DNA of 64,000 nt. Source: Longitalea arenae. Its GTDB lineage: Bacteria; Bacteroidota; Bacteroidia; Chitinophagales; Chitinophagaceae. Under the pieces are notes generated by a model. The model worked only from the letters and a program-made list of their open reading frames with translations, did not search any database and was not told the origin of the DNA. Both the position numbers and the translations under genes were made by a program. Where the stretch lies: contig NZ_JAFFJX010000011.1 of the NCBI RefSeq assembly GCF_016924755.1, forward strand, positions 124,001 through 188,000, given 5' to 3'. Shown here in pieces: positions 1-64,000 of the stretch; position 1 is the first letter of the stretch; each line of letters starts with the position of its first letter.

Positions 1-672
1 TCTGGGAAAGCGGGCGCTTTTATCAGCGCCGGAAATACCGGGGCCATGCTGGTTGGTGCTATGTATAGCATTAAACCCATCGAAGGTGTTCAGCGCCCCA
101 CTATCTCAACCATCATTCCAAAAGACAACGGAAACACCGGTCTGTTGCTCGATGTTGGCCTCAATGCCGACTGTAAACCCGAGCACCTGAACCAGTTCGC
201 CCTCCTGGGTTCGCTGTATGCGAAGCATATCCTGGGCATTGATAATCCGCGTGTTGCTTTGCTGAATATCGGTGAAGAAGAAGGTAAGGGTAACCTGTTG
301 GCGCAAGGTACCTATCCCCTGCTGAAAGAAAATGAGCAGATCAATTTCGTAGGCAATGTGGAAGGACGGGATATCCTGCTCGATAAAGCCGATGTAATGG
401 TGTGCGATGGATTTACCGGAAATGTGATCCTGAAAATGGCTGAATCATTATACGAGATCACGCACCGCAAAGAGATCAAACACGATTACCTCGATCGCTT
501 TAATTTTGAGCTCTATGGCGGAACCCCCGTGCTGGGTGTTGCCAAACCGGTGATCATTGGCCATGGCATTTCTCACGCCAAAGCCTTCAGTAATATGATC
601 CACCTGGCGCAGAAAATGATCGCCACCGACCTGCTGGGTAAAATGAAGACCAGTATCACGCCGAACGCTTAA
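1..672 (+). CDS. plsX: Phosphate acyltransferase PlsX, 3' part
   Basis: PlsX makes acyl-phosphate from acyl-ACP and phosphate, the first step of the PlsX/PlsY route to phospholipids, at the inner face of the membrane. The frame is open from base 1, where it encodes AFISAGNTGAM, a PlsX core motif. About 223 residues are visible and roughly 100 N-terminal residues lie outside the window, judging from the family's usual 310-350. CDGFTGNV and GHGISHAKA are further family motifs. The final residues TPNA and the stop are encoded by an intergenic word array that starts inside the gene. A strong hairpin terminator follows. Confidence 0.95.
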   Translation, partial: SGKAGAFISAGNTGAMLVGAMYSIKPIEGVQRPTISTIIPKDNGNTGLLLDVGLNADCKPEHLNQFALLGSLYAKHILGIDNPRVALLNIGEEEGKGNLLAQGTYPLLKENEQINFVGNVEGRDILLDKADVMVCDGFTGNVILKMAESLYEITHRKEIKHDYLDRFNFELYGGTPVLGVAKPVIIGHGISHAKAFSNMIHLAQKMIATDLLGKMKTSITPNA

Positions 673-703
673 CGCGGAACGCAAAACGCCGAACACGCCA
701 ACT
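658..703. repeat. Word array, GAACGC family (plsX tail)
   Basis: Degenerate repeats of words such as AACGCGGAACGC and AAACGCCGAAC with a period near 8. The array begins inside plsX and contains its stop codon. The first 18 bases are identical at 17 of 18 positions to bases 17984-18001, where the array likewise contains the stop codon of an unrelated gene. Confidence 0.8.
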
Positions 704-719
704 ATATCATTTAATATAA

Positions 720-758
720 ACGCCCATCCTGGTGTAACCGGGATGGGCGTTGTTTTTT
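720..758 (+). terminator. Intrinsic terminator of plsX
   Basis: A perfect 10-bp stem (720-729 with 741-750, ACGCCCATCC arm) with an 11-nt loop, followed by TGTTTTTT. Confidence 0.9.
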
Positions 759-811
759 GGTTCAATGGTTAATTGTGGTTCTACTGGTGCCAGCTGCGCC
801 GGCCGGCAGCT

Positions 812-819
812 TATTTTTG
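812..819 (+). promoter_or_regulatory. -7 element of the CPBP protease gene
   Basis: TATTTTTG fits the Bacteroidota TAnnTTTG element, just after the plsX terminator and 56 bases before the next start codon. No clear TTTG at -33. Confidence 0.5.
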
Positions 820-875
820 GCTTTTGTGATTTTTGTAGATACCTTCCGCAGCCAACACACAATTGATATTTACAG

Positions 876-1850
876 ATGAATGAGATCATTGGTTACCTGA
901 AGAACTACTTCCAATCCATCAACCGCACCGTTTTCCTGCTCATTACCCTGCTTGTAGCCATCGCCATCACCTGCAATTATACCCTTGGCATTGAACGTGC
1001 TATCGTTGCGTTTCAATCCTGGCCCCTGCGAATCGCCGGCTTTTTCCTGCTCTTTGCCTTTATCTTTTCCCTGGCCTGGCTGCTGCAATTTCTTCTGGCC
1101 CCGGAAACCATACCACTTTCCGCTGGCAGGCTCCCCATGCCCGCAGGACCGGAATCCGCCGGAAGCCGGATCTTTTTCATGCTGCTAATGGCAGCACCAG
1201 CTATTTTTGCCCTGAAGATCAGCTTTGACGTGGTCTCGCGTACCCTTACGGCGCCGTTAGCGTTTCCCTGGAACCAATATTGGTACAAGGTGCTCGACTG
1301 GCCATTAAAATTGTTGGTAGTAGCCCTGCCCGTGGTCGCCATCTGGCGCCTGGGCCGTTTTGATGATCCAATGGCCGGTTTGCAGGGCAAAGGGTTCCAG
1401 CTTCGGCCTTATCTGTTGTTATTGCTGTGTATGGTGCCGCTGATCGCCTTTGCGGCCACCCAGCCTGATTTCCTGCACACCTATCCCAAGGTGCAGCGCA
1501 TTGATGTGCTGGATCAATACGTGACCAATAGCCTTCCCTGGAAAGTGTTGTACGAGCTTTCTTATGGGATCGACTTTTTGACCATCGAATTCTTCTTTCG
1601 CGGATTTTTGGTGCTTGCATTTGCACGCTTTGCCGGTAAACATGCCATACTACCGGTAGCGGCATTCTACTGTGCTATACATTTCGGAAAGCCCCTGTTT
1701 GAATGTATCACCTCTTATTTCGGGGGCATCATTCTTGGCGCTGTAGTGTACAATACACGTAGTATCTGGGGAGGATTAATACTTCACCTCGGTATTGCCT
1801 GGCTCATGGAGCTGGCAGGCTACCTGGGGCATGTTTATAAAGGAGTGTAA
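876..1850 (+). CDS. CPBP-family intramembrane metalloprotease homologue
   Basis: A 324-residue polytopic membrane protein of the CPBP (CAAX protease and bacteriocin-processing, Abi) family. About eight hydrophobic segments are visible. The C-terminal third carries the family's motifs: IEFFFRGF (the EExxxR region, with Ile in place of the first Glu), AIHFGKP with the second-motif His, and LHLGIAW with a third His. These residues coordinate the metal in characterised members; substrates here are unknown. It has its own promoter after the plsX terminator and its ATG lies in ACAGATGAATGAG. Loss of one Glu of the pair could weaken catalysis, though many homologues keep only the second. Confidence 0.85.
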   Translation: MNEIIGYLKNYFQSINRTVFLLITLLVAIAITCNYTLGIERAIVAFQSWPLRIAGFFLLFAFIFSLAWLLQFLLAPETIPLSAGRLPMPAGPESAGSRIFFMLLMAAPAIFALKISFDVVSRTLTAPLAFPWNQYWYKVLDWPLKLLVVALPVVAIWRLGRFDDPMAGLQGKGFQLRPYLLLLLCMVPLIAFAATQPDFLHTYPKVQRIDVLDQYVTNSLPWKVLYELSYGIDFLTIEFFFRGFLVLAFARFAGKHAILPVAAFYCAIHFGKPLFECITSYFGGIILGAVVYNTRSIWGGLILHLGIAWLMELAGYLGHVYKGV

Positions 1851-1865
1851 AGCACCTATGCTGGA

Positions 1866-2069
1866 TTACAGCAAATAAAGATTTTTCTGTTTAATATAAG
1901 CACAAAATGGATATTCCCGGGCAATGGCGTTTAAACGGGCCACTGTTTCTTCGCTGGGCGGAGTGGGTTGTACATTCTCACGCAGGAGCTTATCTGCAAT
2001 AGTGCTGTTTTCGAAGGTGGGCGTTGCTGTGCTCGTAGCGGTTGCCAATGTGAAAGTTTTCTTTTTCAT
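1866..2069 (-). CDS. Small conserved-looking protein A (PPSEE/YPFC type)
   Basis: A 67-residue protein of unknown function. It starts KKKTFTLAT, is rich in Thr and Ala at the N-terminus, and ends in a segment PPSEETVARLNAIAREYPFC followed by AYIKQKN. A second gene 300 bases upstream (2369-2596) ends with the same segment (PPSEEVIAQLNRIAQEYPFC, YYKQK), so the two are paralogues. This conservation over about 27 residues with different N-terminal halves argues that both are translated. No signal peptide, membrane segment or known domain is evident. TTTTTG lies four bases before the ATG, suggesting a leaderless transcript. Confidence 0.6.
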   Translation of the reverse strand: MKKKTFTLATATSTATPTFENSTIADKLLRENVQPTPPSEETVARLNAIAREYPFCAYIKQKNLYLL

Positions 2070-2368
2070 GCGCCAAAAATTTACAAGTAGTGAAAAAATG
2101 TAATTGAACAGGCTTTCCGTTGGATACGTGCTACTAAAATCAGGACGACTTCATATGGCAGAAAAAAGAAAGAATCGGAATTCGTTTAATCTATGGCAAG
2201 TAGGAAACAAGGAAGAAAGTACTTAGGAAAATGATCTACTCAAAGATAGACCAAAAAATGTAAATGAGCCAGCTTTTAACAAAAAATATAAGTGCCCAGT
2301 ACCTGAAAAACGGGTTTATAAAGACAAGTACTTAGGTACACCCATAGTTTTATTCATATGCCATTTAA
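2070..2368. other. Spacer between the two small paralogues
   Basis: 299 AT-rich bases without a convincing gene. The 11-mer AAGTACTTAGG occurs twice (2217-2227 and 2326-2336), 109 bases apart; I cannot assign a role to it. Confidence 0.4.
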
Positions 2369-2596
2369 TCACAATGGATCATTTACTTTCTGTTTATAGT
2401 ATACGCAAAAAGGATATTCCTGCGCAATGCGATTTAGCTGTGCTATAACCTCTTCACTGGGTGGCGAAACTTTATTTACTATCTTAACCGGCTGCTCGCT
2501 GATGGTCTTTCTCTTCTTTATGCGGCGCGTATACTTCCGGGTGATAGCAGGCAACTCCAAAGCAGGAGCATACATAGTTGCCGATGTTTTCTTCAT
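2369..2596 (-). CDS. Small conserved-looking protein B (PPSEE/YPFC type)
   Basis: A 75-residue protein of unknown function, paralogous to the product of 1866-2069. The N-terminal half differs and is basic (TRKYTRRIKKRKT, residues about 23-35). The C-terminal 27 residues contain the shared segment PPSEExxAxLNxIAxEYPFC followed by xYxKQK. The pattern of a variable basic or Thr/Ala-rich head and a conserved tail with one Cys is unusual for such short proteins. No transmembrane segment. The two genes lie in tandem on the minus strand but probably do not form a tight operon because 299 bases separate them. Confidence 0.6.
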   Translation of the reverse strand: MKKTSATMYAPALELPAITRKYTRRIKKRKTISEQPVKIVNKVSPPSEEVIAQLNRIAQEYPFCVYYKQKVNDPL

Positions 2597-2934
2597 GCGT
2601 TAAATCTTTATTATGGTTATGAGATGATGGTAAACTAAATATGTATGTGCCACAACATGTGAATTGTGCACGTGCTACTACAAACATCAGGATAACCAGA
2701 TCATTCAACGGGTACCTGCTAAAGAGGACGTGAGTGAGGATTAACTATTCAAAATAAAGTTCGAGAACTGAGCTGTAATAATTGCGTTTTGAAAGTTATC
2801 AAATTTAGACCTTTTTGATATATAATCCATATTTTTTAACCAATTCAGCTAATAAAAAAACCGGATGACAAACAATGATCATCCGGTTGCTTATAAATCA
2901 ATTACTACTATCAAACGTTGTTCACACGCCGATC
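2597..2934. other. AT-rich intergenic region
   Basis: 338 bases that hold the upstream region of small protein B and, at its right end, the terminator of the DUF4397 gene. I see no gene. Confidence 0.5.
2851..2888 (-). terminator. Terminator of the DUF4397 lipoprotein gene
   Basis: Perfect 10-bp stem AACCGGATGA (2859-2868) with 2879-2888, 10-nt loop, followed on the minus strand by a run of seven T. Confidence 0.9.
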
Positions 2935-3666
2935 CTAATCAGCTGCCTGCAGTATTTCCAGGCCGAACTGATTCTTATCTGTTCCACCTTTGATACCCTT
3001 CAGAAAGATGGTATAAGCCTGCCCCTGCGCCAGGAAAACCGAAGTCCTTTGGGCAATGACTGAATCGGCACCCGCCTTCTTTACTATAATATTATAAGTA
3101 TTGGGAACCGTTCCGGTGAACTGGTTAAAGAAATCGCTTTGCGTATTATCAGCATGCTGACGGCCGGTCTCAATTTGCGAATTGTCTAAATACACATCTA
3201 CTTCGCCAATATCCGGGCTCATATGGAAAAACCGGTAATAGGCTTTGTCAGCTGTGAGCACCCGGTAATCATCCCTGATCCTGACTGCGCCCACATGGGT
3301 AGAGTCGATATTATACAGCAAGAGCGTATTATATTGAAGGGAGTCGTATAGGCCGGTACCCAGACTGGCCACCACGCTATCGCTGCCCGTTTTCTTAAAA
3401 ACGACGCCATAAGCCCCCGGCTCAAGCGCGGAATAAGCATCCGCCACCATACCTGGTGTTATTGAGGAAGATGCCGGCTGGGAATTTCCATTGAAAAAGA
3501 CCTGGATGGCAGGTGCCCTGGGCGCCAGATGCATTAATGACAAATATGTTTTTGGTGTAGGAGGGGTGGTTTGTGTCTCCTTCAAACAGCCACTTAACAA
3601 CAAGGATAAAAAAGACAGTGCGCCCAAAGCCAAAAAAACATTTTTTCTTACTTGCACAGTTTTCAT
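2935..3666 (-). CDS. DUF4397 lipoprotein
   Basis: A 243-residue predicted lipoprotein. The N-terminus has a basic start, a hydrophobic stretch and a lipobox LLSGC, so it is exported and lipidated. The rest resembles DUF4397, beta-rich repeats often found in Bacteroidota surface proteins: YLSLMHLAPRAPAIQVFFNG (residues about 42-61) and YRFFHMSPDIGEVDVYLDN (about 143-161) are two parallel copies of the repeat. Function is unknown; members are usually thought to be extracellular or outer-membrane proteins. The gene stands alone with its own terminator. Confidence 0.85.
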   Translation of the reverse strand: MKTVQVRKNVFLALGALSFLSLLLSGCLKETQTTPPTPKTYLSLMHLAPRAPAIQVFFNGNSQPASSSITPGMVADAYSALEPGAYGVVFKKTGSDSVVASLGTGLYDSLQYNTLLLYNIDSTHVGAVRIRDDYRVLTADKAYYRFFHMSPDIGEVDVYLDNSQIETGRQHADNTQSDFFNQFTGTVPNTYNIIVKKAGADSVIAQRTSVFLAQGQAYTIFLKGIKGGTDKNQFGLEILQAAD

Positions 3667-3844
3667 TTTTAGTTTAAAATATAATTATGGTGTTTAAACC
3701 TGGTGGCAACTTCACCAACTGGCCGGCTATCAGACCGCGAATGTACCAATTAGTTTAGCTGGATATAATGATTTTCTGGCCTTTATGACAATCAGCCAAT
3801 AGGCTCCGTTGCACCCGCTTTTATATTATAGCTGCTTATAAAGT

Positions 3845-3869
3845 AAAAAGGGCTCATTCAGCCCTTTTT
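3845..3869 (-). terminator. Terminator of the DUF6600 gene
   Basis: Perfect 10-bp stem AAAAAGGGCT (3845-3854) with 3860-3869 around a 5-nt loop; the minus-strand 3' side ends in five T. Confidence 0.9.
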
Positions 3870-3886
3870 GTATCGAAAAAATCATT

Positions 3887-5365
3887 TTATCCCTGCCGGA
3901 TCCAGCCGCCACGTCCCTGCCCCCGATCACCGCGGTTCTCTCCACCCTGGGGTGCTGTCCGCTGCTCCCGGCCAAACCCGCCCCTGTCTTCCTGGCTGCG
4001 GCGTTCAAACTGCGGTTGCTGCTGGGGCCTTTCGCGCATCAAACGCTCCTGTTGCTGCCTTCTTTCTTCAAACTGCCGGCGGTTGTTTTCGGCCTGGTTA
4101 TTTCGTTCCTGCATTATGCGCTGCTGCCGGTCACGTTCTTCGAACAAACGGCGGCTGTTCTCTGCCTGGGCATTCCGCTCGCGAATCAAACGCTCCTGCT
4201 GTTGCCTCCTTTCTTCAAACTGCCGGCGATCATTATCCCCGCTCCTTTCCCGGATCATCCGTTCGGGCTGCTGCCGCCTTGCTTCGAATGGATGGCGGTT
4301 GTTTTCGGCCTGGTTATTTCGCTCCCGCATCATGCGCTGCTGCCGGTCACGTTCTTCGAAGAAACGGCGGTTGTTCTCTGCCTGGGCATTCCGGTCGCGC
4401 GTCATGCGCTGTTGATCGGCTCTTTCCTCAAATGGGCGGCGAACGTCTTCCCCACTCCTTTGCCGCATCATTCGATCCGGTTGCGACCTGTCTGCAAAAC
4501 GACGGTCATTGTTACCGTGATTGGTTTCGAAACGCCGGTTCTCGCGCCTTCCATCGGCCATGTTCTGCTGTTGATCGCGGTTGAACCGCTGCACCCTTTC
4601 AGGCGCATAGCGGGCATTATCGCGGTTTACCCGGGGCCGGTAGATCGCCACTTCATTGTTGCGATAATTGGTTCTGCCTGGCCTGGCGGCGTCCCGCACC
4701 GACACGCTGCGAAACGGATCCCTGGCATAGCGGGCTACCTCTCGGTGGCCGGGCCCCGTGCGGAACACGTTCCGTTCATGATGATAATTATTAATGATAG
4801 TAGTGTTGTTAATAATGGTAGTGTTCCGTTGCACGTTGACGTAATAATTGGAAACACGCGGCGAAGCGATGTACTGCCTGTCTACAAAACACCAGTAATT
4901 AGCAGGGGGGTTATAATGGCCGAACGAAAGATTTACACTAAGCTGGAATTGCGGACCCAATGGCGCCCAGCCATAATAACTTCCGCCGCTGCGCCAGCAA
5001 ACCCAGGCCGGAGACCATTCATAACCGGGCATCCACAGCCAGCCATAATAGTCATCGTAAAACCAGCGGCCATAGTGGAAAGGCGCCCAGCCCCAGCTGT
5101 AATTCGACACCCACATCCAGCCAAAATCATCTGTAAAGACCCAATGGCCGTTGGTGCTATAAGGTCTGAAGCCGGCGCCGATATCAGGGCGCCATACATA
5201 ACCGTATTCAGGATAATCAATCCAGTTTCCATATGGCTCCAGCTCGTTGTAGAACGTCTGGTAAGAAACCTGCACCGATACCTGGGCAGTTGCTTTATGA
5301 GAGGCACTGCCAAACAGCAATACCATGAGTATTGTCGAAGTGCTGATTGCTTTGCATCGTTTCAT
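3887..5365 (-). CDS. DUF6600-type secreted protein with Arg/Gln/Glu-rich repeat tail
   Basis: A 492-residue exported protein. Residues 1-27 form a signal peptide ending near KATAQ. Residues about 35-170 are rich in Trp, Tyr and Gly (GNWIDYPEYGYVWRP, GWAPFHYGRWFYDD, YYGWLWMPGYEWSP), the pattern of the DUF6600 family. A linker with TTIINNTTIINN follows. From about residue 290 to 460 the chain consists of degenerate 23-25-residue repeats dominated by Arg, Gln, Glu and Asn, and it ends in a Gly/Arg-rich tail. The charged part is probably an extended helix or disordered. The envelope role is unknown. The opposite strand carries long spurious open frames caused by the composition. Confidence 0.8.
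   Translation of the reverse strand: MKRCKAISTSTILMVLLFGSASHKATAQVSVQVSYQTFYNELEPYGNWIDYPEYGYVWRPDIGAGFRPYSTNGHWVFTDDFGWMWVSNYSWGWAPFHYGRWFYDDYYGWLWMPGYEWSPAWVCWRSGGSYYGWAPLGPQFQLSVNLSFGHYNPPANYWCFVDRQYIASPRVSNYYVNVQRNTTIINNTTIINNYHHERNVFRTGPGHREVARYARDPFRSVSVRDAARPGRTNYRNNEVAIYRPRVNRDNARYAPERVQRFNRDQQQNMADGRRENRRFETNHGNNDRRFADRSQPDRMMRQRSGEDVRRPFEERADQQRMTRDRNAQAENNRRFFEERDRQQRMMRERNNQAENNRHPFEARRQQPERMIRERSGDNDRRQFEERRQQQERLIRERNAQAENSRRLFEERDRQQRIMQERNNQAENNRRQFEERRQQQERLMRERPQQQPQFERRSQEDRGGFGREQRTAPQGGENRGDRGQGRGGWIRQG
4020..4500. repeat. Coding tandem repeat inside the DUF6600 gene
   Basis: About six degenerate copies of a 69-75 bp unit. On the protein level units begin RNAQAENNRR or RSGDNDRRQ and end in RQQQERLIRE or RDRQQRMMRE, partly alternating between two subtypes. 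Such tracts are prone to copy-number change. Confidence 0.75.
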
Positions 5366-5509
5366 TTAGGTATATTTTAGCATACACGATCGGGAGAGAA
5401 GTCAGGCTTGCGGCTTATTTCTTCCTTATCAAGATAAAACGAATACAATGCCAGCGTTCAGGCAATTATGTCTTTTACAAATACTTTATGTGAAGAAAGG
5501 TATAAAACT

Positions 5510-5797
5510 GATGTGCTGATGTGCTGATGGCTGGTGAAAAACGGTTCCGATAATCAATGAGGCCCTGAAAGAATGTGATAATGTGATAATTCGATAATGT
5601 GATAATGAAATGCAACAGTTCCTATAACCAGGAGATTGTAAAAGAATGTGACAACCCGGTTACCGGGACAAGTTGTGATAATTCGATAATGGAATAATGA
5701 AATACAGTGGAAATGGTAAAGGTGTGAAACGTTACAGGCCCCTGTAACTTCTAACCAGGAACCTGTAACGCAGAAAACGACAACCGGCAACCGGTAG
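5510..5797. repeat. Mosaic of three word arrays
   Basis: Between two genes lie, in order, GTGCTGATGTGCTGATG words (5512-5528), GTGATAATGTGATAATTCGAT words (5574-5608, again 5674-5700) and GTTACAGG/ACCTGTAAC words (5731-5797). The perfect inverted pair GTTACAGG-cc-CCTGTAAC is at 5731-5748. The same three word families appear separately elsewhere in the window. The 435-base gap from 5366 to 5800 holds nothing else I can recognise. Confidence 0.75.
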
Positions 5798-5800
5798 CAA

Positions 5801-6721
5801 TTAATAATATTTAAAGCCCGTGCGCATCGCTTTATATAATGCAGTGGGTTTCATAGCAGGTACAATAATGCGGCGAATGGTGAACAAGGGATCCTGTTCG
5901 TCGCGTGGTGCATACAACTGGAATGCAGCGATCATACCTCTTTTCTTCAGTTCGGGAATCGCCTGCGGATTCCACAAACCAAACGGATAAGCAAAGTATT
6001 TGATCGGCTTGCCGGTAATAGCTTCAAGCTGTTTGGTAGGCTTTTCAATTTGCGTTACCCAGTCATTTCCCTGGTATTTTTTCACATTGTGGTGATCCCA
6101 GGTATGTGAAGCAATGGTATGTCCTTCATCGGAAAGATCTTTGATCTGTTCTTTGGTCATGTATCTCGGGCGGCCGATAGATACGGTCATCACAAAGAAC
6201 ACACCTTTGAAATTATATTTGTCCATGATGGGCTTGGCCACCGTGTATTGATCCAGGTCGGTATCATCGAAAGTGAGCATGACCGGCTTGGAAGGTAACG
6301 GCGTTCCTTCATTCAGATAAGCATACAACTGATCGGGCAGGATCGTATGGTAACCACTATCGGCCAGCATTTTCATTTGTTCGGCAAATGAAGCCGGTGG
6401 AACAATATACGCCTGGGCTGTTTTTGAATCAGTAGGCTTCCAGTCACGGATCTGGTGATAACATAAAATGGGAACTTCCGGTCTGTCGAGAATGGTTTTG
6501 GGATCAGCTACTTTGATACCATCGACAGAAGGCATGGGCGCCGCTTTTTCAGAGGCTGGAGCAGTTCCTGCGGGCTTTGACAGTTCAGGTGTGGATTTAC
6601 CGCTTACATCAGCGGCATTCGCTGAGGGACCAACCTGGCAATTGGCTGCCATAAAACAAAAGAAAGCAATTACAAGAATAGCTATCAATTCAGGCTTCGA
6701 ACGAAAAGTATGTGTTTTCAT
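5801..6721 (-). CDS. Polysaccharide deacetylase lipoprotein (NodB fold)
   Basis: A 306-residue predicted lipoprotein with a carbohydrate esterase family 4 (NodB) domain, which removes acetyl groups from polysaccharides such as peptidoglycan or chitin oligomers using a metal. The N-terminus is hydrophobic with lipobox AANC. Motifs in order: VPILCYHQI, TFDDTD (motif 1, with Thr where Gly is usual), SHTWDHH (motif 2, metal His residues) and FAYPFG (motif 3). I chose the start at 6721 because a TAAGTTTG promoter element lies 10 bases upstream and the longer frame has no signal sequence. The substrate cannot be told. Confidence 0.9.
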   Translation of the reverse strand: MKTHTFRSKPELIAILVIAFFCFMAANCQVGPSANAADVSGKSTPELSKPAGTAPASEKAAPMPSVDGIKVADPKTILDRPEVPILCYHQIRDWKPTDSKTAQAYIVPPASFAEQMKMLADSGYHTILPDQLYAYLNEGTPLPSKPVMLTFDDTDLDQYTVAKPIMDKYNFKGVFFVMTVSIGRPRYMTKEQIKDLSDEGHTIASHTWDHHNVKKYQGNDWVTQIEKPTKQLEAITGKPIKYFAYPFGLWNPQAIPELKKRGMIAAFQLYAPRDEQDPLFTIRRIIVPAMKPTALYKAMRTGFKYY

Positions 6722-6730
6722 AGAACGTCG

Positions 6731-6738
6731 CAAACTTA
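6731..6738 (-). promoter_or_regulatory. -7 element of the polysaccharide deacetylase gene
   Basis: TAAGTTTG on the minus strand, 9 bases before the chosen ATG at 6721; it supports that start over the upstream in-frame codons. Confidence 0.55.
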
Positions 6739-6900
6739 CGTAAAATAGGCATTGAATAAACGGACAATACCGTTGATTTGTTGTAAAATGTACTATGCAG
6801 CGCTTATTTTTTTTGCACATTCTGGCAGCAGGCAACAGCTTTGCAGTTTTTACGATAAAACAACACCAAATACACTTAGCGAAATTCCGGTAATACTATT

Positions 6901-7149
6901 AGGTGGCTAGTGGCAATTGGCGAGCGGCGGGTGGGAATAGCAAGTAGAAAAAGGCAGCAATGGCAAATGGCGAGTGGCGAATGGGGAATGGCAGAAATGA
7001 CGCGAGAGTCGCTAAATGTCGCGAGTGACGAATAAAAGCACCACTAGCTACTAACTATCAGCCACTAGTTACTCACTCACCGTTTAACCGTAGCTTTGCC
7101 CTTCATCATTGACCATTGCCCATTGACCATTCACCATTGACCATTGCCC
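6901..7149. repeat. Interleaved inverted word arrays upstream of the J-domain gene
   Basis: Four blocks: A 6901-6933 (GGCTAGTGGCAATTGGCGAG), B 6953-6992 (ATGGCAAATGGCGAGTGG), A' 7039-7081 (CCACTAGCTACTAACTATC) and B' 7101-7149 (CATTGACCATTCACC). A' is complementary to A and B' to B, giving the order A-B-A'-B'. B' runs up to one base before the start codon of the next gene. A further word block (GCGAGAGTCGC, GTCGCGAGTG) lies at 6999-7030. Confidence 0.75.
7091..7098 (+). promoter_or_regulatory. -7 element of the J-domain gene
   Basis: TAGCTTTG between blocks A' and B' of the word array. If used, block B' is the 5' untranslated region. Confidence 0.45.
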
Positions 7150-7150
7150 A

Positions 7151-7804
7151 ATGAATCAGGTAAAAGACTATTATAAAATTCTCGGTCTGCCCTCGACCGC
7201 TTCCCTGCAGGAGATCAAACGCTCATTCAGGCGGCTGGCGCAGCAATACCATCCCGACAAACATGGTGGTAGTCATATGGCGGCAGCCCAGTTCCGGGAA
7301 ATACAGGAAGCGTACAAGACACTGAGCGACCCAAAAAAGCGGGAAGCCTACCATTATCAACGCTGGTATGTGCGCAGCACCGGTAACTCATTTGCCAGCG
7401 CCCCGCTCACCCCTGCCCGTATCCTGCAGGAATGCCGCCTGCTGCAACAGTATGTTGCCTCCATGAATATCTTTCACCTTCGTTATGATGCCGTGAGCCT
7501 GCATATTCGCGATTTACTGACAGATAATGCCATTGGCATTTTGCATGAACAGCATAATACAACCATCAACCGCGAGATCATTCAAAGCGTGTTGACCGCC
7601 GCCCTGCCCCTGCCTAAGAAATTCTTTATGCCCATCGCTGAACGGTTGCTACGCTTGGCCGGTGATGATGCCACCGCCCTATCATCCATACAACAGGCAA
7701 TGGCCAATAAAAAGCAACGTCATGTGTGGGATAAATACAAATGGGTGCTGGTGCTGGTGATTACCGCATTGATCATGTGGCTGATGTACCGCTATGGCCT
7801 TTAA
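7151..7804 (+). CDS. J-domain protein with C-terminal membrane anchor
   Basis: A 217-residue protein. Residues 1-70 form a J domain (DYYKILGLPSTASLQEIKRS, then YHPDKHGG with the HPD tripeptide that stimulates the Hsp70 ATPase). There is no G/F-rich or zinc-finger region, so it is not DnaJ itself. The middle part (residues 85-190) is helical and unassigned. The C-terminus has one strong membrane segment (WVLVLVITALIMWLMY), so the J domain is probably tethered to the inner membrane facing the cytoplasm. It may recruit DnaK to a membrane site. The start codon abuts the word array. Confidence 0.85.
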   Translation: MNQVKDYYKILGLPSTASLQEIKRSFRRLAQQYHPDKHGGSHMAAAQFREIQEAYKTLSDPKKREAYHYQRWYVRSTGNSFASAPLTPARILQECRLLQQYVASMNIFHLRYDAVSLHIRDLLTDNAIGILHEQHNTTINREIIQSVLTAALPLPKKFFMPIAERLLRLAGDDATALSSIQQAMANKKQRHVWDKYKWVLVLVITALIMWLMYRYGL

Positions 7805-7885
7805 CATGGCCAAAACCATTTGAGAAAACAGCTGTTTAGATATAGAACCTGGTAACAATTAAACGCGACACTTTATACATTCATT

Positions 7886-8446
7886 ATGGCACGCACACCT
7901 TCTGTTATGACAGCACTGGGCAAAAAAGCACCCGACTTTACCTTGCCCGATACGGTTAGTGGAAAAGAGTTTTCGCTGCAGGATTTAAAAGGCGCCACCG
8001 CCACCGTGATCATGTTCATCTGCAACCATTGCCCTTTTGTAAAACATGTGAATACCGAACTTGTACAATTGGCGAATGACTATAAAAACAAGGGCATCGG
8101 TTTTATTGCCATCAGCTCCAATGATGTGGCCGGTTATCCGCAGGATGGTCCCGATCAGATGAAACTGGTGGCCGAACAACTGAAGTATCCATTCCCCTAT
8201 TTATACGATGCGTCACAGGATGTGGCCAAAGCATATGAAGCAGCCTGCACACCCGATTTCTTTATTTTCGACAGCAAGCTGGTGCTGGTCTATCGCGGTC
8301 AGCTCGATGATGCACGCCCTGGCAACGACAAACCGGTCACGGGATCAGATATCCGCAATGCATTGGATCATTTGATCGAAGGAAAGCCCGTTCCGGCTGA
8401 CCAGAAACCAAGCATTGGCTGCAATATCAAATGGCGGGAAAGTTAA
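7886..8446 (+). CDS. Thioredoxin-like AhpC/TSA-family protein
   Basis: A 186-residue redoxin-fold protein. The N-terminal AhpC/TSA pattern GKKAPDFTLPDTVSGKEFSL is followed by FICNHCPFVK, a CxxC redox site typical of this thioredoxin subfamily, and ACTPDFFIFD with a third Cys before the cis-Pro. No signal peptide is visible, so it is likely cytoplasmic and may act as a thiol peroxidase or disulfide reductase. Its stop codon overlaps that of the convergent gene in the palindrome TTAA at 8443-8446. Confidence 0.9.
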   Translation: MARTPSVMTALGKKAPDFTLPDTVSGKEFSLQDLKGATATVIMFICNHCPFVKHVNTELVQLANDYKNKGIGFIAISSNDVAGYPQDGPDQMKLVAEQLKYPFPYLYDASQDVAKAYEAACTPDFFIFDSKLVLVYRGQLDDARPGNDKPVTGSDIRNALDHLIEGKPVPADQKPSIGCNIKWRES

Positions 8447-9060
8447 GTGCTTCCGGGAGCGCGCGGTACGGTCAGGCGCGGGATCAGCATGGGAACCGTT
8501 TGTTGATAGCGCCGGTATTGCTCCCCGAACTGAGCCACCAGCTTTTTTTCTTCCAACCGGGCGCCAAAAACCGTGTACAGCGTTATAACCAGACAGGCCA
8601 ACAGATTATTCAGGTAAGGAAATAAGAGGAAGAGCGACCAGATAAAGAGCAAAGTGCCGAAATACAGCGGATGCCGGACATAGCGGTGCATTCCACCCTG
8701 CTCCAGCGCCAGCGGCGCTTCTTCTTTATAAAATACGCTGATGCCACTGAGTGAGAAAAAGTATTTCCTGATCACTACCGCCATGATAGCTAGGCCCGCC
8801 AGCGCAGGTAAACAGCACAAGAGCATTAGCCAACCGGGCATTATGAATAAGAAGTGGCTGTCCATCGTGTATTGAAACACGAGGATACCAATGAGGGTGA
8901 CCGCCGCAAACACCGAATAGGAAAAATGATAATATTTATACCTGGCTCCCAGCCAGCGCTGCATGAGGCGCTTCCACCCATCGGCCGCCAGTACGCTGTG
9001 CAGTATCCCGAATAGCAGCCATAAGAGCACGAGGATAATATGGTTGATGAGATAAACCAA
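8443..9060 (-). CDS. Isoprenylcysteine/phospholipid-methyltransferase-like membrane protein
   Basis: A 205-residue protein with five or six membrane segments. The signature GMHRYVRHPLYFGTLLF (from about residue 123) followed by RLEEKKLVAQFGEQYRRY is the SAM-binding C-terminal pattern of the ICMT/PEMT/NnrU-like methyltransferase group. The methyl acceptor is unknown. A stop codon lies directly upstream of position 9060, so translation must start there at TTG or further in; no in-frame ATG precedes the first membrane segment. It is convergent with the redoxin gene, sharing the TTAA that encodes both stops. Confidence 0.8.
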   Translation of the reverse strand: MVYLINHIILVLLWLLFGILHSVLAADGWKRLMQRWLGARYKYYHFSYSVFAAVTLIGILVFQYTMDSHFLFIMPGWLMLLCCLPALAGLAIMAVVIRKYFFSLSGISVFYKEEAPLALEQGGMHRYVRHPLYFGTLLFIWSLFLLFPYLNNLLACLVITLYTVFGARLEEKKLVAQFGEQYRRYQQTVPMLIPRLTVPRAPGST

Positions 9061-9100
9061 TCAGTACTTTACTGTAAGTTACGTGCCAGCGGGCAATGAA

Positions 9101-9226
9101 AATACAGTTACAGGTTACAAGTTGCAGGGGAACAGGGGCGAGCACGAGCTGCATCTTGAAACACAGCAACCTGGGACTTGTAATTGCAACCGGTTGCAGG
9201 CAACCGGCGCCTGGTGACCGGTAACT
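9101..9226. repeat. Word array, GTTAC/CCGGT family, upstream of the ABC-F gene
   Basis: Words ACAGTTACAGGTTACAAGTT (9103-9122) and, inverted, CAGCAACC and GGACTTGTAATTGC; then ACCGGTTGCAGGCAACCGG and GTGACCGGTAACTG (9189-9226). It ends ten bases before the promoter element of the next gene. Confidence 0.65.
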
Positions 9227-9235
9227 GTTTTCAAC

Positions 9236-9243
9236 TATCTTTG
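9236..9243 (+). promoter_or_regulatory. -7 element fused to the ABC-F start codon
   Basis: TATCTTTG is followed by CGCC and then ATG at 9248. With the usual Bacteroidota spacing the transcript would begin at or next to the start codon, i.e. a leaderless mRNA. Confidence 0.6.
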
Positions 9244-9247
9244 CGCC

Positions 9248-11134
9248 ATGCATTATGTATCTGTAGAAGCGCTCGGCAAGTCGTTTGGCGTAAAACCATT
9301 GTTTGAGAATATTTCTTTTCACGTTGAAGAAGGCGATAAAATAGCGCTGGTAGCCCGTAACGGCAGTGGCAAAAGCACCCTCTTGCGGATCCTCGCGGGT
9401 AAGGAAACGGCCGATAGCGGCACGGCCTGGATCAATAAAGAAGTGACCGTAGCGCTGTTTGAGCAGGACCCTGTTTTCGATGAAAAGGGCTCGATACTCG
9501 ACAATATCTTCTACCATAATCACCCCGTTATCAATGCCATCAGGGAATATGAAGCGATCAGTGAAGAAGGTGACCCCGAAAAACTGGGTGCAGCCATTGT
9601 AAAAATGGATGAGCTGGGCGCCTGGGACTTCGACGCCAAGGTAAAACAGATCCTGGGCAAACTGAATATTCATCACCTCAACCAGCCGATAAATACCCTT
9701 TCCGGCGGTCAGCGAAAACGCGTTGCCCTGGCCAAAACGCTGATCGATATCGGCTTTGAACATAAACATGTGCTACTGATCATGGACGAGCCTACCAACC
9801 ACCTGGATATAGAAATGGTGGAATGGCTGGAAAATTATCTCGATCAGCAAAATGTTACGCTGCTGCTGGTGACCCACGACCGTTATTTCCTGGATTCGGT
9901 ATGCGAAGAGATCTGGGAACTGGATGGCAGCGAGCTCTTCGTTTACAAAGGCGATTATGAGAATTACATCGAGAAGAAAGCGGCCCGCCAGGAAAGCGAT
10001 GCTGCCAGCATAGAAAAAGCACGCAATACCTACCGTAAGGAGCTGGAATGGATGCGCAAACAGCCCAAAGCGCGCACGACCAAAAGCAAAAGCCGCCAGG
10101 ATAATTTTTACAAGATAGAAGCCAAAGCCAAGAAGCGCATTGAAGATGCACAGCTGGAATTGCAAATGAAAATGAACCGCCTGGGCGGTAAAGTGATCGA
10201 ATTGAAGAAAGTGTACAAGAGCTATGGCGATAAACCGATCCTGAAAGGTTTCGATTACACTTTTAAAAAAGGCGAACGCATTGGCGTGGTGGGTAAAAAC
10301 GGCGTTGGGAAGTCCACCTTCCTGAATATCCTGCAGGGTTTGGAAACGGCCGACAGCGGCAAGATCAATATTGGTGAAACGGTCATTTTCGGCAACTACT
10401 CGCAGCAGGGACTGGTGCTGAAAGAAGATATGCGGGTAATTGAATTTGTTAAAAGCATGGCTGAAAGCTTTCCGCTGGCCAGTGGTGGCGCATTAAGCGC
10501 CGCGCAGTTCCTGCAATTATTCCTCTTTCCGCCCGAGCAGCAATACACCTATATTTCCAAACTCAGCGGTGGTGAAAAAAGGCGCCTGCATTTATTATCC
10601 ATCCTCTTCCGCAATCCCAACTTCCTGATACTCGACGAACCTACCAATGACCTCGATCTGCCTACACTTGGCGTACTGGAGAACTTCCTCAGCGATTATC
10701 CCGGTTGTTTACTGATCGTATCCCATGACCGGTATTTTATGGACCGTCTCGTTGATCACCTTTTTGTGTTTGAAGGCGATGGCGTTATCCGCGACTTCCC
10801 GGGTAACTATTCCCAATACCGGTTATGGTTAAAGGATAAAGAAGAAGAGGAAAAAACTGATACAAAAGCAGCCGCAAAAACAGAAGTGAAACCCGCCGCG
10901 GCCGCAGCGCCTGAAAAGCGGAAATTATCGTATAAGGAAAAAAGGGAGTTTGAACAATTGCAGCAGGATATAACCAGGCTGGAACAAGAAAAAGCAACCA
11001 TTACGGAGCAATTGAACAGCGGCTCTTTGCCTTTTGACCAGTTGCAGCAATTATCGGTGCGCATAAGCGAGATCACCAACCTGCTGGATGAAAAGGAAAT
11101 GCGTTGGTTGGAATTGAGTGAGTTCGAAGGATAA
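9248..11134 (+). CDS. ABC-F family ATPase, Uup-like
   Basis: A 628-residue soluble protein with two ATP-binding cassettes and no membrane segment, the layout of ABC-F translation factors that act on the ribosome E site. Cassette 1 has ARNGSGKST (residues 36-44; Ala replaces the first P-loop Gly), LSGGQRKRVALAK and LLIMDEPTNHLD. Cassette 2 has GKNGVGKST, LSGGEKRRLHLL and FLILDEPTNDLD. The interdomain linker is Lys/Arg-rich (PKARTTKSKSRQ). After an Ala/Lys-rich hinge a C-terminal coiled coil (about residues 555-628) resembles the Uup C-terminal domain, which favours Uup over EttA. It is likely expressed from a leaderless mRNA. Confidence 0.9.
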   Translation: MHYVSVEALGKSFGVKPLFENISFHVEEGDKIALVARNGSGKSTLLRILAGKETADSGTAWINKEVTVALFEQDPVFDEKGSILDNIFYHNHPVINAIREYEAISEEGDPEKLGAAIVKMDELGAWDFDAKVKQILGKLNIHHLNQPINTLSGGQRKRVALAKTLIDIGFEHKHVLLIMDEPTNHLDIEMVEWLENYLDQQNVTLLLVTHDRYFLDSVCEEIWELDGSELFVYKGDYENYIEKKAARQESDAASIEKARNTYRKELEWMRKQPKARTTKSKSRQDNFYKIEAKAKKRIEDAQLELQMKMNRLGGKVIELKKVYKSYGDKPILKGFDYTFKKGERIGVVGKNGVGKSTFLNILQGLETADSGKINIGETVIFGNYSQQGLVLKEDMRVIEFVKSMAESFPLASGGALSAAQFLQLFLFPPEQQYTYISKLSGGEKRRLHLLSILFRNPNFLILDEPTNDLDLPTLGVLENFLSDYPGCLLIVSHDRYFMDRLVDHLFVFEGDGVIRDFPGNYSQYRLWLKDKEEEEKTDTKAAAKTEVKPAAAAAPEKRKLSYKEKREFEQLQQDITRLEQEKATITEQLNSGSLPFDQLQQLSVRISEITNLLDEKEMRWLELSEFEG

Positions 11135-11166
11135 AGTTGCCTTACAAGTTCCAGCTTACGTGAAAT

Positions 11167-11317
11167 TCAGTTACCTGTTGCCAGTTACCAGTTGCCGGGG
11201 CACAAACCAATGGCAGGCTGAGTATTGGCAGACTTGCTGCATTAAGGGCCTGGTAACCGGAAACCGGAAACCGGTAACAACAACATTCACCATTGCCCAT
11301 TTATCATCCACCATTCA
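11167..11317. repeat. Word arrays between the ABC-F and M28 genes
   Basis: CAGTTACCTGTTGCCAGTTA words (11170-11200), then the inverted arm GGTAACCGGAAACCGGAAAC (11253-11280), then ATTCACCATTGCCC words (11284-11317). The arms of the first family enclose about 50 bases. Confidence 0.7.
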
Positions 11318-11350
11318 ACAATCTTTCCTTAAAAAATAAGCGAACTCATT

Positions 11351-11358
11351 TATTTTTG
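11351..11358 (+). promoter_or_regulatory. -7 element of the M28 peptidase gene
   Basis: TATTTTTG, 21 bases before the ATG at 11380. It supports that start rather than the upstream in-frame codon at 11293. Confidence 0.6.
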
Positions 11359-11379
11359 AGATCAAACAAAAATCACAAT

Positions 11380-12909
11380 ATGAGAAGGATGTTCCTGGTT
11401 ATGGCTATAGCCGCAACTGCCGCTGCACAGGCGCAGAAGATCGGCGACCCCAGGCCATTTGCCAATTCAATAACGCCAGACGATCTTAAGAAACACCTGT
11501 ACATTGTGGCAGGCGCCGGTATGGAAGGCCGCGAAACCGCCACGGAAGGACAACGAAAAGCGGCCGCTTATATCGAAGATCAATTCAAATCACTGGGCCT
11601 GCAAGCCGGTAACAAAGGAAACTTTCAGGCGCCCTTCCCCATTTACCAGGATTCCCTGATCAGCGCTGCTATAGAAGTGAATGGAAAACAGTTTGCCTTA
11701 GCCACTGATTTTTCTATAAACATCAACATGTCGCATACCAGCACCTTATTAGGCAGCGAAGTGCTTTTTGCCGGTTTCGGCACTACCGACAGCAGTCAAA
11801 ATGCTTACAAAGATCTGAATGCGCAAGGCAAGATCGTGTTGGTAATGCAGGGCGCCGCTCCCCCTGCTTCCGGAGGCACGAGTGCGGGCAGCCGTACGCG
11901 GTTCAACCAGTTTGCCGTGGTGGATGCGGCGCTGAAAAAAGGCGCTGCCGCTATTTTAATGGTGCAAAGCGGTTTTCCCCGCCGCAGTCTGCCTAACAAG
12001 GGAGGTCAGCATCTGCATGGATTCAAAAAAACCATTCTTCCGAATACCTATTATATTTCTGAAGAGGTGGCCAAAGCGATCATGGGCAGCGATTATGAAA
12101 CGGCCAAAGAAGCAGGCAGGAACGGATATCTGCAACCTAAAACCTACGAAGCCAATATTAAGCTGGAAATAAAAAAAGAATTGAATGAACTCACCAGCAC
12201 CAATGTGATCGGTTTTCTGGAAGGCGGTGATAAAAAAGACGAGTATGTTTTTATTACGGCGCATTACGATCACCTTGGCAAACGCGGCGATTCCGTGATC
12301 TACTACGGCGCCGATGATGATGGTTCGGGCACGGTAAGTATCCTCGAACTGGCCGAAGCATTTACAAAAGCAAAAGCGGCCGGTAAAGGTCCCCGCCGCT
12401 CCATTGTGTTCATGGCTGTTTCAGGCGAGGAAAAAGGCCTGTGGGGGTCTGAACACTATAGCGATCATCCCTTATTCCCGCTGGAAAAAACAACAGTTGA
12501 TCTGAACATCGATATGATCGGCCGGATCGACCCGAAGCGTAAGGAAGGCGATAGCACCAACTATGTATATGTGGTAGGTGATGATAAGCTCAGCTCTGAC
12601 CTGCGCCCGATCAGCGAGGCCATGAATAAGAAATACACCAAACTGGAACTGGACTATAAATACAATGCTCCAAAAGATCCCGAACGCATTTATTACCGCA
12701 GCGACCATTATAATTTCGCCCGTAAAGGGGTACCGATCATTTTCTATTTTAATGGCACCCATAACGATTATCACCGCCCCACCGATACTCCTGACAAGAT
12801 CAATTACAAGCTCATGGCCAAAAGGGCACAGCTGATCTTTTATACAGCCTGGGAAATGGCCAACCGCAACGAGATGCTGAAAAGAGATATTCCGCTTACT
12901 GAACAATAG
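11380..12909 (+). CDS. Secreted M28-family zinc aminopeptidase with PA domain
   Basis: A 509-residue exported peptidase. The start at 11380 gives a signal peptide (RRMFLVMAIAATAAAQAQ) and follows a promoter. Residues about 110-270 look like a protease-associated (PA) insert. The M28 domain shows the metal-ligand and catalytic pattern: ITAHYDHLG (His), YGADDDGSG (bridging Asp), SGEEKGLWGS (catalytic Glu and ligand), LNIDMIGR (Asp) and YHRPTDTPD (His). Members release N-terminal amino acids in the periplasm or outside the cell. A perfect 14-bp hairpin follows. Confidence 0.92.
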   Translation: MRRMFLVMAIAATAAAQAQKIGDPRPFANSITPDDLKKHLYIVAGAGMEGRETATEGQRKAAAYIEDQFKSLGLQAGNKGNFQAPFPIYQDSLISAAIEVNGKQFALATDFSININMSHTSTLLGSEVLFAGFGTTDSSQNAYKDLNAQGKIVLVMQGAAPPASGGTSAGSRTRFNQFAVVDAALKKGAAAILMVQSGFPRRSLPNKGGQHLHGFKKTILPNTYYISEEVAKAIMGSDYETAKEAGRNGYLQPKTYEANIKLEIKKELNELTSTNVIGFLEGGDKKDEYVFITAHYDHLGKRGDSVIYYGADDDGSGTVSILELAEAFTKAKAAGKGPRRSIVFMAVSGEEKGLWGSEHYSDHPLFPLEKTTVDLNIDMIGRIDPKRKEGDSTNYVYVVGDDKLSSDLRPISEAMNKKYTKLELDYKYNAPKDPERIYYRSDHYNFARKGVPIIFYFNGTHNDYHRPTDTPDKINYKLMAKRAQLIFYTAWEMANRNEMLKRDIPLTEQ

Positions 12910-12930
12910 TTTTTGTAATCATCGTTTAAA

Positions 12931-12967
12931 TAAAATGCCGGACATGAACCTGCTGTCCGGCATTTTA
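12931..12967 (+). terminator. Terminator of the M28 peptidase gene
   Basis: Perfect 14-bp stem TAAAATGCCGGACA (12931-12944) with 12954-12967, 9-nt loop; A- and T-runs on both sides. Confidence 0.85.
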
Positions 12968-13051
12968 TTGTTATGCTTAGAACTTTGAACCTGGAATATA
13001 AAGCAACCTCCCCTCCTGCCCCTTCGTATTATATGACAAACACTCCATAAT

Positions 13052-13870
13052 ATGAAAAAATTACTGCCTCTAACGGTAGCGGGTTTTGTATGGCTTGCTA
13101 TGGTGTTTTCCGGTTGTGATAATGATGACGACGAAGGCCCGGGCATTGTGAGGGAATGGCACGTGGATATAAAAGCAGTCAATGAAGTGCCTGCGCCGCC
13201 AGGCAGAAATGAAGAGGGCGATGCATCCATTGAATTGCTGTCAGATAATTCGCTGAAATACAACCTGCATATTCACAATCTCTCCCCCAGCGATCAATTG
13301 ACCAATGCACATATTCATACCGGCGACGCCGGTACTTCCGGCGGCATCCTCATTCCCTTCAACCCCAGTTTTACCGGGGCCGGCACCATGGGTATTGTTA
13401 CCGGGCTAAGGCAGGGACAAATAGATACACTGTTAAGCCGACCGGTATATGTAAATGTTCACTCGCAGCAGGCGCCCGCCGGGATCGCGCGTGGGCAGCT
13501 TGACAAAGAAGTTGTGCTGGCAAGAGATATAGCGCTTACCGGCGCCAATGAAGTGCCTCCTGTTAATACCACCGCTACGGGCACGGCCATCTTACGGCTC
13601 ACGCACGATAAAGTACTTTATTCGATCGTAACGGTGAATAACCTCGAAAGCAATGATACGCTAACAGTAGCCCATATTCATCCGGGTGCAGCCGGCACCA
13701 ATGGCCCGCCGCTTATATTCCTGGCTAATAATATTAATGACTTTGGCGTATTGAAGATCTCGAATCCGCTGGATGATGCGATGTATAATCAACTTATTAA
13801 TAACCCCATGTATGTAAATGCCCATTCCCGCCGCCATGGACCGGGATTGGTAAGGGGGCAGATCAGGTAA
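13052..13870 (+). CDS. Lipoprotein with two CHRD domains
   Basis: A 272-residue predicted lipoprotein (lipobox VFSGC, then an acidic DNDDDE stretch that is common after the lipidated Cys). Two CHRD domains follow: residues about 35-155 (NEVPAPPGRNEEGDA, NAHIHTGDAGTSG, YVNVHSQQAPAGIARGQL) and about 160-272 (NEVPPVNTTATGTA, VAHIHPGAAGTNG, YVNAHSRRHGPGLVRGQI). The paired HIH and VH motifs are the family hallmark. Function in bacteria is unknown; surface attachment is plausible. A word array starts four bases after its stop. Confidence 0.92.
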   Translation: MKKLLPLTVAGFVWLAMVFSGCDNDDDEGPGIVREWHVDIKAVNEVPAPPGRNEEGDASIELLSDNSLKYNLHIHNLSPSDQLTNAHIHTGDAGTSGGILIPFNPSFTGAGTMGIVTGLRQGQIDTLLSRPVYVNVHSQQAPAGIARGQLDKEVVLARDIALTGANEVPPVNTTATGTAILRLTHDKVLYSIVTVNNLESNDTLTVAHIHPGAAGTNGPPLIFLANNINDFGVLKISNPLDDAMYNQLINNPMYVNAHSRRHGPGLVRGQIR

Positions 13871-13873
13871 ACG

Positions 13874-13961
13874 ATATGCTGATTAGCTGATGTGCTGATG
13901 TGCTAATGAATACATGCTTTCGCCATTAGCACATTAGCTAATTAGCAAATTAGCTAATTGT
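13874..13961. repeat. Inverted word array, GCTGAT/TTAGC family
   Basis: Left arm GCTGATTAGCTGATGTGCTG words (13878-13907), loop of about 15 bases, right arm CATTAGCACATTAGCTAATT (from 13923). The arms are complementary, so the transcript would fold into a long A/U-rich hairpin. It begins four bases after a stop codon, between convergent genes, and may act as the terminator. Confidence 0.8.
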
Positions 13962-14010
13962 CATTCCTACATTGCAAAAACAATGCTCCATGATCCACTT
14001 ACCTAGCCCG

Positions 14011-14958
14011 TCACCGCTTTAATTTAAAACAATACCGAAACAGCTTTCCTTCAAAATCAAAAGGCGTTGTAGCGCGCGTAATGTCTTTGATGTCGCTTGC
14101 ATCGATGAGCGCATGGTTCAGTTCAAACTTGCGGTAATTGGTGCTGAAGTAGATGGTGCCGCCGGGCGTTAAGGCGCGTAATGTTTTATTCAGTAATTCA
14201 GGATGATCACGCTGGATGTCGAGAAAATCTTTCATGCGCTTGCTGTTGCTGAAAGTAGGCGGGTCCATGATCACCAAGTCGAAAGAACCAGGTGCCAGGG
14301 TATCGAGGTATTGTTTTACATCGGCATGTACATAGTGATGCTTTTTTTCATCGAAAAAATTATTCAGCCGCATATTCTCTTCGGCCCATTGCAAATAGGT
14401 CTTTGACAGATCCACCGAAGTAACACTGGCCGCATTACCGGCAGCTGCATATACAGAAAAGGATCCGGTATAACAAAAGAGGTTCAGTACCCGCTTTCCA
14501 CTCGCTTCATCCCGCACCATACCCCGCGTTATGCGGTGATCCAGGAAGAGACCGGTATCGAGATAATCGCTCAGGTTCACCTTAAATTTCAGTCCGGCTT
14601 CTTCAACAATAAAATTGGCGCCTTCTTCAGCTACCCGCTGGTATTGCCCCAGCCGGCCCGGTTTGCGCTGCCTTTCTTTGATGTAAACATTATCGGCCGG
14701 CATTTGCAGCACTTCGCAGATCAGCTCGATCGTGGTTTCCAGCCAGGCTTCGTGCTCAGCTTCTGCCATTTCAAATTTCCGCTTATATTCGGCCAGGTAG
14801 ATATTATCGCCGTACCGTTCAATACATAAAGCAAATTCAGGCAGATCATGATCGTAGATCCGGTAACAGGTAATGCCCTGGCGGCGCGCCTGCTTGCCGA
14901 TATGCCGGTATACTTTGGTAAGCCGGTTGCGGAACATCTGAAATTTTTCGGGAGACAT
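14011..14958 (-). CDS. RlmK-like 23S rRNA methyltransferase
   Basis: A 315-residue SAM-dependent methyltransferase resembling the C-terminal (RlmK) half of E. coli RlmKL, which forms m7G2069 in 23S rRNA. The N-terminus shows FRNRLTKVYRHIGKQARRQG and YRIYDHDLPEFALCIERYGD; YLDTGLFLDHR precedes the Rossmann domain (VLNLFCYTGSFSVYAAAG, SAM site; VIMDPPTFSNS, catalytic NPP-like motif as DPP). The start at 14958 was chosen because a promoter element sits five bases upstream and homologues begin near FRNRL. The RlmL half and THUMP domain are absent here, so this is a stand-alone enzyme. Confidence 0.85.
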   Translation of the reverse strand: MSPEKFQMFRNRLTKVYRHIGKQARRQGITCYRIYDHDLPEFALCIERYGDNIYLAEYKRKFEMAEAEHEAWLETTIELICEVLQMPADNVYIKERQRKPGRLGQYQRVAEEGANFIVEEAGLKFKVNLSDYLDTGLFLDHRITRGMVRDEASGKRVLNLFCYTGSFSVYAAAGNAASVTSVDLSKTYLQWAEENMRLNNFFDEKKHHYVHADVKQYLDTLAPGSFDLVIMDPPTFSNSKRMKDFLDIQRDHPELLNKTLRALTPGGTIYFSTNYRKFELNHALIDASDIKDITRATTPFDFEGKLFRYCFKLKR

Positions 14959-14962
14959 GCCG

Positions 14963-14970
14963 CAAAAATA
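14963..14970 (-). promoter_or_regulatory. -7 element fused to the RlmK-like start codon
   Basis: On the minus strand TATTTTTG is followed by four bases and then ATG at 14958, the same four-base spacing as at 9236-9250. A leaderless transcript is implied. Confidence 0.6.
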
Positions 14971-14998
14971 ATGTGATAATATGATAATGAGATAATGA
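14968..14998. repeat. Word array, GATAAT family
   Basis: ATGTGATAATATGATAATGA and continuation, the same word family as at 5574-5608. It overlaps the promoter element of the RlmK-like gene. Confidence 0.65.
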
Positions 14999-15060
14999 AG
15001 GCAGTCGTCAGTGAAGCTTATATTCAAATAGATGCAAATGCAAGCGCTGATTACCAGCAA

Positions 15061-16266
15061 TTACAGTTTGTACGCTTTGCGCAACCAGATGAATCCAATA
15101 GCGGTCAAAATGCTGGTGCCCCCCAATAGCCACCACAAGACATCGAAGCCGGCATGTTCAGCAACCTGCGATCCCAGGAAAGGTCCGGCCGTTTGCGCTA
15201 TTGACCAGGCAATTGTATACAAGCCTGCGTATTGGCCCCGATTATGGTCAGCACTGCGGGAAGTCCAGAAAGTGTTCATAAATGGCAAGACCAGAATTTC
15301 ACCCATGGTCATCACTACCATCATCACCAGGGCCATCACATGATCGATATGAAAAATGTTCAGCATTAAATAAGCAATCCCTACGAGTATCGAGCCCCTG
15401 GTTATATAAAAAAGGCTTGACCGCCGGCCTTCCAGTTTAAAGATCAGTACCATTTCAATAACAGCGATCATTACCCCGTTCAATGCGCCAATTAAACCAA
15501 TGAAGGCTTCGTTGAAATGAAGCGCAATCTTGTAGTAGGCATTCAGGTTAGTGAATAACTGGAAAAAGCAAGCTGCAAACAGAATGGTCAATAAAATGAA
15601 CCACAGGTAAACTTTATCGTGGTACGGTGAATGGGAAGGATCGGCCATGCTTTCTTTTTTTTCCTGCTTAACCTGTTTTGATGGATGCAGGAAATACCAG
15701 AGGAGCACAGCAGCTGTAAGATTGGTGGCGCCATCTACCCAAAACAATAATTCATAATTAATGGCCGCCAGTAAACCGCCAATAGCGCTTCCCACGGCCC
15801 AGCCCAGGTTAATGGCCAAGCGGTTAAGTGCATACGAACGGGTACGGGCGCCTTCTTTGCTATAGGCAACAATGGCGGTTGAATTAGCAGGCCGGAATGC
15901 TTCATTCACCATGCTCAGCAAAAAAGTGAATAAACAGATCAGGGGAAAAGATCTCATCTGTCCCAACACCATAAACAACACACCACCACCCGATAAGGTA
16001 ATCAGCTGAACAGGATGAAAGCCCAGGCGATCGGTTAATTTTCCGCCGATGAAGCCACCGGTTACTGAACCCAATCCAAACAATGCCATTACTACACCAG
16101 CCTGGCCAATGCTATATCCCATGGATGGACTGGTAAGATAAATGGTGAGGAATGGCAAGACCATGGTACCGCTGCGGTTCACCAACATAACAAACGACAG
16201 CCACCAGGTAGATGGAGACAAACCACTATAAGCACTTTTGTAGAGAGAAAGTGTTTTCGAGATCAT
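15061..16266 (-). CDS. MFS transporter
   Basis: A 401-residue major facilitator with about twelve membrane segments and a central charged loop (PSKQVKQEKKESMADPSHS, near residue 198). The loop after helix 2 carries GGKLTDRLGFHPVQ, the MFS motif A variant. The general look is that of small multidrug or sugar exporters; the substrate cannot be predicted. It lies downstream of the DUF4197 gene but after that gene's terminator, and is followed at 102 bases by the RlmK-like gene, which has its own promoter. Confidence 0.88.
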   Translation of the reverse strand: MISKTLSLYKSAYSGLSPSTWWLSFVMLVNRSGTMVLPFLTIYLTSPSMGYSIGQAGVVMALFGLGSVTGGFIGGKLTDRLGFHPVQLITLSGGGVLFMVLGQMRSFPLICLFTFLLSMVNEAFRPANSTAIVAYSKEGARTRSYALNRLAINLGWAVGSAIGGLLAAINYELLFWVDGATNLTAAVLLWYFLHPSKQVKQEKKESMADPSHSPYHDKVYLWFILLTILFAACFFQLFTNLNAYYKIALHFNEAFIGLIGALNGVMIAVIEMVLIFKLEGRRSSLFYITRGSILVGIAYLMLNIFHIDHVMALVMMVVMTMGEILVLPFMNTFWTSRSADHNRGQYAGLYTIAWSIAQTAGPFLGSQVAEHAGFDVLWWLLGGTSILTAIGFIWLRKAYKL

Positions 16267-16282
16267 GTGACTGTTGTATTAT

Positions 16283-16310
16283 AAAAAAAACACCCCCGAC
16301 TGGTCGGGGG
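16283..16310 (-). terminator. Terminator of the first DUF4197 gene
   Basis: Perfect G/C stem CCCCCGAC (16293-16300) with GTCGGGGG (16303-16310), followed on the minus strand by TGTTTTTTTTAT. Confidence 0.92.
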
Positions 16311-16350
16311 ATGCAATTTATAATAAATCTCAAAGCAGACGGAAGATAAA

Positions 16351-17076
16351 TTAGCTGCCAAACACTTTTTTCAGAATATCAGATACTCGCGCAGCAGGAT
16401 CTTTACGGATCTTTTGTTCTTCCTGAGCAACCTGGTAGAACATTCCGCTCAACGACTTCTCGGTAACATAACCCGCTAAGTCGGGGTTTATTTTATTAAA
16501 GGTGGTGGGCAGTTTGTTGTATGCATCGAATACTGTTTTCCAGTATTGGGTAGCCGATGTTTTTTGTAAAGCCGTATCAATTACCGGACGAAAAGCACTG
16601 GTAAGGGCCGTTACCGTTTTACTGCGCAGGTAACCGGTAGCGGCTGTATCACTACCTTTTAAAATGCCCAACGCATCCTGAATGCTCATGGTCTTTACCG
16701 CATTCACAAAGATAGGCGCTGCAGATTTGCTGGCTTCTTCGGCAGCCCGGTTCATCGACAAAATCGCATTGTCAACCAATTTGCCCATCCCCGCCGTACG
16801 TAATGCATTTTCAACTTTTTTTGCTTCGGGCGGCATCAGCACTTTAATGGCGGCATTGGCGAAAAATCCGTCTACCGCAGATAATTTATTAGCACTATTG
16901 GTTGCACCAACACTCAATGCTTCTTTTAAACCGGCAACAATGTCTTCATTGCTTAAGGAAGTAGTGCTGCCACCGGTCGCTTTATTCAAAATGCCACTTG
17001 CTTTCTTCAATAAGCCACTTTGTGCAAATGAAGCAACACTGGTAAGAAGTAACAGGGGTAATACAATTCTTTTCAT
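16351..17076 (-). CDS. DUF4197 protein, secreted form
   Basis: A 241-residue protein with a cleavable-type signal peptide (LPLLLLTSVASFAQS) and a DUF4197 domain over the rest. Landmarks are LKEALSVGATNSANKLSAVD, KVLMPPEAKKVE, AAPIFVNAVKTMSIQDALGI, YWKTVFDAYNKLP and EEQKIRKDPAARVSDILKKV. It is a close paralogue of the lipoprotein at 42655-43395, differing mainly in the export signal. Function is unknown; an all-helical periplasmic protein is expected. Confidence 0.92.
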   Translation of the reverse strand: MKRIVLPLLLLTSVASFAQSGLLKKASGILNKATGGSTTSLSNEDIVAGLKEALSVGATNSANKLSAVDGFFANAAIKVLMPPEAKKVENALRTAGMGKLVDNAILSMNRAAEEASKSAAPIFVNAVKTMSIQDALGILKGSDTAATGYLRSKTVTALTSAFRPVIDTALQKTSATQYWKTVFDAYNKLPTTFNKINPDLAGYVTEKSLSGMFYQVAQEEQKIRKDPAARVSDILKKVFGS

Positions 17077-17141
17077 AGTGATATTTATAATAATTCAGCT
17101 AAAATAACGTGTTAAATGGTAAAAAGTTGTTAAGCCTTCCC

Positions 17142-17579
17142 TTATTTATCCCACGCAAACTGTTCAGCCTTAGGCATTTTCTCAAATACATGTTTTACTG
17201 TATCGGGCGGAACCGTAAGTTTACGCTGCACTACATCCATCCATGCACCGTCAACAGTAAGTATTGCAGCGATTTCATCGCCATTTTTCCTAATATTATG
17301 CTGAATGCTCCAGCGCGAAAAGTCGGGCCGGGTTCTCAATAGTTGAACATCTATAGTAATGGTATCGCCCATTTTTAACTCCCGTCGGAACACACATTCT
17401 TCCCGGAAAAGAATAGGGCCAAACTGGTGTTTGATCATAAACGAAGGCGTTAAACCATGTTCACCCAGGAAAGACACGCGTACATAGGCCCCAAAATCAT
17501 AATAAACAGAATGGCGTAAATGAAAATTGGGATCAAGATCAGACCAGCGGATTTCCAAAGGTTTAATATATGTACTCAT
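17142..17579 (-). CDS. Acyl-CoA thioesterase, 4HBT hotdog fold
   Basis: A 145-residue hotdog-fold protein of the 4-hydroxybenzoyl-CoA thioesterase family. IRWSDLDPNFHLRHSVYYDF (residues about 10-29) contains the catalytic-site Asp and the short helix motif; FREECVFRRELKMGDTITID and SRWSIQHNIRKNGDEIAA are the expected strands. It probably hydrolyses a small acyl-CoA in the cytoplasm. The start at 17579 is preferred since TAATTTTG at 17604-17611 is a promoter element that overlaps the longer frame's start at 17606. Confidence 0.88.
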   Translation of the reverse strand: MSTYIKPLEIRWSDLDPNFHLRHSVYYDFGAYVRVSFLGEHGLTPSFMIKHQFGPILFREECVFRRELKMGDTITIDVQLLRTRPDFSRWSIQHNIRKNGDEIAAILTVDGAWMDVVQRKLTVPPDTVKHVFEKMPKAEQFAWDK

Positions 17580-17603
17580 AAAATATATTAAAATTGATGG
17601 GAT

Positions 17604-17611
17604 CAAAATTA
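17604..17611 (-). promoter_or_regulatory. -7 element of the thioesterase gene
   Basis: TAATTTTG on the minus strand, 24 bases before the ATG at 17579; it fixes the start. Confidence 0.6.
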
Positions 17612-17662
17612 GTCAGTTCTCTTTATTCTTAGTATTTTTTCCATCTCACGTAATCCTGTCAT

Positions 17663-17998
17663 GTGCGATCACTGACCGCCATCATATGTTTAACAGCCTT
17701 TCTTGCATTGCAATATGGCAAGCTGATCAGCTATTGGAATTGCCGGTTCGCCTCTATCTATACGTCAACGCGATGCGATTGCGTAAAACCTTTGCTCGAC
17801 CTGCATAAAGATACTGCCCACTACCCTGCGGGCACATTAAAAGAAAAGACCGTTGAGATCATCCTGTTCCATGAAGGGCCGTCTTCCTGGCAAGCGCCTG
17901 CAATACCGGTCATTTATGTAATGACCTATATCGACGTGATCCCTGAGTCATTTACCGCTGCTATTTTCCAGCCTCCGCGCTTTACGCCCAACGCTTAA
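17663..17998 (+). CDS. Small exported protein of unknown function
   Basis: A 111-residue protein, likely starting at GTG. The N-terminus is hydrophobic (LTAIICLTAFLALQYGKLIS) and could be a signal peptide or anchor; four Cys follow within a short stretch (YWNC, RCDC). I do not recognise a family, but the hydrophobic head, the Cys pattern and position divergent from the thioesterase make it more credible than competing frames. The C-terminus RFTPNA and the stop are encoded by a word array, almost the same sequence that ends plsX, so the original end may have been different. Confidence 0.5.
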   Translation: MRSLTAIICLTAFLALQYGKLISYWNCRFASIYTSTRCDCVKPLLDLHKDTAHYPAGTLKEKTVEIILFHEGPSSWQAPAIPVIYVMTYIDVIPESFTAAIFQPPRFTPNA

Positions 17999-18002
17999 CG
18001 CC
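17984..18002. repeat. Word array, GAACGC family, left arm
   Basis: ACGCCCAACGCTTAACGCC, containing the stop codon of the preceding gene. It is complementary in word content to the array at 18155-18297; the two arms enclose about 150 bases. Confidence 0.75.
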
Positions 18003-18320
18003 AAATACTCTATTAATACAACTGGTTTGCGTGCCTGCTGGTGACCAGATTAATCAACGCAAGGCATAATCCCCCCGAGGTGTTATACGCAGGTAATTTG
18101 TGTCTGCCCAGCCAAAGCCCTGGTGGGAACTTATGCGTTGTACACTCCGGGTTAACCGTTGAGCGTCCGGCGTTCTGCGTTCCGCGTTTAGCGTTTTGCA
18201 TTGTCGTTCAGCATTGAGCGTTCTGCGCTCGAGTTTAGCTTTTGCATTGCCGTTCAGCATCGAGCGTTCTGCGTTCCACGTTCCGCTTTCCGCATTTTAA
18301 TCACTCACCAATTTTCTACT
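18003..18320. other. Spacer between the small exported protein and the thioredoxin-like lipoprotein
   Basis: About 320 bases. The centre (18003-18154) is non-repetitive and carries no convincing gene; the rest is the GCGTTC word array. Frames on either strand here are products of the repeat. Confidence 0.5.
18155..18297. repeat. Word array, GCGTTC family, right arm with 48-bp tandem duplication
   Basis: Words GCGTTCTGCGTTCCGCG, the complement of the plsX-tail words. Within it a unit of about 48 bases is duplicated: TTTTGCATTGTCGTTCAGCA (from 18194) and TTTTGCATTGCCGTTCAGCA (from 18240), each continuing into GAGCGTTCTGCG. It ends 23 bases before the next start codon. Confidence 0.75.
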
Positions 18321-18953
18321 ATGCAACTTAATATAACTGTAATAGCTATGTTCTTTTACGCAGTTTCTGCCTGCACTCATAATTTGTATAACCAACAAAC
18401 CCAAGCTATGAATCGAGAAGCCACCGATAAAAGAGGCAATCTCATCCTGCTCGGCAAGAGTAGCCGCGAACGCCTGGCCCGCGCGCCATTCGATGTGTGG
18501 TTTACCAAAAATTTCGAAGCATACCTGGTTGACAGCAGCACGGCCGTTCAATTAAAACCCCTACTGAAGCATAAGCAGTTCCTGTTGTTCATGGGCACCT
18601 GGTGTGGCGACAGCCGGCGGGAAGTGCCCCGGATCTATAAGATCCTTGACTATTGCCAGGTAAAACCGTCGCAGATACAATTGATCAATCTCAATAACAG
18701 CGATACCGCTTACAAACAAAGTCCCGGCCATGAAGAACGGGGTTTGAACATCCTTCGCGTACCTACCCTGGTCATTTATGAAGACGGCCGTGAATGGGGC
18801 CGGATCGTGGAATCGCCGGTACTTTCCCTGGAAAAAGACATGCTGGCCATTGTGTCAGGTGCGCCGTATGAACACAAGTATAAGAACCGGGGAAATGCCC
18901 AGCCGGCTAAAATGGCTGATACTAGCAGGTCACAAGCCGGTAAGTGGCAATAA
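18321..18953 (+). CDS. Thioredoxin-like lipoprotein with single active-site Cys
   Basis: A 210-residue predicted lipoprotein (hydrophobic start, lipobox VSAC). The redox region reads FMGTWCGDSRREVPR, the thioredoxin position with WCGDS in place of WCxxC, and LRVPTLVIYEDG supplies the cis-Pro loop. With one Cys it is unlikely to be a normal disulfide oxidoreductase; single-Cys members may act by glutathionylation-like or bacillithiol chemistry, which is inference. I chose the start at 18321 because the longer frame runs through the word array and would lose the lipoprotein signal. Confidence 0.8.
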   Translation: MQLNITVIAMFFYAVSACTHNLYNQQTQAMNREATDKRGNLILLGKSSRERLARAPFDVWFTKNFEAYLVDSSTAVQLKPLLKHKQFLLFMGTWCGDSRREVPRIYKILDYCQVKPSQIQLINLNNSDTAYKQSPGHEERGLNILRVPTLVIYEDGREWGRIVESPVLSLEKDMLAIVSGAPYEHKYKNRGNAQPAKMADTSRSQAGKWQ

Positions 18954-18980
18954 TTCAACAATGAATTCGTTTCATTCACT

Positions 18981-18988
18981 TACTTTTG
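18981..18988 (+). promoter_or_regulatory. -7 element of the FKBP gene
   Basis: TACTTTTG, 18 bases before the ATG at 19007. Confidence 0.5.
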
Positions 18989-19006
18989 ATCCCTAAAATT
19001 TAGATA

Positions 19007-19753
19007 ATGAAAAAATCTGTGCTGTTGGTCTTAGCCTGTTTACCCGCCACTGCAATATTGGCCCAGGCGCCAGCCAAGAAAAAGCCTGTTACAGCTACTC
19101 AAAAACCCGCTCCAACGAAAAAAACTGCAGCTACCGCCCCCACTGCACCCATCCTGAAAAATTCTGCCGATTCATTTAGTTATGCCATTGGCCTCAGCAT
19201 TGCCAGCTTTTATAAAGCCCAGGGCATAAGCGATATAAACAACCAGTTAGTGGTGAAAGCCCTTGCTGATGCAAAAGTTGATAAAGCCCTGCTGAATGAG
19301 ACCCAGGTCAATAACTGCATAGTAAATTATATGCAGAAAGCACGCAGTGAGAAAGCATCGCCCAATAAAAAGGCCGGAGAAGCATTCCTGGCAGAAAATA
19401 AAAAGAAAGCCGGTGTAGTTGCCTTACCGAGCGGATTGCAATACCAGGTGATTAAAGAAGGTACCGGTGCCAAACCAAGCGCAGATGACCAGGTAAAAGT
19501 GCATTATCATGGTACACTGATCGACGGTACTGTTTTCGACAGCTCCGTTGAACGCGGTCAACCCATTACACTTGGTTTAAAGAATGTAATTCCCGGTTGG
19601 ACGGAAGCGTTACAATTAATGTCTGTTGGCAGCAAGTGGAAACTCTTCATTCCTTCAGACCTGGCCTATGGCGATAACCCGGCCGGCCCAACCATCAAGG
19701 AAGGCTCTACCCTGATCTTTGATGTTGAATTGATCGAGATCGTAAAACAATAA
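19007..19753 (+). CDS. FKBP-type peptidyl-prolyl isomerase, exported
   Basis: A 248-residue periplasmic foldase of the FkpA/Mip type. A signal peptide is followed by a Pro/Lys/Thr-rich spacer (residues 20-47), an N-terminal dimerisation region (SFSYAIGLSIASFYKAQG) and a C-terminal FKBP domain from about residue 140: GLQYQVIKEGTGAKP, VKVHYHGTLIDGTVFDSS, VIPGWTEALQLM, IPSDLAYGD, LIFDVELIEI. These contain the usual active-site aromatic and Asp residues. It assists folding of envelope proteins by Pro isomerisation. An 18-bp perfect hairpin follows. Confidence 0.95.
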   Translation: MKKSVLLVLACLPATAILAQAPAKKKPVTATQKPAPTKKTAATAPTAPILKNSADSFSYAIGLSIASFYKAQGISDINNQLVVKALADAKVDKALLNETQVNNCIVNYMQKARSEKASPNKKAGEAFLAENKKKAGVVALPSGLQYQVIKEGTGAKPSADDQVKVHYHGTLIDGTVFDSSVERGQPITLGLKNVIPGWTEALQLMSVGSKWKLFIPSDLAYGDNPAGPTIKEGSTLIFDVELIEIVKQ

Positions 19754-19760
19754 AGCTTAT

Positions 19761-19802
19761 AAAAAGTAATCCCTCCCGGTGTTTCGGGAGGGATTACTTT
19801 TT
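19761..19802 (+). terminator. Bidirectional terminator between convergent genes
   Basis: Perfect 18-bp stem AAAAAGTAATCCCTCCCG (19761-19778) with 19785-19802, 6-nt loop. The A/T ends serve the FKBP gene on one strand and the DUF4139 gene on the other. Confidence 0.93.
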
Positions 19803-19809
19803 ATGTTTA

Positions 19810-21600
19810 TTACAAATTGATCGCCCTGTCCTTCGGATACTTCACACTATAACTTACCCGGTACTTTTTTATTTCACCCGGCGCCAGCTGCGCCTTCCAG
19901 GTTAAGATCCCTGTCTCCGTATTTACCGCAGCACCGTCGTGCTGCAGCAATTCCACTTCAATGTCTTTATTGGTCGACACCGGGTATTGATCCCGCAACT
20001 CCATCTGAATAGCTTCTTTCTTATTGTTGCGTACGGTTATTTCATAGGTAAGGGTCTGTTTCTTGTTGGCCCCCAGGAATTTTACACTGCTGAAATCGGC
20101 CAGCCTTTCGCGGTTCACCACTACCCTTTTATCTCTGCCCAATGTAAGGTTCAGCGTGTCCAACACAGAACCCGCATCAACAGAGGTTTTTCCGATATAG
20201 GTCCCTTCAAAAATGATATTGGCTTCGCCCGGCAACAGGTTCAGGGCTTCCCAGTCAACGATCTCGCCCAGCAGGTAAGCATCTTTATCGAGGCGGGGCG
20301 CGCTGTAATATTTGTATTGGGCCGGGATCTTGTAATCTTTCAGGTTCACGTTCTGTTCCTTGCCATTCGAAGGAACATCATAGGGCAGATCAATATCAAA
20401 GACCACATTCAACTGGTTGTCTTTTACCGCTACGTAATCACCCATCTCTTTCAGGGTCACCACAACCGCACCCCCATTGGCCCGGCTTCCGTAAATAGCC
20501 GTGGCCTGCGCATCTTTCAATACTTCCATATTTTTTATAGCACTCTTGCTGATCTTCCTGAACTCTGCCTTACTGATGATGGTTCCATTCACAACATACA
20601 CCGGCTCCGCTGCCTGTTTTTCACTTTCCGCAACATCGCTATTGCTGTATCCTCTTACCACCACTTCTTCCAAATTCGCAGAAGGGGCAGCCACACCTGC
20701 TATCCTGTTGCTGTAGTAAGGAGCCACATAACCTACCGGATCAACATATGCGAGGAACCAGGCTTTTACATCGGGCGCATTACTATGCTGCGATGGCACT
20801 GATGTAGACAATGCCAGCTTAACCTGCTTCCAGTCGATACCGGTGCTTTGTACCAACCTGGCTTTATAAGCCAGTGAAACCGGTTTATTGATATTCTCTA
20901 CCCGCAGATCATAGGAAGGGTTCCAACCAGCAGCGGGTGTTACATATGAGATGTTGAAATCGTACTGACCGGCCAGTGGACTATACAATTGCAGCAGCAG
21001 CTTACCGATCGTTTTGTTATTCTTCTGCTCTTCTTCTTTTATCTGTTTGGTGAGTTTACCCGAAATAATAAATAGTTTCGACTCTCTTTCCTTATACCGG
21101 CTGATCTCATTTTGCAGTTCCAGCGTTTTGTTCTTATAGTAATCCATCATTTTGGTTAACTCGGTAACGCTCACCCCGGTTTGATCACCACGGATCTCCT
21201 TGTTTGCTTTCAACAACTCGAGCAGTTCCTGATCGGTCTTCAACACTACCTGCACTTTGGTAATTTCATCTTTGATCACGTCCAGCGAATCTTCCAGTCT
21301 TTTTACAACAGGCGTCTTTACTTCGGGCCGGAGAAAATCGGTAGAAAATTCAACAGACAGGATCGTAACATTCCCATTACTGCCTATTTGCAAACTGTTA
21401 ATATCAATGCGGTTGCTGATATTATCTATTACCAATTCATTATTGCCCTGGTTTAACGAAACTTTAGCGCTATGCGTTAACTCGGCGCCGCTGCGATAGA
21501 CCATCGCTGATCTTAAGACCGAGGAAACAATATTTTTATCATCGCCGGCCTGTACGGATGCTGCCAGCAGGGACATTAAAACGATCAGTATGCCTTTCAT
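19810..21600 (-). CDS. DUF4139/DUF4140 protein with SusC-plug-like insert
   Basis: A 596-residue exported protein (signal peptide residues 1-18). The N-terminal DUF4140 part (about 25-120) includes SAMVYRSGAELTHSAKVSL; a coiled coil follows (about 100-200); the DUF4139 part starts near 210 (YVTPAAGWNPSYDLRVENI) and ends in a beta-rich domain. Residues about 309-385 interrupt it: EEVVVRGYS, VYVVNGTIIS, then IKNMEVLKDAQATAIYGSRA and GGAVVVTLK. This matches the plug signature of SusC proteins (compare IESIDVLKDASAQAIYGSQA in the SusC of this window). The protein has no barrel, so the insert is a transplanted plug module. Function of the family is unknown. Confidence 0.88.
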   Translation of the reverse strand: MKGILIVLMSLLAASVQAGDDKNIVSSVLRSAMVYRSGAELTHSAKVSLNQGNNELVIDNISNRIDINSLQIGSNGNVTILSVEFSTDFLRPEVKTPVVKRLEDSLDVIKDEITKVQVVLKTDQELLELLKANKEIRGDQTGVSVTELTKMMDYYKNKTLELQNEISRYKERESKLFIISGKLTKQIKEEEQKNNKTIGKLLLQLYSPLAGQYDFNISYVTPAAGWNPSYDLRVENINKPVSLAYKARLVQSTGIDWKQVKLALSTSVPSQHSNAPDVKAWFLAYVDPVGYVAPYYSNRIAGVAAPSANLEEVVVRGYSNSDVAESEKQAAEPVYVVNGTIISKAEFRKISKSAIKNMEVLKDAQATAIYGSRANGGAVVVTLKEMGDYVAVKDNQLNVVFDIDLPYDVPSNGKEQNVNLKDYKIPAQYKYYSAPRLDKDAYLLGEIVDWEALNLLPGEANIIFEGTYIGKTSVDAGSVLDTLNLTLGRDKRVVVNRERLADFSSVKFLGANKKQTLTYEITVRNNKKEAIQMELRDQYPVSTNKDIEVELLQHDGAAVNTETGILTWKAQLAPGEIKKYRVSYSVKYPKDRAINL

Positions 21601-21671
21601 ATACTTTGGTTTAGTGAGTGATTTTCATAGTGGATGCACAGGTATCAATAATTACATAAATCCGTTGCAAG

Positions 21672-21763
21672 TAGTTTACAGGTTTCAGGTTACAGCGCGT
21701 GCGAAACTGCTGTTTTGAGCTTTGTTATAAAGCCCTGTAACAGGTACCTTGTAACCGGTACCG
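21672..21763. repeat. Inverted word array, GGTTACAG family
   Basis: GTTTACAGGTTTCAGGTTAC (21676-21695) and, inverted, CCTGTAACAGGTACCTTGTA (21733-21752), CCGGTACC. It lies upstream of the DUF4139 gene and downstream of the phosphorylase terminator. Confidence 0.7.
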
Positions 21764-21828
21764 CCACTGCTTAATGTGAATAGCATAATTAAATCATTCA
21801 GATTGCTTTATCAATTACCGCCTGCCTT

Positions 21829-21868
21829 TCAAAAAAAAAAGGACCACCTGCAACCCAGATGATCCTTT
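21829..21868 (-). terminator. Terminator of the phosphorylase gene
   Basis: Stem 21838-21850 with 21856-21868 (13 bp including two G-U pairs, 5-nt loop) followed on the minus strand by ten T. Confidence 0.88.
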
Positions 21869-21875
21869 GATATAT

Positions 21876-21912
21876 TTGAAACATCGTACTTCCTGCTTCT
21901 TACCTCGTACTT
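21876..21912. repeat. Word array, GAAGTACG family
   Basis: On the minus strand GAAGTACGAGGTAAGAAGCA followed by GGAAGTACG, period near 7. It lies in the 3' untranslated region between the phosphorylase stop and its terminator. It is the only copy of this family seen here. Confidence 0.55.
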
Positions 21913-21931
21913 CTCCTTTAGAACGATGTTT

Positions 21932-23587
21932 TTACTTATAAAGCAATTCATAGTACTCATTCGCCATCCGGCCCGAGTCGAACTGGAAGCGTACATCGCG
22001 CATCCCGTTTTTAGCGATCTGGCGCCAGGTATCGTAGCGCTCATAGTACATCGGCAGAATATCATGCTCCAGCAGGTCATAGATCTTATCCAGATCATAC
22101 TGGTCCTGCTCCTGCACACTCATTTTGCTGTAATCAGGTTTCGGCACTACAAAACCATTATGGCCCTGATCAATAAATTCGGGTATCCAGCCATCTGAAG
22201 TAGAGAAGTTAACGGCGCCATTCATAGCGGCTGTCATTCCACTGGTACCGGAAGCTTCGCGCGGTACGCGTGGATTGTTCAGCCAGATATCCGCAGCCTG
22301 CTTCAGCCGTTTGGATAAGCCCAATTCATAACCGGCCAGCACAGCTATATTCTTGTAACCCTTGCTCAGGTGTACCAGGTTATTAAATTCATTGATGGCC
22401 GGGTAATCCATCGGGTATGGTTTGCCTGCCCAGATGATCTGAACCGGGTATTTGGTACTGCTCAGTAATTTTTCAAAACGCGCTTTATCGCGGGTGATCA
22501 GTTCCGAACGTTTGTAACCGGCAAAACGGCGCGCCCATACAATGGTGAACACATTTGGATTAAAGAGCTTACCCGTTTGATCGGCCACAATTTCGAAGGC
22601 CCTGCGCTTCAGGTATTTCTTGCGATCGTCCCACCAGCTGTCATTGCCTTCCTCTGCCGCGCGGTATAATTGCTTATCGGCCCAATACCGCCAGTTCTGC
22701 GCATTGGTGATAGAAATGATCGGACAAATATTCTCATACCTGCCCCACATCAGCCGCGATACTTCGCCGTGTAATTTCGATACGCCGTTTGCCAGGTGGG
22801 CAAAACGTAAAGCTACCAGTGAGTGATTGAACTGATCATCCTGCATGCCGGTTAGCTTACGCACTTCCTCAACACTCAATCCACAGAAGTAACTCATTTT
22901 ATGGCAGAGATGAATATCATGTTTTTCATTGCCCGCTTCTTCGGGTGTATGTGTGGTAAAAACCAGGCGCTTCTTCACTTCTTCCACCTTGTTGCCGAAC
23001 TTTTTATACAGGTAGAAAACGGAAGAAACACCATGAGCTTCATTCAAATGATAAAGCTCGGGATTAAAGCCGATCTCATCCATCAACTTGGCGCCGCCTA
23101 CACCCAGCAAAATAAACTGGGCAACTTTAGTGGCCACGTTGGCATCGTATAAGCGGTGCGTGATCGTTTGTGAGATATGATCATTCTCCGGAACATCGGT
23201 GCTCAATAAAAACAGCGGCGCTGTTTTAAAGGTTTCCGGGTTCAGATAATATGCTTTCACCCATACCAGGTGATCGTGAATGGTAATTTGAAATTTGATA
23301 CCTGTATCTTCCAGGAAATGATAATTCTTTTCGAGCCAGGTTACCTGCAGGGTATGATCCTGGTTACGTGCCTGATCATAATATCCATACTTCCACAAAA
23401 TGCCAACGCCCACCATGTTCTGTTGTAACTCATATGCACTGCGTAAATGCGAACCCGACAGAAAGCCTAAACCGCCACTATAGATCTTTAACGGCTGATG
23501 AACCGCAAATTCCATTGAAAAATAAGCTACCCGTTTGCTGTATTTAGCTTCTATCGGGTAGGGAACTGTAAAATTCGTAAAACTCAT
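21932..23587 (-). CDS. glgP: Alpha-glucan phosphorylase homologue (GT35), PLP lysine replaced by Thr
   Basis: A 551-residue GT-B-fold protein related to the short alpha-glucan phosphorylases, which release glucose-1-phosphate from glycogen. N-terminal YFSMEFAVHQPLKIYSGGLG and VGVGILWKYGYYDQ, central HTPEEAGNEKHDI and IVWARRFAGYKR, and C-terminal NNPRVPREASGTSGMTAAMN are family motifs. In characterised phosphorylases the last motif is EASGTGNMK or GTSGMK, where K holds pyridoxal phosphate; here codon ACA at 22232-22234 gives Thr452. The enzyme may thus not use PLP, or may not be a phosphorylase. I placed the start at 23587 (SFTNF), 20 codons inside the longest frame, because homologues begin near this point. 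Confidence 0.82.
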   Translation of the reverse strand: MSFTNFTVPYPIEAKYSKRVAYFSMEFAVHQPLKIYSGGLGFLSGSHLRSAYELQQNMVGVGILWKYGYYDQARNQDHTLQVTWLEKNYHFLEDTGIKFQITIHDHLVWVKAYYLNPETFKTAPLFLLSTDVPENDHISQTITHRLYDANVATKVAQFILLGVGGAKLMDEIGFNPELYHLNEAHGVSSVFYLYKKFGNKVEEVKKRLVFTTHTPEEAGNEKHDIHLCHKMSYFCGLSVEEVRKLTGMQDDQFNHSLVALRFAHLANGVSKLHGEVSRLMWGRYENICPIISITNAQNWRYWADKQLYRAAEEGNDSWWDDRKKYLKRRAFEIVADQTGKLFNPNVFTIVWARRFAGYKRSELITRDKARFEKLLSSTKYPVQIIWAGKPYPMDYPAINEFNNLVHLSKGYKNIAVLAGYELGLSKRLKQAADIWLNNPRVPREASGTSGMTAAMNGAVNFSTSDGWIPEFIDQGHNGFVVPKPDYSKMSVQEQDQYDLDKIYDLLEHDILPMYYERYDTWRQIAKNGMRDVRFQFDSGRMANEYYELLYK

Positions 23588-23748
23588 ATACACTGATCTT
23601 TTAACATTCGGGCACCGATATGTATTTGTGCCAATTGTGTGATTCAAAAAGCGACTAAACCCTGGCGAATATAACGCAAATTCAAATCCCCGGCAGCTTG
23701 TTACTACTAATGAATGTTAGTATGTTGTACTGCAGCATAGTCAAGCTG

Positions 23749-24696
23749 CTATTGTTTAGCCTTTGCGGCTTTCTTTTTCGGGTAACTGCCACTGAAAAAG
23801 CATTGTATATCACGGTATGAACCGCACCCGCCTTTTTCTTTCATGGTCACTTTGCTGCCGCTAAATGTAAACTCGAGCGAACAGGGATTATCACTTTTAA
23901 CAAACTGCGCCACCGTTGGTGATATAAAACGGGCAGTTCCTTTCAATTCACCTATGCATTTCCCGCCATTCTTCTCAAAATGAACGAAGAATACCATCTC
24001 CGAAGCATTCCTGCCATCCCGTATGGAAACGAAATTCTTTTTATTTTCAATATAGTCGCCTGAAAATTTATTGGTGGCCGCCAAGGTATCTATTGGATTA
24101 ACCACATCTTCAATAATATCTTCATTCGGCTCGGTAACAATAAGGGTAAAATTATCCACGTTCCGGTCGTAGAAATAAACGTTCCTTTTGTAGAGCAGCT
24201 CGCCACCTGTTTTTCTGGTTTCCCTGTATGTAGTGATCTGGAATTTTGAATCGAGCAGACCATAGGCCGAAGTATAACGGTCAAAGCCGGTTTTGAGAAT
24301 GGGCATGGCCTGTAAAAATTTGTTCTCCCGGCTGAAAGTGGCCAGGTACACTACTCTTTTATTGCCAGCTACTGCCGCCGTGAACAAATATTTTTCTTTT
24401 TCCTTCTCCTGTGTTCTTCCCAATGCATAAAATTTCGGTGCGGCTGTTTTGCCAAGATCATTTCGCCATATACTATCCGGAATGAATTTGGAGAAGGTGT
24501 TCAATTCAATTGCCATGGAGTCATTTTGCTTTCTGGTAAGCATGGTATCGGCTACAATAAAGGGCAGGGATGCTTCGGGGTAAAAGGCAACAAAATCTGC
24601 AGCTGTTTCTATATCACCTGCCTGTAATGCCGTTTTCTTGTCCTTGCATGCAAATAATAACAATATCAATCCCAAACTAAAGAGGTACTTCTTCAT
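23749..24696 (-). CDS. Lipoprotein of unknown function
   Basis: A 315-residue predicted lipoprotein: KKYLFSLGLILLLFAC with the lipidated Cys at about residue 17, then KDKK. The start at 24696 was chosen for this signal; the longest frame adds 46 residues without one. No domain is recognised. The chain seems beta-rich (FYALGRTQEKEKEKYLFTAA, VYFYDRNVDNFTLIVTEPN), has a C-terminal Cys-containing part (GGKCIGELKGTARFISP, KEKGGCGSYRDIQCFF) and a Lys-rich tail. Proteins with Bacteroidota lipoprotein signals of this kind are usually in the envelope. The gene stands alone. Confidence 0.75.
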   Translation of the reverse strand: MKKYLFSLGLILLLFACKDKKTALQAGDIETAADFVAFYPEASLPFIVADTMLTRKQNDSMAIELNTFSKFIPDSIWRNDLGKTAAPKFYALGRTQEKEKEKYLFTAAVAGNKRVVYLATFSRENKFLQAMPILKTGFDRYTSAYGLLDSKFQITTYRETRKTGGELLYKRNVYFYDRNVDNFTLIVTEPNEDIIEDVVNPIDTLAATNKFSGDYIENKKNFVSIRDGRNASEMVFFVHFEKNGGKCIGELKGTARFISPTVAQFVKSDNPCSLEFTFSGSKVTMKEKGGCGSYRDIQCFFSGSYPKKKAAKAKQ

Positions 24697-24883
24697 ACAA
24701 AATCCGATAGCTGTTGATGAATAAAAATACGCATTCATAATCACTTCCAAAAGAAAACGCCGTTCCAGCCCCTGATGCTGAAGCCTGACCAGGCACCGTA
24801 ATGACCATCCACGCGCACTGGGAGGTAAGGCCAAACAACGTGTTAATTATGGCAGGCATTGTTTGGAACCAGGGAATTTATTT

Positions 24884-24899
24884 TTTAGATTTGTCTAAA
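24884..24899 (+). promoter_or_regulatory. Palindromic operator for the DtxR/MntR-type regulator
   Basis: A perfect palindrome TTTAGA-tttg-TCTAAA, 58 bases before the regulator's start codon. A related half-site TTTTAGGTAAAC lies at 24906-24917. TTTAG-type inverted repeats are the style of site bound by DtxR/MntR/IdeR proteins, so autoregulation of the operon is likely. Confidence 0.65.
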
Positions 24900-24956
24900 T
24901 TTTATTTTAGGTAAACAATAAAAGCAGGGAAGTTCGTTATAATAAACAACAAGCGT

Positions 24957-25625
24957 ATGGGTCCAAAATATTCGAGCAGCAGAGAAAATTACCTGAAAGC
25001 GATCTTCCACCTGCAGGAGATCCATGGCACGGTGACCACGAACGACGTTGCCAATGAACTGCAGACCCGCCCCGCTTCGGTGACCGATATGCTGAAAAAG
25101 CTGAAGGCACAGAAATTACTGCTGTATGAAAAATATAAAGGCTTTAAACTGAATACGGAAGGGCGTAAAGTCGCCCTGCAGATCATTCGCAAACACCGCC
25201 TGTGGGAATACTTCCTCGTGGAAAAACTACGCTTTGGCTGGGATGAAGTACATGAAATTGCAGAAGAGCTGGAACATATCAGCAGTAAAAAACTGATCGA
25301 CCGCCTCGATGAGTTTTTAGGGTTCCCTAAAAGTGACCCGCATGGCGATCCGATCCCCGACAGTCAGGGCCGCTGGACGCTCACCCGGCAGGTAGACCTG
25401 CTGAACCTGCCCATCAATCAAATGGCAGAAGTGAGCGGTATCGGCGATCAGTCGGCAGAGATCCTTGAATTGCTGAACCATAAACATATTGCCCTGGGCA
25501 CCCGGCTGGAAGTAAAGAAAAAATTCGCCTTCGATAATTCCATTGAACTGAAAATAAAGAATCAGTCCCCCGTAACCATTAGTGAACATGTAGCAAAAAA
25601 CGTATTTGTGAAATATGATGAATAG
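24957..25625 (+). CDS. mntR: DtxR/MntR-family metal-dependent repressor
   Basis: A 222-residue regulator. The N-terminal winged helix (residues 1-70) reads SSSRENYLKAIFHLQEIHGT, NDVANELQTRPASVTDMLKK. The dimerisation domain has the metal-ligand pattern HRLWEYFLVEKL, EVHEIAEELEHISSKKLIDR and SDPHGDPIP. The C-terminus (about 150-222) is an FeoA/SH3-like domain. With Mn2+ or Fe2+ bound it would repress by covering the palindrome at 24884-24899. The stop overlaps the start of the NRAMP gene (ATGATGAATAG), so the two are co-translated and the regulator's target is the adjacent Mn/Fe importer. Confidence 0.92.
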   Translation: MGPKYSSSRENYLKAIFHLQEIHGTVTTNDVANELQTRPASVTDMLKKLKAQKLLLYEKYKGFKLNTEGRKVALQIIRKHRLWEYFLVEKLRFGWDEVHEIAEELEHISSKKLIDRLDEFLGFPKSDPHGDPIPDSQGRWTLTRQVDLLNLPINQMAEVSGIGDQSAEILELLNHKHIALGTRLEVKKKFAFDNSIELKIKNQSPVTISEHVAKNVFVKYDE

Positions 25626-27498
25626 AATAAAAGGAGATGCTTCGTTAAGTGAGGTACATGAATCGGTTGATATCAGTAAAAAGAGCCTGGGCTGGCGGCG
25701 GATCCTGGCTTTTTTCGGACCGGCATACCTGGTAAGTGTCGGATATATGGACCCCGGCAACTGGGCCACCGACCTGGCGGGTGGCAGCCGTTTTGGGTAT
25801 GCCCTCATTTGGGTTTTATTAATGAGTAACCTGATGGCCCTGCTGCTGCAAACCCTGTCGGCCCGGCTCGGTATTGTACGGGGCCGCGATCTGGCGCAGG
25901 CTAACCGCGAAACCTATCCCCGCCCGGTCAATTTCCTCCTTTATATCCTGGCCGAAGTGGCCATTGCCGCCACCGATCTGGCCGAAGTACTGGGCATGGC
26001 CATTGGTATTAACCTGCTGACCGGCTTACCGCTGATCTGGGGCGTAGCGATAACTGTATTCGATACATTTTTATTGCTGTTCCTGCAACGGCTTGGCATT
26101 CGTAAAATGGAAGCCTTTATCATTGGCCTGGTAGCCATTGTTGGCCTTTCTTTTCTCGTTGAGATCATCATTGCCAAACCGGCTTTTGCCGACATTGCTA
26201 CCGGATTAGTGCCCAGCCTGCCCAATGACCAGGCCCTGTATATTGCCATCGGCATCATCGGGGCAACGGTAATGCCACACAATTTATACCTGCATTCTGC
26301 ACTCGTACAAACACGTAAGATCGCAAAAACAAAAGAAGGCATTAAACAGGCCTTAAAATGGAGTTTTGTGGATTCGGCGGTGGCCCTGAATGTGGCCTTC
26401 CTGGTGAATGCGGCCATCTTAATTCTGGCAGCGACCACCTTCTTTAAAAAAGGACTGGTAGAAGTAGCGGAGATCAAGCAGGCGCATCAATTGCTGTCGG
26501 GGTTGTTAGGTTCTTCGGTAGCGCCGGTGCTTTTTGCCGTGGCGCTGATAGCGGCCGGACAGAGCTCTACCGTGACGGGCACGCTGGCCGGACAGATCGT
26601 AATGGAAGGATATCTCCGCCTGCGCATCAATCCCTGGATGCGGCGCCTGCTCACCCGTTTACTGGCCATTGTTCCCGCCATCCTGGTGATAGCCATTGCC
26701 GGTGAAAAGGAAGTTGACAGCCTGCTGGTATTAAGCCAGGTTATATTGAGTATGCAGCTGGGTTTTGCCATTATTCCGCTCATTCATTTTGTAAGCGATA
26801 AAAAGACGATGGGCGATTACGCCATCAAACCGGTTGTGCAGGTGATTGCCTGGCTGGTTACCACCATTTTGGTGTACCTGAATATTCGCATGCTGGTGAA
26901 TGAAGCCACCGGCTTCTTTGCGGGTTCAACGAATATTTTCTGGAAGGCGGTGATCATAGCCGGCGGGGCGATCTTCCTTGGCCTGCTGCTTTATATTATT
27001 TTCTATCCGGTCTTCAGCAAGCGGTTGAAGGCCGGCAGCATTCAAATGCACCCGCAAATGGAAGGTTTACAAAAGCTCAATATTCCATCCTATAAGAAGA
27101 TCGCAGTAGCGCTGGACTTCGGCGAGCAGGACGATACCCTGCTGGCCCATGCCATCGGGCAGGGACAGGGCCACGCCGAATATGTGCTGATCCATGTAGT
27201 GGAAAGTGCATCGGCCCGCATCCTGGGCCGGGAAAGCGATGACTATGAGACGCGGCACGACCTGGCGCGATTGCAATCCTATATGCAGCAATTGCAGGAG
27301 CAGGGTTTAACCGCTACCTGTCACCTGGGGTTCAGGCACAGGGCCGAAGAGATCGTTCGTATTATCAAAGAATCCGGAGCCGATATGCTGGTCATTGGCG
27401 CCCACCGGCACAGCGGCATCAAAGACTGGTTATATGGGGAAACGATTAATTCCGTTCGTCATGAACTGAAGATCCCGATCCTGGTCGTAAATTTATAA
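25615..27498 (+). CDS. mntH: NRAMP Mn2+/Fe2+ transporter fused to a UspA domain
   Basis: A 627-residue protein. Residues about 25-465 form an NRAMP transporter with eleven or so membrane segments; YMDPGNWATD (Asp46-Asn49, metal site) and GATVMPHNLYLHS are the signature motifs. From about residue 480 the chain becomes soluble and matches a universal stress (UspA) domain: YKKIAVALDFGEQDDTLLAH, YVLIHVVESA and a C-terminal SGADMLVIGAHRHSGIKDWL. Bacterial MntH normally ends after the membrane part (about 410-450 residues), so this is a fusion in which nucleotide binding could gate metal uptake. It overlaps the regulator gene by 11 bases. Confidence 0.93.
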   Translation: MMNRIKGDASLSEVHESVDISKKSLGWRRILAFFGPAYLVSVGYMDPGNWATDLAGGSRFGYALIWVLLMSNLMALLLQTLSARLGIVRGRDLAQANRETYPRPVNFLLYILAEVAIAATDLAEVLGMAIGINLLTGLPLIWGVAITVFDTFLLLFLQRLGIRKMEAFIIGLVAIVGLSFLVEIIIAKPAFADIATGLVPSLPNDQALYIAIGIIGATVMPHNLYLHSALVQTRKIAKTKEGIKQALKWSFVDSAVALNVAFLVNAAILILAATTFFKKGLVEVAEIKQAHQLLSGLLGSSVAPVLFAVALIAAGQSSTVTGTLAGQIVMEGYLRLRINPWMRRLLTRLLAIVPAILVIAIAGEKEVDSLLVLSQVILSMQLGFAIIPLIHFVSDKKTMGDYAIKPVVQVIAWLVTTILVYLNIRMLVNEATGFFAGSTNIFWKAVIIAGGAIFLGLLLYIIFYPVFSKRLKAGSIQMHPQMEGLQKLNIPSYKKIAVALDFGEQDDTLLAHAIGQGQGHAEYVLIHVVESASARILGRESDDYETRHDLARLQSYMQQLQEQGLTATCHLGFRHRAEEIVRIIKESGADMLVIGAHRHSGIKDWLYGETINSVRHELKIPILVVNL

Positions 27499-27585
27499 AC
27501 AGCTCAGTTATTCAGTTATTCATCTTGCGACTACTGTATTAACTTAATAACTTATGAACGAATAACTCAGGAACTGAATAGCTAC
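27499..27585. repeat. Inverted word array filling a convergent gap, CAGTTATT family
   Basis: CAGTTATTCAGTTATTCATC (27506-27525), loop, then GAACGAATAACTCAGGAACT (27556-27575). The arms are complementary. It occupies the entire 83 bases between the stop codons of mntH and the Crp-like gene. Confidence 0.8.
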
Positions 27586-28193
27586 CGTTTAATATACAGC
27601 AAATGCTTTAACCTGCTGAAAGTTTCCGGTTTGATATTGAGATAAGAAGCCAGTACTTTTTGCGGCACCCGCTGCAGCATTTCCGGATGGGTGTTCATGT
27701 ATTCGATAAAACGCTGGCGGGTAGATGTATTTAGCTGCTCGAAATAGCGGCTGTCCTTTTTAATGAACATCTGCATAATGATGGCGCGACCGAGCGCTTC
27801 GGCTTCCGGCACTTTATCCATCGCATCCTGCATGCGATCGAATTTAACAGATACCAGCACCGTTGGCTCCAGGGTTTGAATGACCACTTCGGAGGGTAGC
27901 CGGTGATGGAAAGAAATTTCTGATTGAATGAAATGGCCTTCGGTGGCCAGCTGCAGGGTTACTTCACCCCGGATGGAAGAAGGAATATATTTGCGTACAA
28001 GCCCTTTGATAACAATGTTAAGGTAATCCTCCATTTCGCCCTGGTTTACCAGCTTCTTCTTTTTATCGAAACGGCGGATCTCGAGGTAAGGAATTAATTG
28101 TTCAAGCCCCTCACGGCTGATCGGTGAGAACCGTTGCAGGTGTACCAGTAATTGTTCGTAGCATTCCCTGGCAACAATAATTTTATCCCCCAT
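27582..28193 (-). CDS. Crp/Fnr-family regulator, second of a tandem pair
   Basis: A 203-residue protein with an N-terminal cyclic-nucleotide-binding fold (LVNQGEMEDYLNIVIKGLVR) and a C-terminal helix-turn-helix (RVPQKVLASYLNIKPETFSR). It lacks the Cys cluster of Fnr and the full cAMP phosphate-binding signature RxS of CRP, as is usual for this Bacteroidota subfamily; the ligand is unknown. The upstream gene (28203-28805) ends nine bases before and encodes a paralogue with nearly the same recognition helix. The two could bind the same DNA sites. Confidence 0.88.
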   Translation of the reverse strand: MGDKIIVARECYEQLLVHLQRFSPISREGLEQLIPYLEIRRFDKKKKLVNQGEMEDYLNIVIKGLVRKYIPSSIRGEVTLQLATEGHFIQSEISFHHRLPSEVVIQTLEPTVLVSVKFDRMQDAMDKVPEAEALGRAIIMQMFIKKDSRYFEQLNTSTRQRFIEYMNTHPEMLQRVPQKVLASYLNIKPETFSRLKHLLYIKR

Positions 28194-28202
28194 AGAAAAA
28201 CA

Positions 28203-28805
28203 TCATTTAAGATAAGGAGCATCTGAGCTTTTTTTGGTTCTCAGCAAATGCTTCAGGCGGCTGAATGTTTCCGGTTTGATGTTCAGGTAAGATGCCAGGT
28301 ATTTTTGCGGCACCCGCTGAAACAGTTCCGGGTTATCAGTCATAAAACGTAAAAATCGTTCTTTGGTACTAAACCGGATGCGTTCCAGTTCCCAAACCTC
28401 TTTTTGCAGGAACAGTTCGGTAATGATCAGCCGGCTCAGGCGTTCGAGTTTAGGGTAGCGGCTATATAACTGTTCTGCCCTGTCATGGTGCAGGGAGTAG
28501 AACGTGGTGGGCTCAATGGTCTCTACCACATATCCTGAAGGCATTCCGGAAAAGTACGACACTGAGGAGGAGATCAGCTCTCCTTCTTTGGCGATCTGGG
28601 TAATTATCTCTTCCTTGCCTTTATAGAAAAACTTACGCGCGAGCCCTTTGATCACGAAATATAAATATTTCTCCGTTTCATTTACATCTGTGAGGCGAAC
28701 TTTCTTGTCAACAGATCTTACTTCAATGGAGTTGATGAGTGCTTCCAGCTCTTCAGCCGGAAGATCAATAAACTGGTCTATATACTTTTGTAATATAGCA
28801 ACCAT
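28203..28805 (-). CDS. Crp/Fnr-family regulator, first of a tandem pair
   Basis: A 200-residue paralogue of the downstream product. The sensor part (VRLTDVNETEKYLYFVIKGL, residues about 35-54) differs more than the DNA-binding part, which reads FQRVPQKYLASYLNIKPETF and SRLKHLLRTKK. Both genes lie in one minus-strand operon with a nine-base gap. The divergent neighbour is icd, whose promoter lies in the 192-base spacer; control of icd by this pair is possible but only inferred from position. Confidence 0.88.
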   Translation of the reverse strand: MVAILQKYIDQFIDLPAEELEALINSIEVRSVDKKVRLTDVNETEKYLYFVIKGLARKFFYKGKEEIITQIAKEGELISSSVSYFSGMPSGYVVETIEPTTFYSLHHDRAEQLYSRYPKLERLSRLIITELFLQKEVWELERIRFSTKERFLRFMTDNPELFQRVPQKYLASYLNIKPETFSRLKHLLRTKKSSDAPYLK

Positions 28806-28934
28806 ACTGCAAGTTATAATTTATCAACAATTATTGTCAGCGTTTAACCGGGAGCCTTTGTTTTTTAGGTACTACCATGTAGCACCAGTATGGAAAACAT
28901 CATACACCTGTACTGGTTGGGAGCTAAAAAGCCT

Positions 28935-28966
28935 TTTGCACATTTGGCCATTCTGCTGTAGGTTTG
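28935..28966 (+). promoter_or_regulatory. Promoter of icd
   Basis: TTTG (28935-28938), 20 bases, TAGGTTTG (28959-28966): both the -33 and -7 elements of the Bacteroidota promoter with near-ideal spacing. The start codon follows 31 bases later. Confidence 0.75.
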
Positions 28967-28997
28967 CACCCTTATTTGAAGGCAAAAACAAGCATTT

Positions 28998-30230
28998 ATG
29001 GCACAAAAAATCAATGTACAGAATCCTGTTGTAGAACTGGATGGCGATGAAATGACACGCATTATCTGGAAGTTCATCAAGGATAAACTCATCCTTCCCT
29101 ACATTAACGTCGATATTAAGTATTACGATCTGGGTATTGAATACCGCGACAAGACCAATGACCAGGTAACTATTGATGCCGCCAATGCCATCAAACAGTA
29201 TGGTGTTGGAATCAAATGTGCCACCATCACCCCTGACGAAGCCCGCGTAAAGGAGTTCTCCCTGAAACAAATGTGGAAGAGCCCCAACGGCACCATCCGG
29301 AACATTCTCGATGGTACTGTATTCCGTGAGCCTATCGTAATCAACAATATTCCCCGCCTGGTTACCAACTGGACTGCCCCGATCATCGTTGGCCGTCACG
29401 CTTTTGGTGATCAGTACCGCGCTACCGATTCCGTTATCAAAGGCAAAGGCAAACTTACAATGACCTTTACTCCTGAAGACGGCGGCGAACCGCAAACTTT
29501 TGAAGTATACAACTTCAAAGGCGATGGCGTGGCAATGACCATGTACAATACCGACGAAAGCATTAAGGGTTTTGCCCGCAGCTGCTTCAATATGGCCCTC
29601 GCCAAAAAATGGCCATTGTATCTCAGCACCAAAAACACCATTCTTAAGAAATACGATGGTCGTTTCAAGGATATCTTCCAGGAGATCTTCGACAATGAGT
29701 TCAAACAGGCATTCCAGGAAGCGAATATCGTGTACGAACACCGCCTGATCGATGACATGGTAGCCAGCGCCCTGAAATGGAACGGTAATTTCGTTTGGGC
29801 CTGTAAGAACTACGATGGCGACGTTCAAAGCGACACCGTTGCACAAGGTTTTGGTTCTCTGGGCTTAATGACCTCGGTATTAATTACCCCCGATGGCAAG
29901 ACCATGGAAGCTGAGGCTGCCCACGGCACCGTTACCCGCCACTACCGCGATCACCAGGCCGGTAAACGCACGAGCACCAACCCCATCGCTTCTATCTTTG
30001 CATGGACAAGAGGTTTGGCCTTCCGCGGTAAACTCGACGGCAACCAGGCCCTTATCGACTTCTGCAACACATTAGAGTCTACCTGTATAGAAACAGTTGA
30101 AAGTGGCAAAATGACTAAAGATTTGGCCGTTTGTATTCATGGAAATAAAGTAGAACACGGAAAACACTACCTGTATACCGAAGAATTCCTGGATGCGATC
30201 GATGCTAACCTGAAAAAGAAAATGGCTTAA
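28998..30230 (+). CDS. icd: NADP-dependent isocitrate dehydrogenase
   Basis: A 410-residue cytoplasmic enzyme that oxidises isocitrate to 2-oxoglutarate with NADP+. It belongs to the homodimeric, eukaryote-like type: [78 protein letters not shown]. Substrate Arg and Asp residues occur at [16 protein letters not shown] and [11 protein letters not shown]. Length and order match the family. It is monocistronic, with a clear promoter and hairpin terminator. Confidence 0.97.
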
Positions 30231-30269
30231 TCGGCCCCCGGTTAACAATAAACGGGTTACATATAAGCA

Positions 30270-30307
30270 AAAAGCGCCTTCCGGCCCAGCCCGGCAGGCG
30301 CTTTTTT
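30270..30307 (+). terminator. Terminator of icd
   Basis: Stem AAAAGCGCCT (30270-30279) with 30296-30305, followed by TTTTTTAT. Confidence 0.9.
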
Positions 30308-31017
30308 ATAACTGCCCGGCCGAAAAAAAGGCCCCTCCCGTAAACCGGGAGAAGCCTTGTGATGATAATACCCCTTAACTTACCTATTTCAATATTGTTG
30401 TTTTTAGTAACTACGGAAAAAAGCTACATTATTTGTGCCTGACCTTTCCTTCACCATAAAAATGCTGTTAAGGAAAGACTAAACCCCAAACTGACGACCC
30501 ATTCACCATTTTTGCGGATAGTAGCCTGTGACAATATTTCTACAAAACAAGTCCCCCCGGTGTAGCGGGAGGACTCCTTGAAATGATTGATTAAACCCTA
30601 AACCTGTAATTATATAGATGCAGAACCACTATGAGCTTAGCGGTTAATCATCACCTGTTATGCAGGGCCGATGATCTTTTTTATTGACAGCACATGCAAT
30701 AAAATCGTTGCGCCTTCAGTTAAGTATTCGAGTTAACAATGAAATAATCGCATGTGCTAACATTAAATATGCCGTGCCAGGCGGTGCGAGAAATGGGAAG
30801 CGACTACAGCGATGATGCCTGTAAAATAGCAGCATAATCATTATCTTAGATATTAGTACAAATAATATTTTGCTGTTAACCCGAAAAGGCCGAACGTTAT
30901 TTTTTAAAATTGAATTTACTTTTCCAGTATAAGTCTTCTTGCCAGGGGAACGCCTATGTACATGTGAAGGATTAAACAAAAGTACGGCCGGCGTTCCTAT
31001 TTTATTTTCTACCAAAC
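30308..31017. other. Gene-free region with two further hairpins
   Basis: About 700 bases without a convincing gene. Hairpin 1 (30328-30357) has arms AAGGC-CTCCCG and CGGGAG-GCCTT around TAAAC. Hairpin 2 (30546-30580) has AGTCCCCCCG with CGGGAGGACT around GTGTAG. Both resemble C-rich stems with short loops. The rest is unremarkable; the frame at 30716-31051 is probably spurious. A small RNA could be encoded here but nothing proves it. Confidence 0.45.
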
Positions 31018-31053
31018 GAAAATGTTCCGATAGCCAGGGCCATCGGAACATTT
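31018..31053 (-). terminator. Terminator of the GH20 gene
   Basis: Stem AAATGTTCCGAT (31020-31031) with 31042-31053, extended by GCC/GGC and a 2-nt loop. The T-run after it is weak. Confidence 0.65.
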
Positions 31054-31084
31054 GCTTTCATAATCAAATTATCACATTAGCTGG

Positions 31085-32992
31085 TTACTTCTTTTTCTCC
31101 GCTCTTTTCCGCAGCTCAGTTACAGGAATAGTGACCATTCGTCCAATCGGTTCTTTACCCCTGTAGGTGATCATCCGCACATTTACCGCATCCCTGGGGA
31201 TCTGTACCGGCTGGGTATATTTGGGATAAAAGCGATCGGGGAATGAATTATCGAAGCTGTAATAGATATCCAGTCCTTCCACTTCAGTGCTCAGATCGAG
31301 CTTCAGCAATTCACCGTCCTTGCTTACATTGATGATAGGATCATACATGCTGGGCGCGTATTTGATCTCGGCCACTTCAAAACGTTCGAAATGATCTTCC
31401 ACGCGGCGGATAAAATCATTCCAGTTCTTTTTTTCCGCAGGTGACCAAATGCTTTCCGCAACCGCAAAGGCGCGGGGCCAGGTCATGTATTGCGCATGAC
31501 GCATGTTGTAAATCTGTTCAGTCCATAAATTAGCTTGTCCACCCTTGATGAACTTCGGGTCTGCACCTTTGGGAACGGGTTCAAACTGGTATGAGGCTTT
31601 CAGACGTACGCTTTTGTAAACAGGGGGTTCAATAGCGGGATCGCCCTGCATCAGGTCGATGTACGTATGGTCATTCGGGCTCATGACCACTTCATGCTGC
31701 ATTTTGGCGGCTTCTGCCCCACCCTTCGATCCACGCCAGCTCATAACAGCCGCATTCGGCGCCAGGCCACCTTCCAGGATCTCATCCCATCCGATCATCT
31801 TTTTGCCCTTCGACTCTATGATCTTCTCCACTTTCTTTACAAAATAACTTTGCACCTCATGCAGATCTTTCAGGTTCTCCCGCTGCATCAGTTGTTTAAT
31901 GGCATCGCTTTTCTCCCAGAAATTCTTGGCGCACTCATCGCCGCCCATATGAATGTATTCAAAGGGGAATAGCTGAGCTACTTCAGTAAACACTTTATCA
32001 AGCGCTTCATATACTTTGTCATTGGCCGGACAAAGGGTATTATCTACCAGTGCATAAAAGCCGGTATCGGTCCATTGCATGAATTTTTCGCCTGAGTTCA
32101 CCCGGTAGTTGCCAGGTGTGCAGGAAAGCTCGGGATAAGCCGCCACCATTGCCATGCTGTGGCCGGGAACATCTACTTCGGGCAGGATATTCACGAAACG
32201 ATCGGCTGCATATTGTACCAGTTCCTTAATGTCGTTCTGGGTGTAGAAGCCGCCATATTTACGCGGCTCATTTTCGGCAGGTGGGCTGAAGGTTCCGAAT
32301 GTACCGGTTTTCTCAACCCGCCAGGCGCCTACTTCGGTTAGCTTGGGCAGTGATTTAACCTCAATGCGCCAGCCCTGGTCATCGGTGAGGTGCAGGTGCA
32401 GTAAATTGTATTTATAACGCACCATTTCATCGATGAACTGTTTTACCTCCTCTTTGGTAAAGAAGTGACGAACCACATCGAACATCAGCCCCCGCCAGGC
32501 AAAACGCGGATAATCGGTGATCTGCACACCGGGGATGACCCAGGAGGCTTTCTTCACCACCGACTCACTTTCTATTTCCTTCGGCAGCAATTGCAGCAGG
32601 GTTTGAACGCCATAAAACAGGCCGGCCGCATCGTTGGCAGTAAGCTGCACGCCCGTGGCGCTTACGGCTAAAGTATATCCTTCTTTTCCAATTGTTTTAT
32701 TGGCGGTAGGGTTCAGTGCAAAACTGATCACATTGGTTTTAGCTGCCGGAGCCGCCTGCCCCAGCGCAAAACCGGTAGCCTTTTTTACCTGGTCTGCAAA
32801 AAAACCGGCAACCCGTTTTACGTCGGCATTCTTACCATCGGCCGCGATTTTAGTTTGAGCGGTCAACGTAAAACGGCCGCTCTTTTTTTCAAGCGAGACC
32901 GGCTGCGGGATAAGGGATATCTCCGGGCTCGTTTGGGATACGGCAGAAGCAATCATCCAGAAACTGGCAAATAACAAGCTGATCTGTTTCAT
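31085..32992 (-). CDS. Beta-N-acetylhexosaminidase, GH20
   Basis: A 635-residue exported glycosidase that removes terminal GlcNAc or GalNAc from glycans such as chitin fragments or glycoproteins. A signal peptide (residues 1-20) leads to an N-terminal GH20b domain (ISLIPQPVSLEKKSGRFTL to about 155) and the catalytic barrel: YPRFAWRGLMFDVVRHFFTK, LLHLHLTDDQGWRIEVK and HMGGDE with the catalytic Asp352-Glu353 pair. The C-terminus (about 545-635) is a beta domain of the type that follows GH20 in Bacteroidota. No lipobox, so probably periplasmic or secreted. It stands alone, not in a polysaccharide locus. Confidence 0.94.
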   Translation of the reverse strand: MKQISLLFASFWMIASAVSQTSPEISLIPQPVSLEKKSGRFTLTAQTKIAADGKNADVKRVAGFFADQVKKATGFALGQAAPAAKTNVISFALNPTANKTIGKEGYTLAVSATGVQLTANDAAGLFYGVQTLLQLLPKEIESESVVKKASWVIPGVQITDYPRFAWRGLMFDVVRHFFTKEEVKQFIDEMVRYKYNLLHLHLTDDQGWRIEVKSLPKLTEVGAWRVEKTGTFGTFSPPAENEPRKYGGFYTQNDIKELVQYAADRFVNILPEVDVPGHSMAMVAAYPELSCTPGNYRVNSGEKFMQWTDTGFYALVDNTLCPANDKVYEALDKVFTEVAQLFPFEYIHMGGDECAKNFWEKSDAIKQLMQRENLKDLHEVQSYFVKKVEKIIESKGKKMIGWDEILEGGLAPNAAVMSWRGSKGGAEAAKMQHEVVMSPNDHTYIDLMQGDPAIEPPVYKSVRLKASYQFEPVPKGADPKFIKGGQANLWTEQIYNMRHAQYMTWPRAFAVAESIWSPAEKKNWNDFIRRVEDHFERFEVAEIKYAPSMYDPIINVSKDGELLKLDLSTEVEGLDIYYSFDNSFPDRFYPKYTQPVQIPRDAVNVRMITYRGKEPIGRMVTIPVTELRKRAEKKK

Positions 32993-33133
32993 ATTAATCT
33001 TAGAGGATTTATGTGGTGACGGTTTTAAAATTAGGGAAATTATTCACGCTGCCGGTTGAAAAAATCATGCAAACGATTGATCCTCTTTATGGAATGATCA
33101 TTAATTTGTAACTTCCCAAAAACAATCAAATAC

Positions 33134-33961
33134 ATGAAGAAACTGCTGGTTCCCACCGACTTCTCCGATACATCGAAAAATGCAGCGCTGTTTGCTGCGC
33201 AAATGGCTGCAGACGTTCAGAATGCAAAGATCATTTTAATCCATGTGTCTGATAAGATCACCGGCGGCTCAGACGGTTCACCGTTAACCGAAGACGATGA
33301 CGACCGCCGCCTGATACTGACCCAGGCCCTTAGTCAACTGAAAGACGAATTGCTGGCAGTAGCGCAGGTGCCTGTTGAATTCGTTATGGAAAAAGGAACT
33401 TCCCTTGTGGAAACCCTTAGCCGCTACGTTCGCCACCAGGCCATAGATATGGTGATCATGGGCATTACAGGCGCCACGCGGCTCGAACAGATCTTTATGG
33501 GCAGCAATACCCTCGAAATGGCCAAGGAAAGTGTTTGCCCCGTACTGATCATTCCGCCAGACGCAAAATACCGCAAGATCAAAAATGTGGTGCTGGCCAG
33601 CGACTTCAAAGACGTGGATACCACTATTCCCGTTGCGCCGCTGAAAGCAACCCTCGATATTTTTAAACCGGCCCTGCATATTGTGAATGTAGACAGTGAG
33701 CACTATGTTGAGCTTACCGATGAATTCAAGGCGGAAAGAGCCAAACTGGAGGGGATGTTGAAGGACTATTCCCCTGAATTCTATTTCATCAGGCAGTATG
33801 ACTTCTTTGATGCCATCAGCCAGTTCGTCGACGATAAGAATATCGACCTCATCTTTATTGTTCCCCGGGAACGCTCATTCCTGAGTGGCCTGTTCAGGAC
33901 CAGCCATACCAAAAAGCTGGCCTACCATAGCCATATCCCGATCGTAGCTATACATGAATAA
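33134..33961 (+). CDS. Tandem universal stress protein
   Basis: A 275-residue cytoplasmic protein made of two UspA domains. Domain 1 (1-140) has KKLLVPTDFSDTSKNAALFA, ILIHVSD and the ATP-type loop VIMGITGATRLEQIFMGSNT. Domain 2 (about 150-275) has IKNVVLASDFKDVD and IDLIFIVPRERSFLSGLF; its loop lacks the Gly-rich ATP signature, so only the first domain likely binds nucleotide. Such paired Usp proteins are common in Bacteroidota and linked to stress survival. A word array starts three bases after the stop. Confidence 0.92.
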   Translation: MKKLLVPTDFSDTSKNAALFAAQMAADVQNAKIILIHVSDKITGGSDGSPLTEDDDDRRLILTQALSQLKDELLAVAQVPVEFVMEKGTSLVETLSRYVRHQAIDMVIMGITGATRLEQIFMGSNTLEMAKESVCPVLIIPPDAKYRKIKNVVLASDFKDVDTTIPVAPLKATLDIFKPALHIVNVDSEHYVELTDEFKAERAKLEGMLKDYSPEFYFIRQYDFFDAISQFVDDKNIDLIFIVPRERSFLSGLFRTSHTKKLAYHSHIPIVAIHE

Positions 33962-33963
33962 TA

Positions 33964-34016
33964 TCGAGTTACCGGTTACCGGGTGCCAGTTCCCGGTAAC
34001 TGGTAACCGGTAACTG
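33964..34016. repeat. Inverted word array, GGTTACCGG family
   Basis: AGTTACCGGTTACCGGG (33970-33986), 8-base loop, then CCCGGTAACTGGTAACCGGT (33994 on). The arms are complementary and make a hairpin of about 17 bp. It fills the space between the UspA stop and 12 bases before the LysR start. Confidence 0.82.
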
Positions 34017-34027
34017 GCATACGCAAC

Positions 34028-34936
34028 ATGCTCAGCTATAGTCACGAAGTATTTTTTGAAGTAGCCACCCATCTTAGCTTTTCCAAAGCCGCTGAGATCT
34101 TATATATCAGTCAGCCGGCAATTACCAAACACATCCAATCGCTCGAAAAACATTATAAGGTTAGCCTGTTCGAACGCAAGGGCAATTCCGTGTCGCTTAC
34201 CAGCGAAGGCAGGATATTGCTTGAATATGTGGTACAGGGCCGCGAGCTGCAACGGCAGCTTGAATTCGATATTACCAAACAAAAGAACCTGCAACAGGCA
34301 AAAGGATCGCTCACACTGGGCACCAGCACCACGATCTCACTGTATGTTATTCCTCCCGTTTTTTCGGCTTTCCACCAGCAATATCCCAATATAGAATTGA
34401 AGCTGGTGAACCGGAACTCAGAGAATATTCTAAAAGCCCTGCTCGATCATGAAATAGACCTCGCCATCACCGAAGGACGCAATACCATCACATCGGTAAA
34501 ATACCAGTTCTTTTTAACGGATGAAGTAATACCCGTTTGCAGCGCCAAAAGTGAATTGGTGAAAAAAAAGAATATTGCCCCCGAAGAACTAAAGACCATC
34601 CCGGTAGCCTTACGCGAGAGAGGCTCGGGCACCCTGGCCGCAGTTACAGAGGCATTGCAAAAATGCAAGATCAGCATTGCCGATATAAAGCATAAAATTG
34701 TGCTGGGCGGCACTGAAGCGCTGAAGAATTTTCTGCTCGATGACGTATGCCTCGGGTTCTTGCCCTTGCGATCGGTTGCCCGGCAACTCAAGAACGGCGA
34801 ACTTGTTCGGTTAAGCATCCCTGGTTTACAGATCCACCGTGCATTTTATTTCATGCAAAGGCGCGGATCAGAGACCGATCGCATCAATCAATTATTTATA
34901 AAACTGGCTACGAGCTACTATAACAAAAAGTTATAG
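34028..34936 (+). CDS. LysR-type transcriptional regulator
   Basis: A 302-residue LysR regulator. Winged helix at residues 1-60 (FFEVATHLSFSKAAEILYIS, QPAITKHIQSLEKHYKVSLF) and a substrate-binding domain from about 90 (GSLTLGTSTTISLYVIPPVF). The closest general resemblance is to CysL/YeiE-like members. Co-inducer unknown. It is followed by thrC in the same direction, 66 bases apart; the gap contains a 13-bp inverted repeat that could be its binding site. LysR genes often regulate an adjacent gene, but these are usually divergent. Confidence 0.92.
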   Translation: MLSYSHEVFFEVATHLSFSKAAEILYISQPAITKHIQSLEKHYKVSLFERKGNSVSLTSEGRILLEYVVQGRELQRQLEFDITKQKNLQQAKGSLTLGTSTTISLYVIPPVFSAFHQQYPNIELKLVNRNSENILKALLDHEIDLAITEGRNTITSVKYQFFLTDEVIPVCSAKSELVKKKNIAPEELKTIPVALRERGSGTLAAVTEALQKCKISIADIKHKIVLGGTEALKNFLLDDVCLGFLPLRSVARQLKNGELVRLSIPGLQIHRAFYFMQRRGSETDRINQLFIKLATSYYNKKL

Positions 34937-34950
34937 CGTATAAGCAAACG

Positions 34951-35015
34951 GTATCGTTCTCATGGCAGCAGCTTACTACTTTTACCCTGTCATAAAACTA
35001 CAATGAGAACGATAC
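34951..35015 (+). promoter_or_regulatory. Long inverted repeat covering the thrC start codon
   Basis: GTATCGTTCTCAT (34951-34963) and its perfect complement ATGAGAACGATAC (35003-35015), separated by 39 bases. The right arm begins with the thrC start codon. A possible -7 element TACTTTTA (34977-34984) lies in the loop. Confidence 0.75.
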
Positions 35016-36178
35016 GAACACTTACCTCCTTAACACAGCTTGCCTGCTCGCAATGCGGACAGATTTACAGCGCTTTTGAGCCTCAAACTTTTTCTTTCTG
35101 CTGCAGGCAGCCGCTCGTAGCCCAATATAACCTGGCAGAAGTACCTGCTAAAACGGTAGTGTATAACCGGCCCGCGACCATGTGGCGGTATAAAGAAGTG
35201 CTGCCCGTTTTTGAAGAAGAAAATATCGTTAGCCTCGGCGAAGGCATGACGCCCATTCTTGAACTAAAACGTTTACAGGCAGCTTACGAATTACCCAATC
35301 TCTTCCTGAAGGATGAATCGAAGAACCCAACAGGTTCTTTTAAGGCGAGGGGATTGAGTGCCGCCGTTTCCAAAGCAAAAGAATTTGGCCTGCCGGCCTG
35401 TATCATTCCTACCGCCGGCAATGCCGGTGGCGCCCTGGCTGCATATTGTGCCAAAGCAAACATGAAAGCTGTTGTGGTAATGCCCCGCCATACGCCCCAG
35501 GTATTCAAGGACGAATGCGAACTCTACGGCGCCGAACTGGTACTGGTAGATGGCCTCATCAGTGATTGCGCTAAAAAAGTGGCGCAGTTAAAGGAGTCGG
35601 CCCCCTATTTTGACATTTCTACCATGAAGGAACCTTACCGCCTGGAAGGAAAAAAGACCATGGGTTATGAAATAGCGGAACAATTCAACTGGACCCTGCC
35701 CGATGTGATCCTTTATCCTACGGGTGGCGGCACGGGCTTGATCGGCATGTGGAAAGCTTTCAAAGAAATGCAGCAAATGGGCTGGATAGGCGAAAAGCTG
35801 CCCCGTCTCTATGCCATCCAGGCCGAGAACTGTAAACCGGTAGTGCAAACCTGGAAGGGTTTGCAAGGCCATGCCAAAAATTATATGGGCCGTGCTTCCC
35901 TGGCTAATGGACTGGCGGTGCCCAATCCTTTTGCCGAGAACATGATCCTGCAGGTATTGCGGGAATCAAAGGGTCAGCCACTGGCTGTTAGTGATGCCGA
36001 TATGGTAAAGGCCGTAAAAGAAATTGCCGGCAAAGAAGGGTTGATCATTGCTCCTGAAGGCGGCGCATTATGGAATGGCTTGTTACAACTGGTGCAGGAT
36101 GGTATTGTTCAAAGGGCCGAGAAGATATTATTGCTGAATACGGGTTCGGGATATAAATACCTGCAGAATATTCTTTAA
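35003..36178 (+). CDS. thrC: Threonine synthase
   Basis: A 391-residue PLP enzyme that converts O-phosphohomoserine to threonine. The N-terminus has a Cys pair CSQC (15-18) and CC (33-34), a zinc-ribbon-like start seen in this subgroup. KDESKNPTGSFKARG contains the PLP lysine (Lys114); TAGNAGGALAAYCAKA and YPTGGGTGLIGMWKA are the cofactor phosphate loops. The size corresponds to the shorter plant/archaeal-like threonine synthases. The start codon is covered by an inverted repeat, and a word array begins four bases after the stop. Confidence 0.92.
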   Translation: MRTIRTLTSLTQLACSQCGQIYSAFEPQTFSFCCRQPLVAQYNLAEVPAKTVVYNRPATMWRYKEVLPVFEEENIVSLGEGMTPILELKRLQAAYELPNLFLKDESKNPTGSFKARGLSAAVSKAKEFGLPACIIPTAGNAGGALAAYCAKANMKAVVVMPRHTPQVFKDECELYGAELVLVDGLISDCAKKVAQLKESAPYFDISTMKEPYRLEGKKTMGYEIAEQFNWTLPDVILYPTGGGTGLIGMWKAFKEMQQMGWIGEKLPRLYAIQAENCKPVVQTWKGLQGHAKNYMGRASLANGLAVPNPFAENMILQVLRESKGQPLAVSDADMVKAVKEIAGKEGLIIAPEGGALWNGLLQLVQDGIVQRAEKILLLNTGSGYKYLQNIL

Positions 36179-36181
36179 AAT

Positions 36182-36325
36182 GCTTGAGTTATTAAGTTCA
36201 TTGGTTCCTGAGTTATTAAGTTACCATAACGGAGTCTGCCACACATTAATAGTATGGTACAGGTTTTAGCTAACTTTCACTATGAACTTACTAAAAAACT
36301 CAATAACTGAATAACTCAGAAACTT
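36182..36325. repeat. Inverted word array, GAGTTATTAAG family, between thrC and aguA
   Basis: TTGAGTTATTAAGTTCATTG (36184 on) and CCTGAGTTATTAAGTT (36208 on); on the far side ACTCAATAACTGAATAACTC (36298-36317). The array fills the convergent gap and reaches the stop codon of both genes. Confidence 0.8.
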
Positions 36326-37373
36326 ATACGTCCGGTTCCTGCTGACTCAAACAATGGAAACTGCCAAGCCCCCAGATGATATCAGTTGAATCGATACCGA
36401 TCACTTTACGATCAGGAAAACACTGCTGAATGATCTGAAGCGCTTTATCATCCTGTGCACAACGGTAAGTAGGCACTACGACGGCCGCATTGGCTATATA
36501 AAAATTGGCATAAGACGCAGGCAGTCGCTGGTCTTCATACACCACCGCATTAGGCATGGGCAGCTCGATAACATTCAATTGCTGCCCGTTCAATAACCGC
36601 ATCTGTTGTAACTGACGCAGGTTGTGCTGCAGCAAGGCATAGTTCTCGTCCTGTTTATTCTCTTCGATCACCGTTAACACGGTATTGGCATTCACAAAAC
36701 GAACGGTATCATCAATATGACCATCGGTATCATCCCCGATTATACCTTCATCTACCCACAATACCTGGTCTACCCCATAGTATTGGTACAGGTATTCTTC
36801 AATTTGCTGCTGGTTCAAATGCGGGTTACGGTTAGGGTTCAACAAACAGGCGGTTGATGTAAGCAAAGTACCTGCTCCGTTGAACTCTACGGAGCCGCCT
36901 TCCATCACAATACCGGGATGATATACCGGAATATTATAGTGTTTGCCAATTAATGTAGGGATCACGTCGTCAAGATCGTAGGGCGGATACTTGTTGCCCC
37001 AGGCATTATAGCCCCAGTCGACGATCACTTTTTTTATATCGGCTTGCGGGTTTATCAAAAAAGCCGGACCATGATCGCGGCACCAGGCATCATTGGTAGG
37101 ATGAATAAAGAATTGAATATTGCTCATTTTGACGCCGGCTTCCGTAAGGCATTTTTCAGCAAATGTTTTCATCGCGGCATCGGTCACATTGATGTTTACT
37201 TTTTCACCCAGGGCCACTTCCTTTACAAACTGGCTGTAAAATGGATAAATGCTTTGAATCTTTCCGGGCCAGGAAGCTTCCTTATGGGGCCAGCTGAGCC
37301 AGGTGGCTGTATGCGGCGCAAATTCGGCGGGGAAAAAATAACCTAGTTCTTTGGGAGTGGGACTATCTTTCAT
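36324..37373 (-). CDS. aguA: Agmatine deiminase
   Basis: A 349-residue enzyme of the agmatine/peptidyl-arginine deiminase family that turns agmatine into N-carbamoylputrescine and ammonia. Motifs: FAPHTATWLSWPHKEASWPG, NDAWCRDHGPAFLIN, MEGGSVEFNG, DDTDGHIDD, and near the C-terminus GLGSFHCLSQQ with the catalytic Cys. The start at 37373 is an ATG; an in-frame GTG lies 18 bases upstream in the word array. It lies downstream of aguB on the same strand, separated by 233 bases of repeats. Confidence 0.95.
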   Translation of the reverse strand: MKDSPTPKELGYFFPAEFAPHTATWLSWPHKEASWPGKIQSIYPFYSQFVKEVALGEKVNINVTDAAMKTFAEKCLTEAGVKMSNIQFFIHPTNDAWCRDHGPAFLINPQADIKKVIVDWGYNAWGNKYPPYDLDDVIPTLIGKHYNIPVYHPGIVMEGGSVEFNGAGTLLTSTACLLNPNRNPHLNQQQIEEYLYQYYGVDQVLWVDEGIIGDDTDGHIDDTVRFVNANTVLTVIEENKQDENYALLQHNLRQLQQMRLLNGQQLNVIELPMPNAVVYEDQRLPASYANFYIANAAVVVPTYRCAQDDKALQIIQQCFPDRKVIGIDSTDIIWGLGSFHCLSQQEPDV

Positions 37374-37375
37374 TC

Positions 37376-37578
37376 TTGGTGCTTGGTTCACAGTTAGAAG
37401 TTCAAAGTTCGAAGTTCACAGTTCAAAGTTTCTAGTTACCAGTTTCCGGTTGAAAGTCACCGGTTGCAGGATTCAGGTTCCTGGTTACAGGGCTTCATTG
37501 CAGTTGCATACTGCACCTCGATGCTCCTTATATTGCAGCAGCTGCGACACGGTCCCTGCAACCTGAAACCTGAAACTC
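37376..37578. repeat. Word arrays between aguB and aguA
   Basis: AGTTCAAAGTTCGAAGTTCA (37398 on) of the GTTCAAAG family, then GTTACCAGTTTCCGGTTG and GGTTGCAGGATTCAGGTTCC (to about 37488). The inverted arm CCCTGCAACCTGAAACCTGA (37554 on) encloses about 65 bases. Two word families are joined here. Confidence 0.75.
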
Positions 37579-37606
37579 TATTTTTGATTTGACGTTTCAA
37601 AAACGG

Positions 37607-38485
37607 TTACGCTTCATCATCTATGAACCGTTTCATGATCGGCTGGTATGAATCAATCCTGCGGTCACGTAAGAAGGGCCAGTGCGTGCGATACCGATCG
37701 CTCAATTCGGTATTCAATTCTATTACATGCACTTCTTCCTGGTCGTGAGAAGCCTGGTATAAGATCGAGCCAAAGGGATTGCTCACAAAGGAACCGCCCC
37801 AGAATTTCATGGCGCCGTTCTGCTCCAGTCCAACCCGGTTTACACTCACCACGTGCACGCCATTCGCTACGGCATGACCGCGCTGGATGGTTTGCCAGGC
37901 ATTGTACTGCTCGGTGTTGGTAACTGAATCCTGTGAAGTGGCCCAGCCAATAGCGGTGGGGTAAAATAGTATTTCTGCGCCCATCAGGGCAGTGATGCGG
38001 GCTGCTTCCGGATACCATTGGTCCCAGCAGATCAGTACCCCGATAGTGGCGAATTTTGTTTTGAACACTTTATATCCCAGATCGCCGGGCGTAAAGTAGA
38101 ATTTCTCGTAGTAGGCCGGATCGTCGGGAATATGCATTTTGCGGTATTTACCCAGGTAAGTACCATCGGCATCCAGTACGGCGGTGGTATTGTGGTAAAT
38201 ACCCTGCGTTCTTTTTTCAAACAAAGAGGCAATGATCACCACGCCTACTTCCGCAGCTACCTTGCTCAGCGCTTCGGTAGACGGGCCAGGGATCGGCTCT
38301 GCCAGCTTGAAGTTGTCATAATCCTCCACATCGCAGAAATACAGCGAAGTGAACAATTCCTGCAGGCAAACGATCTGCGCACCTTTGGCTGCTGCCTCCC
38401 GTACTTTAGCGATCGCTTTTTGCAGATTTGCTTCTTTGTCGTTGGTGCAGCTCATTTGCACCAGGCCAATGTTAACTTTTGTCAT
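37607..38485 (-). CDS. aguB: N-carbamoylputrescine amidase
   Basis: A 292-residue carbon-nitrogen hydrolase that converts N-carbamoylputrescine to putrescine, CO2 and ammonia. The Glu-Lys-Cys triad is visible: VCLQELF (Glu43), YRKMHIP (Lys) and VLICWDQWYPE (Cys). YHNTTAVLDADG and the C-terminal SYQPIMKRF fit AguB. It precedes aguA; together they convert agmatine to putrescine. Arginine decarboxylase is not in the window. Confidence 0.95.
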   Translation of the reverse strand: MTKVNIGLVQMSCTNDKEANLQKAIAKVREAAAKGAQIVCLQELFTSLYFCDVEDYDNFKLAEPIPGPSTEALSKVAAEVGVVIIASLFEKRTQGIYHNTTAVLDADGTYLGKYRKMHIPDDPAYYEKFYFTPGDLGYKVFKTKFATIGVLICWDQWYPEAARITALMGAEILFYPTAIGWATSQDSVTNTEQYNAWQTIQRGHAVANGVHVVSVNRVGLEQNGAMKFWGGSFVSNPFGSILYQASHDQEEVHVIELNTELSDRYRTHWPFLRDRRIDSYQPIMKRFIDDEA

Positions 38486-38571
38486 TTTCTTATTTTCCCC
38501 GGCTCCGCCAACGGGCGAAGATTTTTTAAGTTTTAAACAAATTCCGCATTATAACAAGGAACTACCAGATT

Positions 38572-38620
38572 TGTTGAACGCTTAACCTGTTAACTGATCA
38601 ACATGGTAACCTGTCAACCG
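38572..38620. repeat. Word array near the bshB1 stop codon
   Basis: TTAACCTGTTAACTGATCAA and ATGGTAACCTGTCAACCGC, a GGTTAACAGG word family. It ends six bases before the bshB1 stop. Confidence 0.6.
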
Positions 38621-38625
38621 CTCCC

Positions 38626-39363
38626 TCAGGTCTCTACCTGCAATAAAGCATCCAGGTTCCTGATCCCGATCTTCTTCTCACATATAAAGCCTTCGGCATA
38701 TTTCACGCCAATGCGTTTGCCCATCATGCGCGCTCTGCCTATGATGCTATCCAGGAAATCGGGCGATGAAATATAGGTCTGCGGACCATCATGCCCGTTT
38801 ACCGGGTTGTAGAACTGGGTTGTATAGGCTTCAATGGCCTTCATCCGCTGCTCAAAAACATCGGAAATATCCACCAGCAGATCAGGTTCATGGTACCAGT
38901 CCTGCAAATAATGCAGTATGTATTTCGGGCGCCAGCGTTCCTGCGGCTTCCCGCTTTCATCGGTGGTCTCGATCTTTGCCAGGCCCGATAAAAAGCAGGC
39001 GGTGGCGATCAGTTTGCCTGCGCGGCCATGATCAGGATGGCGGTCTTCCAGGGCATTTGCCAGCACTACTTCCGGCTGATAGGTCCTGATGGCCCTGATC
39101 AGTTGTAACTGATGTTCTTCATCATTCTTAAAAAATCCATCCCGCATTTTAAGGTTCGCCCGCATATGCACGCCCATGATCTCGGCGGCTTTAGCGGCTT
39201 CCGCATAACGGGTCTCAATAGTTCCCCGGGTGCCAAGCTCTCCCTGCGTAAGGTCGAGGATCCCGGCTTTCTTGCCCAGCTTGATCTCATTCAGCATCGT
39301 GCCTGAACAGCTTAATTCCACATCGTCAGGATGAACGCCTATGGCCAGTAAATCCAGTTTCAT
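38626..39363 (-). CDS. bshB1: Bacillithiol biosynthesis deacetylase BshB1
   Basis: A 245-residue zinc-dependent deacetylase of the LmbE/PIG-L fold that produces GlcN-malate from GlcNAc-malate in bacillithiol synthesis. AIGVHPDDVELSCSG (His11, Asp13, Asp14) and EDRHPDHGRAG supply the metal ligands and catalytic residues; GTRGTIETRYAEAAKAAEIM and YYNPVNGHDGP-like text (FYNPVNGHDGPQTYI) match BshB1. The presence implies that this organism uses bacillithiol as its low-molecular-weight thiol, as many Bacteroidota do. Confidence 0.94.
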   Translation of the reverse strand: MKLDLLAIGVHPDDVELSCSGTMLNEIKLGKKAGILDLTQGELGTRGTIETRYAEAAKAAEIMGVHMRANLKMRDGFFKNDEEHQLQLIRAIRTYQPEVVLANALEDRHPDHGRAGKLIATACFLSGLAKIETTDESGKPQERWRPKYILHYLQDWYHEPDLLVDISDVFEQRMKAIEAYTTQFYNPVNGHDGPQTYISSPDFLDSIIGRARMMGKRIGVKYAEGFICEKKIGIRNLDALLQVET

Positions 39364-39379
39364 AGTTAAAATTGAGCCG

Positions 39380-39387
39380 CAAAGGTA
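39380..39387 (-). promoter_or_regulatory. -7 element of bshB1
   Basis: TACCTTTG on the minus strand, 16 bases before the start codon. Confidence 0.55.
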
Positions 39388-39388
39388 A

Positions 39389-39635
39389 TAAACAGTTTGT
39401 GGTTTATGGTTTGTGGTTTGTTGTTATTTCCGCCGTTTATAAAGGTTTAACAGTTGCTTTCTTCCGGAAATTCAAGCATTTAACGGTTTGAGGTTTATGG
39501 TTTGTGGTTTGTCGTTTGTAGTTATTCCGCCCATTGTAAATGTTTACCAGATGCTTACTTCGCGAAATTCAGGCAGCCGAAAACAGTTTAGACCTTTCGA
39601 AAGTGAGCAACCATAAACCACAAACCATAAACTCT
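39389..39635. repeat. Word arrays, GGTTTGTGGTTTATGG family
   Basis: Three blocks: GTTTGTGGTTTATGGTTTGT (39394 on), TTTGAGGTTTATGGTTTGTG (39486 on) and the inverted CATAAACCACAAACCATAAA (39612 on). Period 8. The blocks are 70-90 bases apart. The third is complementary to the first two. Confidence 0.8.
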
Positions 39636-39659
39636 ATCCTGTTAACGATAACATCCCAT

Positions 39660-40799
39660 TTAGAAAAAAGTCGTTGCCCACCGGATCAACGCATCTACTT
39701 CCGCCGGCGCATTGTCGATCCGCTGTTCAGAGCGCTTTTTCCCCAATCGTACGAGCACGGTTTTTTTGGAGGGAATAACTATGACATACTGCCCTAAAAT
39801 GCCGCGGGCATAAAATATTTCAGGCCGGCTCGGCATTATCCACCACTGATACCCGTAGTAATTGCAGGGTTTGCCTTCAGTATCTGGTATCATGCAGGGT
39901 TTTATCGATCTGAGATAGTAATCCATGGGAATGATCTCATTGCCCTTCCACCGGCCACTGTCGAGCATCAACTGCCCCAGCCGGGCAAAATCACGGGCGT
40001 TCGAATTAAAGCAACAATAGGCTTTTTCGATGCCGCCTACCTGGTCGGTGCTCCATAAAGCCGCATGTTCAGCCCCTAGTGGCTGCCATAATTTTTCAGC
40101 TGCATAGGCGCTGAGCGATTTGCCGGTCGCTTTATTCAGGATCAGGGCAAGCAACTGCGTATCGCCCGATTTGTAGGAATGCACGGAACCTGGCGGATGA
40201 ATGATAGAAACGCCGGTGGCCGTTTTATATGCATTATGCCCGTAATATATCTCGGTGGTTACCGAAAAAGGGTTGGCATAGGATTCCTCCCAGCTGCTGC
40301 CGCTGCTCATGGTCAGCAGATCGATGATGCGCACTTTTGCTTTTTCGCCGGTCCTGAACTCAGGAATGTAATTACCAACCGGCTCTTCCAGCGACCGGAT
40401 CTTTCCTTCCTTAAGGGCCGCGCCGATCAGCAGGCTGGTAATGCTTTTCGCCATGGAAAAAGAGCCCGACAAAGAGGAATCGCCGTACCCTTCCCAATAG
40501 AATTCATACAAAATGGAATCGTTTTTAATGGCCAGCACCGCAACCGTCTCCAGTTCCTCGAGCATTTTTTTCAGCTGGCCTGGCAGCGGATTTTTGTTGT
40601 AATGGGCAGAAAGCGCCCATGGTTGCGGTTCCCCGGTTGTTACTGTGTTGTTCGAAAACTTTTTATAATCGTCGATATCAGCAAAATTGTACCATACCGC
40701 CTCAAACAGGTAGGTGCGGCCGGAGATAAAGGCGTAAGCAGTAAAAACAAGAATAATCGTCAGGAAAACATATACAATAACGCGTATAAACTTTTTCAT
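39660..40799 (-). CDS. Serine hydrolase of the beta-lactamase class C fold
   Basis: A 379-residue protein with one N-terminal membrane anchor or uncleaved signal (VIVYVFLTIILVFTAYAF). The penicillin-binding-like active site is visible: SFSMAKS (SxxK, nucleophile Ser), HSYKSGDTQ in the Y-x-N/S position, and a C-terminal strand near KTVLVRLGKK. Members are esterases, D-aminopeptidases or beta-lactamase-like enzymes; which one cannot be said. It faces the periplasm. Gene stands alone. Confidence 0.88.
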   Translation of the reverse strand: MKKFIRVIVYVFLTIILVFTAYAFISGRTYLFEAVWYNFADIDDYKKFSNNTVTTGEPQPWALSAHYNKNPLPGQLKKMLEELETVAVLAIKNDSILYEFYWEGYGDSSLSGSFSMAKSITSLLIGAALKEGKIRSLEEPVGNYIPEFRTGEKAKVRIIDLLTMSSGSSWEESYANPFSVTTEIYYGHNAYKTATGVSIIHPPGSVHSYKSGDTQLLALILNKATGKSLSAYAAEKLWQPLGAEHAALWSTDQVGGIEKAYCCFNSNARDFARLGQLMLDSGRWKGNEIIPMDYYLRSIKPCMIPDTEGKPCNYYGYQWWIMPSRPEIFYARGILGQYVIVIPSKKTVLVRLGKKRSEQRIDNAPAEVDALIRWATTFF

Positions 40800-41043
40800 A
40801 GCGGAGCTTGTTAAATGAAGGTAACAAATTGAACCAACCTGGATAAACCATCTGTCTGGTTATTAACCATTTTTTGAGGCCTGTGTAAAAAAAAGGAATA
40901 TGTAACACAATAAAAATAATAACATAAGCTGCCGCAGGCAGATCATCCCTTTTTTTTGCTCTTTTCTCATTTTCGAGTAGCTTCGCAGGTCTTTATTAGA
41001 AAGTGAAATAGAAAGTCAGTAATAGAATACTGCCGGAAGAATC

Positions 41044-41076
41044 AGTAAATCGTAAAATCTAAAATCGTAAATCGAA
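41044..41076. repeat. Word array, AAATCGTAAAATC family
   Basis: AGTAAATCGTAAAATCTAAA, then ATCGTAAATCG, ending directly at the lpdA start codon. It occupies the position of the ribosome-binding region. Confidence 0.6.
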
Positions 41077-42480
41077 ATGGCATACGACGTAGTAGTTCTC
41101 GGAAGCGGCCCCGGCGGATATGTGGCAGCTATCCGGGCATCTCAACTGGGATTCAAAACCGCTGTAATTGAAAAAGAAAGTCTGGGTGGAATTTGTTTGA
41201 ACTGGGGCTGTATTCCCACCAAAGCCCTGCTGAAAAGCGCCCAGGTTTTTGAATACATTAAGCACTCAAAAGATTATGGTATTGAAGCCAGCGGCACCGC
41301 TGATTTTTCGGCAGTAATTAAACGCAGCCGCGGCGTAGCTGACAAAATGAGCAAAGGCGTTACCTTCCTGATGAAGAAAAACAAGATCGATGTGATCATG
41401 GGTTTCGGTAAACTGAAAGCCAAAGGCCAGATCGAAGTGAAAGGCGCTGATGGTAAAACGCAGATCGTTGAAGCAAAACATATCATTCTGGCAACCGGTG
41501 GTCGCAGCCGCGAACTGCCCAGCCTGAAAATAGATGGTAAAAAGATCATTGGCTACCGCGAAGCAATGGTATTGCCACAACAACCTAAAAGCATGATCGT
41601 GGTAGGTAGTGGCGCTATTGGCGTTGAATTCGGTTACTTCTATGCCACCCTGGGCACTAAAGTTACCATTGTTGAATTCATGGACCGTATCGTTCCGGTA
41701 GAAGATGAAGAGATTTCAAAAGAACTGGCGAAGAACTTCAAGAAAAATGGCATCGAGATCATGACCAGCTCTGAAGTTACCAGCGTTGATACCAGCGGTA
41801 ACGGCGTTAAAGCCAAAGTAAAGACCAAAGACGGTGAAGTTACCCTCGAAGCTGATGTAGTGCTCAGCGCCGTAGGCGTTGCTGCCAACATCGAAGGTAT
41901 TGGCCTCGAAGAGCTGGGTGTAAAAACCGAGAAAGGAAAGATCGTAGTTGATAAATATTACAAGACCAACGTTCAGGGGGTATACGCTATCGGCGACTGT
42001 GTACCCGGACAAGCTTTGGCGCACGTGGCTTCTAAAGAGGGTATCATTTGCGTGGAAAGCATTGGCTACGGCGAAAAGAAATACAACCACCAGCCAGAAC
42101 CGCTCGACTATGGCAATGTACCAGGTTGTACTTATTGCACACCGGAGATCGCTTCAGTTGGTATGACCGAAAAACAGGCTAAAGATGCCGGTTATGAGAT
42201 CAAGGTTGGTAAATTCCCGTTAAGCGCTGCCGGCAAAGCTTCTGCTGCGGGCCATAACGAAGGTTTCATCAAAGTGATCTTCGACGCTAAATACGGTGAA
42301 TGGCTCGGCACCCACATGATCGGTTACAACGTAACTGAAATGATCGCTGAAACTGTAGTTGCCCGTAAGCTGGAAACTACGTACCACGAAGTACTGGATA
42401 GCATCCATCCTCACCCAACCATGAGTGAGAATATCAAGGAAGCTATTGAAGTAGCTTATGGCGAAGCCATCCACATTTAA
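41077..42480 (+). CDS. lpdA: Dihydrolipoyl dehydrogenase
   Basis: A 467-residue flavoprotein, the E3 subunit that reoxidises lipoamide in the pyruvate, 2-oxoglutarate and branched-chain dehydrogenase complexes. VVVLGSGPGGYVAA is the FAD site; GGICLNWGCIPTKA has the redox disulfide Cys40-Cys45; VVGSGAIGVEFGYFYATLG binds NAD; HPHPTMSE provides the catalytic His-Glu of the other subunit. Length is standard. Other subunits are not in the window. A perfect hairpin terminator follows. Confidence 0.97.
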   Translation: MAYDVVVLGSGPGGYVAAIRASQLGFKTAVIEKESLGGICLNWGCIPTKALLKSAQVFEYIKHSKDYGIEASGTADFSAVIKRSRGVADKMSKGVTFLMKKNKIDVIMGFGKLKAKGQIEVKGADGKTQIVEAKHIILATGGRSRELPSLKIDGKKIIGYREAMVLPQQPKSMIVVGSGAIGVEFGYFYATLGTKVTIVEFMDRIVPVEDEEISKELAKNFKKNGIEIMTSSEVTSVDTSGNGVKAKVKTKDGEVTLEADVVLSAVGVAANIEGIGLEELGVKTEKGKIVVDKYYKTNVQGVYAIGDCVPGQALAHVASKEGIICVESIGYGEKKYNHQPEPLDYGNVPGCTYCTPEIASVGMTEKQAKDAGYEIKVGKFPLSAAGKASAAGHNEGFIKVIFDAKYGEWLGTHMIGYNVTEMIAETVVARKLETTYHEVLDSIHPHPTMSENIKEAIEVAYGEAIHI

Positions 42481-42503
42481 TAGGATTACTCTTCCATAAA
42501 AAG

Positions 42504-42537
42504 AAGGATCACCTGGTTTCAGGTGATCCTTTTTTTA
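42504..42537 (+). terminator. Terminator of lpdA
   Basis: Stem AAGGATCACCTG (42504-42515) with 42520-42531, 4-nt loop, followed by TTTTTT. Confidence 0.93.
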
Positions 42538-42539
42538 TC

Positions 42540-42660
42540 GTGAATGGTGAATGGTCAACGGTGAGTGAGAACCCGAAAGTGCAACAGCCTGAAAATTCGC
42601 GAGCCACACTATAATTCGGAAAACTTAAAATCCGTGAACCCACTCACCACTCACCTACTG
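42540..42660. repeat. Inverted word array, GAATGGTGAATGG family
   Basis: GTGAATGGTGAATGGTCAAC (42541-42560), GGTGAGTGAG; inverted arm CCCACTCACCACTCACCTAC (42639 on). About 65 bases lie between. The right arm touches the stop codon of the DUF4197 lipoprotein gene. Confidence 0.8.
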
Positions 42661-43395
42661 ACCCTGCGCCTGCTTACTGCCGAACACTTTCTTCAACAGA
42701 TCAGTCACCCGGGCAACAGGATCCTTACGTATTTTCTGCTCTTCCAAACTAACCTGGTAAAAGATCCCATCAATGGCTTTACCGGTTACAAAACCCGACA
42801 GGTCAGGATTTACCTTGTTGGTCGCAAACTTATTGTAGGCATTAAATACATCGCCCCAGTATTTGGTAGCGCCTACTTTCGACAATGAATTTTCGATAAC
42901 CGGTTTAAAAGCAGAAGTCAATGCCGTCGTGGTCTTTGACTTCAGATAATTGGTAGCCGCAAAATCACCGCCTTTCAAAATGCCTACCGCATCCTGGATT
43001 GTCATGGTCTTGATGGCATCGATAAAAATAGGCGCCGCTGACTTGGCAGCATCCTCGGCCGCGCGGTTCACCGACAAGATCGCTTTATCAACCAGGCTGC
43101 TCATACCGAGGTCGCGCAGGGTTTTCTCCACTTTTTGCGCTTCTGGCGGTAATAATATCTTTATAGCAGCATTTTTGAAAAAGCCATCCAGGGCAGAAAG
43201 GCTGTTGGCAGAGTTCTGAGCGCCCACTTCCAGGGCCTGCTTCAATCCGGCGGCAATTTCACCGGAGGTCAGCTGGCCGTTGGCGCCAGCAGCATAGGGT
43301 TCCAGGGCTTTTACGATCTGTTGCGTATGTTCGCAACTGGTAAAGAAGGTCAGCAGGATTACACAGGATAATAATTGGATAATTTTTTTCATCAT
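42655..43395 (-). CDS. DUF4197 protein, lipoprotein form
   Basis: A 246-residue predicted lipoprotein (KKIIQLLSCVILLTFFTSC, Cys lipidated). The DUF4197 domain runs from about residue 40: LKQALEVGAQNSANSLSALD, KILLPPEAQKVEKTL, AAPIFIDAIKTMTIQDAVGI, EEQKIRKDPVARVTDLLKKV. It is a paralogue of 16351-17076, about 26 kb away, which has an ordinary signal peptide instead. Start chosen at the MM pair so that the signal is complete. Function unknown. Confidence 0.92.
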   Translation of the reverse strand: MMKKIIQLLSCVILLTFFTSCEHTQQIVKALEPYAAGANGQLTSGEIAAGLKQALEVGAQNSANSLSALDGFFKNAAIKILLPPEAQKVEKTLRDLGMSSLVDKAILSVNRAAEDAAKSAAPIFIDAIKTMTIQDAVGILKGGDFAATNYLKSKTTTALTSAFKPVIENSLSKVGATKYWGDVFNAYNKFATNKVNPDLSGFVTGKAIDGIFYQVSLEEQKIRKDPVARVTDLLKKVFGSKQAQGQ

Positions 43396-43445
43396 CAATT
43401 GTTTACTGATTAATTTTTGCAAGATTAAGCTGTAAAATTAAAAAA

Positions 43446-44579
43446 ATGCAAATATCAATCTGGGAAAAAGAAAGTTTTTATGCACCAAAAGATGTGATCA
43501 TCGTGGGCAGCGGCCTGGTAGGACTATGGTGTGCCTGGCATCTTAAAAAAAAGGATCCCGGACTTTCTGTGGCCATTGTAGACAGAGGCATTATTCCCAC
43601 AGGCGCCAGCACCCGCAATGCCGGCTTTGCCTGCTTTGGCAGCGTTACCGAACTGGCGGAAGATGCCGCCCGCTTTGGTGATGACAATATGCTGCAGCTC
43701 GTTGAAATGCGCTATAAAGGTTTGCAATACATTCGAAAGGTATTTAATGCAGCAACCATCGACTTCGACCTTTGCGGGGGCTATGAGCTTTTTACGGAAA
43801 AAGAAGCTGCACAAATAAGCGGACTTGAATATGAAATAGAGCGGCTGAATACATTATTATCACCCATTACCGGCGAAAAGAAAACTTTCAAACAGGCCAA
43901 TGAAAAGATCGCCAGCCTCGGTTTACATAATATCACACATTTGATCGAAAACAAACTCGAAGGCTATTTGCATTCCGGCAAACTATGCCAGAGTTTGTTG
44001 CAGTTGGTACAATCGATGGGCGTCACCGTTTTGAACGCCATTGAGATCAGCGGGTTTGAAAAACGAGGCGATCATATTGAATTATATACCAACCAGTTTA
44101 TACCGCTGCATGCCGGTAAACTGCTGATCTGCACCAATGCGTTTGCACGGCAGTTATTACCCAGCCTGGATATTGTTCCCGCGCGTGGACAGGTACTCGT
44201 CACCTCTCCTATCGAGAACCTGCCACTCAAAGGCACATTTCACTTCGATGCCGGCTATTATTATTTCCGTAACCTGGGTAATCGGGTATTGCTGGGCGGT
44301 GCTCGTAATAAAGCATTTGAAGAAGAAACCACCACGGAGCTTACTACCACCAATACCATTCAACAGGAGCTGGAACAGTTTCTAAGCACTTATATCCTGC
44401 CGGGTTATTCATATGAGATCACAGATCGCTGGAGTGGCATCATGGGCATGGGCAATGAAAAATTACCGATCGTAAAAGAAGTATCTCCTCAAGTCTTTTG
44501 TGCGGTTCGCATGAGCGGAATGGGTGTTGCGCTTGCTCCTGTTATTGGGGAAGAGATTGCAAAGTTACTCAGTTCATAG
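43446..44579 (+). CDS. FAD-dependent oxidoreductase, DAO family
   Basis: A 377-residue flavoprotein with the N-terminal dinucleotide fold VIIVGSGLVGLWCAWHL and a second FAD contact TGASTRNAGFACFGSV, the pattern of the D-amino-acid oxidase/glycine oxidase/sarcosine oxidase family. The C-terminal part has DRWSGIMGMGNEKLPIV and AVRMSGMGVALAPVIGEEIA. The substrate, an amine or amino acid, is not known. No signal peptide. A word array begins four bases after the stop. Confidence 0.9.
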   Translation: MQISIWEKESFYAPKDVIIVGSGLVGLWCAWHLKKKDPGLSVAIVDRGIIPTGASTRNAGFACFGSVTELAEDAARFGDDNMLQLVEMRYKGLQYIRKVFNAATIDFDLCGGYELFTEKEAAQISGLEYEIERLNTLLSPITGEKKTFKQANEKIASLGLHNITHLIENKLEGYLHSGKLCQSLLQLVQSMGVTVLNAIEISGFEKRGDHIELYTNQFIPLHAGKLLICTNAFARQLLPSLDIVPARGQVLVTSPIENLPLKGTFHFDAGYYYFRNLGNRVLLGGARNKAFEEETTTELTTTNTIQQELEQFLSTYILPGYSYEITDRWSGIMGMGNEKLPIVKEVSPQVFCAVRMSGMGVALAPVIGEEIAKLLSS

Positions 44580-44583
44580 CCCA

Positions 44584-44645
44584 TGTTTACAGTTCAATGT
44601 TCTAAGTTCATAGTTTAAGCTTCTTCGTTCTTTGTAAACTATGAA
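44584..44645. repeat. Word array, AGTTCAAAG family, left arm of the four-helix-bundle unit
   Basis: TTTACAGTTCAATGTTCTAA, then GTTCATAGTTTAAG. It contains a perfect 11-bp inverted pair TTCATAGTTTA (44607-44617) with TAAACTATGAA (44635-44645). Complementary in word content to 45161-45203. Confidence 0.78.
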
Positions 44646-44714
44646 ATATGGTTTATATAGCTCTCAGGCTTTCTCATAGTAGCATTTATCATATATACCT
44701 CATTAAAAGTTAGA

Positions 44715-45155
44715 ATGGCTACTTTTACCTGTTTTGAAGAAATTAAAGCCTGGCAAAAAGCAAGAATGCTCTGCGCTAAAATTCATTCACTTTCTATCAC
44801 GACAGATCTGGCAAAAGATTACAAATGAAAGGACCAGATCAATGGCTCCAGCGGCTCAATTATGGATAACATCGCAGAAGGTTTTGGGAGAGGAGGCAAT
44901 AAAGAATTTGTTCAATTTCTTTGCATCCCAATTGGATCTGTATGTGAATGTCAATCCCGGTTACACCGCTTGTTGGACAGGAACTATATCAATAAGCCAA
45001 TATTTGATGAGCTATATTATTTGTGTAATGAAATCAGAAAAATGATTTTTTCATTGATTCTTTACATTAAAAAAACCAGCAGAAAAGGAGTAAAATTTAA
45101 AATTCGCCAAAACCGGAGAAAGACAACGCCCCTCCCAACGCAGATGAAACCTTAA
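44715..45155 (+). pseudogene. Four-helix-bundle (S23/IVP-type) protein gene with in-frame TGA
   Basis: A frame of 147 codons that encodes a four-helix-bundle protein of the S23/TIGR02436 type, the group that includes 23S rRNA intervening-sequence proteins and the Avd proteins of diversity-generating retroelements. FEEIKAWQKARMLCAKIH, then IMDNIAEGFGRGGNKEFVQF and LHRLLDRNYI are family text. One TGA (44826-44828) interrupts it between DYK and KDQI, where the family usually has Leu or Arg; a single TTA-to-TGA change would suffice. The frame resumes without shift to 45155. It is flanked by inverted word arrays. Pseudogene is likely; recoding cannot be excluded. Confidence 0.85.
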
Positions 45156-45160
45156 ATCAT

Positions 45161-45203
45161 GACTTTGAACTTTGAACTGTGAACTTTGAACTTAAAACTT
45201 AGT
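45161..45203. repeat. Word array, CTTTGAACT family, right arm of the four-helix-bundle unit
   Basis: GACTTTGAACTTTGAACTGT, then GAACTTTGAACTTAAAAC, period 9. It is the inverse of the left arm and contains the stop codon of the convergent MFS gene. Confidence 0.8.
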
Positions 45204-46346
45204 TTTACTAGAAATGATCGTCGTCGTAAACCCAAGCACCGCTATCAAAGCAAACGACCAGCGCAAACTCGACAGATCAGCAATAAAACCGATCATCGGC
45301 GGGCCGGCTAAAAAGCCAAGATAACCAATAGTTGAAACAGCGGCCAGCGCTACACCTGGTGAGAATTGCGTTGATTTTCCGGCCACACCATATACCAATG
45401 GCACCACAGAAGAAACACCAATGCCTACCAGCATAAATCCCAAGGTGGCCGTCACCAGGCTGGGAAAGCCAATAGCGATCGCCAGTCCGCACGCAATAAC
45501 CAAACCGCTTAATTGTAGGATGCGCAGGGTGCCCAGGCGCGTGATCAGTTTATCGCCGACAAAACGGCCTCCGGCCATGGTACTCATAAAAGCCGTATAA
45601 CCAAGCGGGATCAAACCTTTCGGCGCCTCCACCACTTTCTGAAAATACACCCCGCTCCAATCGAACATAGTGCCCTCACATACCATACAGCACATGGCGA
45701 TCAAACCCAGCTTCAGCAATGTGCTATCGGGTTTTGCAAATAAAGGCCGGTCATCACCTGCATTGATATCCTGTTTCAGGGTATTCCTGTACAGCAGCAT
45801 GATCAGCAAATATGCAGTACCGGTAATGATACAAAAATGCGTGAACGGCGAAAGATGAAAATTGATCATGAGCGTACCAATAGCAGCGCCGGCAAAACCC
45901 GCCAGGCTCCAGATGCCATGAAAAGATGCCATGATCGAGCGGCCATACAACACTTCCAGACTCACTGCCTGGGTATTCACCGCGATATTGAACAGGTTTC
46001 CTACCAAACCAAAAGCAAACAATACCACCACCAACTGCCAGGTTTGATGAACCAACCCGATAGTACACAAAAAGAAGGGATATACCACAGCAGCCAGTAA
46101 CACCATTTTGCGGCTGCCGAAACGGTGCACCAGCCATCCGGAAAACGGGAGGGAAAGCATTAGTCCGACCGGTAATGCGAAGAGAACTGCGCCCAGTCCG
46201 CCATCGCTCAATTGCAAGTGCAATTTTATATCGGGAATACGCGAAGCCCAGCTGGCAAAACATAAACCGGCAATAAAAAAGAAAGTACCTATCGACAGCC
46301 GCGCTGCTCTTTTTGAAATAGCAGGCTGCTCCAGCAATCTATCCAT
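45192..46346 (-). CDS. MFS transporter, fucose-permease-like
   Basis: A 384-residue major facilitator with twelve membrane segments. FIAGLCFASWASRIPDIKLH and LSDGGLGAVLFALPVGLMLS near the N-terminus resemble the YbjJ/fucose permease-like group. GWLVHRFGSRK is motif A. Substrate unknown. The last residues KTKF and the stop lie in the word array at 45161-45203. The start codon is five bases after a promoter element. Confidence 0.88.
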   Translation of the reverse strand: MDRLLEQPAISKRAARLSIGTFFFIAGLCFASWASRIPDIKLHLQLSDGGLGAVLFALPVGLMLSLPFSGWLVHRFGSRKMVLLAAVVYPFFLCTIGLVHQTWQLVVVLFAFGLVGNLFNIAVNTQAVSLEVLYGRSIMASFHGIWSLAGFAGAAIGTLMINFHLSPFTHFCIITGTAYLLIMLLYRNTLKQDINAGDDRPLFAKPDSTLLKLGLIAMCCMVCEGTMFDWSGVYFQKVVEAPKGLIPLGYTAFMSTMAGGRFVGDKLITRLGTLRILQLSGLVIACGLAIAIGFPSLVTATLGFMLVGIGVSSVVPLVYGVAGKSTQFSPGVALAAVSTIGYLGFLAGPPMIGFIADLSSLRWSFALIAVLGFTTTIISSKTKF

Positions 46347-46351
46347 GGCGC

Positions 46352-46380
46352 CAAAATTACGATGCGCTGCTAATCACAAA
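46352..46380 (-). promoter_or_regulatory. Promoter fused to the MFS start codon
   Basis: On the minus strand TTTG (46380-46377), 17 bases, TAATTTTG (46359-46352), then five bases and ATG at 46346. A leaderless transcript is implied. Confidence 0.6.
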
Positions 46381-46717
46381 AACATTTTTGCATCAATTTC
46401 TTCTTTTTACACAACCATTGTCGTTTTGCAAACGTAATTCTGGCTATACAAAGTTTGCGTACAAAAGGTGGTTAGGAATTCGAATAAATGTTCAACCAGA
46501 CAATAGATAAGATTTATAACCGTTAATGCAGTCTGATTGATATATTTCTTTAAATTTACAAAACGGGTTTTCAATTTATACGCCCTAAAGGCTCAGTGGC
46601 TTTCCAACCAGCAATCATTTCCTCTGACTAGTAGCATCAAATCCCTTCCAAACCAGGCTACGTTTTCGTGACAGTCATGAAAACAAGGTGTTTTTTTGAC
46701 ATAATACTTACAATTTT
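46381..46717. other. Upstream region of the histidine kinase gene
   Basis: About 340 AT-rich bases with no gene. It contains the imperfect palindrome GTTTTCGTGAC-a-GTCATGAAAAC (46662-46684; one G-T mismatch), 33 bases before the start codon, a candidate operator. Confidence 0.5.
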
Positions 46718-48559
46718 ATGCAAACCTCATCTGTTTCGCGTAGTGACGCCACTATGCCGGCAACGAATAGCCCTAAGCGGCAGTCAGCCTTTTCCGCCAT
46801 TCTAAATGGTGTAATTGAAAATACAGAAGGATACACGTGGATCATTGACATGGACCTGCAATACATAATTTGCAATGCCCAACTTCGCCATATCGTTAAA
46901 CAATACACCGGCAAAGAGATCGAAGCCGGCGATGGGGTAATTGACCATATTGGTTTGCTCGACGGCTCGAATAAACTGCCCTGGGACGAGATCTACCATT
47001 CTGCCTTCAACGGCCAGCCGCAGCGCTTCACTCATCATGTCAATATCGCAGACAAACCCGTTCACTTCGACATTGCGGTAAACCCCGTGCGCGAAACCAA
47101 TAATATCATCGCGCTCTACTGTACGGCCCAGGATATTACCGAACAAAAAAATGCGGAAGAAGCACTCCGGCAAAGCGAATTTAAATTCAGATCGCTTATC
47201 GAGAACAGTACCGACGTCATCACCATGGCCAATGCCGAGGGCAATATCTTTTATGGATCGCCCTCTTCCTATAAGATCTTCGGGTATGAAGAAACCGATT
47301 ATATGGGCCGGCATGTATGTTCGTTTCTGCATCCCGATAGTTTGCCTGCCATGGGCGAGCTCATGCAAAACCTGATACAATATCCCGATAAACTGTTCAC
47401 TATTGACCTGAAGGTTTTTGATAAACAGGGCAACGAAAGATGGGTGCAGGGACTTGCCTCGAACATGTTAGAGGTGCCGGGCATCAATGCGCTGGTTGGC
47501 AATTACAGGGATATAACCGAACGAAAAAAAGCCGAAGAATTAATAAAGGAATCGGAAAACCTGTACAGGGGCCTTTTCTACAAAAGCCCGCTCCCAAAAT
47601 GTGTGTGCGATGCCAGCACCATGCAATTCCTGGATGTGAATGAAGCCATCATTAAATTATATGGCTATTCGCGGAAAGAGTTCATGGAAATGACCGTGTA
47701 TGATCTGGTGTCGCCAGAAGATAAGCCCGAACTTCAATTTCCCATTCCGAAAGCAGAACATAGCCGTCCTTCGATATTGCGTAAACACATCAAAAAGAAT
47801 AATGAAACCATTTTTGTTGAAGTGTGGACGCACGCTATTAATTACAAAGGCAGCAATGCCTGGCTGGTGCTGGTGAACGACATTACCGAAAAGATCCAGC
47901 TGCAGAACCAACTGGTAGAAGAAAAGATCCGGCGGCAACAGGAAATTGCGAAAGCAGCTATCGATGCGCAGGAAAACGAACGGCAAAGCCTGGGCCGTGA
48001 ACTGCACGACAATATCACGCAGGTATTAACAACAGCCCGGCTTTATCTTAATTGCGCCAAAGATTCTCCCGCCATGCAGGAAAGTATGGTCAAAAAAAGC
48101 ATTGAGACCATCAGCAGCGCTATAGAAGAGATCAGGCGTTTATCCAAATCGATGATCGAGGCCTTTCATAAAGAAGTAGGGCTTGAATTATCATTGAACG
48201 ACCTCATTGAAAACGTAAGGCTGGCACAGCCATTCACCATATCGCTGCATGTTGATGTGCCCGATGAACAGCAACTCGACGACAAACTTAAAATGACCAT
48301 CTTCCGCATCGTACAGGAACAATTGAACAATACCATTAAACATGCGGCAGCCTCGGAAGTGCAGATCGCAATTGTGCAGAAAAGCCGCTTGTTACAGGTT
48401 ACCATTGCCGACGACGGCAAGGGATTCGACACCAATCTGAAAAGAAAAGGAATTGGCATTACCAATATTATCAGCCGCACTGAATTATTCAATGGCCGTG
48501 TTAAAATTGAATCGTCCCCGGGACAGGGTTGCCGTATGCAGGTAAGTTTTATTATTTGA
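46718..48559 (+). CDS. PAS-domain sensor histidine kinase (HisKA_3 type)
   Basis: A 613-residue soluble kinase with three PAS domains (about 30-145, 150-275 and 280-400) and no membrane segment, so it senses a cytoplasmic signal. The phosphoacceptor region ENERQSLGRELHDNITQVLT (near residue 420-440) belongs to the NarX/DesK-like HisKA_3 class. The ATP-binding domain shows IVQEQLNNTIKHAA (N box) and IADDGKGFDTNLKRKGIGIT (G boxes). Such kinases pair with LuxR-type response regulators; none is adjacent, so it is an orphan here. Confidence 0.92.
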   Translation: MQTSSVSRSDATMPATNSPKRQSAFSAILNGVIENTEGYTWIIDMDLQYIICNAQLRHIVKQYTGKEIEAGDGVIDHIGLLDGSNKLPWDEIYHSAFNGQPQRFTHHVNIADKPVHFDIAVNPVRETNNIIALYCTAQDITEQKNAEEALRQSEFKFRSLIENSTDVITMANAEGNIFYGSPSSYKIFGYEETDYMGRHVCSFLHPDSLPAMGELMQNLIQYPDKLFTIDLKVFDKQGNERWVQGLASNMLEVPGINALVGNYRDITERKKAEELIKESENLYRGLFYKSPLPKCVCDASTMQFLDVNEAIIKLYGYSRKEFMEMTVYDLVSPEDKPELQFPIPKAEHSRPSILRKHIKKNNETIFVEVWTHAINYKGSNAWLVLVNDITEKIQLQNQLVEEKIRRQQEIAKAAIDAQENERQSLGRELHDNITQVLTTARLYLNCAKDSPAMQESMVKKSIETISSAIEEIRRLSKSMIEAFHKEVGLELSLNDLIENVRLAQPFTISLHVDVPDEQQLDDKLKMTIFRIVQEQLNNTIKHAAASEVQIAIVQKSRLLQVTIADDGKGFDTNLKRKGIGITNIISRTELFNGRVKIESSPGQGCRMQVSFII

Positions 48560-48652
48560 TAACCAACCGGTTTCTACACAAACAAGCGTTCGCCACTTTT
48601 TAATATAACATTGTGTTTGGTTGTTTTACACCGTAAAACGAGGCTGATGTCT

Positions 48653-48660
48653 TACTTTTG
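48653..48660 (+). promoter_or_regulatory. -7 element of the HAD gene
   Basis: TACTTTTG, 34 bases before the ATG at 48695. It overlaps the longer in-frame extension and supports the shorter start. Confidence 0.55.
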
Positions 48661-48694
48661 CGGTGTTTTTTTATTAAATGCACGGGGAATTCTT

Positions 48695-49363
48695 ATGGAA
48701 AAGGCTTTTTTATTCGATTTGAACGGCACCATGATCGATGATATGGAGTTTCATTTGAAAGCTTGGTATCACATTCTGAACGATGATCTGGGGGCTAATT
48801 TAAGCTGGGAGGAAACCAAGAGCCATATGTATGGCAAGAACAGCGAACTCCTGATCCGCATATTTGGTAAAGACCGCTTTACTGCGGAGGAAATAGACCG
48901 GCTTTCAGTAGAAAAAGAAAAACGCTATCAGCAGGAGTACCGGCCGCACCTCCAGTTGTTACCAGGTTTACACCAGTTCCTGGAAAAAGCACATGCATTG
49001 AAAATTCCGATGGCCATTGGCTCTGCGGCCATTCCTTTTAATATCAATTTTGTGCTGGACGGACTGAACATCAGGCATTACTTTAAAGCCATAGTAAGCG
49101 CCGACGATGTACAGATCAGCAAACCGCACCCGGAAACCTATCTCAAGGCGGCGAGACTATTAGGCGTTGATCCGGCGAATTGCCTGGTATTTGAAGATGC
49201 TCCTAAAGGTGTGGAAGCAGCGCAAAATGCCGGCATGTCGTCTGTAGTGCTGACCACCATGCATGAACAGCACGAATTCACTCAATACACAGGGATCATA
49301 CAATTTATAAAAGATTATACCCACCTGACACCGGCCGGCCTGGTGCAGGCAATGGCGGTGTAA
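48695..49363 (+). CDS. HAD-superfamily hydrolase, beta-phosphoglucomutase-like
   Basis: A 222-residue HAD protein with a cap of the beta-phosphoglucomutase/phosphatase type. Motif I reads FDLNGT (Asp8, Asn10): the second Asp, the general acid/base in phosphatases and mutases, is Asn. Motif II is in AIGSAAIP, motif III Lys in SKPHPE, motif IV FEDAPKGVEAA. The start at 48695 follows a promoter. The neighbour at 45 bases, on the opposite strand, is the last gene of the mannan locus; a role in hexose-phosphate turnover is possible but unproven. Confidence 0.88.
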   Translation: MEKAFLFDLNGTMIDDMEFHLKAWYHILNDDLGANLSWEETKSHMYGKNSELLIRIFGKDRFTAEEIDRLSVEKEKRYQQEYRPHLQLLPGLHQFLEKAHALKIPMAIGSAAIPFNINFVLDGLNIRHYFKAIVSADDVQISKPHPETYLKAARLLGVDPANCLVFEDAPKGVEAAQNAGMSSVVLTTMHEQHEFTQYTGIIQFIKDYTHLTPAGLVQAMAV

Positions 49364-49407
49364 TGCCTGGCTGTGCTGCACCTTGAAACTGTCTGGGTGT
49401 GGCACAC

Positions 49408-50610
49408 TTAATTCTCCTCGCCCTGTCGCCCTATCCTTCGCAATAATTCCATGCAGGCCCGGGCGTTGTGGTAAGGACATTTCCACAATCCCACTTTATC
49501 CTGCTGCTGCATGATGGAGTGATCTTCATTGATACCCCAGAACCATTCACCGTTCCGGTGATCGATAATGTATTGTTTAATGAACGCCCAGGTGTTGTAC
49601 ACATATTGCAGGTATTCATGCTGTTCACTCAACTGCCAGGCATTATAAAAACCGACCAGGGCTTCCGCCTGCGGCCACCAATGTTTTTCTTTGATCAGGC
49701 GATTTTCTGCAGCTTCAAATTCACACCACAGACCGCCATCGGTATCGAGCCCGATGACCACGGCATCTGCCATTTTGAGAGCATTCGCTTTCATTTTACC
49801 GACCCATAGTTCATCGCCGGTCACTTCAGCCGCCTCCAATAATAACCAGCTCGCCTCAATGTCATGTCCGTACGATACCGTATGCGATCGTAGATTCCAA
49901 TGCTCATCAAAAAACAAATGCAGATGCCCGGTATGCGGATCAATGATATGTTCTTCGAAAATGGCCAACAGGCCAATGATATCCTGCTTCAATTGTGCAT
50001 CGGGCCATATACGGTATAAAGCCGTATACGCCTCGAGGATATGCAGGTGCGTATTCATTGTCTTCTTTTCATTGGCATCTTTAGCACTCAGCCGAAGATC
50101 CTCCAGAAGTTGCCAATCGCGCGAAAAAGCTTCATAATAACCGCCCATCACCGGGTCATAACTTTTTTCCTGGATCAACCGGTAAAGGTCAATTGCCAGT
50201 TGTTTGGCGGGCTCTTTATGCATGGCGGTATAATACTCGGCACAGGCATACAACACAAAAGCAAGCGCATATACCTGCTTTTTAGTATCAAGAGGTTCGC
50301 CGGTACTCGTCACCGTCCAGTAAACCCCGCCATGTTCTTTGTCAATAAAATGATCCTGGATGTAAGCAAAAGCCCGGTTAGCCATCTTTGCATATCGCCA
50401 GTCGTTGGTCTTGTTGGCAGCAGCGGAGAAGGTCCACAATATGCGGGCATTTAACACACATCCTTTGGGCGCATCGGCATAACAGGTATTGTCATTATCG
50501 ATCCGGCCATAAAAACCGCCCTGCTTTTCATCAACTGCATGGCTTAACCAGTATTCCAGGATGGCAAGGAGCTCCTGTTTGATCTCGCTTTTACAATCGG
50601 TCAGCTTCAT
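49408..50610 (-). CDS. AGE-family 2-epimerase, cellobiose/mannobiose 2-epimerase type
   Basis: A 400-residue (alpha/alpha)6-barrel enzyme of the N-acylglucosamine 2-epimerase family. Text such as HTVSYGHDIEASWLLLEAAE and KEHWWPQAEALVGFYNAWQL, with catalytic His residues, fits cellobiose 2-epimerase. In the mannan pathway known from Bacteroides fragilis such an enzyme converts mannobiose to mannosyl-glucose, the substrate of the GH130 enzyme encoded just upstream. No signal peptide; cytoplasmic. It is the last gene of the minus-strand operon. Confidence 0.9.
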   Translation of the reverse strand: MKLTDCKSEIKQELLAILEYWLSHAVDEKQGGFYGRIDNDNTCYADAPKGCVLNARILWTFSAAANKTNDWRYAKMANRAFAYIQDHFIDKEHGGVYWTVTSTGEPLDTKKQVYALAFVLYACAEYYTAMHKEPAKQLAIDLYRLIQEKSYDPVMGGYYEAFSRDWQLLEDLRLSAKDANEKKTMNTHLHILEAYTALYRIWPDAQLKQDIIGLLAIFEEHIIDPHTGHLHLFFDEHWNLRSHTVSYGHDIEASWLLLEAAEVTGDELWVGKMKANALKMADAVVIGLDTDGGLWCEFEAAENRLIKEKHWWPQAEALVGFYNAWQLSEQHEYLQYVYNTWAFIKQYIIDHRNGEWFWGINEDHSIMQQQDKVGLWKCPYHNARACMELLRRIGRQGEEN

Positions 50611-50646
50611 GAAACGATAATACCGATTTTTTTAATGCGGCAGCTA

Positions 50647-51834
50647 TTAAATATATTGCTGTTGTGCAATCTTGTTATTATCAATCATCTTATACAGGGT
50701 TCGCACCGAAGCCGCGGAGGTATATCCGTCTGCCGGCGTGTGCATCACATAATCAACCAGGCGGTCGATGCTCGATTCAGCTACATGCATGCGGGTATCT
50801 GAAGAAGCATAATAGATCAATACACGGCCATCCTCATCCACCACCCAGCCATTGCCAAACACTACATTCGATACATCCCCTACCCTTTCTTCGCCTTCAG
50901 GGGCAATAAAATAACCACCGGGTTTGTAAATGATCTTCGTCAGATCGTTCAGATCGGTCATAAACATATATAAAACATAACGCAGACCAGCAGCTGTATT
51001 TCGAACGCCATGCGCCAAATGCAACCAGCCAAACGCTGTTTTTATGGGTTGTGGCCCCAACCCGTTTTTCAATTCAGAAATCGTATGATAGACCCTCCTG
51101 TCTAGCACCACTTCTTTATGAATGACCGCCTGTTCTATGGAACTGCTCAACCCGAAACCAATACCGCCACCGGTACCGGCGTCGATAAACCCATCCTGTG
51201 GCCGGGTATAAAAAGCATACTGCCCGTCGACAAATTCCGGATGCAGCACCACATTCCGTTGCTGCGGCGATGGGGTTTTCAGATCGGCCAGCCGCTCCCA
51301 TTTTTTCAGGTCTTTCGTACGGGCAATGCCACATTGGGCAATAGCCGAAGACTGATCCGAGGGCAGCGCCTGGGGATCGCGGCGTTCGGCACAGAACAAA
51401 CCGTAGATCCAGCCGTCTTCATGCTGCACCACCCGCATATCGTACATATTGGTATCCTCGATCTCCGTCTCCGGCATCAGCACCGGGTAATCCCAAAACC
51501 GGAAATTATCGATGCCATTCTCACTCTCGGCCACCGCAAAAAAAGATTTCCGGTCCGACCCCTCTACCCGCGCTAATAAATAATATTTTCCATTCAATTT
51601 TATGGCGCCGGCATTGAGCACCGAATTAACAGCGATCCGTTCCATTAAATACGGATTGGTTTTCTCATTGAGATCGTATCGCCAGAAGAGGGGCGCATGC
51701 CGGTTCGTTAATACCGGGTGTTTATACCGGCAATAAATACCATTCTCCTCTTCTGCTTTTTCATTGGGACGGGTGATCAATTTTTCGTGCGCTTTTTTCA
51801 GCATCTCCAATCGCGTCAAAAAATTCTTATCCAT
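50647..51834 (-). CDS. GH130 mannosylglucose phosphorylase
   Basis: A 395-residue five-bladed-propeller enzyme of GH130. [56 protein letters not shown] and [20 protein letters not shown] fit the 4-O-beta-mannosyl-glucose phosphorylases (GH130 subfamily 1), which yield alpha-mannose-1-phosphate and glucose. No signal peptide; cytoplasmic. It lies between symporter and epimerase, the same combination as in the B. fragilis mannan cluster. Assignment to mannosylglucose over other beta-mannosides rests on this context. Confidence 0.92.
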
Positions 51835-51858
51835 TACATTTCAATTTTAAAGTCTGAT

Positions 51859-53691
51859 TTAGTTTTCAAGTTTATCCCACCAGGTCTTTTTGAGCACCAG
51901 TACAATCACCGTCAGCATACCAACGGTGATCAGTAATGGCAGCTTCAGCCATAACACGATGTACATCGGCAGGATAGTTAAACAACACTGGCCGGTAATT
52001 CCCAAAGCCACATTGAACATATCTCGCTTAAAATTTTTATTCGGCAGAAAGGCAGGGTCTTCCGCCATCACTTTCACCCGGATGGGCTTCCAGCATCCCC
52101 AGGGCTTTACGGTTTTGTAAAACTGCTTTAATACAGGCTCTGCCGTGGGCGGCGTGAGCCAGGTGCCTGTAAAACAACCGGCGAGTGAGATCAGGAAGAG
52201 CAGGGGCCAGCTGTACAGGGGCAGGGTATTCTTAAATATATATGGGAATACCAGCGCGGCTGCAATGCCGCTGGCCATACCCCAGAAAAACCCACTGGCG
52301 TTGAAACGCCACCAGTACCACTTCAACATATTGGCGGCAATATAGCCGCCATATAATGCGCCTACGATCCATTGCAACACACTGTTCACATCTTTGGCAA
52401 AAAAGCCAAGCGTAACACCAATGGCCACTACCACGATACCAACCAGGTAATTGGCCCTGATCACCTGTTTGGTACTTGCATGCGGATCGATGTACTTCAG
52501 GTAAATATCATTTACAATATAGGCCTGTGCGGCATTCAGCGTGCCGGAAAAAGTGCCCATAAAGGCGCCGAGCAATCCGGTCAACACCAGGCCCAGAATG
52601 CCAACCGGTAAAAAACCGTTGATGGCGGCCGGTAAGATCTTCTCAAAATCAGTCCCCTTGGCCGTACGCAGATCGAGCTGGTTATAATATAACAAAGCCA
52701 ATACGGTCAACCCGATGATCATCGAATACCTTACCGGTAATAAGATGATGGAAACGAAGCCCGACATTTTGCTGGCATCCTTCGGCGAACGGGTCGACAA
52801 TACCTTTTGCATATCGTAATTGGGCGCTGGTCCGGCCAGGCTCGCAAATAAACCTTTGAACAACATCATCATAAAGAAGAAACCGAACAACCCAAAACCA
52901 TCTTCTGCGATCTTCTTATTCGCATCCGGCACCAGCCCGCTCCAATCGAGGTTCAAGTGCCAGTTGAAAAAGGGATTGGTCCAGCCATTGGGCACAGCCA
53001 GCTGGGTACCGGGCCCGTGCAAACGCAGCATGGCAATAACCGCAATCGAAATGCAGGCGACTATCATGATCGCATACTTGATCACATCCCCCAGTACAAT
53101 ACTATGCATGCCACCCAGGATGGAATAGAACATCGCAAACAGCGTAAATACAATACCATACAGATGCGGCACATATTCCGGCGCTATGGTGAAGGGCACA
53201 TAGGGCTGAACCATATGCCAGGGAACAAAGATCTCCATGAACTTACCCAGCCCTACAAAGCCATAGGCCAGGAACCCAAAACAGCTTAAAAGGGCAAAGG
53301 CTACCACTACATTGTGCGAACTCTTTACGCCCCGCCCGCTTGAGCCGAAACGGGTAACGAGCCATTCAGCGCCCGTACTGGCATTTGAGCGCCGCACCCA
53401 TTTGGAAATGAACATCATCATGAACACCTGGTTGAACACGGGCCATAACCAGGGGATCCAGATCGATTTCATGCCATATACGAAACAAAGGGCTACCATC
53501 CACATAGTGCCGCTGATATCGAACATATCACTGGCATCGCTCAACCCTAACATGTACCAGGGCAGCGACTTGCCACCCAGCAAATAACTTTCTTTATTCT
53601 TGCGGGCCCGCTTGCGCATTACCCAACCTATTACTACCATGGCCGCCAGGTACAGAACAACGATACTTATATCTAAAACTGTTAATCTCAT
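51859..53691 (-). CDS. Sodium/solute symporter (SSS family)
   Basis: A 610-residue inner-membrane carrier with about 14 membrane segments. LDISIVVLYLAAMVVIGWVM, YLLGGKSLPWYMLGLSDASD and TGAEWLVTRFG are typical of the SSS family. By position it should import mannobiose or short manno-oligosaccharides from the periplasm. The gap to the upstream GH26 gene (53692-53819) holds a word array, whereas all other gaps of the operon are under 40 bases. Confidence 0.9.
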   Translation of the reverse strand: MRLTVLDISIVVLYLAAMVVIGWVMRKRARKNKESYLLGGKSLPWYMLGLSDASDMFDISGTMWMVALCFVYGMKSIWIPWLWPVFNQVFMMMFISKWVRRSNASTGAEWLVTRFGSSGRGVKSSHNVVVAFALLSCFGFLAYGFVGLGKFMEIFVPWHMVQPYVPFTIAPEYVPHLYGIVFTLFAMFYSILGGMHSIVLGDVIKYAIMIVACISIAVIAMLRLHGPGTQLAVPNGWTNPFFNWHLNLDWSGLVPDANKKIAEDGFGLFGFFFMMMLFKGLFASLAGPAPNYDMQKVLSTRSPKDASKMSGFVSIILLPVRYSMIIGLTVLALLYYNQLDLRTAKGTDFEKILPAAINGFLPVGILGLVLTGLLGAFMGTFSGTLNAAQAYIVNDIYLKYIDPHASTKQVIRANYLVGIVVVAIGVTLGFFAKDVNSVLQWIVGALYGGYIAANMLKWYWWRFNASGFFWGMASGIAAALVFPYIFKNTLPLYSWPLLFLISLAGCFTGTWLTPPTAEPVLKQFYKTVKPWGCWKPIRVKVMAEDPAFLPNKNFKRDMFNVALGITGQCCLTILPMYIVLWLKLPLLITVGMLTVIVLVLKKTWWDKLEN

Positions 53692-53721
53692 TATACTTTG
53701 CTTCTCTTTCTTATTTGTGAG

Positions 53722-53752
53722 TCACCGGTTACCAGTTACCGGTTACCGGTTT
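53722..53752. repeat. Word array inside the mannan operon
   Basis: GTCACCGGTTACCAGTTACC, then GGTTACCGGTTTCC: same family as 33964-34016 but in one orientation, so no long hairpin. It separates the genes for extracellular steps from those for import and intracellular steps. Confidence 0.75.
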
Positions 53753-53819
53753 CCCTGCTCTTAGAAATCCTTTATCAATTTTTATCAACTTTATCTCCTT
53801 CATCAGCCATTTCAATGAG

Positions 53820-54983
53820 CTAATAACCATACAACTTCTCCTTAGCCACATCGCGCTCAAACAAGGTATTCTCCAATTGATAGAACTTAATGAAATCCTG
53901 CTCAGCAGCATGTCCCTTGTACGGCGTATAATAATGCATCCGCTTCATTCCTTCATTATAACCATGGTTCCGCCAGACCATTACATAAGAGATCTTATGC
54001 CGGCCGATTGCCTTGGCTAATATCTCTGTAAACCAGGTGGTATAAGGCAGCTGCTCATAGCCGGTTTCAGCCAGGGCTGTTAGTTTATTCTTCTCAGCAG
54101 CGATCTCACTGATCATGCCCAACTGGGAATTGATGTTGTTAACAAACCAGTCGCTTTTGGCGGGATCGTCATATTGATAGGCGTCAAAGCTGAGCAGATC
54201 CACCACATCATCGCCGGGATAACGCTCCAGGAATTCCTCTTTTGTTTTAAAATCGCCGGAGGTATTGTATACATACAACAGGTTATGCACTTTCTTTTCT
54301 TCCCGCAGATAATACTGGGTGAACCGCCACAACACCTTAAACTCTTCCGGGGTACAGGCATTGCGGCACCACCAGAACCAGTTTCCCGTTAGCTCATGAA
54401 ATGGGCGGAAGAACACCGGGATGGCTTCGCCCCGGCTACCTTTTAACGACAGGAAGAATCTGGCCAGTTCATCGAGCCAGGATCTGTACAATTTATGATT
54501 GACAGCGCCCGGCAAGATCGACGCTACGGTGCCATGGGTTGTGTCCCAGGCGCCTTTAGGCGCGCCTAAGGGACTCCGCGCATGCCAGCTGATGGTGATC
54601 ACTCCACCCCGCGCATAACCTTCCTGGATGAATTGCCGCATCTTTTTAAAAGGAACACCATCGAGATTCTTTTCTTCCCTGGCTTCCAGTCCGCCTAACT
54701 CCCACCCATACACCGCCGGGTAATCGCCGGCCAGCTCTTTTACATCGCTTCTACCATGCTCATACCGCCAGTGCACGCCATAAACGAGGTCATCCTGGTG
54801 ACCAAACATGTAGCCCTTAGCTGCGAGCTTTTTCAAATTATTGTGCAGGGCAATGGTTTGCCTGGTGGCTTTGGCATCGGCCGGCAATTCAGGTGTGGCC
54901 GTCTGGGCCATTGCGAAAGCGGTAACCGGCAGGCCTGTAAGCACCAGGATCCATTTTTTAATATTGCTAATTATGTTCACCAT
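53820..54983 (-). CDS. Beta-mannanase, GH26
   Basis: A 387-residue exported glycoside hydrolase of family 26. A signal peptide ends near AMAQ (about residue 27). YMFGHQDDLVYGV begins the barrel; RPFHELTGNWFWW contains the acid/base Glu197, and TALAETGYE the nucleophile Glu306. It cuts beta-1,4-mannan, probably to mannobiose. No lipobox is seen, so it is likely periplasmic or secreted, not anchored. Located between the TIG lipoprotein gene and the symporter gene. Confidence 0.94.
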   Translation of the reverse strand: MVNIISNIKKWILVLTGLPVTAFAMAQTATPELPADAKATRQTIALHNNLKKLAAKGYMFGHQDDLVYGVHWRYEHGRSDVKELAGDYPAVYGWELGGLEAREEKNLDGVPFKKMRQFIQEGYARGGVITISWHARSPLGAPKGAWDTTHGTVASILPGAVNHKLYRSWLDELARFFLSLKGSRGEAIPVFFRPFHELTGNWFWWCRNACTPEEFKVLWRFTQYYLREEKKVHNLLYVYNTSGDFKTKEEFLERYPGDDVVDLLSFDAYQYDDPAKSDWFVNNINSQLGMISEIAAEKNKLTALAETGYEQLPYTTWFTEILAKAIGRHKISYVMVWRNHGYNEGMKRMHYYTPYKGHAAEQDFIKFYQLENTLFERDVAKEKLYGY

Positions 54984-54990
54984 CAGGCTT

Positions 54991-56067
54991 CTATTTCACA
55001 AATAAGATATCATCAAAATAGAATGTTTCATCCTGCGCATCTGGTCCCTTTATGCGGAACCCAAGTTCTTTGAACGGTGAACCGGTAGCCCATAATTTCA
55101 GGGTTGATAAGGGGATCTTGAAATAGTTCCATACATTGGCCTTCACATCTATGCGGTTGTCCTCGATATAGTTGCCGTAACCGCCTTCTATTTTATCCGT
55201 CATGATGTAGAGGGAATAATCTCTCGAGGCGCCCTTCACCCAAACCGTAAGGTATTTGTAATCGGCATTTTGGGATATGCCATTCCAGTTGGCCAAACCG
55301 ATCAGGTGCCAATTGCCCTTCTGGTATTTTTTGCCGATGGATTTGGTACCACTTTTAAATTCGGCCGTGGAAATAAAGGCAGCATCGCCCCAGGAATTAT
55401 TCTCAATATCAGTACCCCAATCGTCTGTAAAAAATTTAAAAGCCAGATCAAGGTTTACAAACTCCTGGGTGGTCGTTCTTGCTCCGGTTACATTGGTGAT
55501 ATCAAGGCTGGCCCGCGGCGCCGTAGTGGCCGGCATCCTGATCACCAGCTGCTTTTTTGATTTTGAAAGAACAGTAGCTTCGGTGGTGGTGCCGGTCAGC
55601 ACTACTTTACTTACACTTTCCAGGTTGTTTCCCGTCAATGTAATTTCTGTTCCGGCTACATAATTATAATTTGACACACTCGTTACACTGGGAAATGCGA
55701 GGCCGTTAAAAGGCACCGAAAGGGTTCTACCGGCGCCATTCGTAAATATAATATTCTGCTGGCCGCCCGATACGGTATCGGGCACCCGGAACACGATGGC
55801 ATTGGCTGTATTCAGCGTAGTATAAAAGGGGGCAGGTACACTATCCTTGTCAAAAACGATCTTCCTGATATCGCCGAGTCCACTACCCGTAAGGGTTAGC
55901 ACCGTGCCGCCCGCTCCTGAACCAGGGGTTAGGCTCTCAGCCACCGGCTCACCCGATGGATCGCCGGGATTACCGTCGTGGTCCTTTTCACAGGAATGCA
56001 GCGTGAATAAGAGACAGGCTGTTATAAGACCGATCGCAAAAGATTTATAATTGAGGAACTTTTTCAT
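54991..56067 (-). CDS. Surface glycan-binding lipoprotein with IPT/TIG domains
   Basis: A 358-residue predicted lipoprotein (lipobox TLHSC, then EKDHDGNPGD). Two IPT/TIG domains follow (about 40-125: LTPGSGAGGTVLTLTGSGLG; about 126-215: YVAGTEITLTGNNLE) and a C-terminal beta-sandwich (about 220-358) with IGLANWNGIS and DETFYFDDILFVK, which looks like a carbohydrate-binding module. It stands directly after SusD, where SusE/F-like surface glycan-binding proteins are normally encoded, so mannan binding at the cell surface is expected. Confidence 0.88.
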   Translation of the reverse strand: MKKFLNYKSFAIGLITACLLFTLHSCEKDHDGNPGDPSGEPVAESLTPGSGAGGTVLTLTGSGLGDIRKIVFDKDSVPAPFYTTLNTANAIVFRVPDTVSGGQQNIIFTNGAGRTLSVPFNGLAFPSVTSVSNYNYVAGTEITLTGNNLESVSKVVLTGTTTEATVLSKSKKQLVIRMPATTAPRASLDITNVTGARTTTQEFVNLDLAFKFFTDDWGTDIENNSWGDAAFISTAEFKSGTKSIGKKYQKGNWHLIGLANWNGISQNADYKYLTVWVKGASRDYSLYIMTDKIEGGYGNYIEDNRIDVKANVWNYFKIPLSTLKLWATGSPFKELGFRIKGPDAQDETFYFDDILFVK

Positions 56068-56090
56068 AGTATCAATCTTGTTTAGAATAA

Positions 56091-57656
56091 TTAATAATAA
56101 CTAACCGGATCTTTTGCCAGTTCGGGGTCCTGTAAGATCTCACCGGCAGGTACGGGCAGATACATATACCGCTCTGAAAAGGTAACCCGTGCCGGTGCAT
56201 CTACCGTACCCCTGTTCTGCGCTTCTATCAACTGCTTGGCTTTTGCGAAACCCTGTCTTTGCAGGTCGAACCAGTAATCGCCCTCAAATGCAAATTCAAC
56301 CCGGCGCTCTTTCAGCACATCATCTTTTGTGATCGTGGTTTTGGTCGATAAACCAGCCCTTCTGCGTACTTTATTGTAGGCCTCTACTGCCGAAGCTTCG
56401 GTAGTGGAACTGCCTGCGCCTATCACTGCTTCTGCATATATCAGTAATACATCGGCATAACGCAGGATCATGGTATTGATGCCGGAGTTCATGCCCAGCA
56501 CCGTTTCACCGCCAAAGGTCTTTCCCGGGCCTACCACGTATTTCGCAATATTCGAACGGGTGGCATTTTTAATGCCGCCCTCCCCATCTTTTTGCAGGGT
56601 GTCGTACTTATAACCATTTGCCATAAACGAATTGTAGTTGGCATTCGCATTTTTGGGTTTCCATTCGGCCTTGCTCCAGCCATGTTCCATGACAGAACCT
56701 TTGCGGCGCAGATCACCGAACTCATAGGCGTTTAAAATGTCTAAAGTAGGAATATACAACTGCCACATACTGGCTTCCTCAGTTTGCAGGTTGGAAGGGC
56801 CGCGGTCAGGATTTTTCTGGTTACCCGATCCCCAGGGATTACTGGTCAACTGGTGCTGAATCGAGAACAGCGATTCCTTATTGTTATTAAAGCTGCTTGA
56901 ATTGAACATGCCGGCATAATCATCCACCAGTTCATACTTGTTGGAAGCGATCACTTCCTGTGCTTTTATCCTGGCATTTTCATAATCTTTCAGGTAGAGG
57001 TACAATTTGGCCATCATGCCTTTAGCCGCATATTTCGTCAACCGGCCCGGTTGCGGATCGGTTTCTGGCAAACCTTCTTCTGCAAGCTTCAATTCTTCAA
57101 GGGCAAAACGCAATACATCTCTTTGAAAATACCGCGGAATATTGAAATTGCCCGACAAGGCCGTTTTACCGGGATCCGTAATGATTGGCGCATCGCCCCA
57201 GATACGGCCAATAAAAAAGTACACCGTACCCCTGAAGAAATGACATTCTGCAATAGCCGGGTCGATAAAAGTTTTATTACCTCCCCTCGATAGTTTCTGC
57301 TCCAGGGTTTTGATATACTCGCTCGTCCAGCCGCCGATCTTGTAAAACACTTTCCAGGCATCGGCTATCCGTACAGAGGTGGAAGCAAAAGAAAACATCA
57401 GAAATGGCGCATCATCGCCACCTCCGCTTTGTTCATTACCGGCCATCACATCACCGATCGCATCCATGGCGCGGTTCTCATATCCCGACCAGGGCAGCCC
57501 ATATAATGTACTGGTGAGCCCGCGCACTTCATCTGCGGTATTGTAGTAATTGTCTAAGGTAGTAGCATCGAGGGCTGGCCGCTCGGTAAACTTTTTCGAA
57601 CAGGATACCAGCATCAGCAGCACGGCCCCTAAAGCAGATATATAATTTCGTTTCAT
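56091..57656 (-). CDS. SusD/RagB outer-membrane lipoprotein
   Basis: A 521-residue SusD-family lipoprotein (lipobox LVSC, then SKKFTERPALDATTLDNYYN). N-terminal TPR-like helices and the C-terminal RRAGLSTKTTITKDDVLKER, RVEFAFEGDYWFDLQRQG are typical. It forms the lid over the SusC transporter and binds the oligosaccharide. It is co-transcribed with SusC (27-base gap). Confidence 0.96.
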   Translation of the reverse strand: MKRNYISALGAVLLMLVSCSKKFTERPALDATTLDNYYNTADEVRGLTSTLYGLPWSGYENRAMDAIGDVMAGNEQSGGGDDAPFLMFSFASTSVRIADAWKVFYKIGGWTSEYIKTLEQKLSRGGNKTFIDPAIAECHFFRGTVYFFIGRIWGDAPIITDPGKTALSGNFNIPRYFQRDVLRFALEELKLAEEGLPETDPQPGRLTKYAAKGMMAKLYLYLKDYENARIKAQEVIASNKYELVDDYAGMFNSSSFNNNKESLFSIQHQLTSNPWGSGNQKNPDRGPSNLQTEEASMWQLYIPTLDILNAYEFGDLRRKGSVMEHGWSKAEWKPKNANANYNSFMANGYKYDTLQKDGEGGIKNATRSNIAKYVVGPGKTFGGETVLGMNSGINTMILRYADVLLIYAEAVIGAGSSTTEASAVEAYNKVRRRAGLSTKTTITKDDVLKERRVEFAFEGDYWFDLQRQGFAKAKQLIEAQNRGTVDAPARVTFSERYMYLPVPAGEILQDPELAKDPVSYY

Positions 57657-57683
57657 TGTATTTTATTTTAAGCCATCGAAATA

Positions 57684-60600
57684 TTAAAACTCAAGATTTG
57701 CACCGATCGTAAAGGAACGCGGATTGGGATAATGCCCCATATCAACATTCATGAGTTTAATGTTATTGTTAAAGGCCCCGATCTCCGGATCGTAGCCGCT
57801 GTAATCAGTAAAGGTCTTCAGGTTCTGTATGCTCACGTATACCCGGGCGTTATTCACTTTCACTTTGTCAAGCAGATGCCGGGGCAAGCGGTAGCCCAGC
57901 GTAATGTTCTGAATGCGCACATAAGAGCCATCTTCTACATAGCGGTCAGAGATATAGATGTTGTTGGTATTCGTATTACTGAACCTGGGCAATTTGCCGC
58001 CTGTATTGGTTTCTGTATACCGGTCTTTGACGGTACGCAGCTGGTTGTAATTGGCATTGTCCATTTTTTCCAGCTGCCAGCGCAGGAAGTTGAAGATCTT
58101 AGCGCCATGGCTTCCCTGGATGAATACACTCAGATCAAAATCCTTGTACTGAAAAGTATTGGTGAATCCAAAGGTAAACTTAGGGAGGGGACTGCCGATA
58201 AAGGTGATATCATCTGCATCGATAACGGTATCACCATTCACATCTTTAAAGCGAACATCGCCGAGCCAGGTATGCGTTTGATCAACCGTATAATCAAACT
58301 GAGGCATACTATTGTCGAGCTCATCTTTCGTGCGGAAAAGCCCATCAGTAACCAGTCCAAAAAATGAACCGACCGCATAACCAGGCTTGGTAAAGGTGAT
58401 GGTGTAATTGTCGTAATACACTTTACCGGAAAGGCCGGCTGTTGATGCAGCCATTTTATCGAGGCGGTTCTTGAAATGCGAAAAGATCACATTGGTCTTC
58501 CAGGAAAAATCGTTCGTTTTAATATTGTTCGTGGTCACACTGATATCGACACCGGTATTGCTCATCTGCCCTACATTGCCAATGGGCGCTTTCAGATCAT
58601 CCCACTGATCACCCACGCCGATGAGGCGCGGACCGGTCAGGAACATCAACATATCCGTGGTTGTTTTTTTATACAGGTCAACGCTCAGGTCGATCCTGCC
58701 TTTCAGGAAAGACGCGTCGATCCCGGCATTCTTCGTTACTACCGCTTCCCAGCTCAGATCAGGGTTGGAAATACCGTTCAGGTAATTGGCATCGCCAAAA
58801 CCAACAGGACCGGGCCAGAAGCCAACGACTGACGTATATGGCGGATTTGGCGATCCACTGGGCAGGTTCTGATTTCCTACAGAACCATACCCTACGCGCA
58901 GCTTCAGGTAGTTCATTACATGTTTAACAGGATCGATGAACTTCTCGTTGCTGACGGTCCAGCCCACGGATGCACCGGGGAAATAACCCCATTTGTTGTT
59001 GGGGCCAAAGTTCGAAGAAGCATCTGCGCGGAAACTTAGTGAAAGCGAGAACCGGTCATCATAGGTATAGGTACCCCGGGCAAACCAGGATTCCATGGCC
59101 CAGTTATTTTTGCCGCCTTCCAGTTCCCAGGTGGGTTTATCGCTGCTGCCCGCATTGAGATCGAGGATATTATTGGCCAGATTTATCTTCTTCCCGTTAA
59201 TTGATTCATAATAGGAATACTGTGCTTCATGGCCTACCGTAGCTGAAATGCTGTGTTTGTTGATCCATTTGTTATAATTCAGGTAATTGCGCAGTGAGTA
59301 GTAGTAACTATTGGCCCTTCTGTCGAACAGCTGGCTTTGCAGTTTATTGGGACCGATAGCGCCGGCATTCTGGTATGCCAGGTTATTGTTCAGGTTGAGC
59401 GAGTAGGCAAACTCTGTTTTAAAAGAAAGGTCTTTGCGCAGCAGCAGGTCGGCATAGGTACTGCCAAACACCTGCCAGTTGGTGCCTTTATTACCGCGGT
59501 AATGACTCCTGGCAATGGGATTATCCTGGCCATATTGAAAACCGCCAACGGTGGTTCCACCGCCCCAGGTGCCATCGAGATTTTTTACCGGGATCAGCGG
59601 ACTTTGAACAGCTCCCCACCAGATGGTCCCTTCCGCAGCATCGGCCAGCGTAACGTTCTGAATAGACCTGGTGGCATTGGTGCTGAAGCCGATCTTCAAC
59701 CAGTTCTTCAGTTGATGATCGAGGCTGAAGCGGAGGGAATACCGTTTAAAATCAGAACCGATAAGGATCCCTTTCTGATCAAAATAGTTCAATGACAGAT
59801 AGTAAGAAGTTTTGTCTTTTCCACCGGAAAAACTCAACTGGTGATTTTGCAGCTGGCCATGGCGGAACATGGCGTCCTGCCAGTCGGTGCCGGAACCTAA
59901 CACAGAAGGATCCTTGAATTCTTCGGCAGGCAGTAAGCCGATCAGCGGTGCTACGGCATTCTGGTATTCGGCAAACTCGCGCAGGTTCATCAGGTCGAGT
60001 TTCTTTTGCACCTGCTGTTCCCCGTAATACATATCGTAGCTTATTTTTCCCTCGCCGCTTTTTCCTTTTTTGGTAGTGATAAGGATCACGCCATTCGCCG
60101 CCTGGGAACCATAAATGGCCTGGGCAGAAGCGTCTTTCAATACATCGATCGACTCAATATCGCCGGGATTGATAGAAGCCATTACGCTGTTACCCGTTTG
60201 GCCGTCGGAACCGCCTAACCCGGCATAGCCGGTAGTGGACCTTGTATTATTAAAAAAAGGAACGCCATCGATCACGATCAATGGGTCGTTACTGTTGATA
60301 GAGGTAACGCCACGCACTTTAACAGATACGCCGCCGCCTGGCTGGCCACTGTTATTGGTAACGGTTAAACCGGCCACTTTTCCCTGTAAAGCCTGGTCGA
60401 TGCCGGCTACCGGCAGGTCTTTGAGGTCTTTGGCTTTTACAGAAGAAACGGCAGAGCTCACATCGTTGCGGCGGGCTGTACCGTACCCGATCACTACCAC
60501 CTCATTGAGCTTGCTATCGGTAACGTTCAGGGTAACGATGACCGACTGCTTTCCTTCAATGGAAACGCTCATGGGTTTCATACCTACGTAGGACACTTCG

Positions 60601-60824
60601 AGCGCGGTAGTTCCGTCAGGAACTGCCAGCCTGAACTGACCGTTGGCGTCTGAAACAACGGATGTTTTTGCCCCTTTTACTTTGATCGTGGCTTTTTCAA
60701 GTGGAATCCCATTCTGGTCGGAGATGATGCCCGAGATCGTTTTGGTTTGGGCTAAGGCAGGAGCCGTTTGGGCCAGTACCCATAGCACACCTATGAGTAC
60801 CCGGCAGAGTACTTTTTTTCTCAT
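57684..60824 (-). CDS. SusC/RagA TonB-dependent outer-membrane transporter
   Basis: A 1046-residue protein. Signal peptide (RKKVLCRVLIGVLWVLA), carboxypeptidase-like regulatory domain (TISGIISDQNGIPLEKATIK), TonB box region EVVVIGYGT, plug with IESIDVLKDASAQAIYGSQA and GVILITTKKG, and a C-terminal barrel ending in FTIGANLEF. It takes up oligosaccharides across the outer membrane with TonB energy. The start at 60824 is an ATG; the in-frame TTG 12 bases upstream adds nothing recognisable. No anti-sigma-interacting STN domain, consistent with control by the divergent AraC gene. Confidence 0.97.
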   Translation of the reverse strand: MRKKVLCRVLIGVLWVLAQTAPALAQTKTISGIISDQNGIPLEKATIKVKGAKTSVVSDANGQFRLAVPDGTTALEVSYVGMKPMSVSIEGKQSVIVTLNVTDSKLNEVVVIGYGTARRNDVSSAVSSVKAKDLKDLPVAGIDQALQGKVAGLTVTNNSGQPGGGVSVKVRGVTSINSNDPLIVIDGVPFFNNTRSTTGYAGLGGSDGQTGNSVMASINPGDIESIDVLKDASAQAIYGSQAANGVILITTKKGKSGEGKISYDMYYGEQQVQKKLDLMNLREFAEYQNAVAPLIGLLPAEEFKDPSVLGSGTDWQDAMFRHGQLQNHQLSFSGGKDKTSYYLSLNYFDQKGILIGSDFKRYSLRFSLDHQLKNWLKIGFSTNATRSIQNVTLADAAEGTIWWGAVQSPLIPVKNLDGTWGGGTTVGGFQYGQDNPIARSHYRGNKGTNWQVFGSTYADLLLRKDLSFKTEFAYSLNLNNNLAYQNAGAIGPNKLQSQLFDRRANSYYYSLRNYLNYNKWINKHSISATVGHEAQYSYYESINGKKINLANNILDLNAGSSDKPTWELEGGKNNWAMESWFARGTYTYDDRFSLSLSFRADASSNFGPNNKWGYFPGASVGWTVSNEKFIDPVKHVMNYLKLRVGYGSVGNQNLPSGSPNPPYTSVVGFWPGPVGFGDANYLNGISNPDLSWEAVVTKNAGIDASFLKGRIDLSVDLYKKTTTDMLMFLTGPRLIGVGDQWDDLKAPIGNVGQMSNTGVDISVTTNNIKTNDFSWKTNVIFSHFKNRLDKMAASTAGLSGKVYYDNYTITFTKPGYAVGSFFGLVTDGLFRTKDELDNSMPQFDYTVDQTHTWLGDVRFKDVNGDTVIDADDITFIGSPLPKFTFGFTNTFQYKDFDLSVFIQGSHGAKIFNFLRWQLEKMDNANYNQLRTVKDRYTETNTGGKLPRFSNTNTNNIYISDRYVEDGSYVRIQNITLGYRLPRHLLDKVKVNNARVYVSIQNLKTFTDYSGYDPEIGAFNNNIKLMNVDMGHYPNPRSFTIGANLEF

Positions 60825-60843
60825 ACAGCAATACAATTTGGTT

Positions 60844-60851
60844 CAAATTTA
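60844..60851 (-). promoter_or_regulatory. -7 element of the mannan operon
   Basis: TAAATTTG on the minus strand, 19 bases before the SusC start. The 11-mer CAATTATGATA occurs at 60857-60867 and 60989-60999 in the SusC-AraC spacer and is a candidate site for the regulator. Confidence 0.5.
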
Positions 60852-61056
60852 TGGCTCAATTATGATAGAGATATAATACTATATTGACCTATTTTTATAT
60901 TATTTCAAAGGTTAATCGTGCCAAAGACACGTAAAAATGCCCTAAATCGATAACCAGCCTATCTTTTATAGCTTACACGTATAAAATACAATTATGATAT
61001 TAATTATACCGGTAATTATATAAATTTGATCAGAATAACGATACAATTGCCAGCAT

Positions 61057-61935
61057 ATGAAAAGCACTTTATTGCGGGAAATTACTCCCCTGACGCAAAG
61101 TGATTGTTTTACCCTCTTCTCCCGCATCAAATCGGAGTTTGATTTTCCCCTTCATTACCATGAAGAGTTCGAGCTCAATTTTATTCTCAACGCTAAAAAC
61201 GCCAAACGTGTCATCGGCGATCATATTGAAGAGATCGATGAGCTGGAACTGGTACTGGTAGGCAGTAACCTGCAGCATGCCTGGTTCACCCATCATTGCA
61301 AGAGCAAAGAGATCCGCGAGATCACCATCCAGTTCCACAAAGACCTGTTCGATGAACGGTTTCTGCGCCGCAACCAGTTGAGCTTCATCCGCACGATGCT
61401 CGAGAAATCGCTTCGCGGCATTTTATTCTCGAAAGAAACCACCCAACAGCTGGCGCCCCGCATTATGGAGTTGAACCAAAAGCAGGGCTTCGATTCGGTG
61501 CTTGAATTAATGTCAATACTACACGACTTATCGATCTCGCGCAATATGCGGATTTTATCGGATGCTTCCTTCAACAATACCGAACAATACACGTATAATA
61601 GCAGGCGCATTGAAAAAACACTGGAATACATGAACCAGAACTTCGACAAACCCATCACCCTGAACGAAGTAGCCCGGCTGGCCAATATGTCTGATGCCGC
61701 CTTCAGCCGCTTTTTCAAACAACGCACCGGCAATACATTTATCGACAGTTTGACCGAGATCAGGCTGGGCCATGCATCGCGGATGCTGATAGATACTACC
61801 CAGTCGATCGCAGAAGTGGCCTATCATTGCGGCTTTAATAATATTTCCAACTTCAACCGGATCTTTAAAAAGAAAAAAAGTTGTACACCGAAAGACTTCC
61901 GGGAAAGCTTTTCCGGCACCAGGATCTTTATTTAA
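61057..61935 (+). CDS. AraC-family regulator of the mannan locus
   Basis: A 292-residue regulator with an N-terminal cupin-like part (FPLHYHEEFELNFILNAK) and a C-terminal pair of helix-turn-helix motifs (ITLNEVARLANMSDAAFSRF, SIAEVAYHCGFNNISNFNRI, then FKKKKSCTPKDFRESF). It is divergent from susC with a shared 232-base AT-rich spacer, so it most likely controls the mannan operon in response to a manno-oligosaccharide or other sugar. This contrasts with hybrid two-component or ECF-sigma control common for such loci. Confidence 0.92.
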   Translation: MKSTLLREITPLTQSDCFTLFSRIKSEFDFPLHYHEEFELNFILNAKNAKRVIGDHIEEIDELELVLVGSNLQHAWFTHHCKSKEIREITIQFHKDLFDERFLRRNQLSFIRTMLEKSLRGILFSKETTQQLAPRIMELNQKQGFDSVLELMSILHDLSISRNMRILSDASFNNTEQYTYNSRRIEKTLEYMNQNFDKPITLNEVARLANMSDAAFSRFFKQRTGNTFIDSLTEIRLGHASRMLIDTTQSIAEVAYHCGFNNISNFNRIFKKKKSCTPKDFRESFSGTRIFI

Positions 61936-62136
61936 GGGCTGATTTCCTGATCCTCGTTAGTAAATCGCAGCTACCGGTGAACGGCAGACTGGTACATAGC
62001 GCAAAAACCGGCAAATAGCCCGCCGGCAAGCGACACAGCCCGGCCCCTTTTTAAAAAAAATAGCTATCTTCATCACACGGTTATACTATTGTTCGGTTTT
62101 TCTTATTACTTTAACCCAAAATTCTATCCGTTTCCA

Positions 62137-62162
62137 CTATTATAATTGTTCAATTGTAGTAG
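62137..62162 (+). promoter_or_regulatory. Palindromic operator upstream of the NUDIX regulator
   Basis: CTATTATAATTG-tt-CAATTGTAGTAG: 10 of 12 positions of the arms are complementary. It ends 25 bases before the start codon and is probably the autoregulatory site of the product. Confidence 0.6.
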
Positions 62163-62187
62163 TATAAATGGACCGATTTACTTTCAT

Positions 62188-62892
62188 ATGAAACATTATT
62201 CCAAGCAAAAACGCATGCTTGTAGCGGTAGACTGTATCATTTTTGGCTTCGATGGACATGAACTAAAACTGCTGCTCATTCAAAGAGGATTTGAACCCGA
62301 AAAAGGTAAATGGAGCCTTATGGGCGGGTTCGTTCAGCCCGATGAAGATTTTGAACAGGCGGGCTCCCGCATCCTCAAACAGCTCACCGGTCTTAAAAAT
62401 GTATATATAGAACAGCTGTATGCCTTCGGCGAACCCAACCGTGATCCCGAAGAACGCACTGTTTCCATCGCTTATTTCGCTCTGATCGATATTCACAAAT
62501 ACGAAAAACAACTCAGCGACGATTTCCACGCCGAATGGTTCTCCCTGAAGAAGATACCCAAGCTCATTTTCGACCATAGCCGTATGGTGAAAATGGCCCA
62601 GGAAAAACTGCGTTATAAAGCCGCTTTCCACCCCATTTTATTTGAGCTGATGCCAGAGAAGTTCACCCTTCCGCAGTTGTATAACCTGTATACAGGGGTG
62701 TATGATACTGTGCTGGACAAACGTAATTTTACGCGCAAGATCCTTTCTACCAAACTGCTCATTAAACAAAAGGAAAAAGAAAAAGAGGGTTCAAAAAAAG
62801 GCGCCTTTTATTATAAACTGGATAAACGCCGTTATGACTCGCAATTCCATGCTTTCCTGAACTTTATTCCCAATCCCGATAATTTGAAATAG
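62188..62892 (+). CDS. NUDIX-domain transcriptional regulator (NrtR/AraR type)
   Basis: A 234-residue protein: NUDIX-like fold (about 10-145; MLVAVDCIIFGFDGHELKLL, GKWSLMGGFVQPDEDFEQAG) and a winged-helix C-terminus (about 155-234; FELMPEKFTLPQLYNLYTGV, NFTRKILSTKLL). The NUDIX box reads SRILKQLTGL where catalytic enzymes have REUxEExGU, so the two Glu metal ligands are missing and hydrolysis is unlikely. In Bacteroidota such proteins act as sugar- or nucleotide-sensing regulators. The start at 62188 follows the palindrome at 62137-62162. Confidence 0.9.
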   Translation: MKHYSKQKRMLVAVDCIIFGFDGHELKLLLIQRGFEPEKGKWSLMGGFVQPDEDFEQAGSRILKQLTGLKNVYIEQLYAFGEPNRDPEERTVSIAYFALIDIHKYEKQLSDDFHAEWFSLKKIPKLIFDHSRMVKMAQEKLRYKAAFHPILFELMPEKFTLPQLYNLYTGVYDTVLDKRNFTRKILSTKLLIKQKEKEKEGSKKGAFYYKLDKRRYDSQFHAFLNFIPNPDNLK

Positions 62893-63528
62893 AAAAAGGC
62901 GGCCCCGGACGAGGACCGCCTGCTAAAACAGGACATAACTGGATCGGAGTTGCCAGATCAGAACTCCGTTGCCTTTCCATTGGTAAATGCTAATGCTGCA
63001 TCTGCCGATAGCGCATAACCGCATACGCGGAACGATCAACCCCATGGATGAATGCTCAATGCAAATAAAAGGTCTATTATGGCTGCACTGACCGGTTCGC
63101 CGTACGGCTACTGGCGCAACCTGGTGCGGCATCCTATTGGCCGTATTGGAACTGATAACAGTGTGCTTGCTGGTAACATATGGCTGGTTTCACCGGCTGC
63201 TGCGTTATATGCATCCGTTAGACCATGACGCCGCAGGATAAGGCTTATAACAAAATAGATCAATGGGCAAATAGACAAAGGCAATTGGAAGAGACGATCG
63301 GAATAAAAAACCTGAATAACAGATCTCAGATCAAAAGAACCGGTCCCAAACTTTATCGGGAACAAATATCAATCAGAAGGGCTATAAGCGTACTGGCAGG
63401 TCTTTTATTGAAAGAACCATGCCAAATTGAAAGCGAACATTGCTTTGGTGGCGGTTGATTTGAGATATTTATTTTCTATATGCAAGGATCAGCTGCTGGT
63501 AAATAGTAAATGGATAGCAGCAAAAAGG
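62893..63528. other. Gene-poor region
   Basis: About 635 bases between the NUDIX regulator and the GH88 gene. A G/C-rich imperfect hairpin (AGGCGG with CCGCCT, 62897-62922) follows the regulator gene but lacks a T-run. A 77-codon frame at 63225-63458 cannot be supported by motifs. Nothing else recognised. Confidence 0.4.
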
Positions 63529-63555
63529 AGTGGCACACTTTAAAAGTGTGCCACT
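63524..63555 (-). terminator. Terminator of the GH88 gene
   Basis: Perfect 13-bp stem AGTGGCACACTTT (63529-63541) with 63543-63555, three bases after the stop codon; on the minus strand CCTTTTTGC follows. Confidence 0.88.
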
Positions 63556-63557
63556 AA

Positions 63558-64000
63558 TTACTTACTTAATTCTTTATAACGCTTACACGCTTCAATAAAA
63601 TAATAGTCACCATAGGTCAAAGGCACATCAACTTCCGTTCCGGCTGGCTTATGCCCTACTCCATGTTTCAGGATAAAGCCACCGTTGGTTCCGGCAGCCG
63701 CTTTATATTCAGGACCCGATAGGTGTTTAATGATGGTTTCAGCCACCTGCAGATACTCACGGGCAGCGGCACCCTTTGTATACTGGTTTAACTCAATAAA
63801 AGCAGCAGCCATGATGGCGGCCGCCGAAGCATCGCGTAAGGCATTCGGAATTTCGGGTGCATTGAAATCCCAGTACGGGATTTTATCAGCCGGTAAATTG
63901 GGGTGCGACAAAATAAACCGGGCGATCTTTTCAGCCTGTTGCAGGTAACGCGCATCTTTCGTATAGCGGTAACAAACGGTATATCCATATAAACCCCATG
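63558..64000 (-). CDS. GH88 unsaturated glucuronyl hydrolase, C-terminal part
   Basis: The frame is open to the window edge and shows 147 C-terminal residues of a GH88 (alpha/alpha)6-barrel enzyme that removes unsaturated uronic acids left by polysaccharide lyases. GLYGYTVCYRYTKDARYLQQ, YWDFNAPEIPNALRDASAAA and DVPLTYGDYYFIEACKRYKE are family text. The N-terminal part, with the catalytic Asp residues and any signal peptide, lies outside the window. It may belong to another polysaccharide locus to the right. Confidence 0.9.
   Translation of the reverse strand, partial: WGLYGYTVCYRYTKDARYLQQAEKIARFILSHPNLPADKIPYWDFNAPEIPNALRDASAAAIMAAAFIELNQYTKGAAAREYLQVAETIIKHLSGPEYKAAAGTNGGFILKHGVGHKPAGTEVDVPLTYGDYYFIEACKRYKELSK

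Follow-up and report, generated by a model that had tools for sequence, protein, structure and literature searches.

What produces the arrays of short, similar words that occupy so many intergenic spacers of the soil bacterium Longitalea arenae, and why do the words change from spacer to spacer when their layout does not? We addressed this question in a window of 64,000 nucleotides (contig NZ_JAFFJX010000011.1, positions 124,001 to 188,000), for which an initial annotation had described such arrays in about twenty spacers and had suggested that they were written by slippage of a polymerase or reverse transcriptase on a short template. Our analysis points to a different origin, which we consider probable: a two-part element built around a gene of the PF05635 family, in a manner resembling the REP/RAYT system, whose ends, either in place or as orphan copies, make up the arrays.

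Periodic word arrays in intergenic DNA

Intergenic DNA of the window shows autocorrelation peaks at lag 7 (z 10.9), lag 8 (6.4), lag 14 (7.2) and lag 21 (4.6) and is flat at lag 9, while coding DNA carries neither the lag 7 nor the lag 8 signal. When every spacer of at least 40 bp was compared with 200 dinucleotide shuffles of itself, 14 of 42 held an array at p<=0.01 and 16 of 42 at p<=0.05, where about 0.4 and about 2 are expected; ten of these 14 arrays have period 7 and four have period 8 (Table 1). The arrays are thus real, although the count of about twenty spacers was slightly too high. Over 593 kb of the genome, 45 period-7 arrays were observed against 1.2 after shuffling, 30 period-8 arrays against 2.0 and six lag-9 arrays against 1.4, the remaining lags being close to background. 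An array was present in 53 of 329 spacers, compared to 3.0 in shuffled DNA. In the window and across the 593 kb alike, the arrays survive the dinucleotide shuffles that the initial annotation had named as a possible refutation.

Table 1. The PF05635 element and the word arrays of the window, in order of position
Positions	Strand	Feature	Remark
658..694	.	Short GAACGC array, end of first gene	TRF score 53; spacer p 0.1, not significant
5508..5704	.	GCTGATGT and GATAATGT arrays, period 8	
6959..7150	.	AATGGCG arm (6959-6992) and inverted CCATTGA arm (7102-7150)	
9107..9126	.	GGTTACA-type array, divergent spacer	p 0.02; inverted words further right by reading
11168..11278	.	Two-armed GGTTACC orphan	N. 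yeongjuensis without spacer at this site
13873..13959	.	Two-armed orphan hairpin, GCTGATGT family, period 8	Convergent genes either side
18151..18291	.	GCGTTCT arrays, period 7	Partner arm looked for, none found
21673..21762	.	GGTTACA arm and inverted partner	p 0.025
27504..27580	.	Two-armed orphan, TCAGTTAT family, period 8	Fills convergent stop-to-stop spacer
33968..34017	.	Compact two-armed orphan, GGTTACC family, period 7	
36187..36323	.	Two-armed orphan, GAGTTATT family, period 8	Convergent spacer
37392..37576	.	AGTTCAA/GGTTACC-type arm (37392-37451) and inverted CCTGAAA arm (37555-37576)	
39395..39632	.	Two GGTTTGT arms and one inverted arm, period 7	
42537..42655	.	GTGAATG arm and inverted CCACTCA arm	Convergent spacer
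44585..44615	.	Left arm of PF05635 element, AGTTCAA-type words, period 7	p 0.08 alone
44736..45050	+	PF05635 (23S_rRNA_IVP / S23 / four-helix bundle) gene	One in-frame TGA
45162..45200	.	Right inverted arm of PF05635 element, ACTTTGA words	
53721..53754	.	Single GGTTACC array	Partner arm looked for, none found

Word families and their polarity

The words fall into a limited set of families. Every family joins a conserved core to a variable linker and has a period of its own. Families recur at distant sites, as the initial annotation had noted, and genome-wide many families share one architecture. Its description of drifting copies applies to the linker, whereas the core is kept: phase variance was 69.1 compared to 44.2±3.1 (p 0.001) among the 67 of 182 arrays that could be tested. 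A frequent layout that had escaped notice consists of two inverted arms whose words point inward, and among neighbouring pairs 50 were convergent and none divergent. Strict scoring finds an inverted partner in the same spacer for 16 of 80 orphan arrays, so that many of the rest stand alone or are only weakly partnered. Just inside the arms the motif AATAC is enriched 4.8-fold (27 of 172 flanks), which is suggestive only. The AAATCGTA tract at 41045-41074 was rejected as a word family; the window, L. luteola and N. soli share it without a difference and N. yeongjuensis has a nearly identical copy, and it thus represents a conserved leader outside the word-array system.

That the arrays stem from simple slippage and drift, or from a word-writing polymerase, appears highly improbable to us. 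Tandem order, variable copy number and the variation of words and periods among orthologous sites all speak for such a process, but it accounts neither for the 50:0 polarity and the contrast of conserved core and variable linker, nor for coding and shuffled DNA at background, nor for families that are tied to genes and missing from sampled relatives without PF05635 (see below). Plain slippage or chance was rejected on the basis of the shuffles, the coding DNA, the polarity and the core/linker structure, and families that are few per genome and match the words of PF05635 genes further speak against word writing by slippage or reverse transcription. A linked polymerase gene, which the initial annotation had suggested looking for, did not emerge either: none of the six RVT_1 matches (contigs C2, C5, C8, C16, C34 and C37) shares a contig with the six PF05635 genes (C1, C19 and C22), and none is flanked by arrays. 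Some room is left for a copying process, since words and periods differ between orthologous sites, the two arms of a locus tending to agree where they do, and since PF05635 is related in fold to Avd, a partner of reverse transcriptases.

PF05635 genes between inverted arms

All six PF05635 genes of this genome are flanked by inverted arms, each with its own word and with arm scores of 12.5-23.5, whereas only 0.7-1.7% of 424 control genes pass the arm thresholds (1.7% at 12.5 or more, 0% at 18 or more). The arms of PF05635 loci are able to pair. In the window, the neighbors of the element are a DAO-family gene on one side and an MFS_1 gene on the other; the PF05635 gene is present at the same site in five relatives and absent from N. 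vici, and the window copy may be a pseudogene because of its in-frame TGA.

The family is common, with members in 232 of 296 sampled Bacteroidota genomes. Arms of the same locus outscore mismatched arms at 42 of 53 Chitinophagales loci, at 13 of 30 loci in wider Bacteroidota (the other 17 fail the arm test) and at 12 of 16 plasmid loci (four fail), the last comprising 13 cyanobacterial loci and one each from Azospirillum, Gemmatirosa and Bernardetia. The arm-gene-arm layout hence recurs in Cyanobacteriota, Pseudomonadota and Gemmatimonadota, four phyla in all, and orphan arrays on cyanobacterial plasmids are sparse (five in 150 kb over three plasmid stretches). The predicted structure of one PF05635 protein of this genome (pLDDT 93) matches 2gsc, 2rld and Avd 4dwl, the last with a Foldseek probability of 1.00, TM 0.73/0.89 and E 0.16; solved relatives have five chains.

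PF05635 proteins have no known function according to the available part of PMC4990558, and the arms could in principle be the ends of elements moved by another transposase or recombinase, with PF05635 as cargo or regulator. The family's lack of a known catalytic activity, the new occupation of spacers between species and the presence of six RVT_1 and two Y1_Tnp matches in the genome are all compatible with this alternative, which we nevertheless judge unlikely, as no word arrays flank the Y1_Tnp or RVT_1 loci (800-bp flanks; the best segments scored 9.5-13.0 and were not word arrays) and loss or absence of PF05635 accompanies absence of arrays.

Gene words match orphan words

The tie between PF05635 genes and arrays extends to the words themselves. 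Orphan arrays with a gene's word occur at 20.6/Mb in its own genome and at 5.3/Mb in congeners without such a gene, and this excess was seen for 36 of 41 genes (Wilcoxon p 3e-9; 41 of 47 genes usable). Whole-genome word counts in ten congeners, for which all 73 PF05635 matches were inspected, gave 43-250 for GATTT (period 8) in five genomes with a GATTT-flanked gene and 0-35 in five without, and 1-51 for GGTTTNT (period 7) in five genomes with a gene flanked by that word and 0 in five without. These two words separate fully over the ten genomes, whereas GCTRAT does so only partly: G005 and G003 carry related gene-flanking words yet have five matches and one, and 11 occur in G002, which lacks a gene of this kind. 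It should be noted that these lineages are not independent, since the ten congeners are related.

Six congeners bearing PF05635 (23S_rRNA_IVP, hereafter IVP) hold 96-440 arrays of period 7-9 per Mb, while IVP-lacking G011 and G015 held none in 100 kb each. In IVP-lacking G014 (54 kb), raw matches appeared at all lags; those read were poly-A or AT-rich, and the rest lie in an unreadable stretch. Outside the genus, relatives with and without IVP cannot be told apart by the RGTT pattern alone, because several IVP bearers have no RGTT word.

These observations can be set against the view that the arrays serve as transcription terminators in both directions or as hairpins at mRNA 3' ends, in which only pairing is selected, words are therefore free to drift and PF05635 is a passenger. 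Arrays are indeed commonest in convergent spacers (16 of 59, compared to 31 of 200 tandem and 6 of 70 divergent ones), occur no more than 15 nt away from 29 of 66 stop-codon ends and accompany better folding (median z -1.6, n=49, against -0.8, n=155, in spacers without them); at 19754-19809, moreover, four relatives carry a GC stem with a T run, and in N. caeni a GGTTTGT hairpin takes its place. Such a role leaves unexplained, however, why PF05635 genes lie within arms when 424 controls do not, why orphans match in word, why the core is conserved and why the sampled IVP-lacking relatives have no arrays. Divergent spacers hold arrays too, and canonical terminators are not scarcer where arrays occur (3 of 16 convergent spacers with an array, 6 of 39 without), so that terminator replacement was rejected as the whole story; as a general explanation we find this view unlikely.

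Orthologous loci

The loci that fail the arm test, the small share of orphan arrays with a strictly scored partner, the sparse orphans on cyanobacterial plasmids and the partial fit of GCTRAT weigh against the two-part element that we favor. So does the near immobility of the gene: 48 of 52 PF05635 gene pairs that are at least 60% identical share flanking genes, so that highly similar genes are nearly always orthologous and hardly move. Word cosine exceeds 0.5 in 27 of these 52 pairs and in about 1.5% of pairs below 50% identity. Once orthologous pairs were set aside, the correlation between protein and word was small (Mantel r 0.12, p 0.04), as it was among pairs less than 50% identical (r 0.07, p 0.12). 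Protein-word co-evolution was accordingly rejected as stand-alone proof, since its signal comes almost wholly from orthologous loci, and our argument rests on the matching of gene and orphan words instead.

At orthologous sites, words and even periods differ between species, and in such cases one arm of a locus tends to resemble the other. When concerted change of the arms was gauged on whole flanks, the locus's own arm was the best match in 16 of 35 loci (9 expected): in 11 of 14 loci of the four groups with between-species word differences, in 5 of 15 where the words are the same, and in 0 of 6 loci of the group to which the window belongs, whose comparison is affected by coding similarity from an inverted copy in N. 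soli. With the arms cut out first the figure was 16 of 20 against 5, a cut that favors the own arm. Among 40 orthologous spacers in five species, 19 were empty in all (7.6 expected) and seven were occupied in four or five (0.9 expected), a clustering to be read with the facts that spacers differ in tolerance and that the AAATCGTA leader is included. New occupation of spacers was seen between species; ten orthologous spacers showed no target-site duplication, their flanks being too diverged for a firm answer.

Comparison with known systems

The view that known repeat classes do not fit the arrays well was supported, as we could not assign them to a described class, and so was the statement that they are not CRISPR-like, since they consist of 7-9 bp tandem units with drifting linkers and not of identical repeats and unique spacers. 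Assignment to one described repeat family was rejected: Rfam gave no gathering-level match in the window, and no RAYT or reverse transcriptase accompanies the arms. Simple satellites or microsatellites differ in that the arrays have a conserved core, a partner gene and fixed polarity, and MITEs in that the arms here are degenerate word arrays that vary between copies and flank a gene not known as a transposase.

REP/RAYT (REPtron) systems are among the closest known ones. There, the RAYT gene is flanked by two inverted repeats and its presence correlates with the abundance of cognate repeats (PMC2817692), and both features are found here. The protein is, however, a four-helix bundle and not a Y1 HUH (IS200/IS605-like) nuclease, and a degenerate array of 7-9-bp words takes the place of one palindrome. 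The 23S rRNA intervening sequence (IVS) likewise has an S23-family ORF inside an insert; in Coxiella it is removed by RNase III and carries tandem GACAGAT heptamers just upstream of the S23p start, in copy numbers that differ between strains (PMC4990558). The elements described here differ in lying between protein genes and not in the 23S rRNA gene, and in having many word-matched orphan relatives.

Avd is a reverse-transcriptase partner in diversity-generating retroelements (DGRs). The resemblance of PF05635 to this accessory protein has been pointed out before (PMC10053308), and our structural model likewise predicts a fold relative of Avd, but PF05635-bearing contigs here have no reverse transcriptase. 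Direct repeats of the heptamer TAACTGA are described from intergenic regions of Beggiatoaceae, Cyanobacteria and some Bacteroidetes, and Bacteroidetes are said there to hold other heptamers too (PMC4679880). By our own reading, the reverse complement of TAACTGA contains AGTT, the core of several families here; these are, however, described as direct repeats of one word, and the accessible text of PMC4679880 makes no link to PF05635. Cyanobacterial STRRs are tandem heptamers in Nostoc and Calothrix, and PF05635 genes on plasmids of these two genera are flanked by inverted heptamer arrays. A link between PF05635 and word arrays was not found described in the open-access PMC literature.

A model for the element and its significance

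Our data show the layout and its specificity compared to other genes, the polarity, the core-plus-linker structure and the agreement of gene and orphan words. In its full form, the element comprises a small PF05635 gene between two inverted arms; in each arm a word of 7, 8 or 9 bp, with a conserved core of 3-5 nt and a variable linker, recurs some four to five times. The orphan form is one or two intergenic arms without the gene, often abutting a stop codon. Each PF05635 gene has one word family and the orphan arrays of a genome are of the families of its own PF05635 genes. The gene, which inverted repeats flank, is mostly present once and mostly passed on vertically, with cognate repeats scattered elsewhere. 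We infer that PF05635 recognizes the words and mobilizes them: its ring would recognize the tandem cores, probably in a single-stranded or hairpin form of the arms, and help orphan arrays to arise or persist, although strand transfer would require another, separate enzyme. As a side effect, orphan hairpins may substitute for transcription terminators.

A bolder version, which we put forward tentatively and would not bet on, is that a pentameric Avd-like ring reads about five tandem cores, one per subunit with the linker as flexible spacer, in the way that the TRAP ring reads RNA. Each PF05635 lineage would then keep its own word, and rings in at least four phyla would sustain a nuclease-free hairpin population that could account for cyanobacterial heptamer repeats, the heptamers of the 23S rRNA IVS and the word arrays of Bacteroidota.

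We know of no agreed origin of heptamer repeats in the STRR literature. For the intergenic heptamer repeats of Cyanobacteria and Beggiatoaceae, none is given in the available part of PMC4679880. The link proposed here gives PF05635 proteins a predicted binding site and heptamer repeats a predicted reader, and should gene and orphan words prove to agree across independent lineages as well, this would constitute a second system of the REP/RAYT kind, built from an unrelated protein that is kin to a DGR accessory factor.

Periodic word arrays in the intergenic spacers

The initial annotation held that the spacers carry arrays of short degenerate words, and this was borne out by comparison with dinucleotide shuffles, as 14 of the 42 window spacers contain period 7 and 8 arrays at p<=0.01, far over the shuffled level. 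Across 593 kb of the 7.28-Mb genome (40 contigs), 45 arrays were found at lag 7 (1.2 shuffled), 30 at lag 8 (2.0) and 6 at lag 9 (1.4), and the lag spectrum is sharp, with the remaining lags and coding DNA near background. Families do recur at distant sites, as had been proposed, and each keeps one fixed period at every recurrence: 7 for GGTTACC, GGCAATA, GGTTTGT, AGTTCAA and CCATTGA, 8 for GATTTTGAG-type words, GCTAATGT, GATAATGT and GAGTTATT, and 9 for GTCAAAAGA. The drift ascribed to the copies is uneven: within arrays, 3-5 consecutive positions are conserved and the linker varies (phase variance 69.1 vs 44.2±3.1; best three-position core 60 mismatches vs 88.6±5.1; 67 of 182 arrays testable).

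Many arrays are two-armed, the right arm being the reverse complement of the left. Same-family neighbours at most 300 bp apart were convergent in 50 cases, divergent in 0 and in the same direction in 21 (eleven family patterns, six genomes); when partners were scored strictly, one was present in the same spacer for only 16 of the 80 arrays. Median array length is 4.4 units, and arms of PF05635 genes mostly span 4.0-4.9, with detection needing about three units.

The closest relatives, judged by one protein, are Longitalea luteola (93%) and Niastella (89-90%), of the Chitinophagaceae. Orthologous spacers often keep an array with a different word in each species (see table). Where words differ between species within a locus group, a locus's own two arms were the best match in 11 of 14 loci; with all groups pooled, this held for 16 of 35 against 9 expected. 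An 11-bp family forms a separate repeat class, with lag-11 arrays at 27-35 per Mb in N. soli and N. yeongjuensis.

Features of the window and of orthologous sites (window coordinates)
Position	Feature	Observation
1851-2934	1.1-kb region	Length conserved in four relatives; two similar small antisense reading frames (by eye)
4032-4411	~72-bp repeats	Within reading frame 3887-5365
19754-19809	Spacer	GC stem and T run in four species; GGTTTGT hairpin in N. caeni instead
27499-27581, 49364-49407	Spacers	N. soli orthologues filled by a further repeat family, whose inverted repeats surround GACCTGTCAGG
30231-31084	Region	N. soli and N. yeongjuensis orthologues: 11-bp clean tandem family AACAGGGACCT
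39364-39659	Spacer	GGTTTGT in three species, GGTTATTG (period 8) in N. soli, AACTTTA in N. yeongjuensis
41045-41074	AAATCGTA tract, a conserved leader	L. luteola and N. soli carry the identical sequence; a pyridine-nucleotide-disulphide oxidoreductase gene lies downstream
42481-42654	Spacer	Five species, five different words
44580-45191	PF05635 gene enclosed by arms	Arm words in five relatives: AGTTCAT, AGTTCAC, AGTTTAC, AAGTTGAAAGTTTT, GGTTATTG (period 8; gene inverted)
46347-46717, 60837-61056, 61936-62145	Long spacers, possible regulatory leaders	Alignable in all relatives compared; adjoining spacers turn over

A PF05635 gene between inverted arms

One window array pair encloses a gene of PF05635, the S23/23S-IVP four-helix-bundle family. 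Five relatives share this gene at the corresponding position, flanked by arms with other words; in N. vici both the gene and the arms are missing there. All six PF05635 genes of the genome lie between inverted arms, of six different words, with arm scores of 12.5-23.5. Among 424 control genes, 1.7% scored at least 12.5, 0.7% at least 14 and none 18 or more. Just inside the PF05635 arms, AATAC is 4.8-fold enriched (27 of 172 flanks); the enrichment extends over several word families, and AATAC is possibly a boundary motif.

The words of genes and of orphan arrays, which lie in spacers without a PF05635 gene, go together. Flanks were inspected for all 73 PF05635 matches in 10 genus genomes, and 41 of 47 genes in six of these had usable arms. 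The genome that carries a gene has 20.6 orphan arrays of that gene's word per Mb, and genomes lacking a gene of that word have 5.3 per Mb; own-genome density was higher for 36 genes and lower for 5 (p 3e-9). Whole-genome counts of GATTT(8) were 250, 175, 142, 81 and 43 in five genomes with a GATTT-flanked gene vs 35, 9, 8, 2 and 0 in five without (the 0 in a 61%-complete genome). GGTTTNT counts were 51, 32, 25, 11 and 1 with the gene and 0 in five genomes without; GCTRAT counts fit gene presence only partially. No period 7-9 arrays were found in 100 kb from each of two family genomes without a PF05635 match, vs 96-440 per Mb in six congeners that carry PF05635. Because all these genomes are related, the contrasts do not count as independent events.

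Same-locus arms exceeded the 95th percentile of mismatched arms at 42 of 53 loci in the genus and its order and at 13 of 30 sampled across Bacteroidota, where 232 of 296 sampled genomes have PF05635. Relatives occur on 42 plasmid records, mainly of Cyanobacteriota, and 12 of 16 plasmid loci examined passed the same test, with words including TAGGGAG, AGGTGAC, AACAGGG and TTAGCTG; the Azospirillum locus (period 7) and the Gemmatirosa locus (period 8) have such arms as well. On three cyanobacterial plasmids (loci L316, L318 and L325) the gene sits within cas gene clusters, twice with cas6/cas4 and once with cas10/cmr3.

Protein and relation to known systems

The model of one PF05635 protein (mean pLDDT 93, 32-sequence alignment) matches XCC0516 (2gsc) and BT_0352 (2rld), each with five chains in its structure, and more weakly Avd (4dwl) and the Avd chains of the reverse-transcriptase complex of diversity-generating retroelements. 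To our knowledge, no nuclease activity is known for the protein, and the contigs carrying PF05635 genes in the genome hold no reverse transcriptase. XCC0516 is described as a homopentamer (PMC4990558), and the likeness to Avd has been noted (PMC10053308). We suggest that a PF05635 ring would read the word cores; the agreement between five units per arm and five subunits per ring may be more than chance.

A single gene flanked by inverted repeats, with cognate repeats scattered over the genome, is also how REP sequences and their RAYT transposase partner are organised, as described in PMC2817692, but the protein here falls outside that class. Heptamers lie directly upstream of the S23p gene in the Coxiella 23S rRNA intervening sequence (PMC4990558), and heptamer direct repeats are reported from Beggiatoaceae, Cyanobacteria and five Bacteroidetes (PMC4679880). 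The 23S intervening sequence is probably one relative of the present elements. A link of PF05635 with word arrays was not found in the open-access papers searched and, because no known system combines such a protein with word-matched orphan arrays, their pairing is what is new here.
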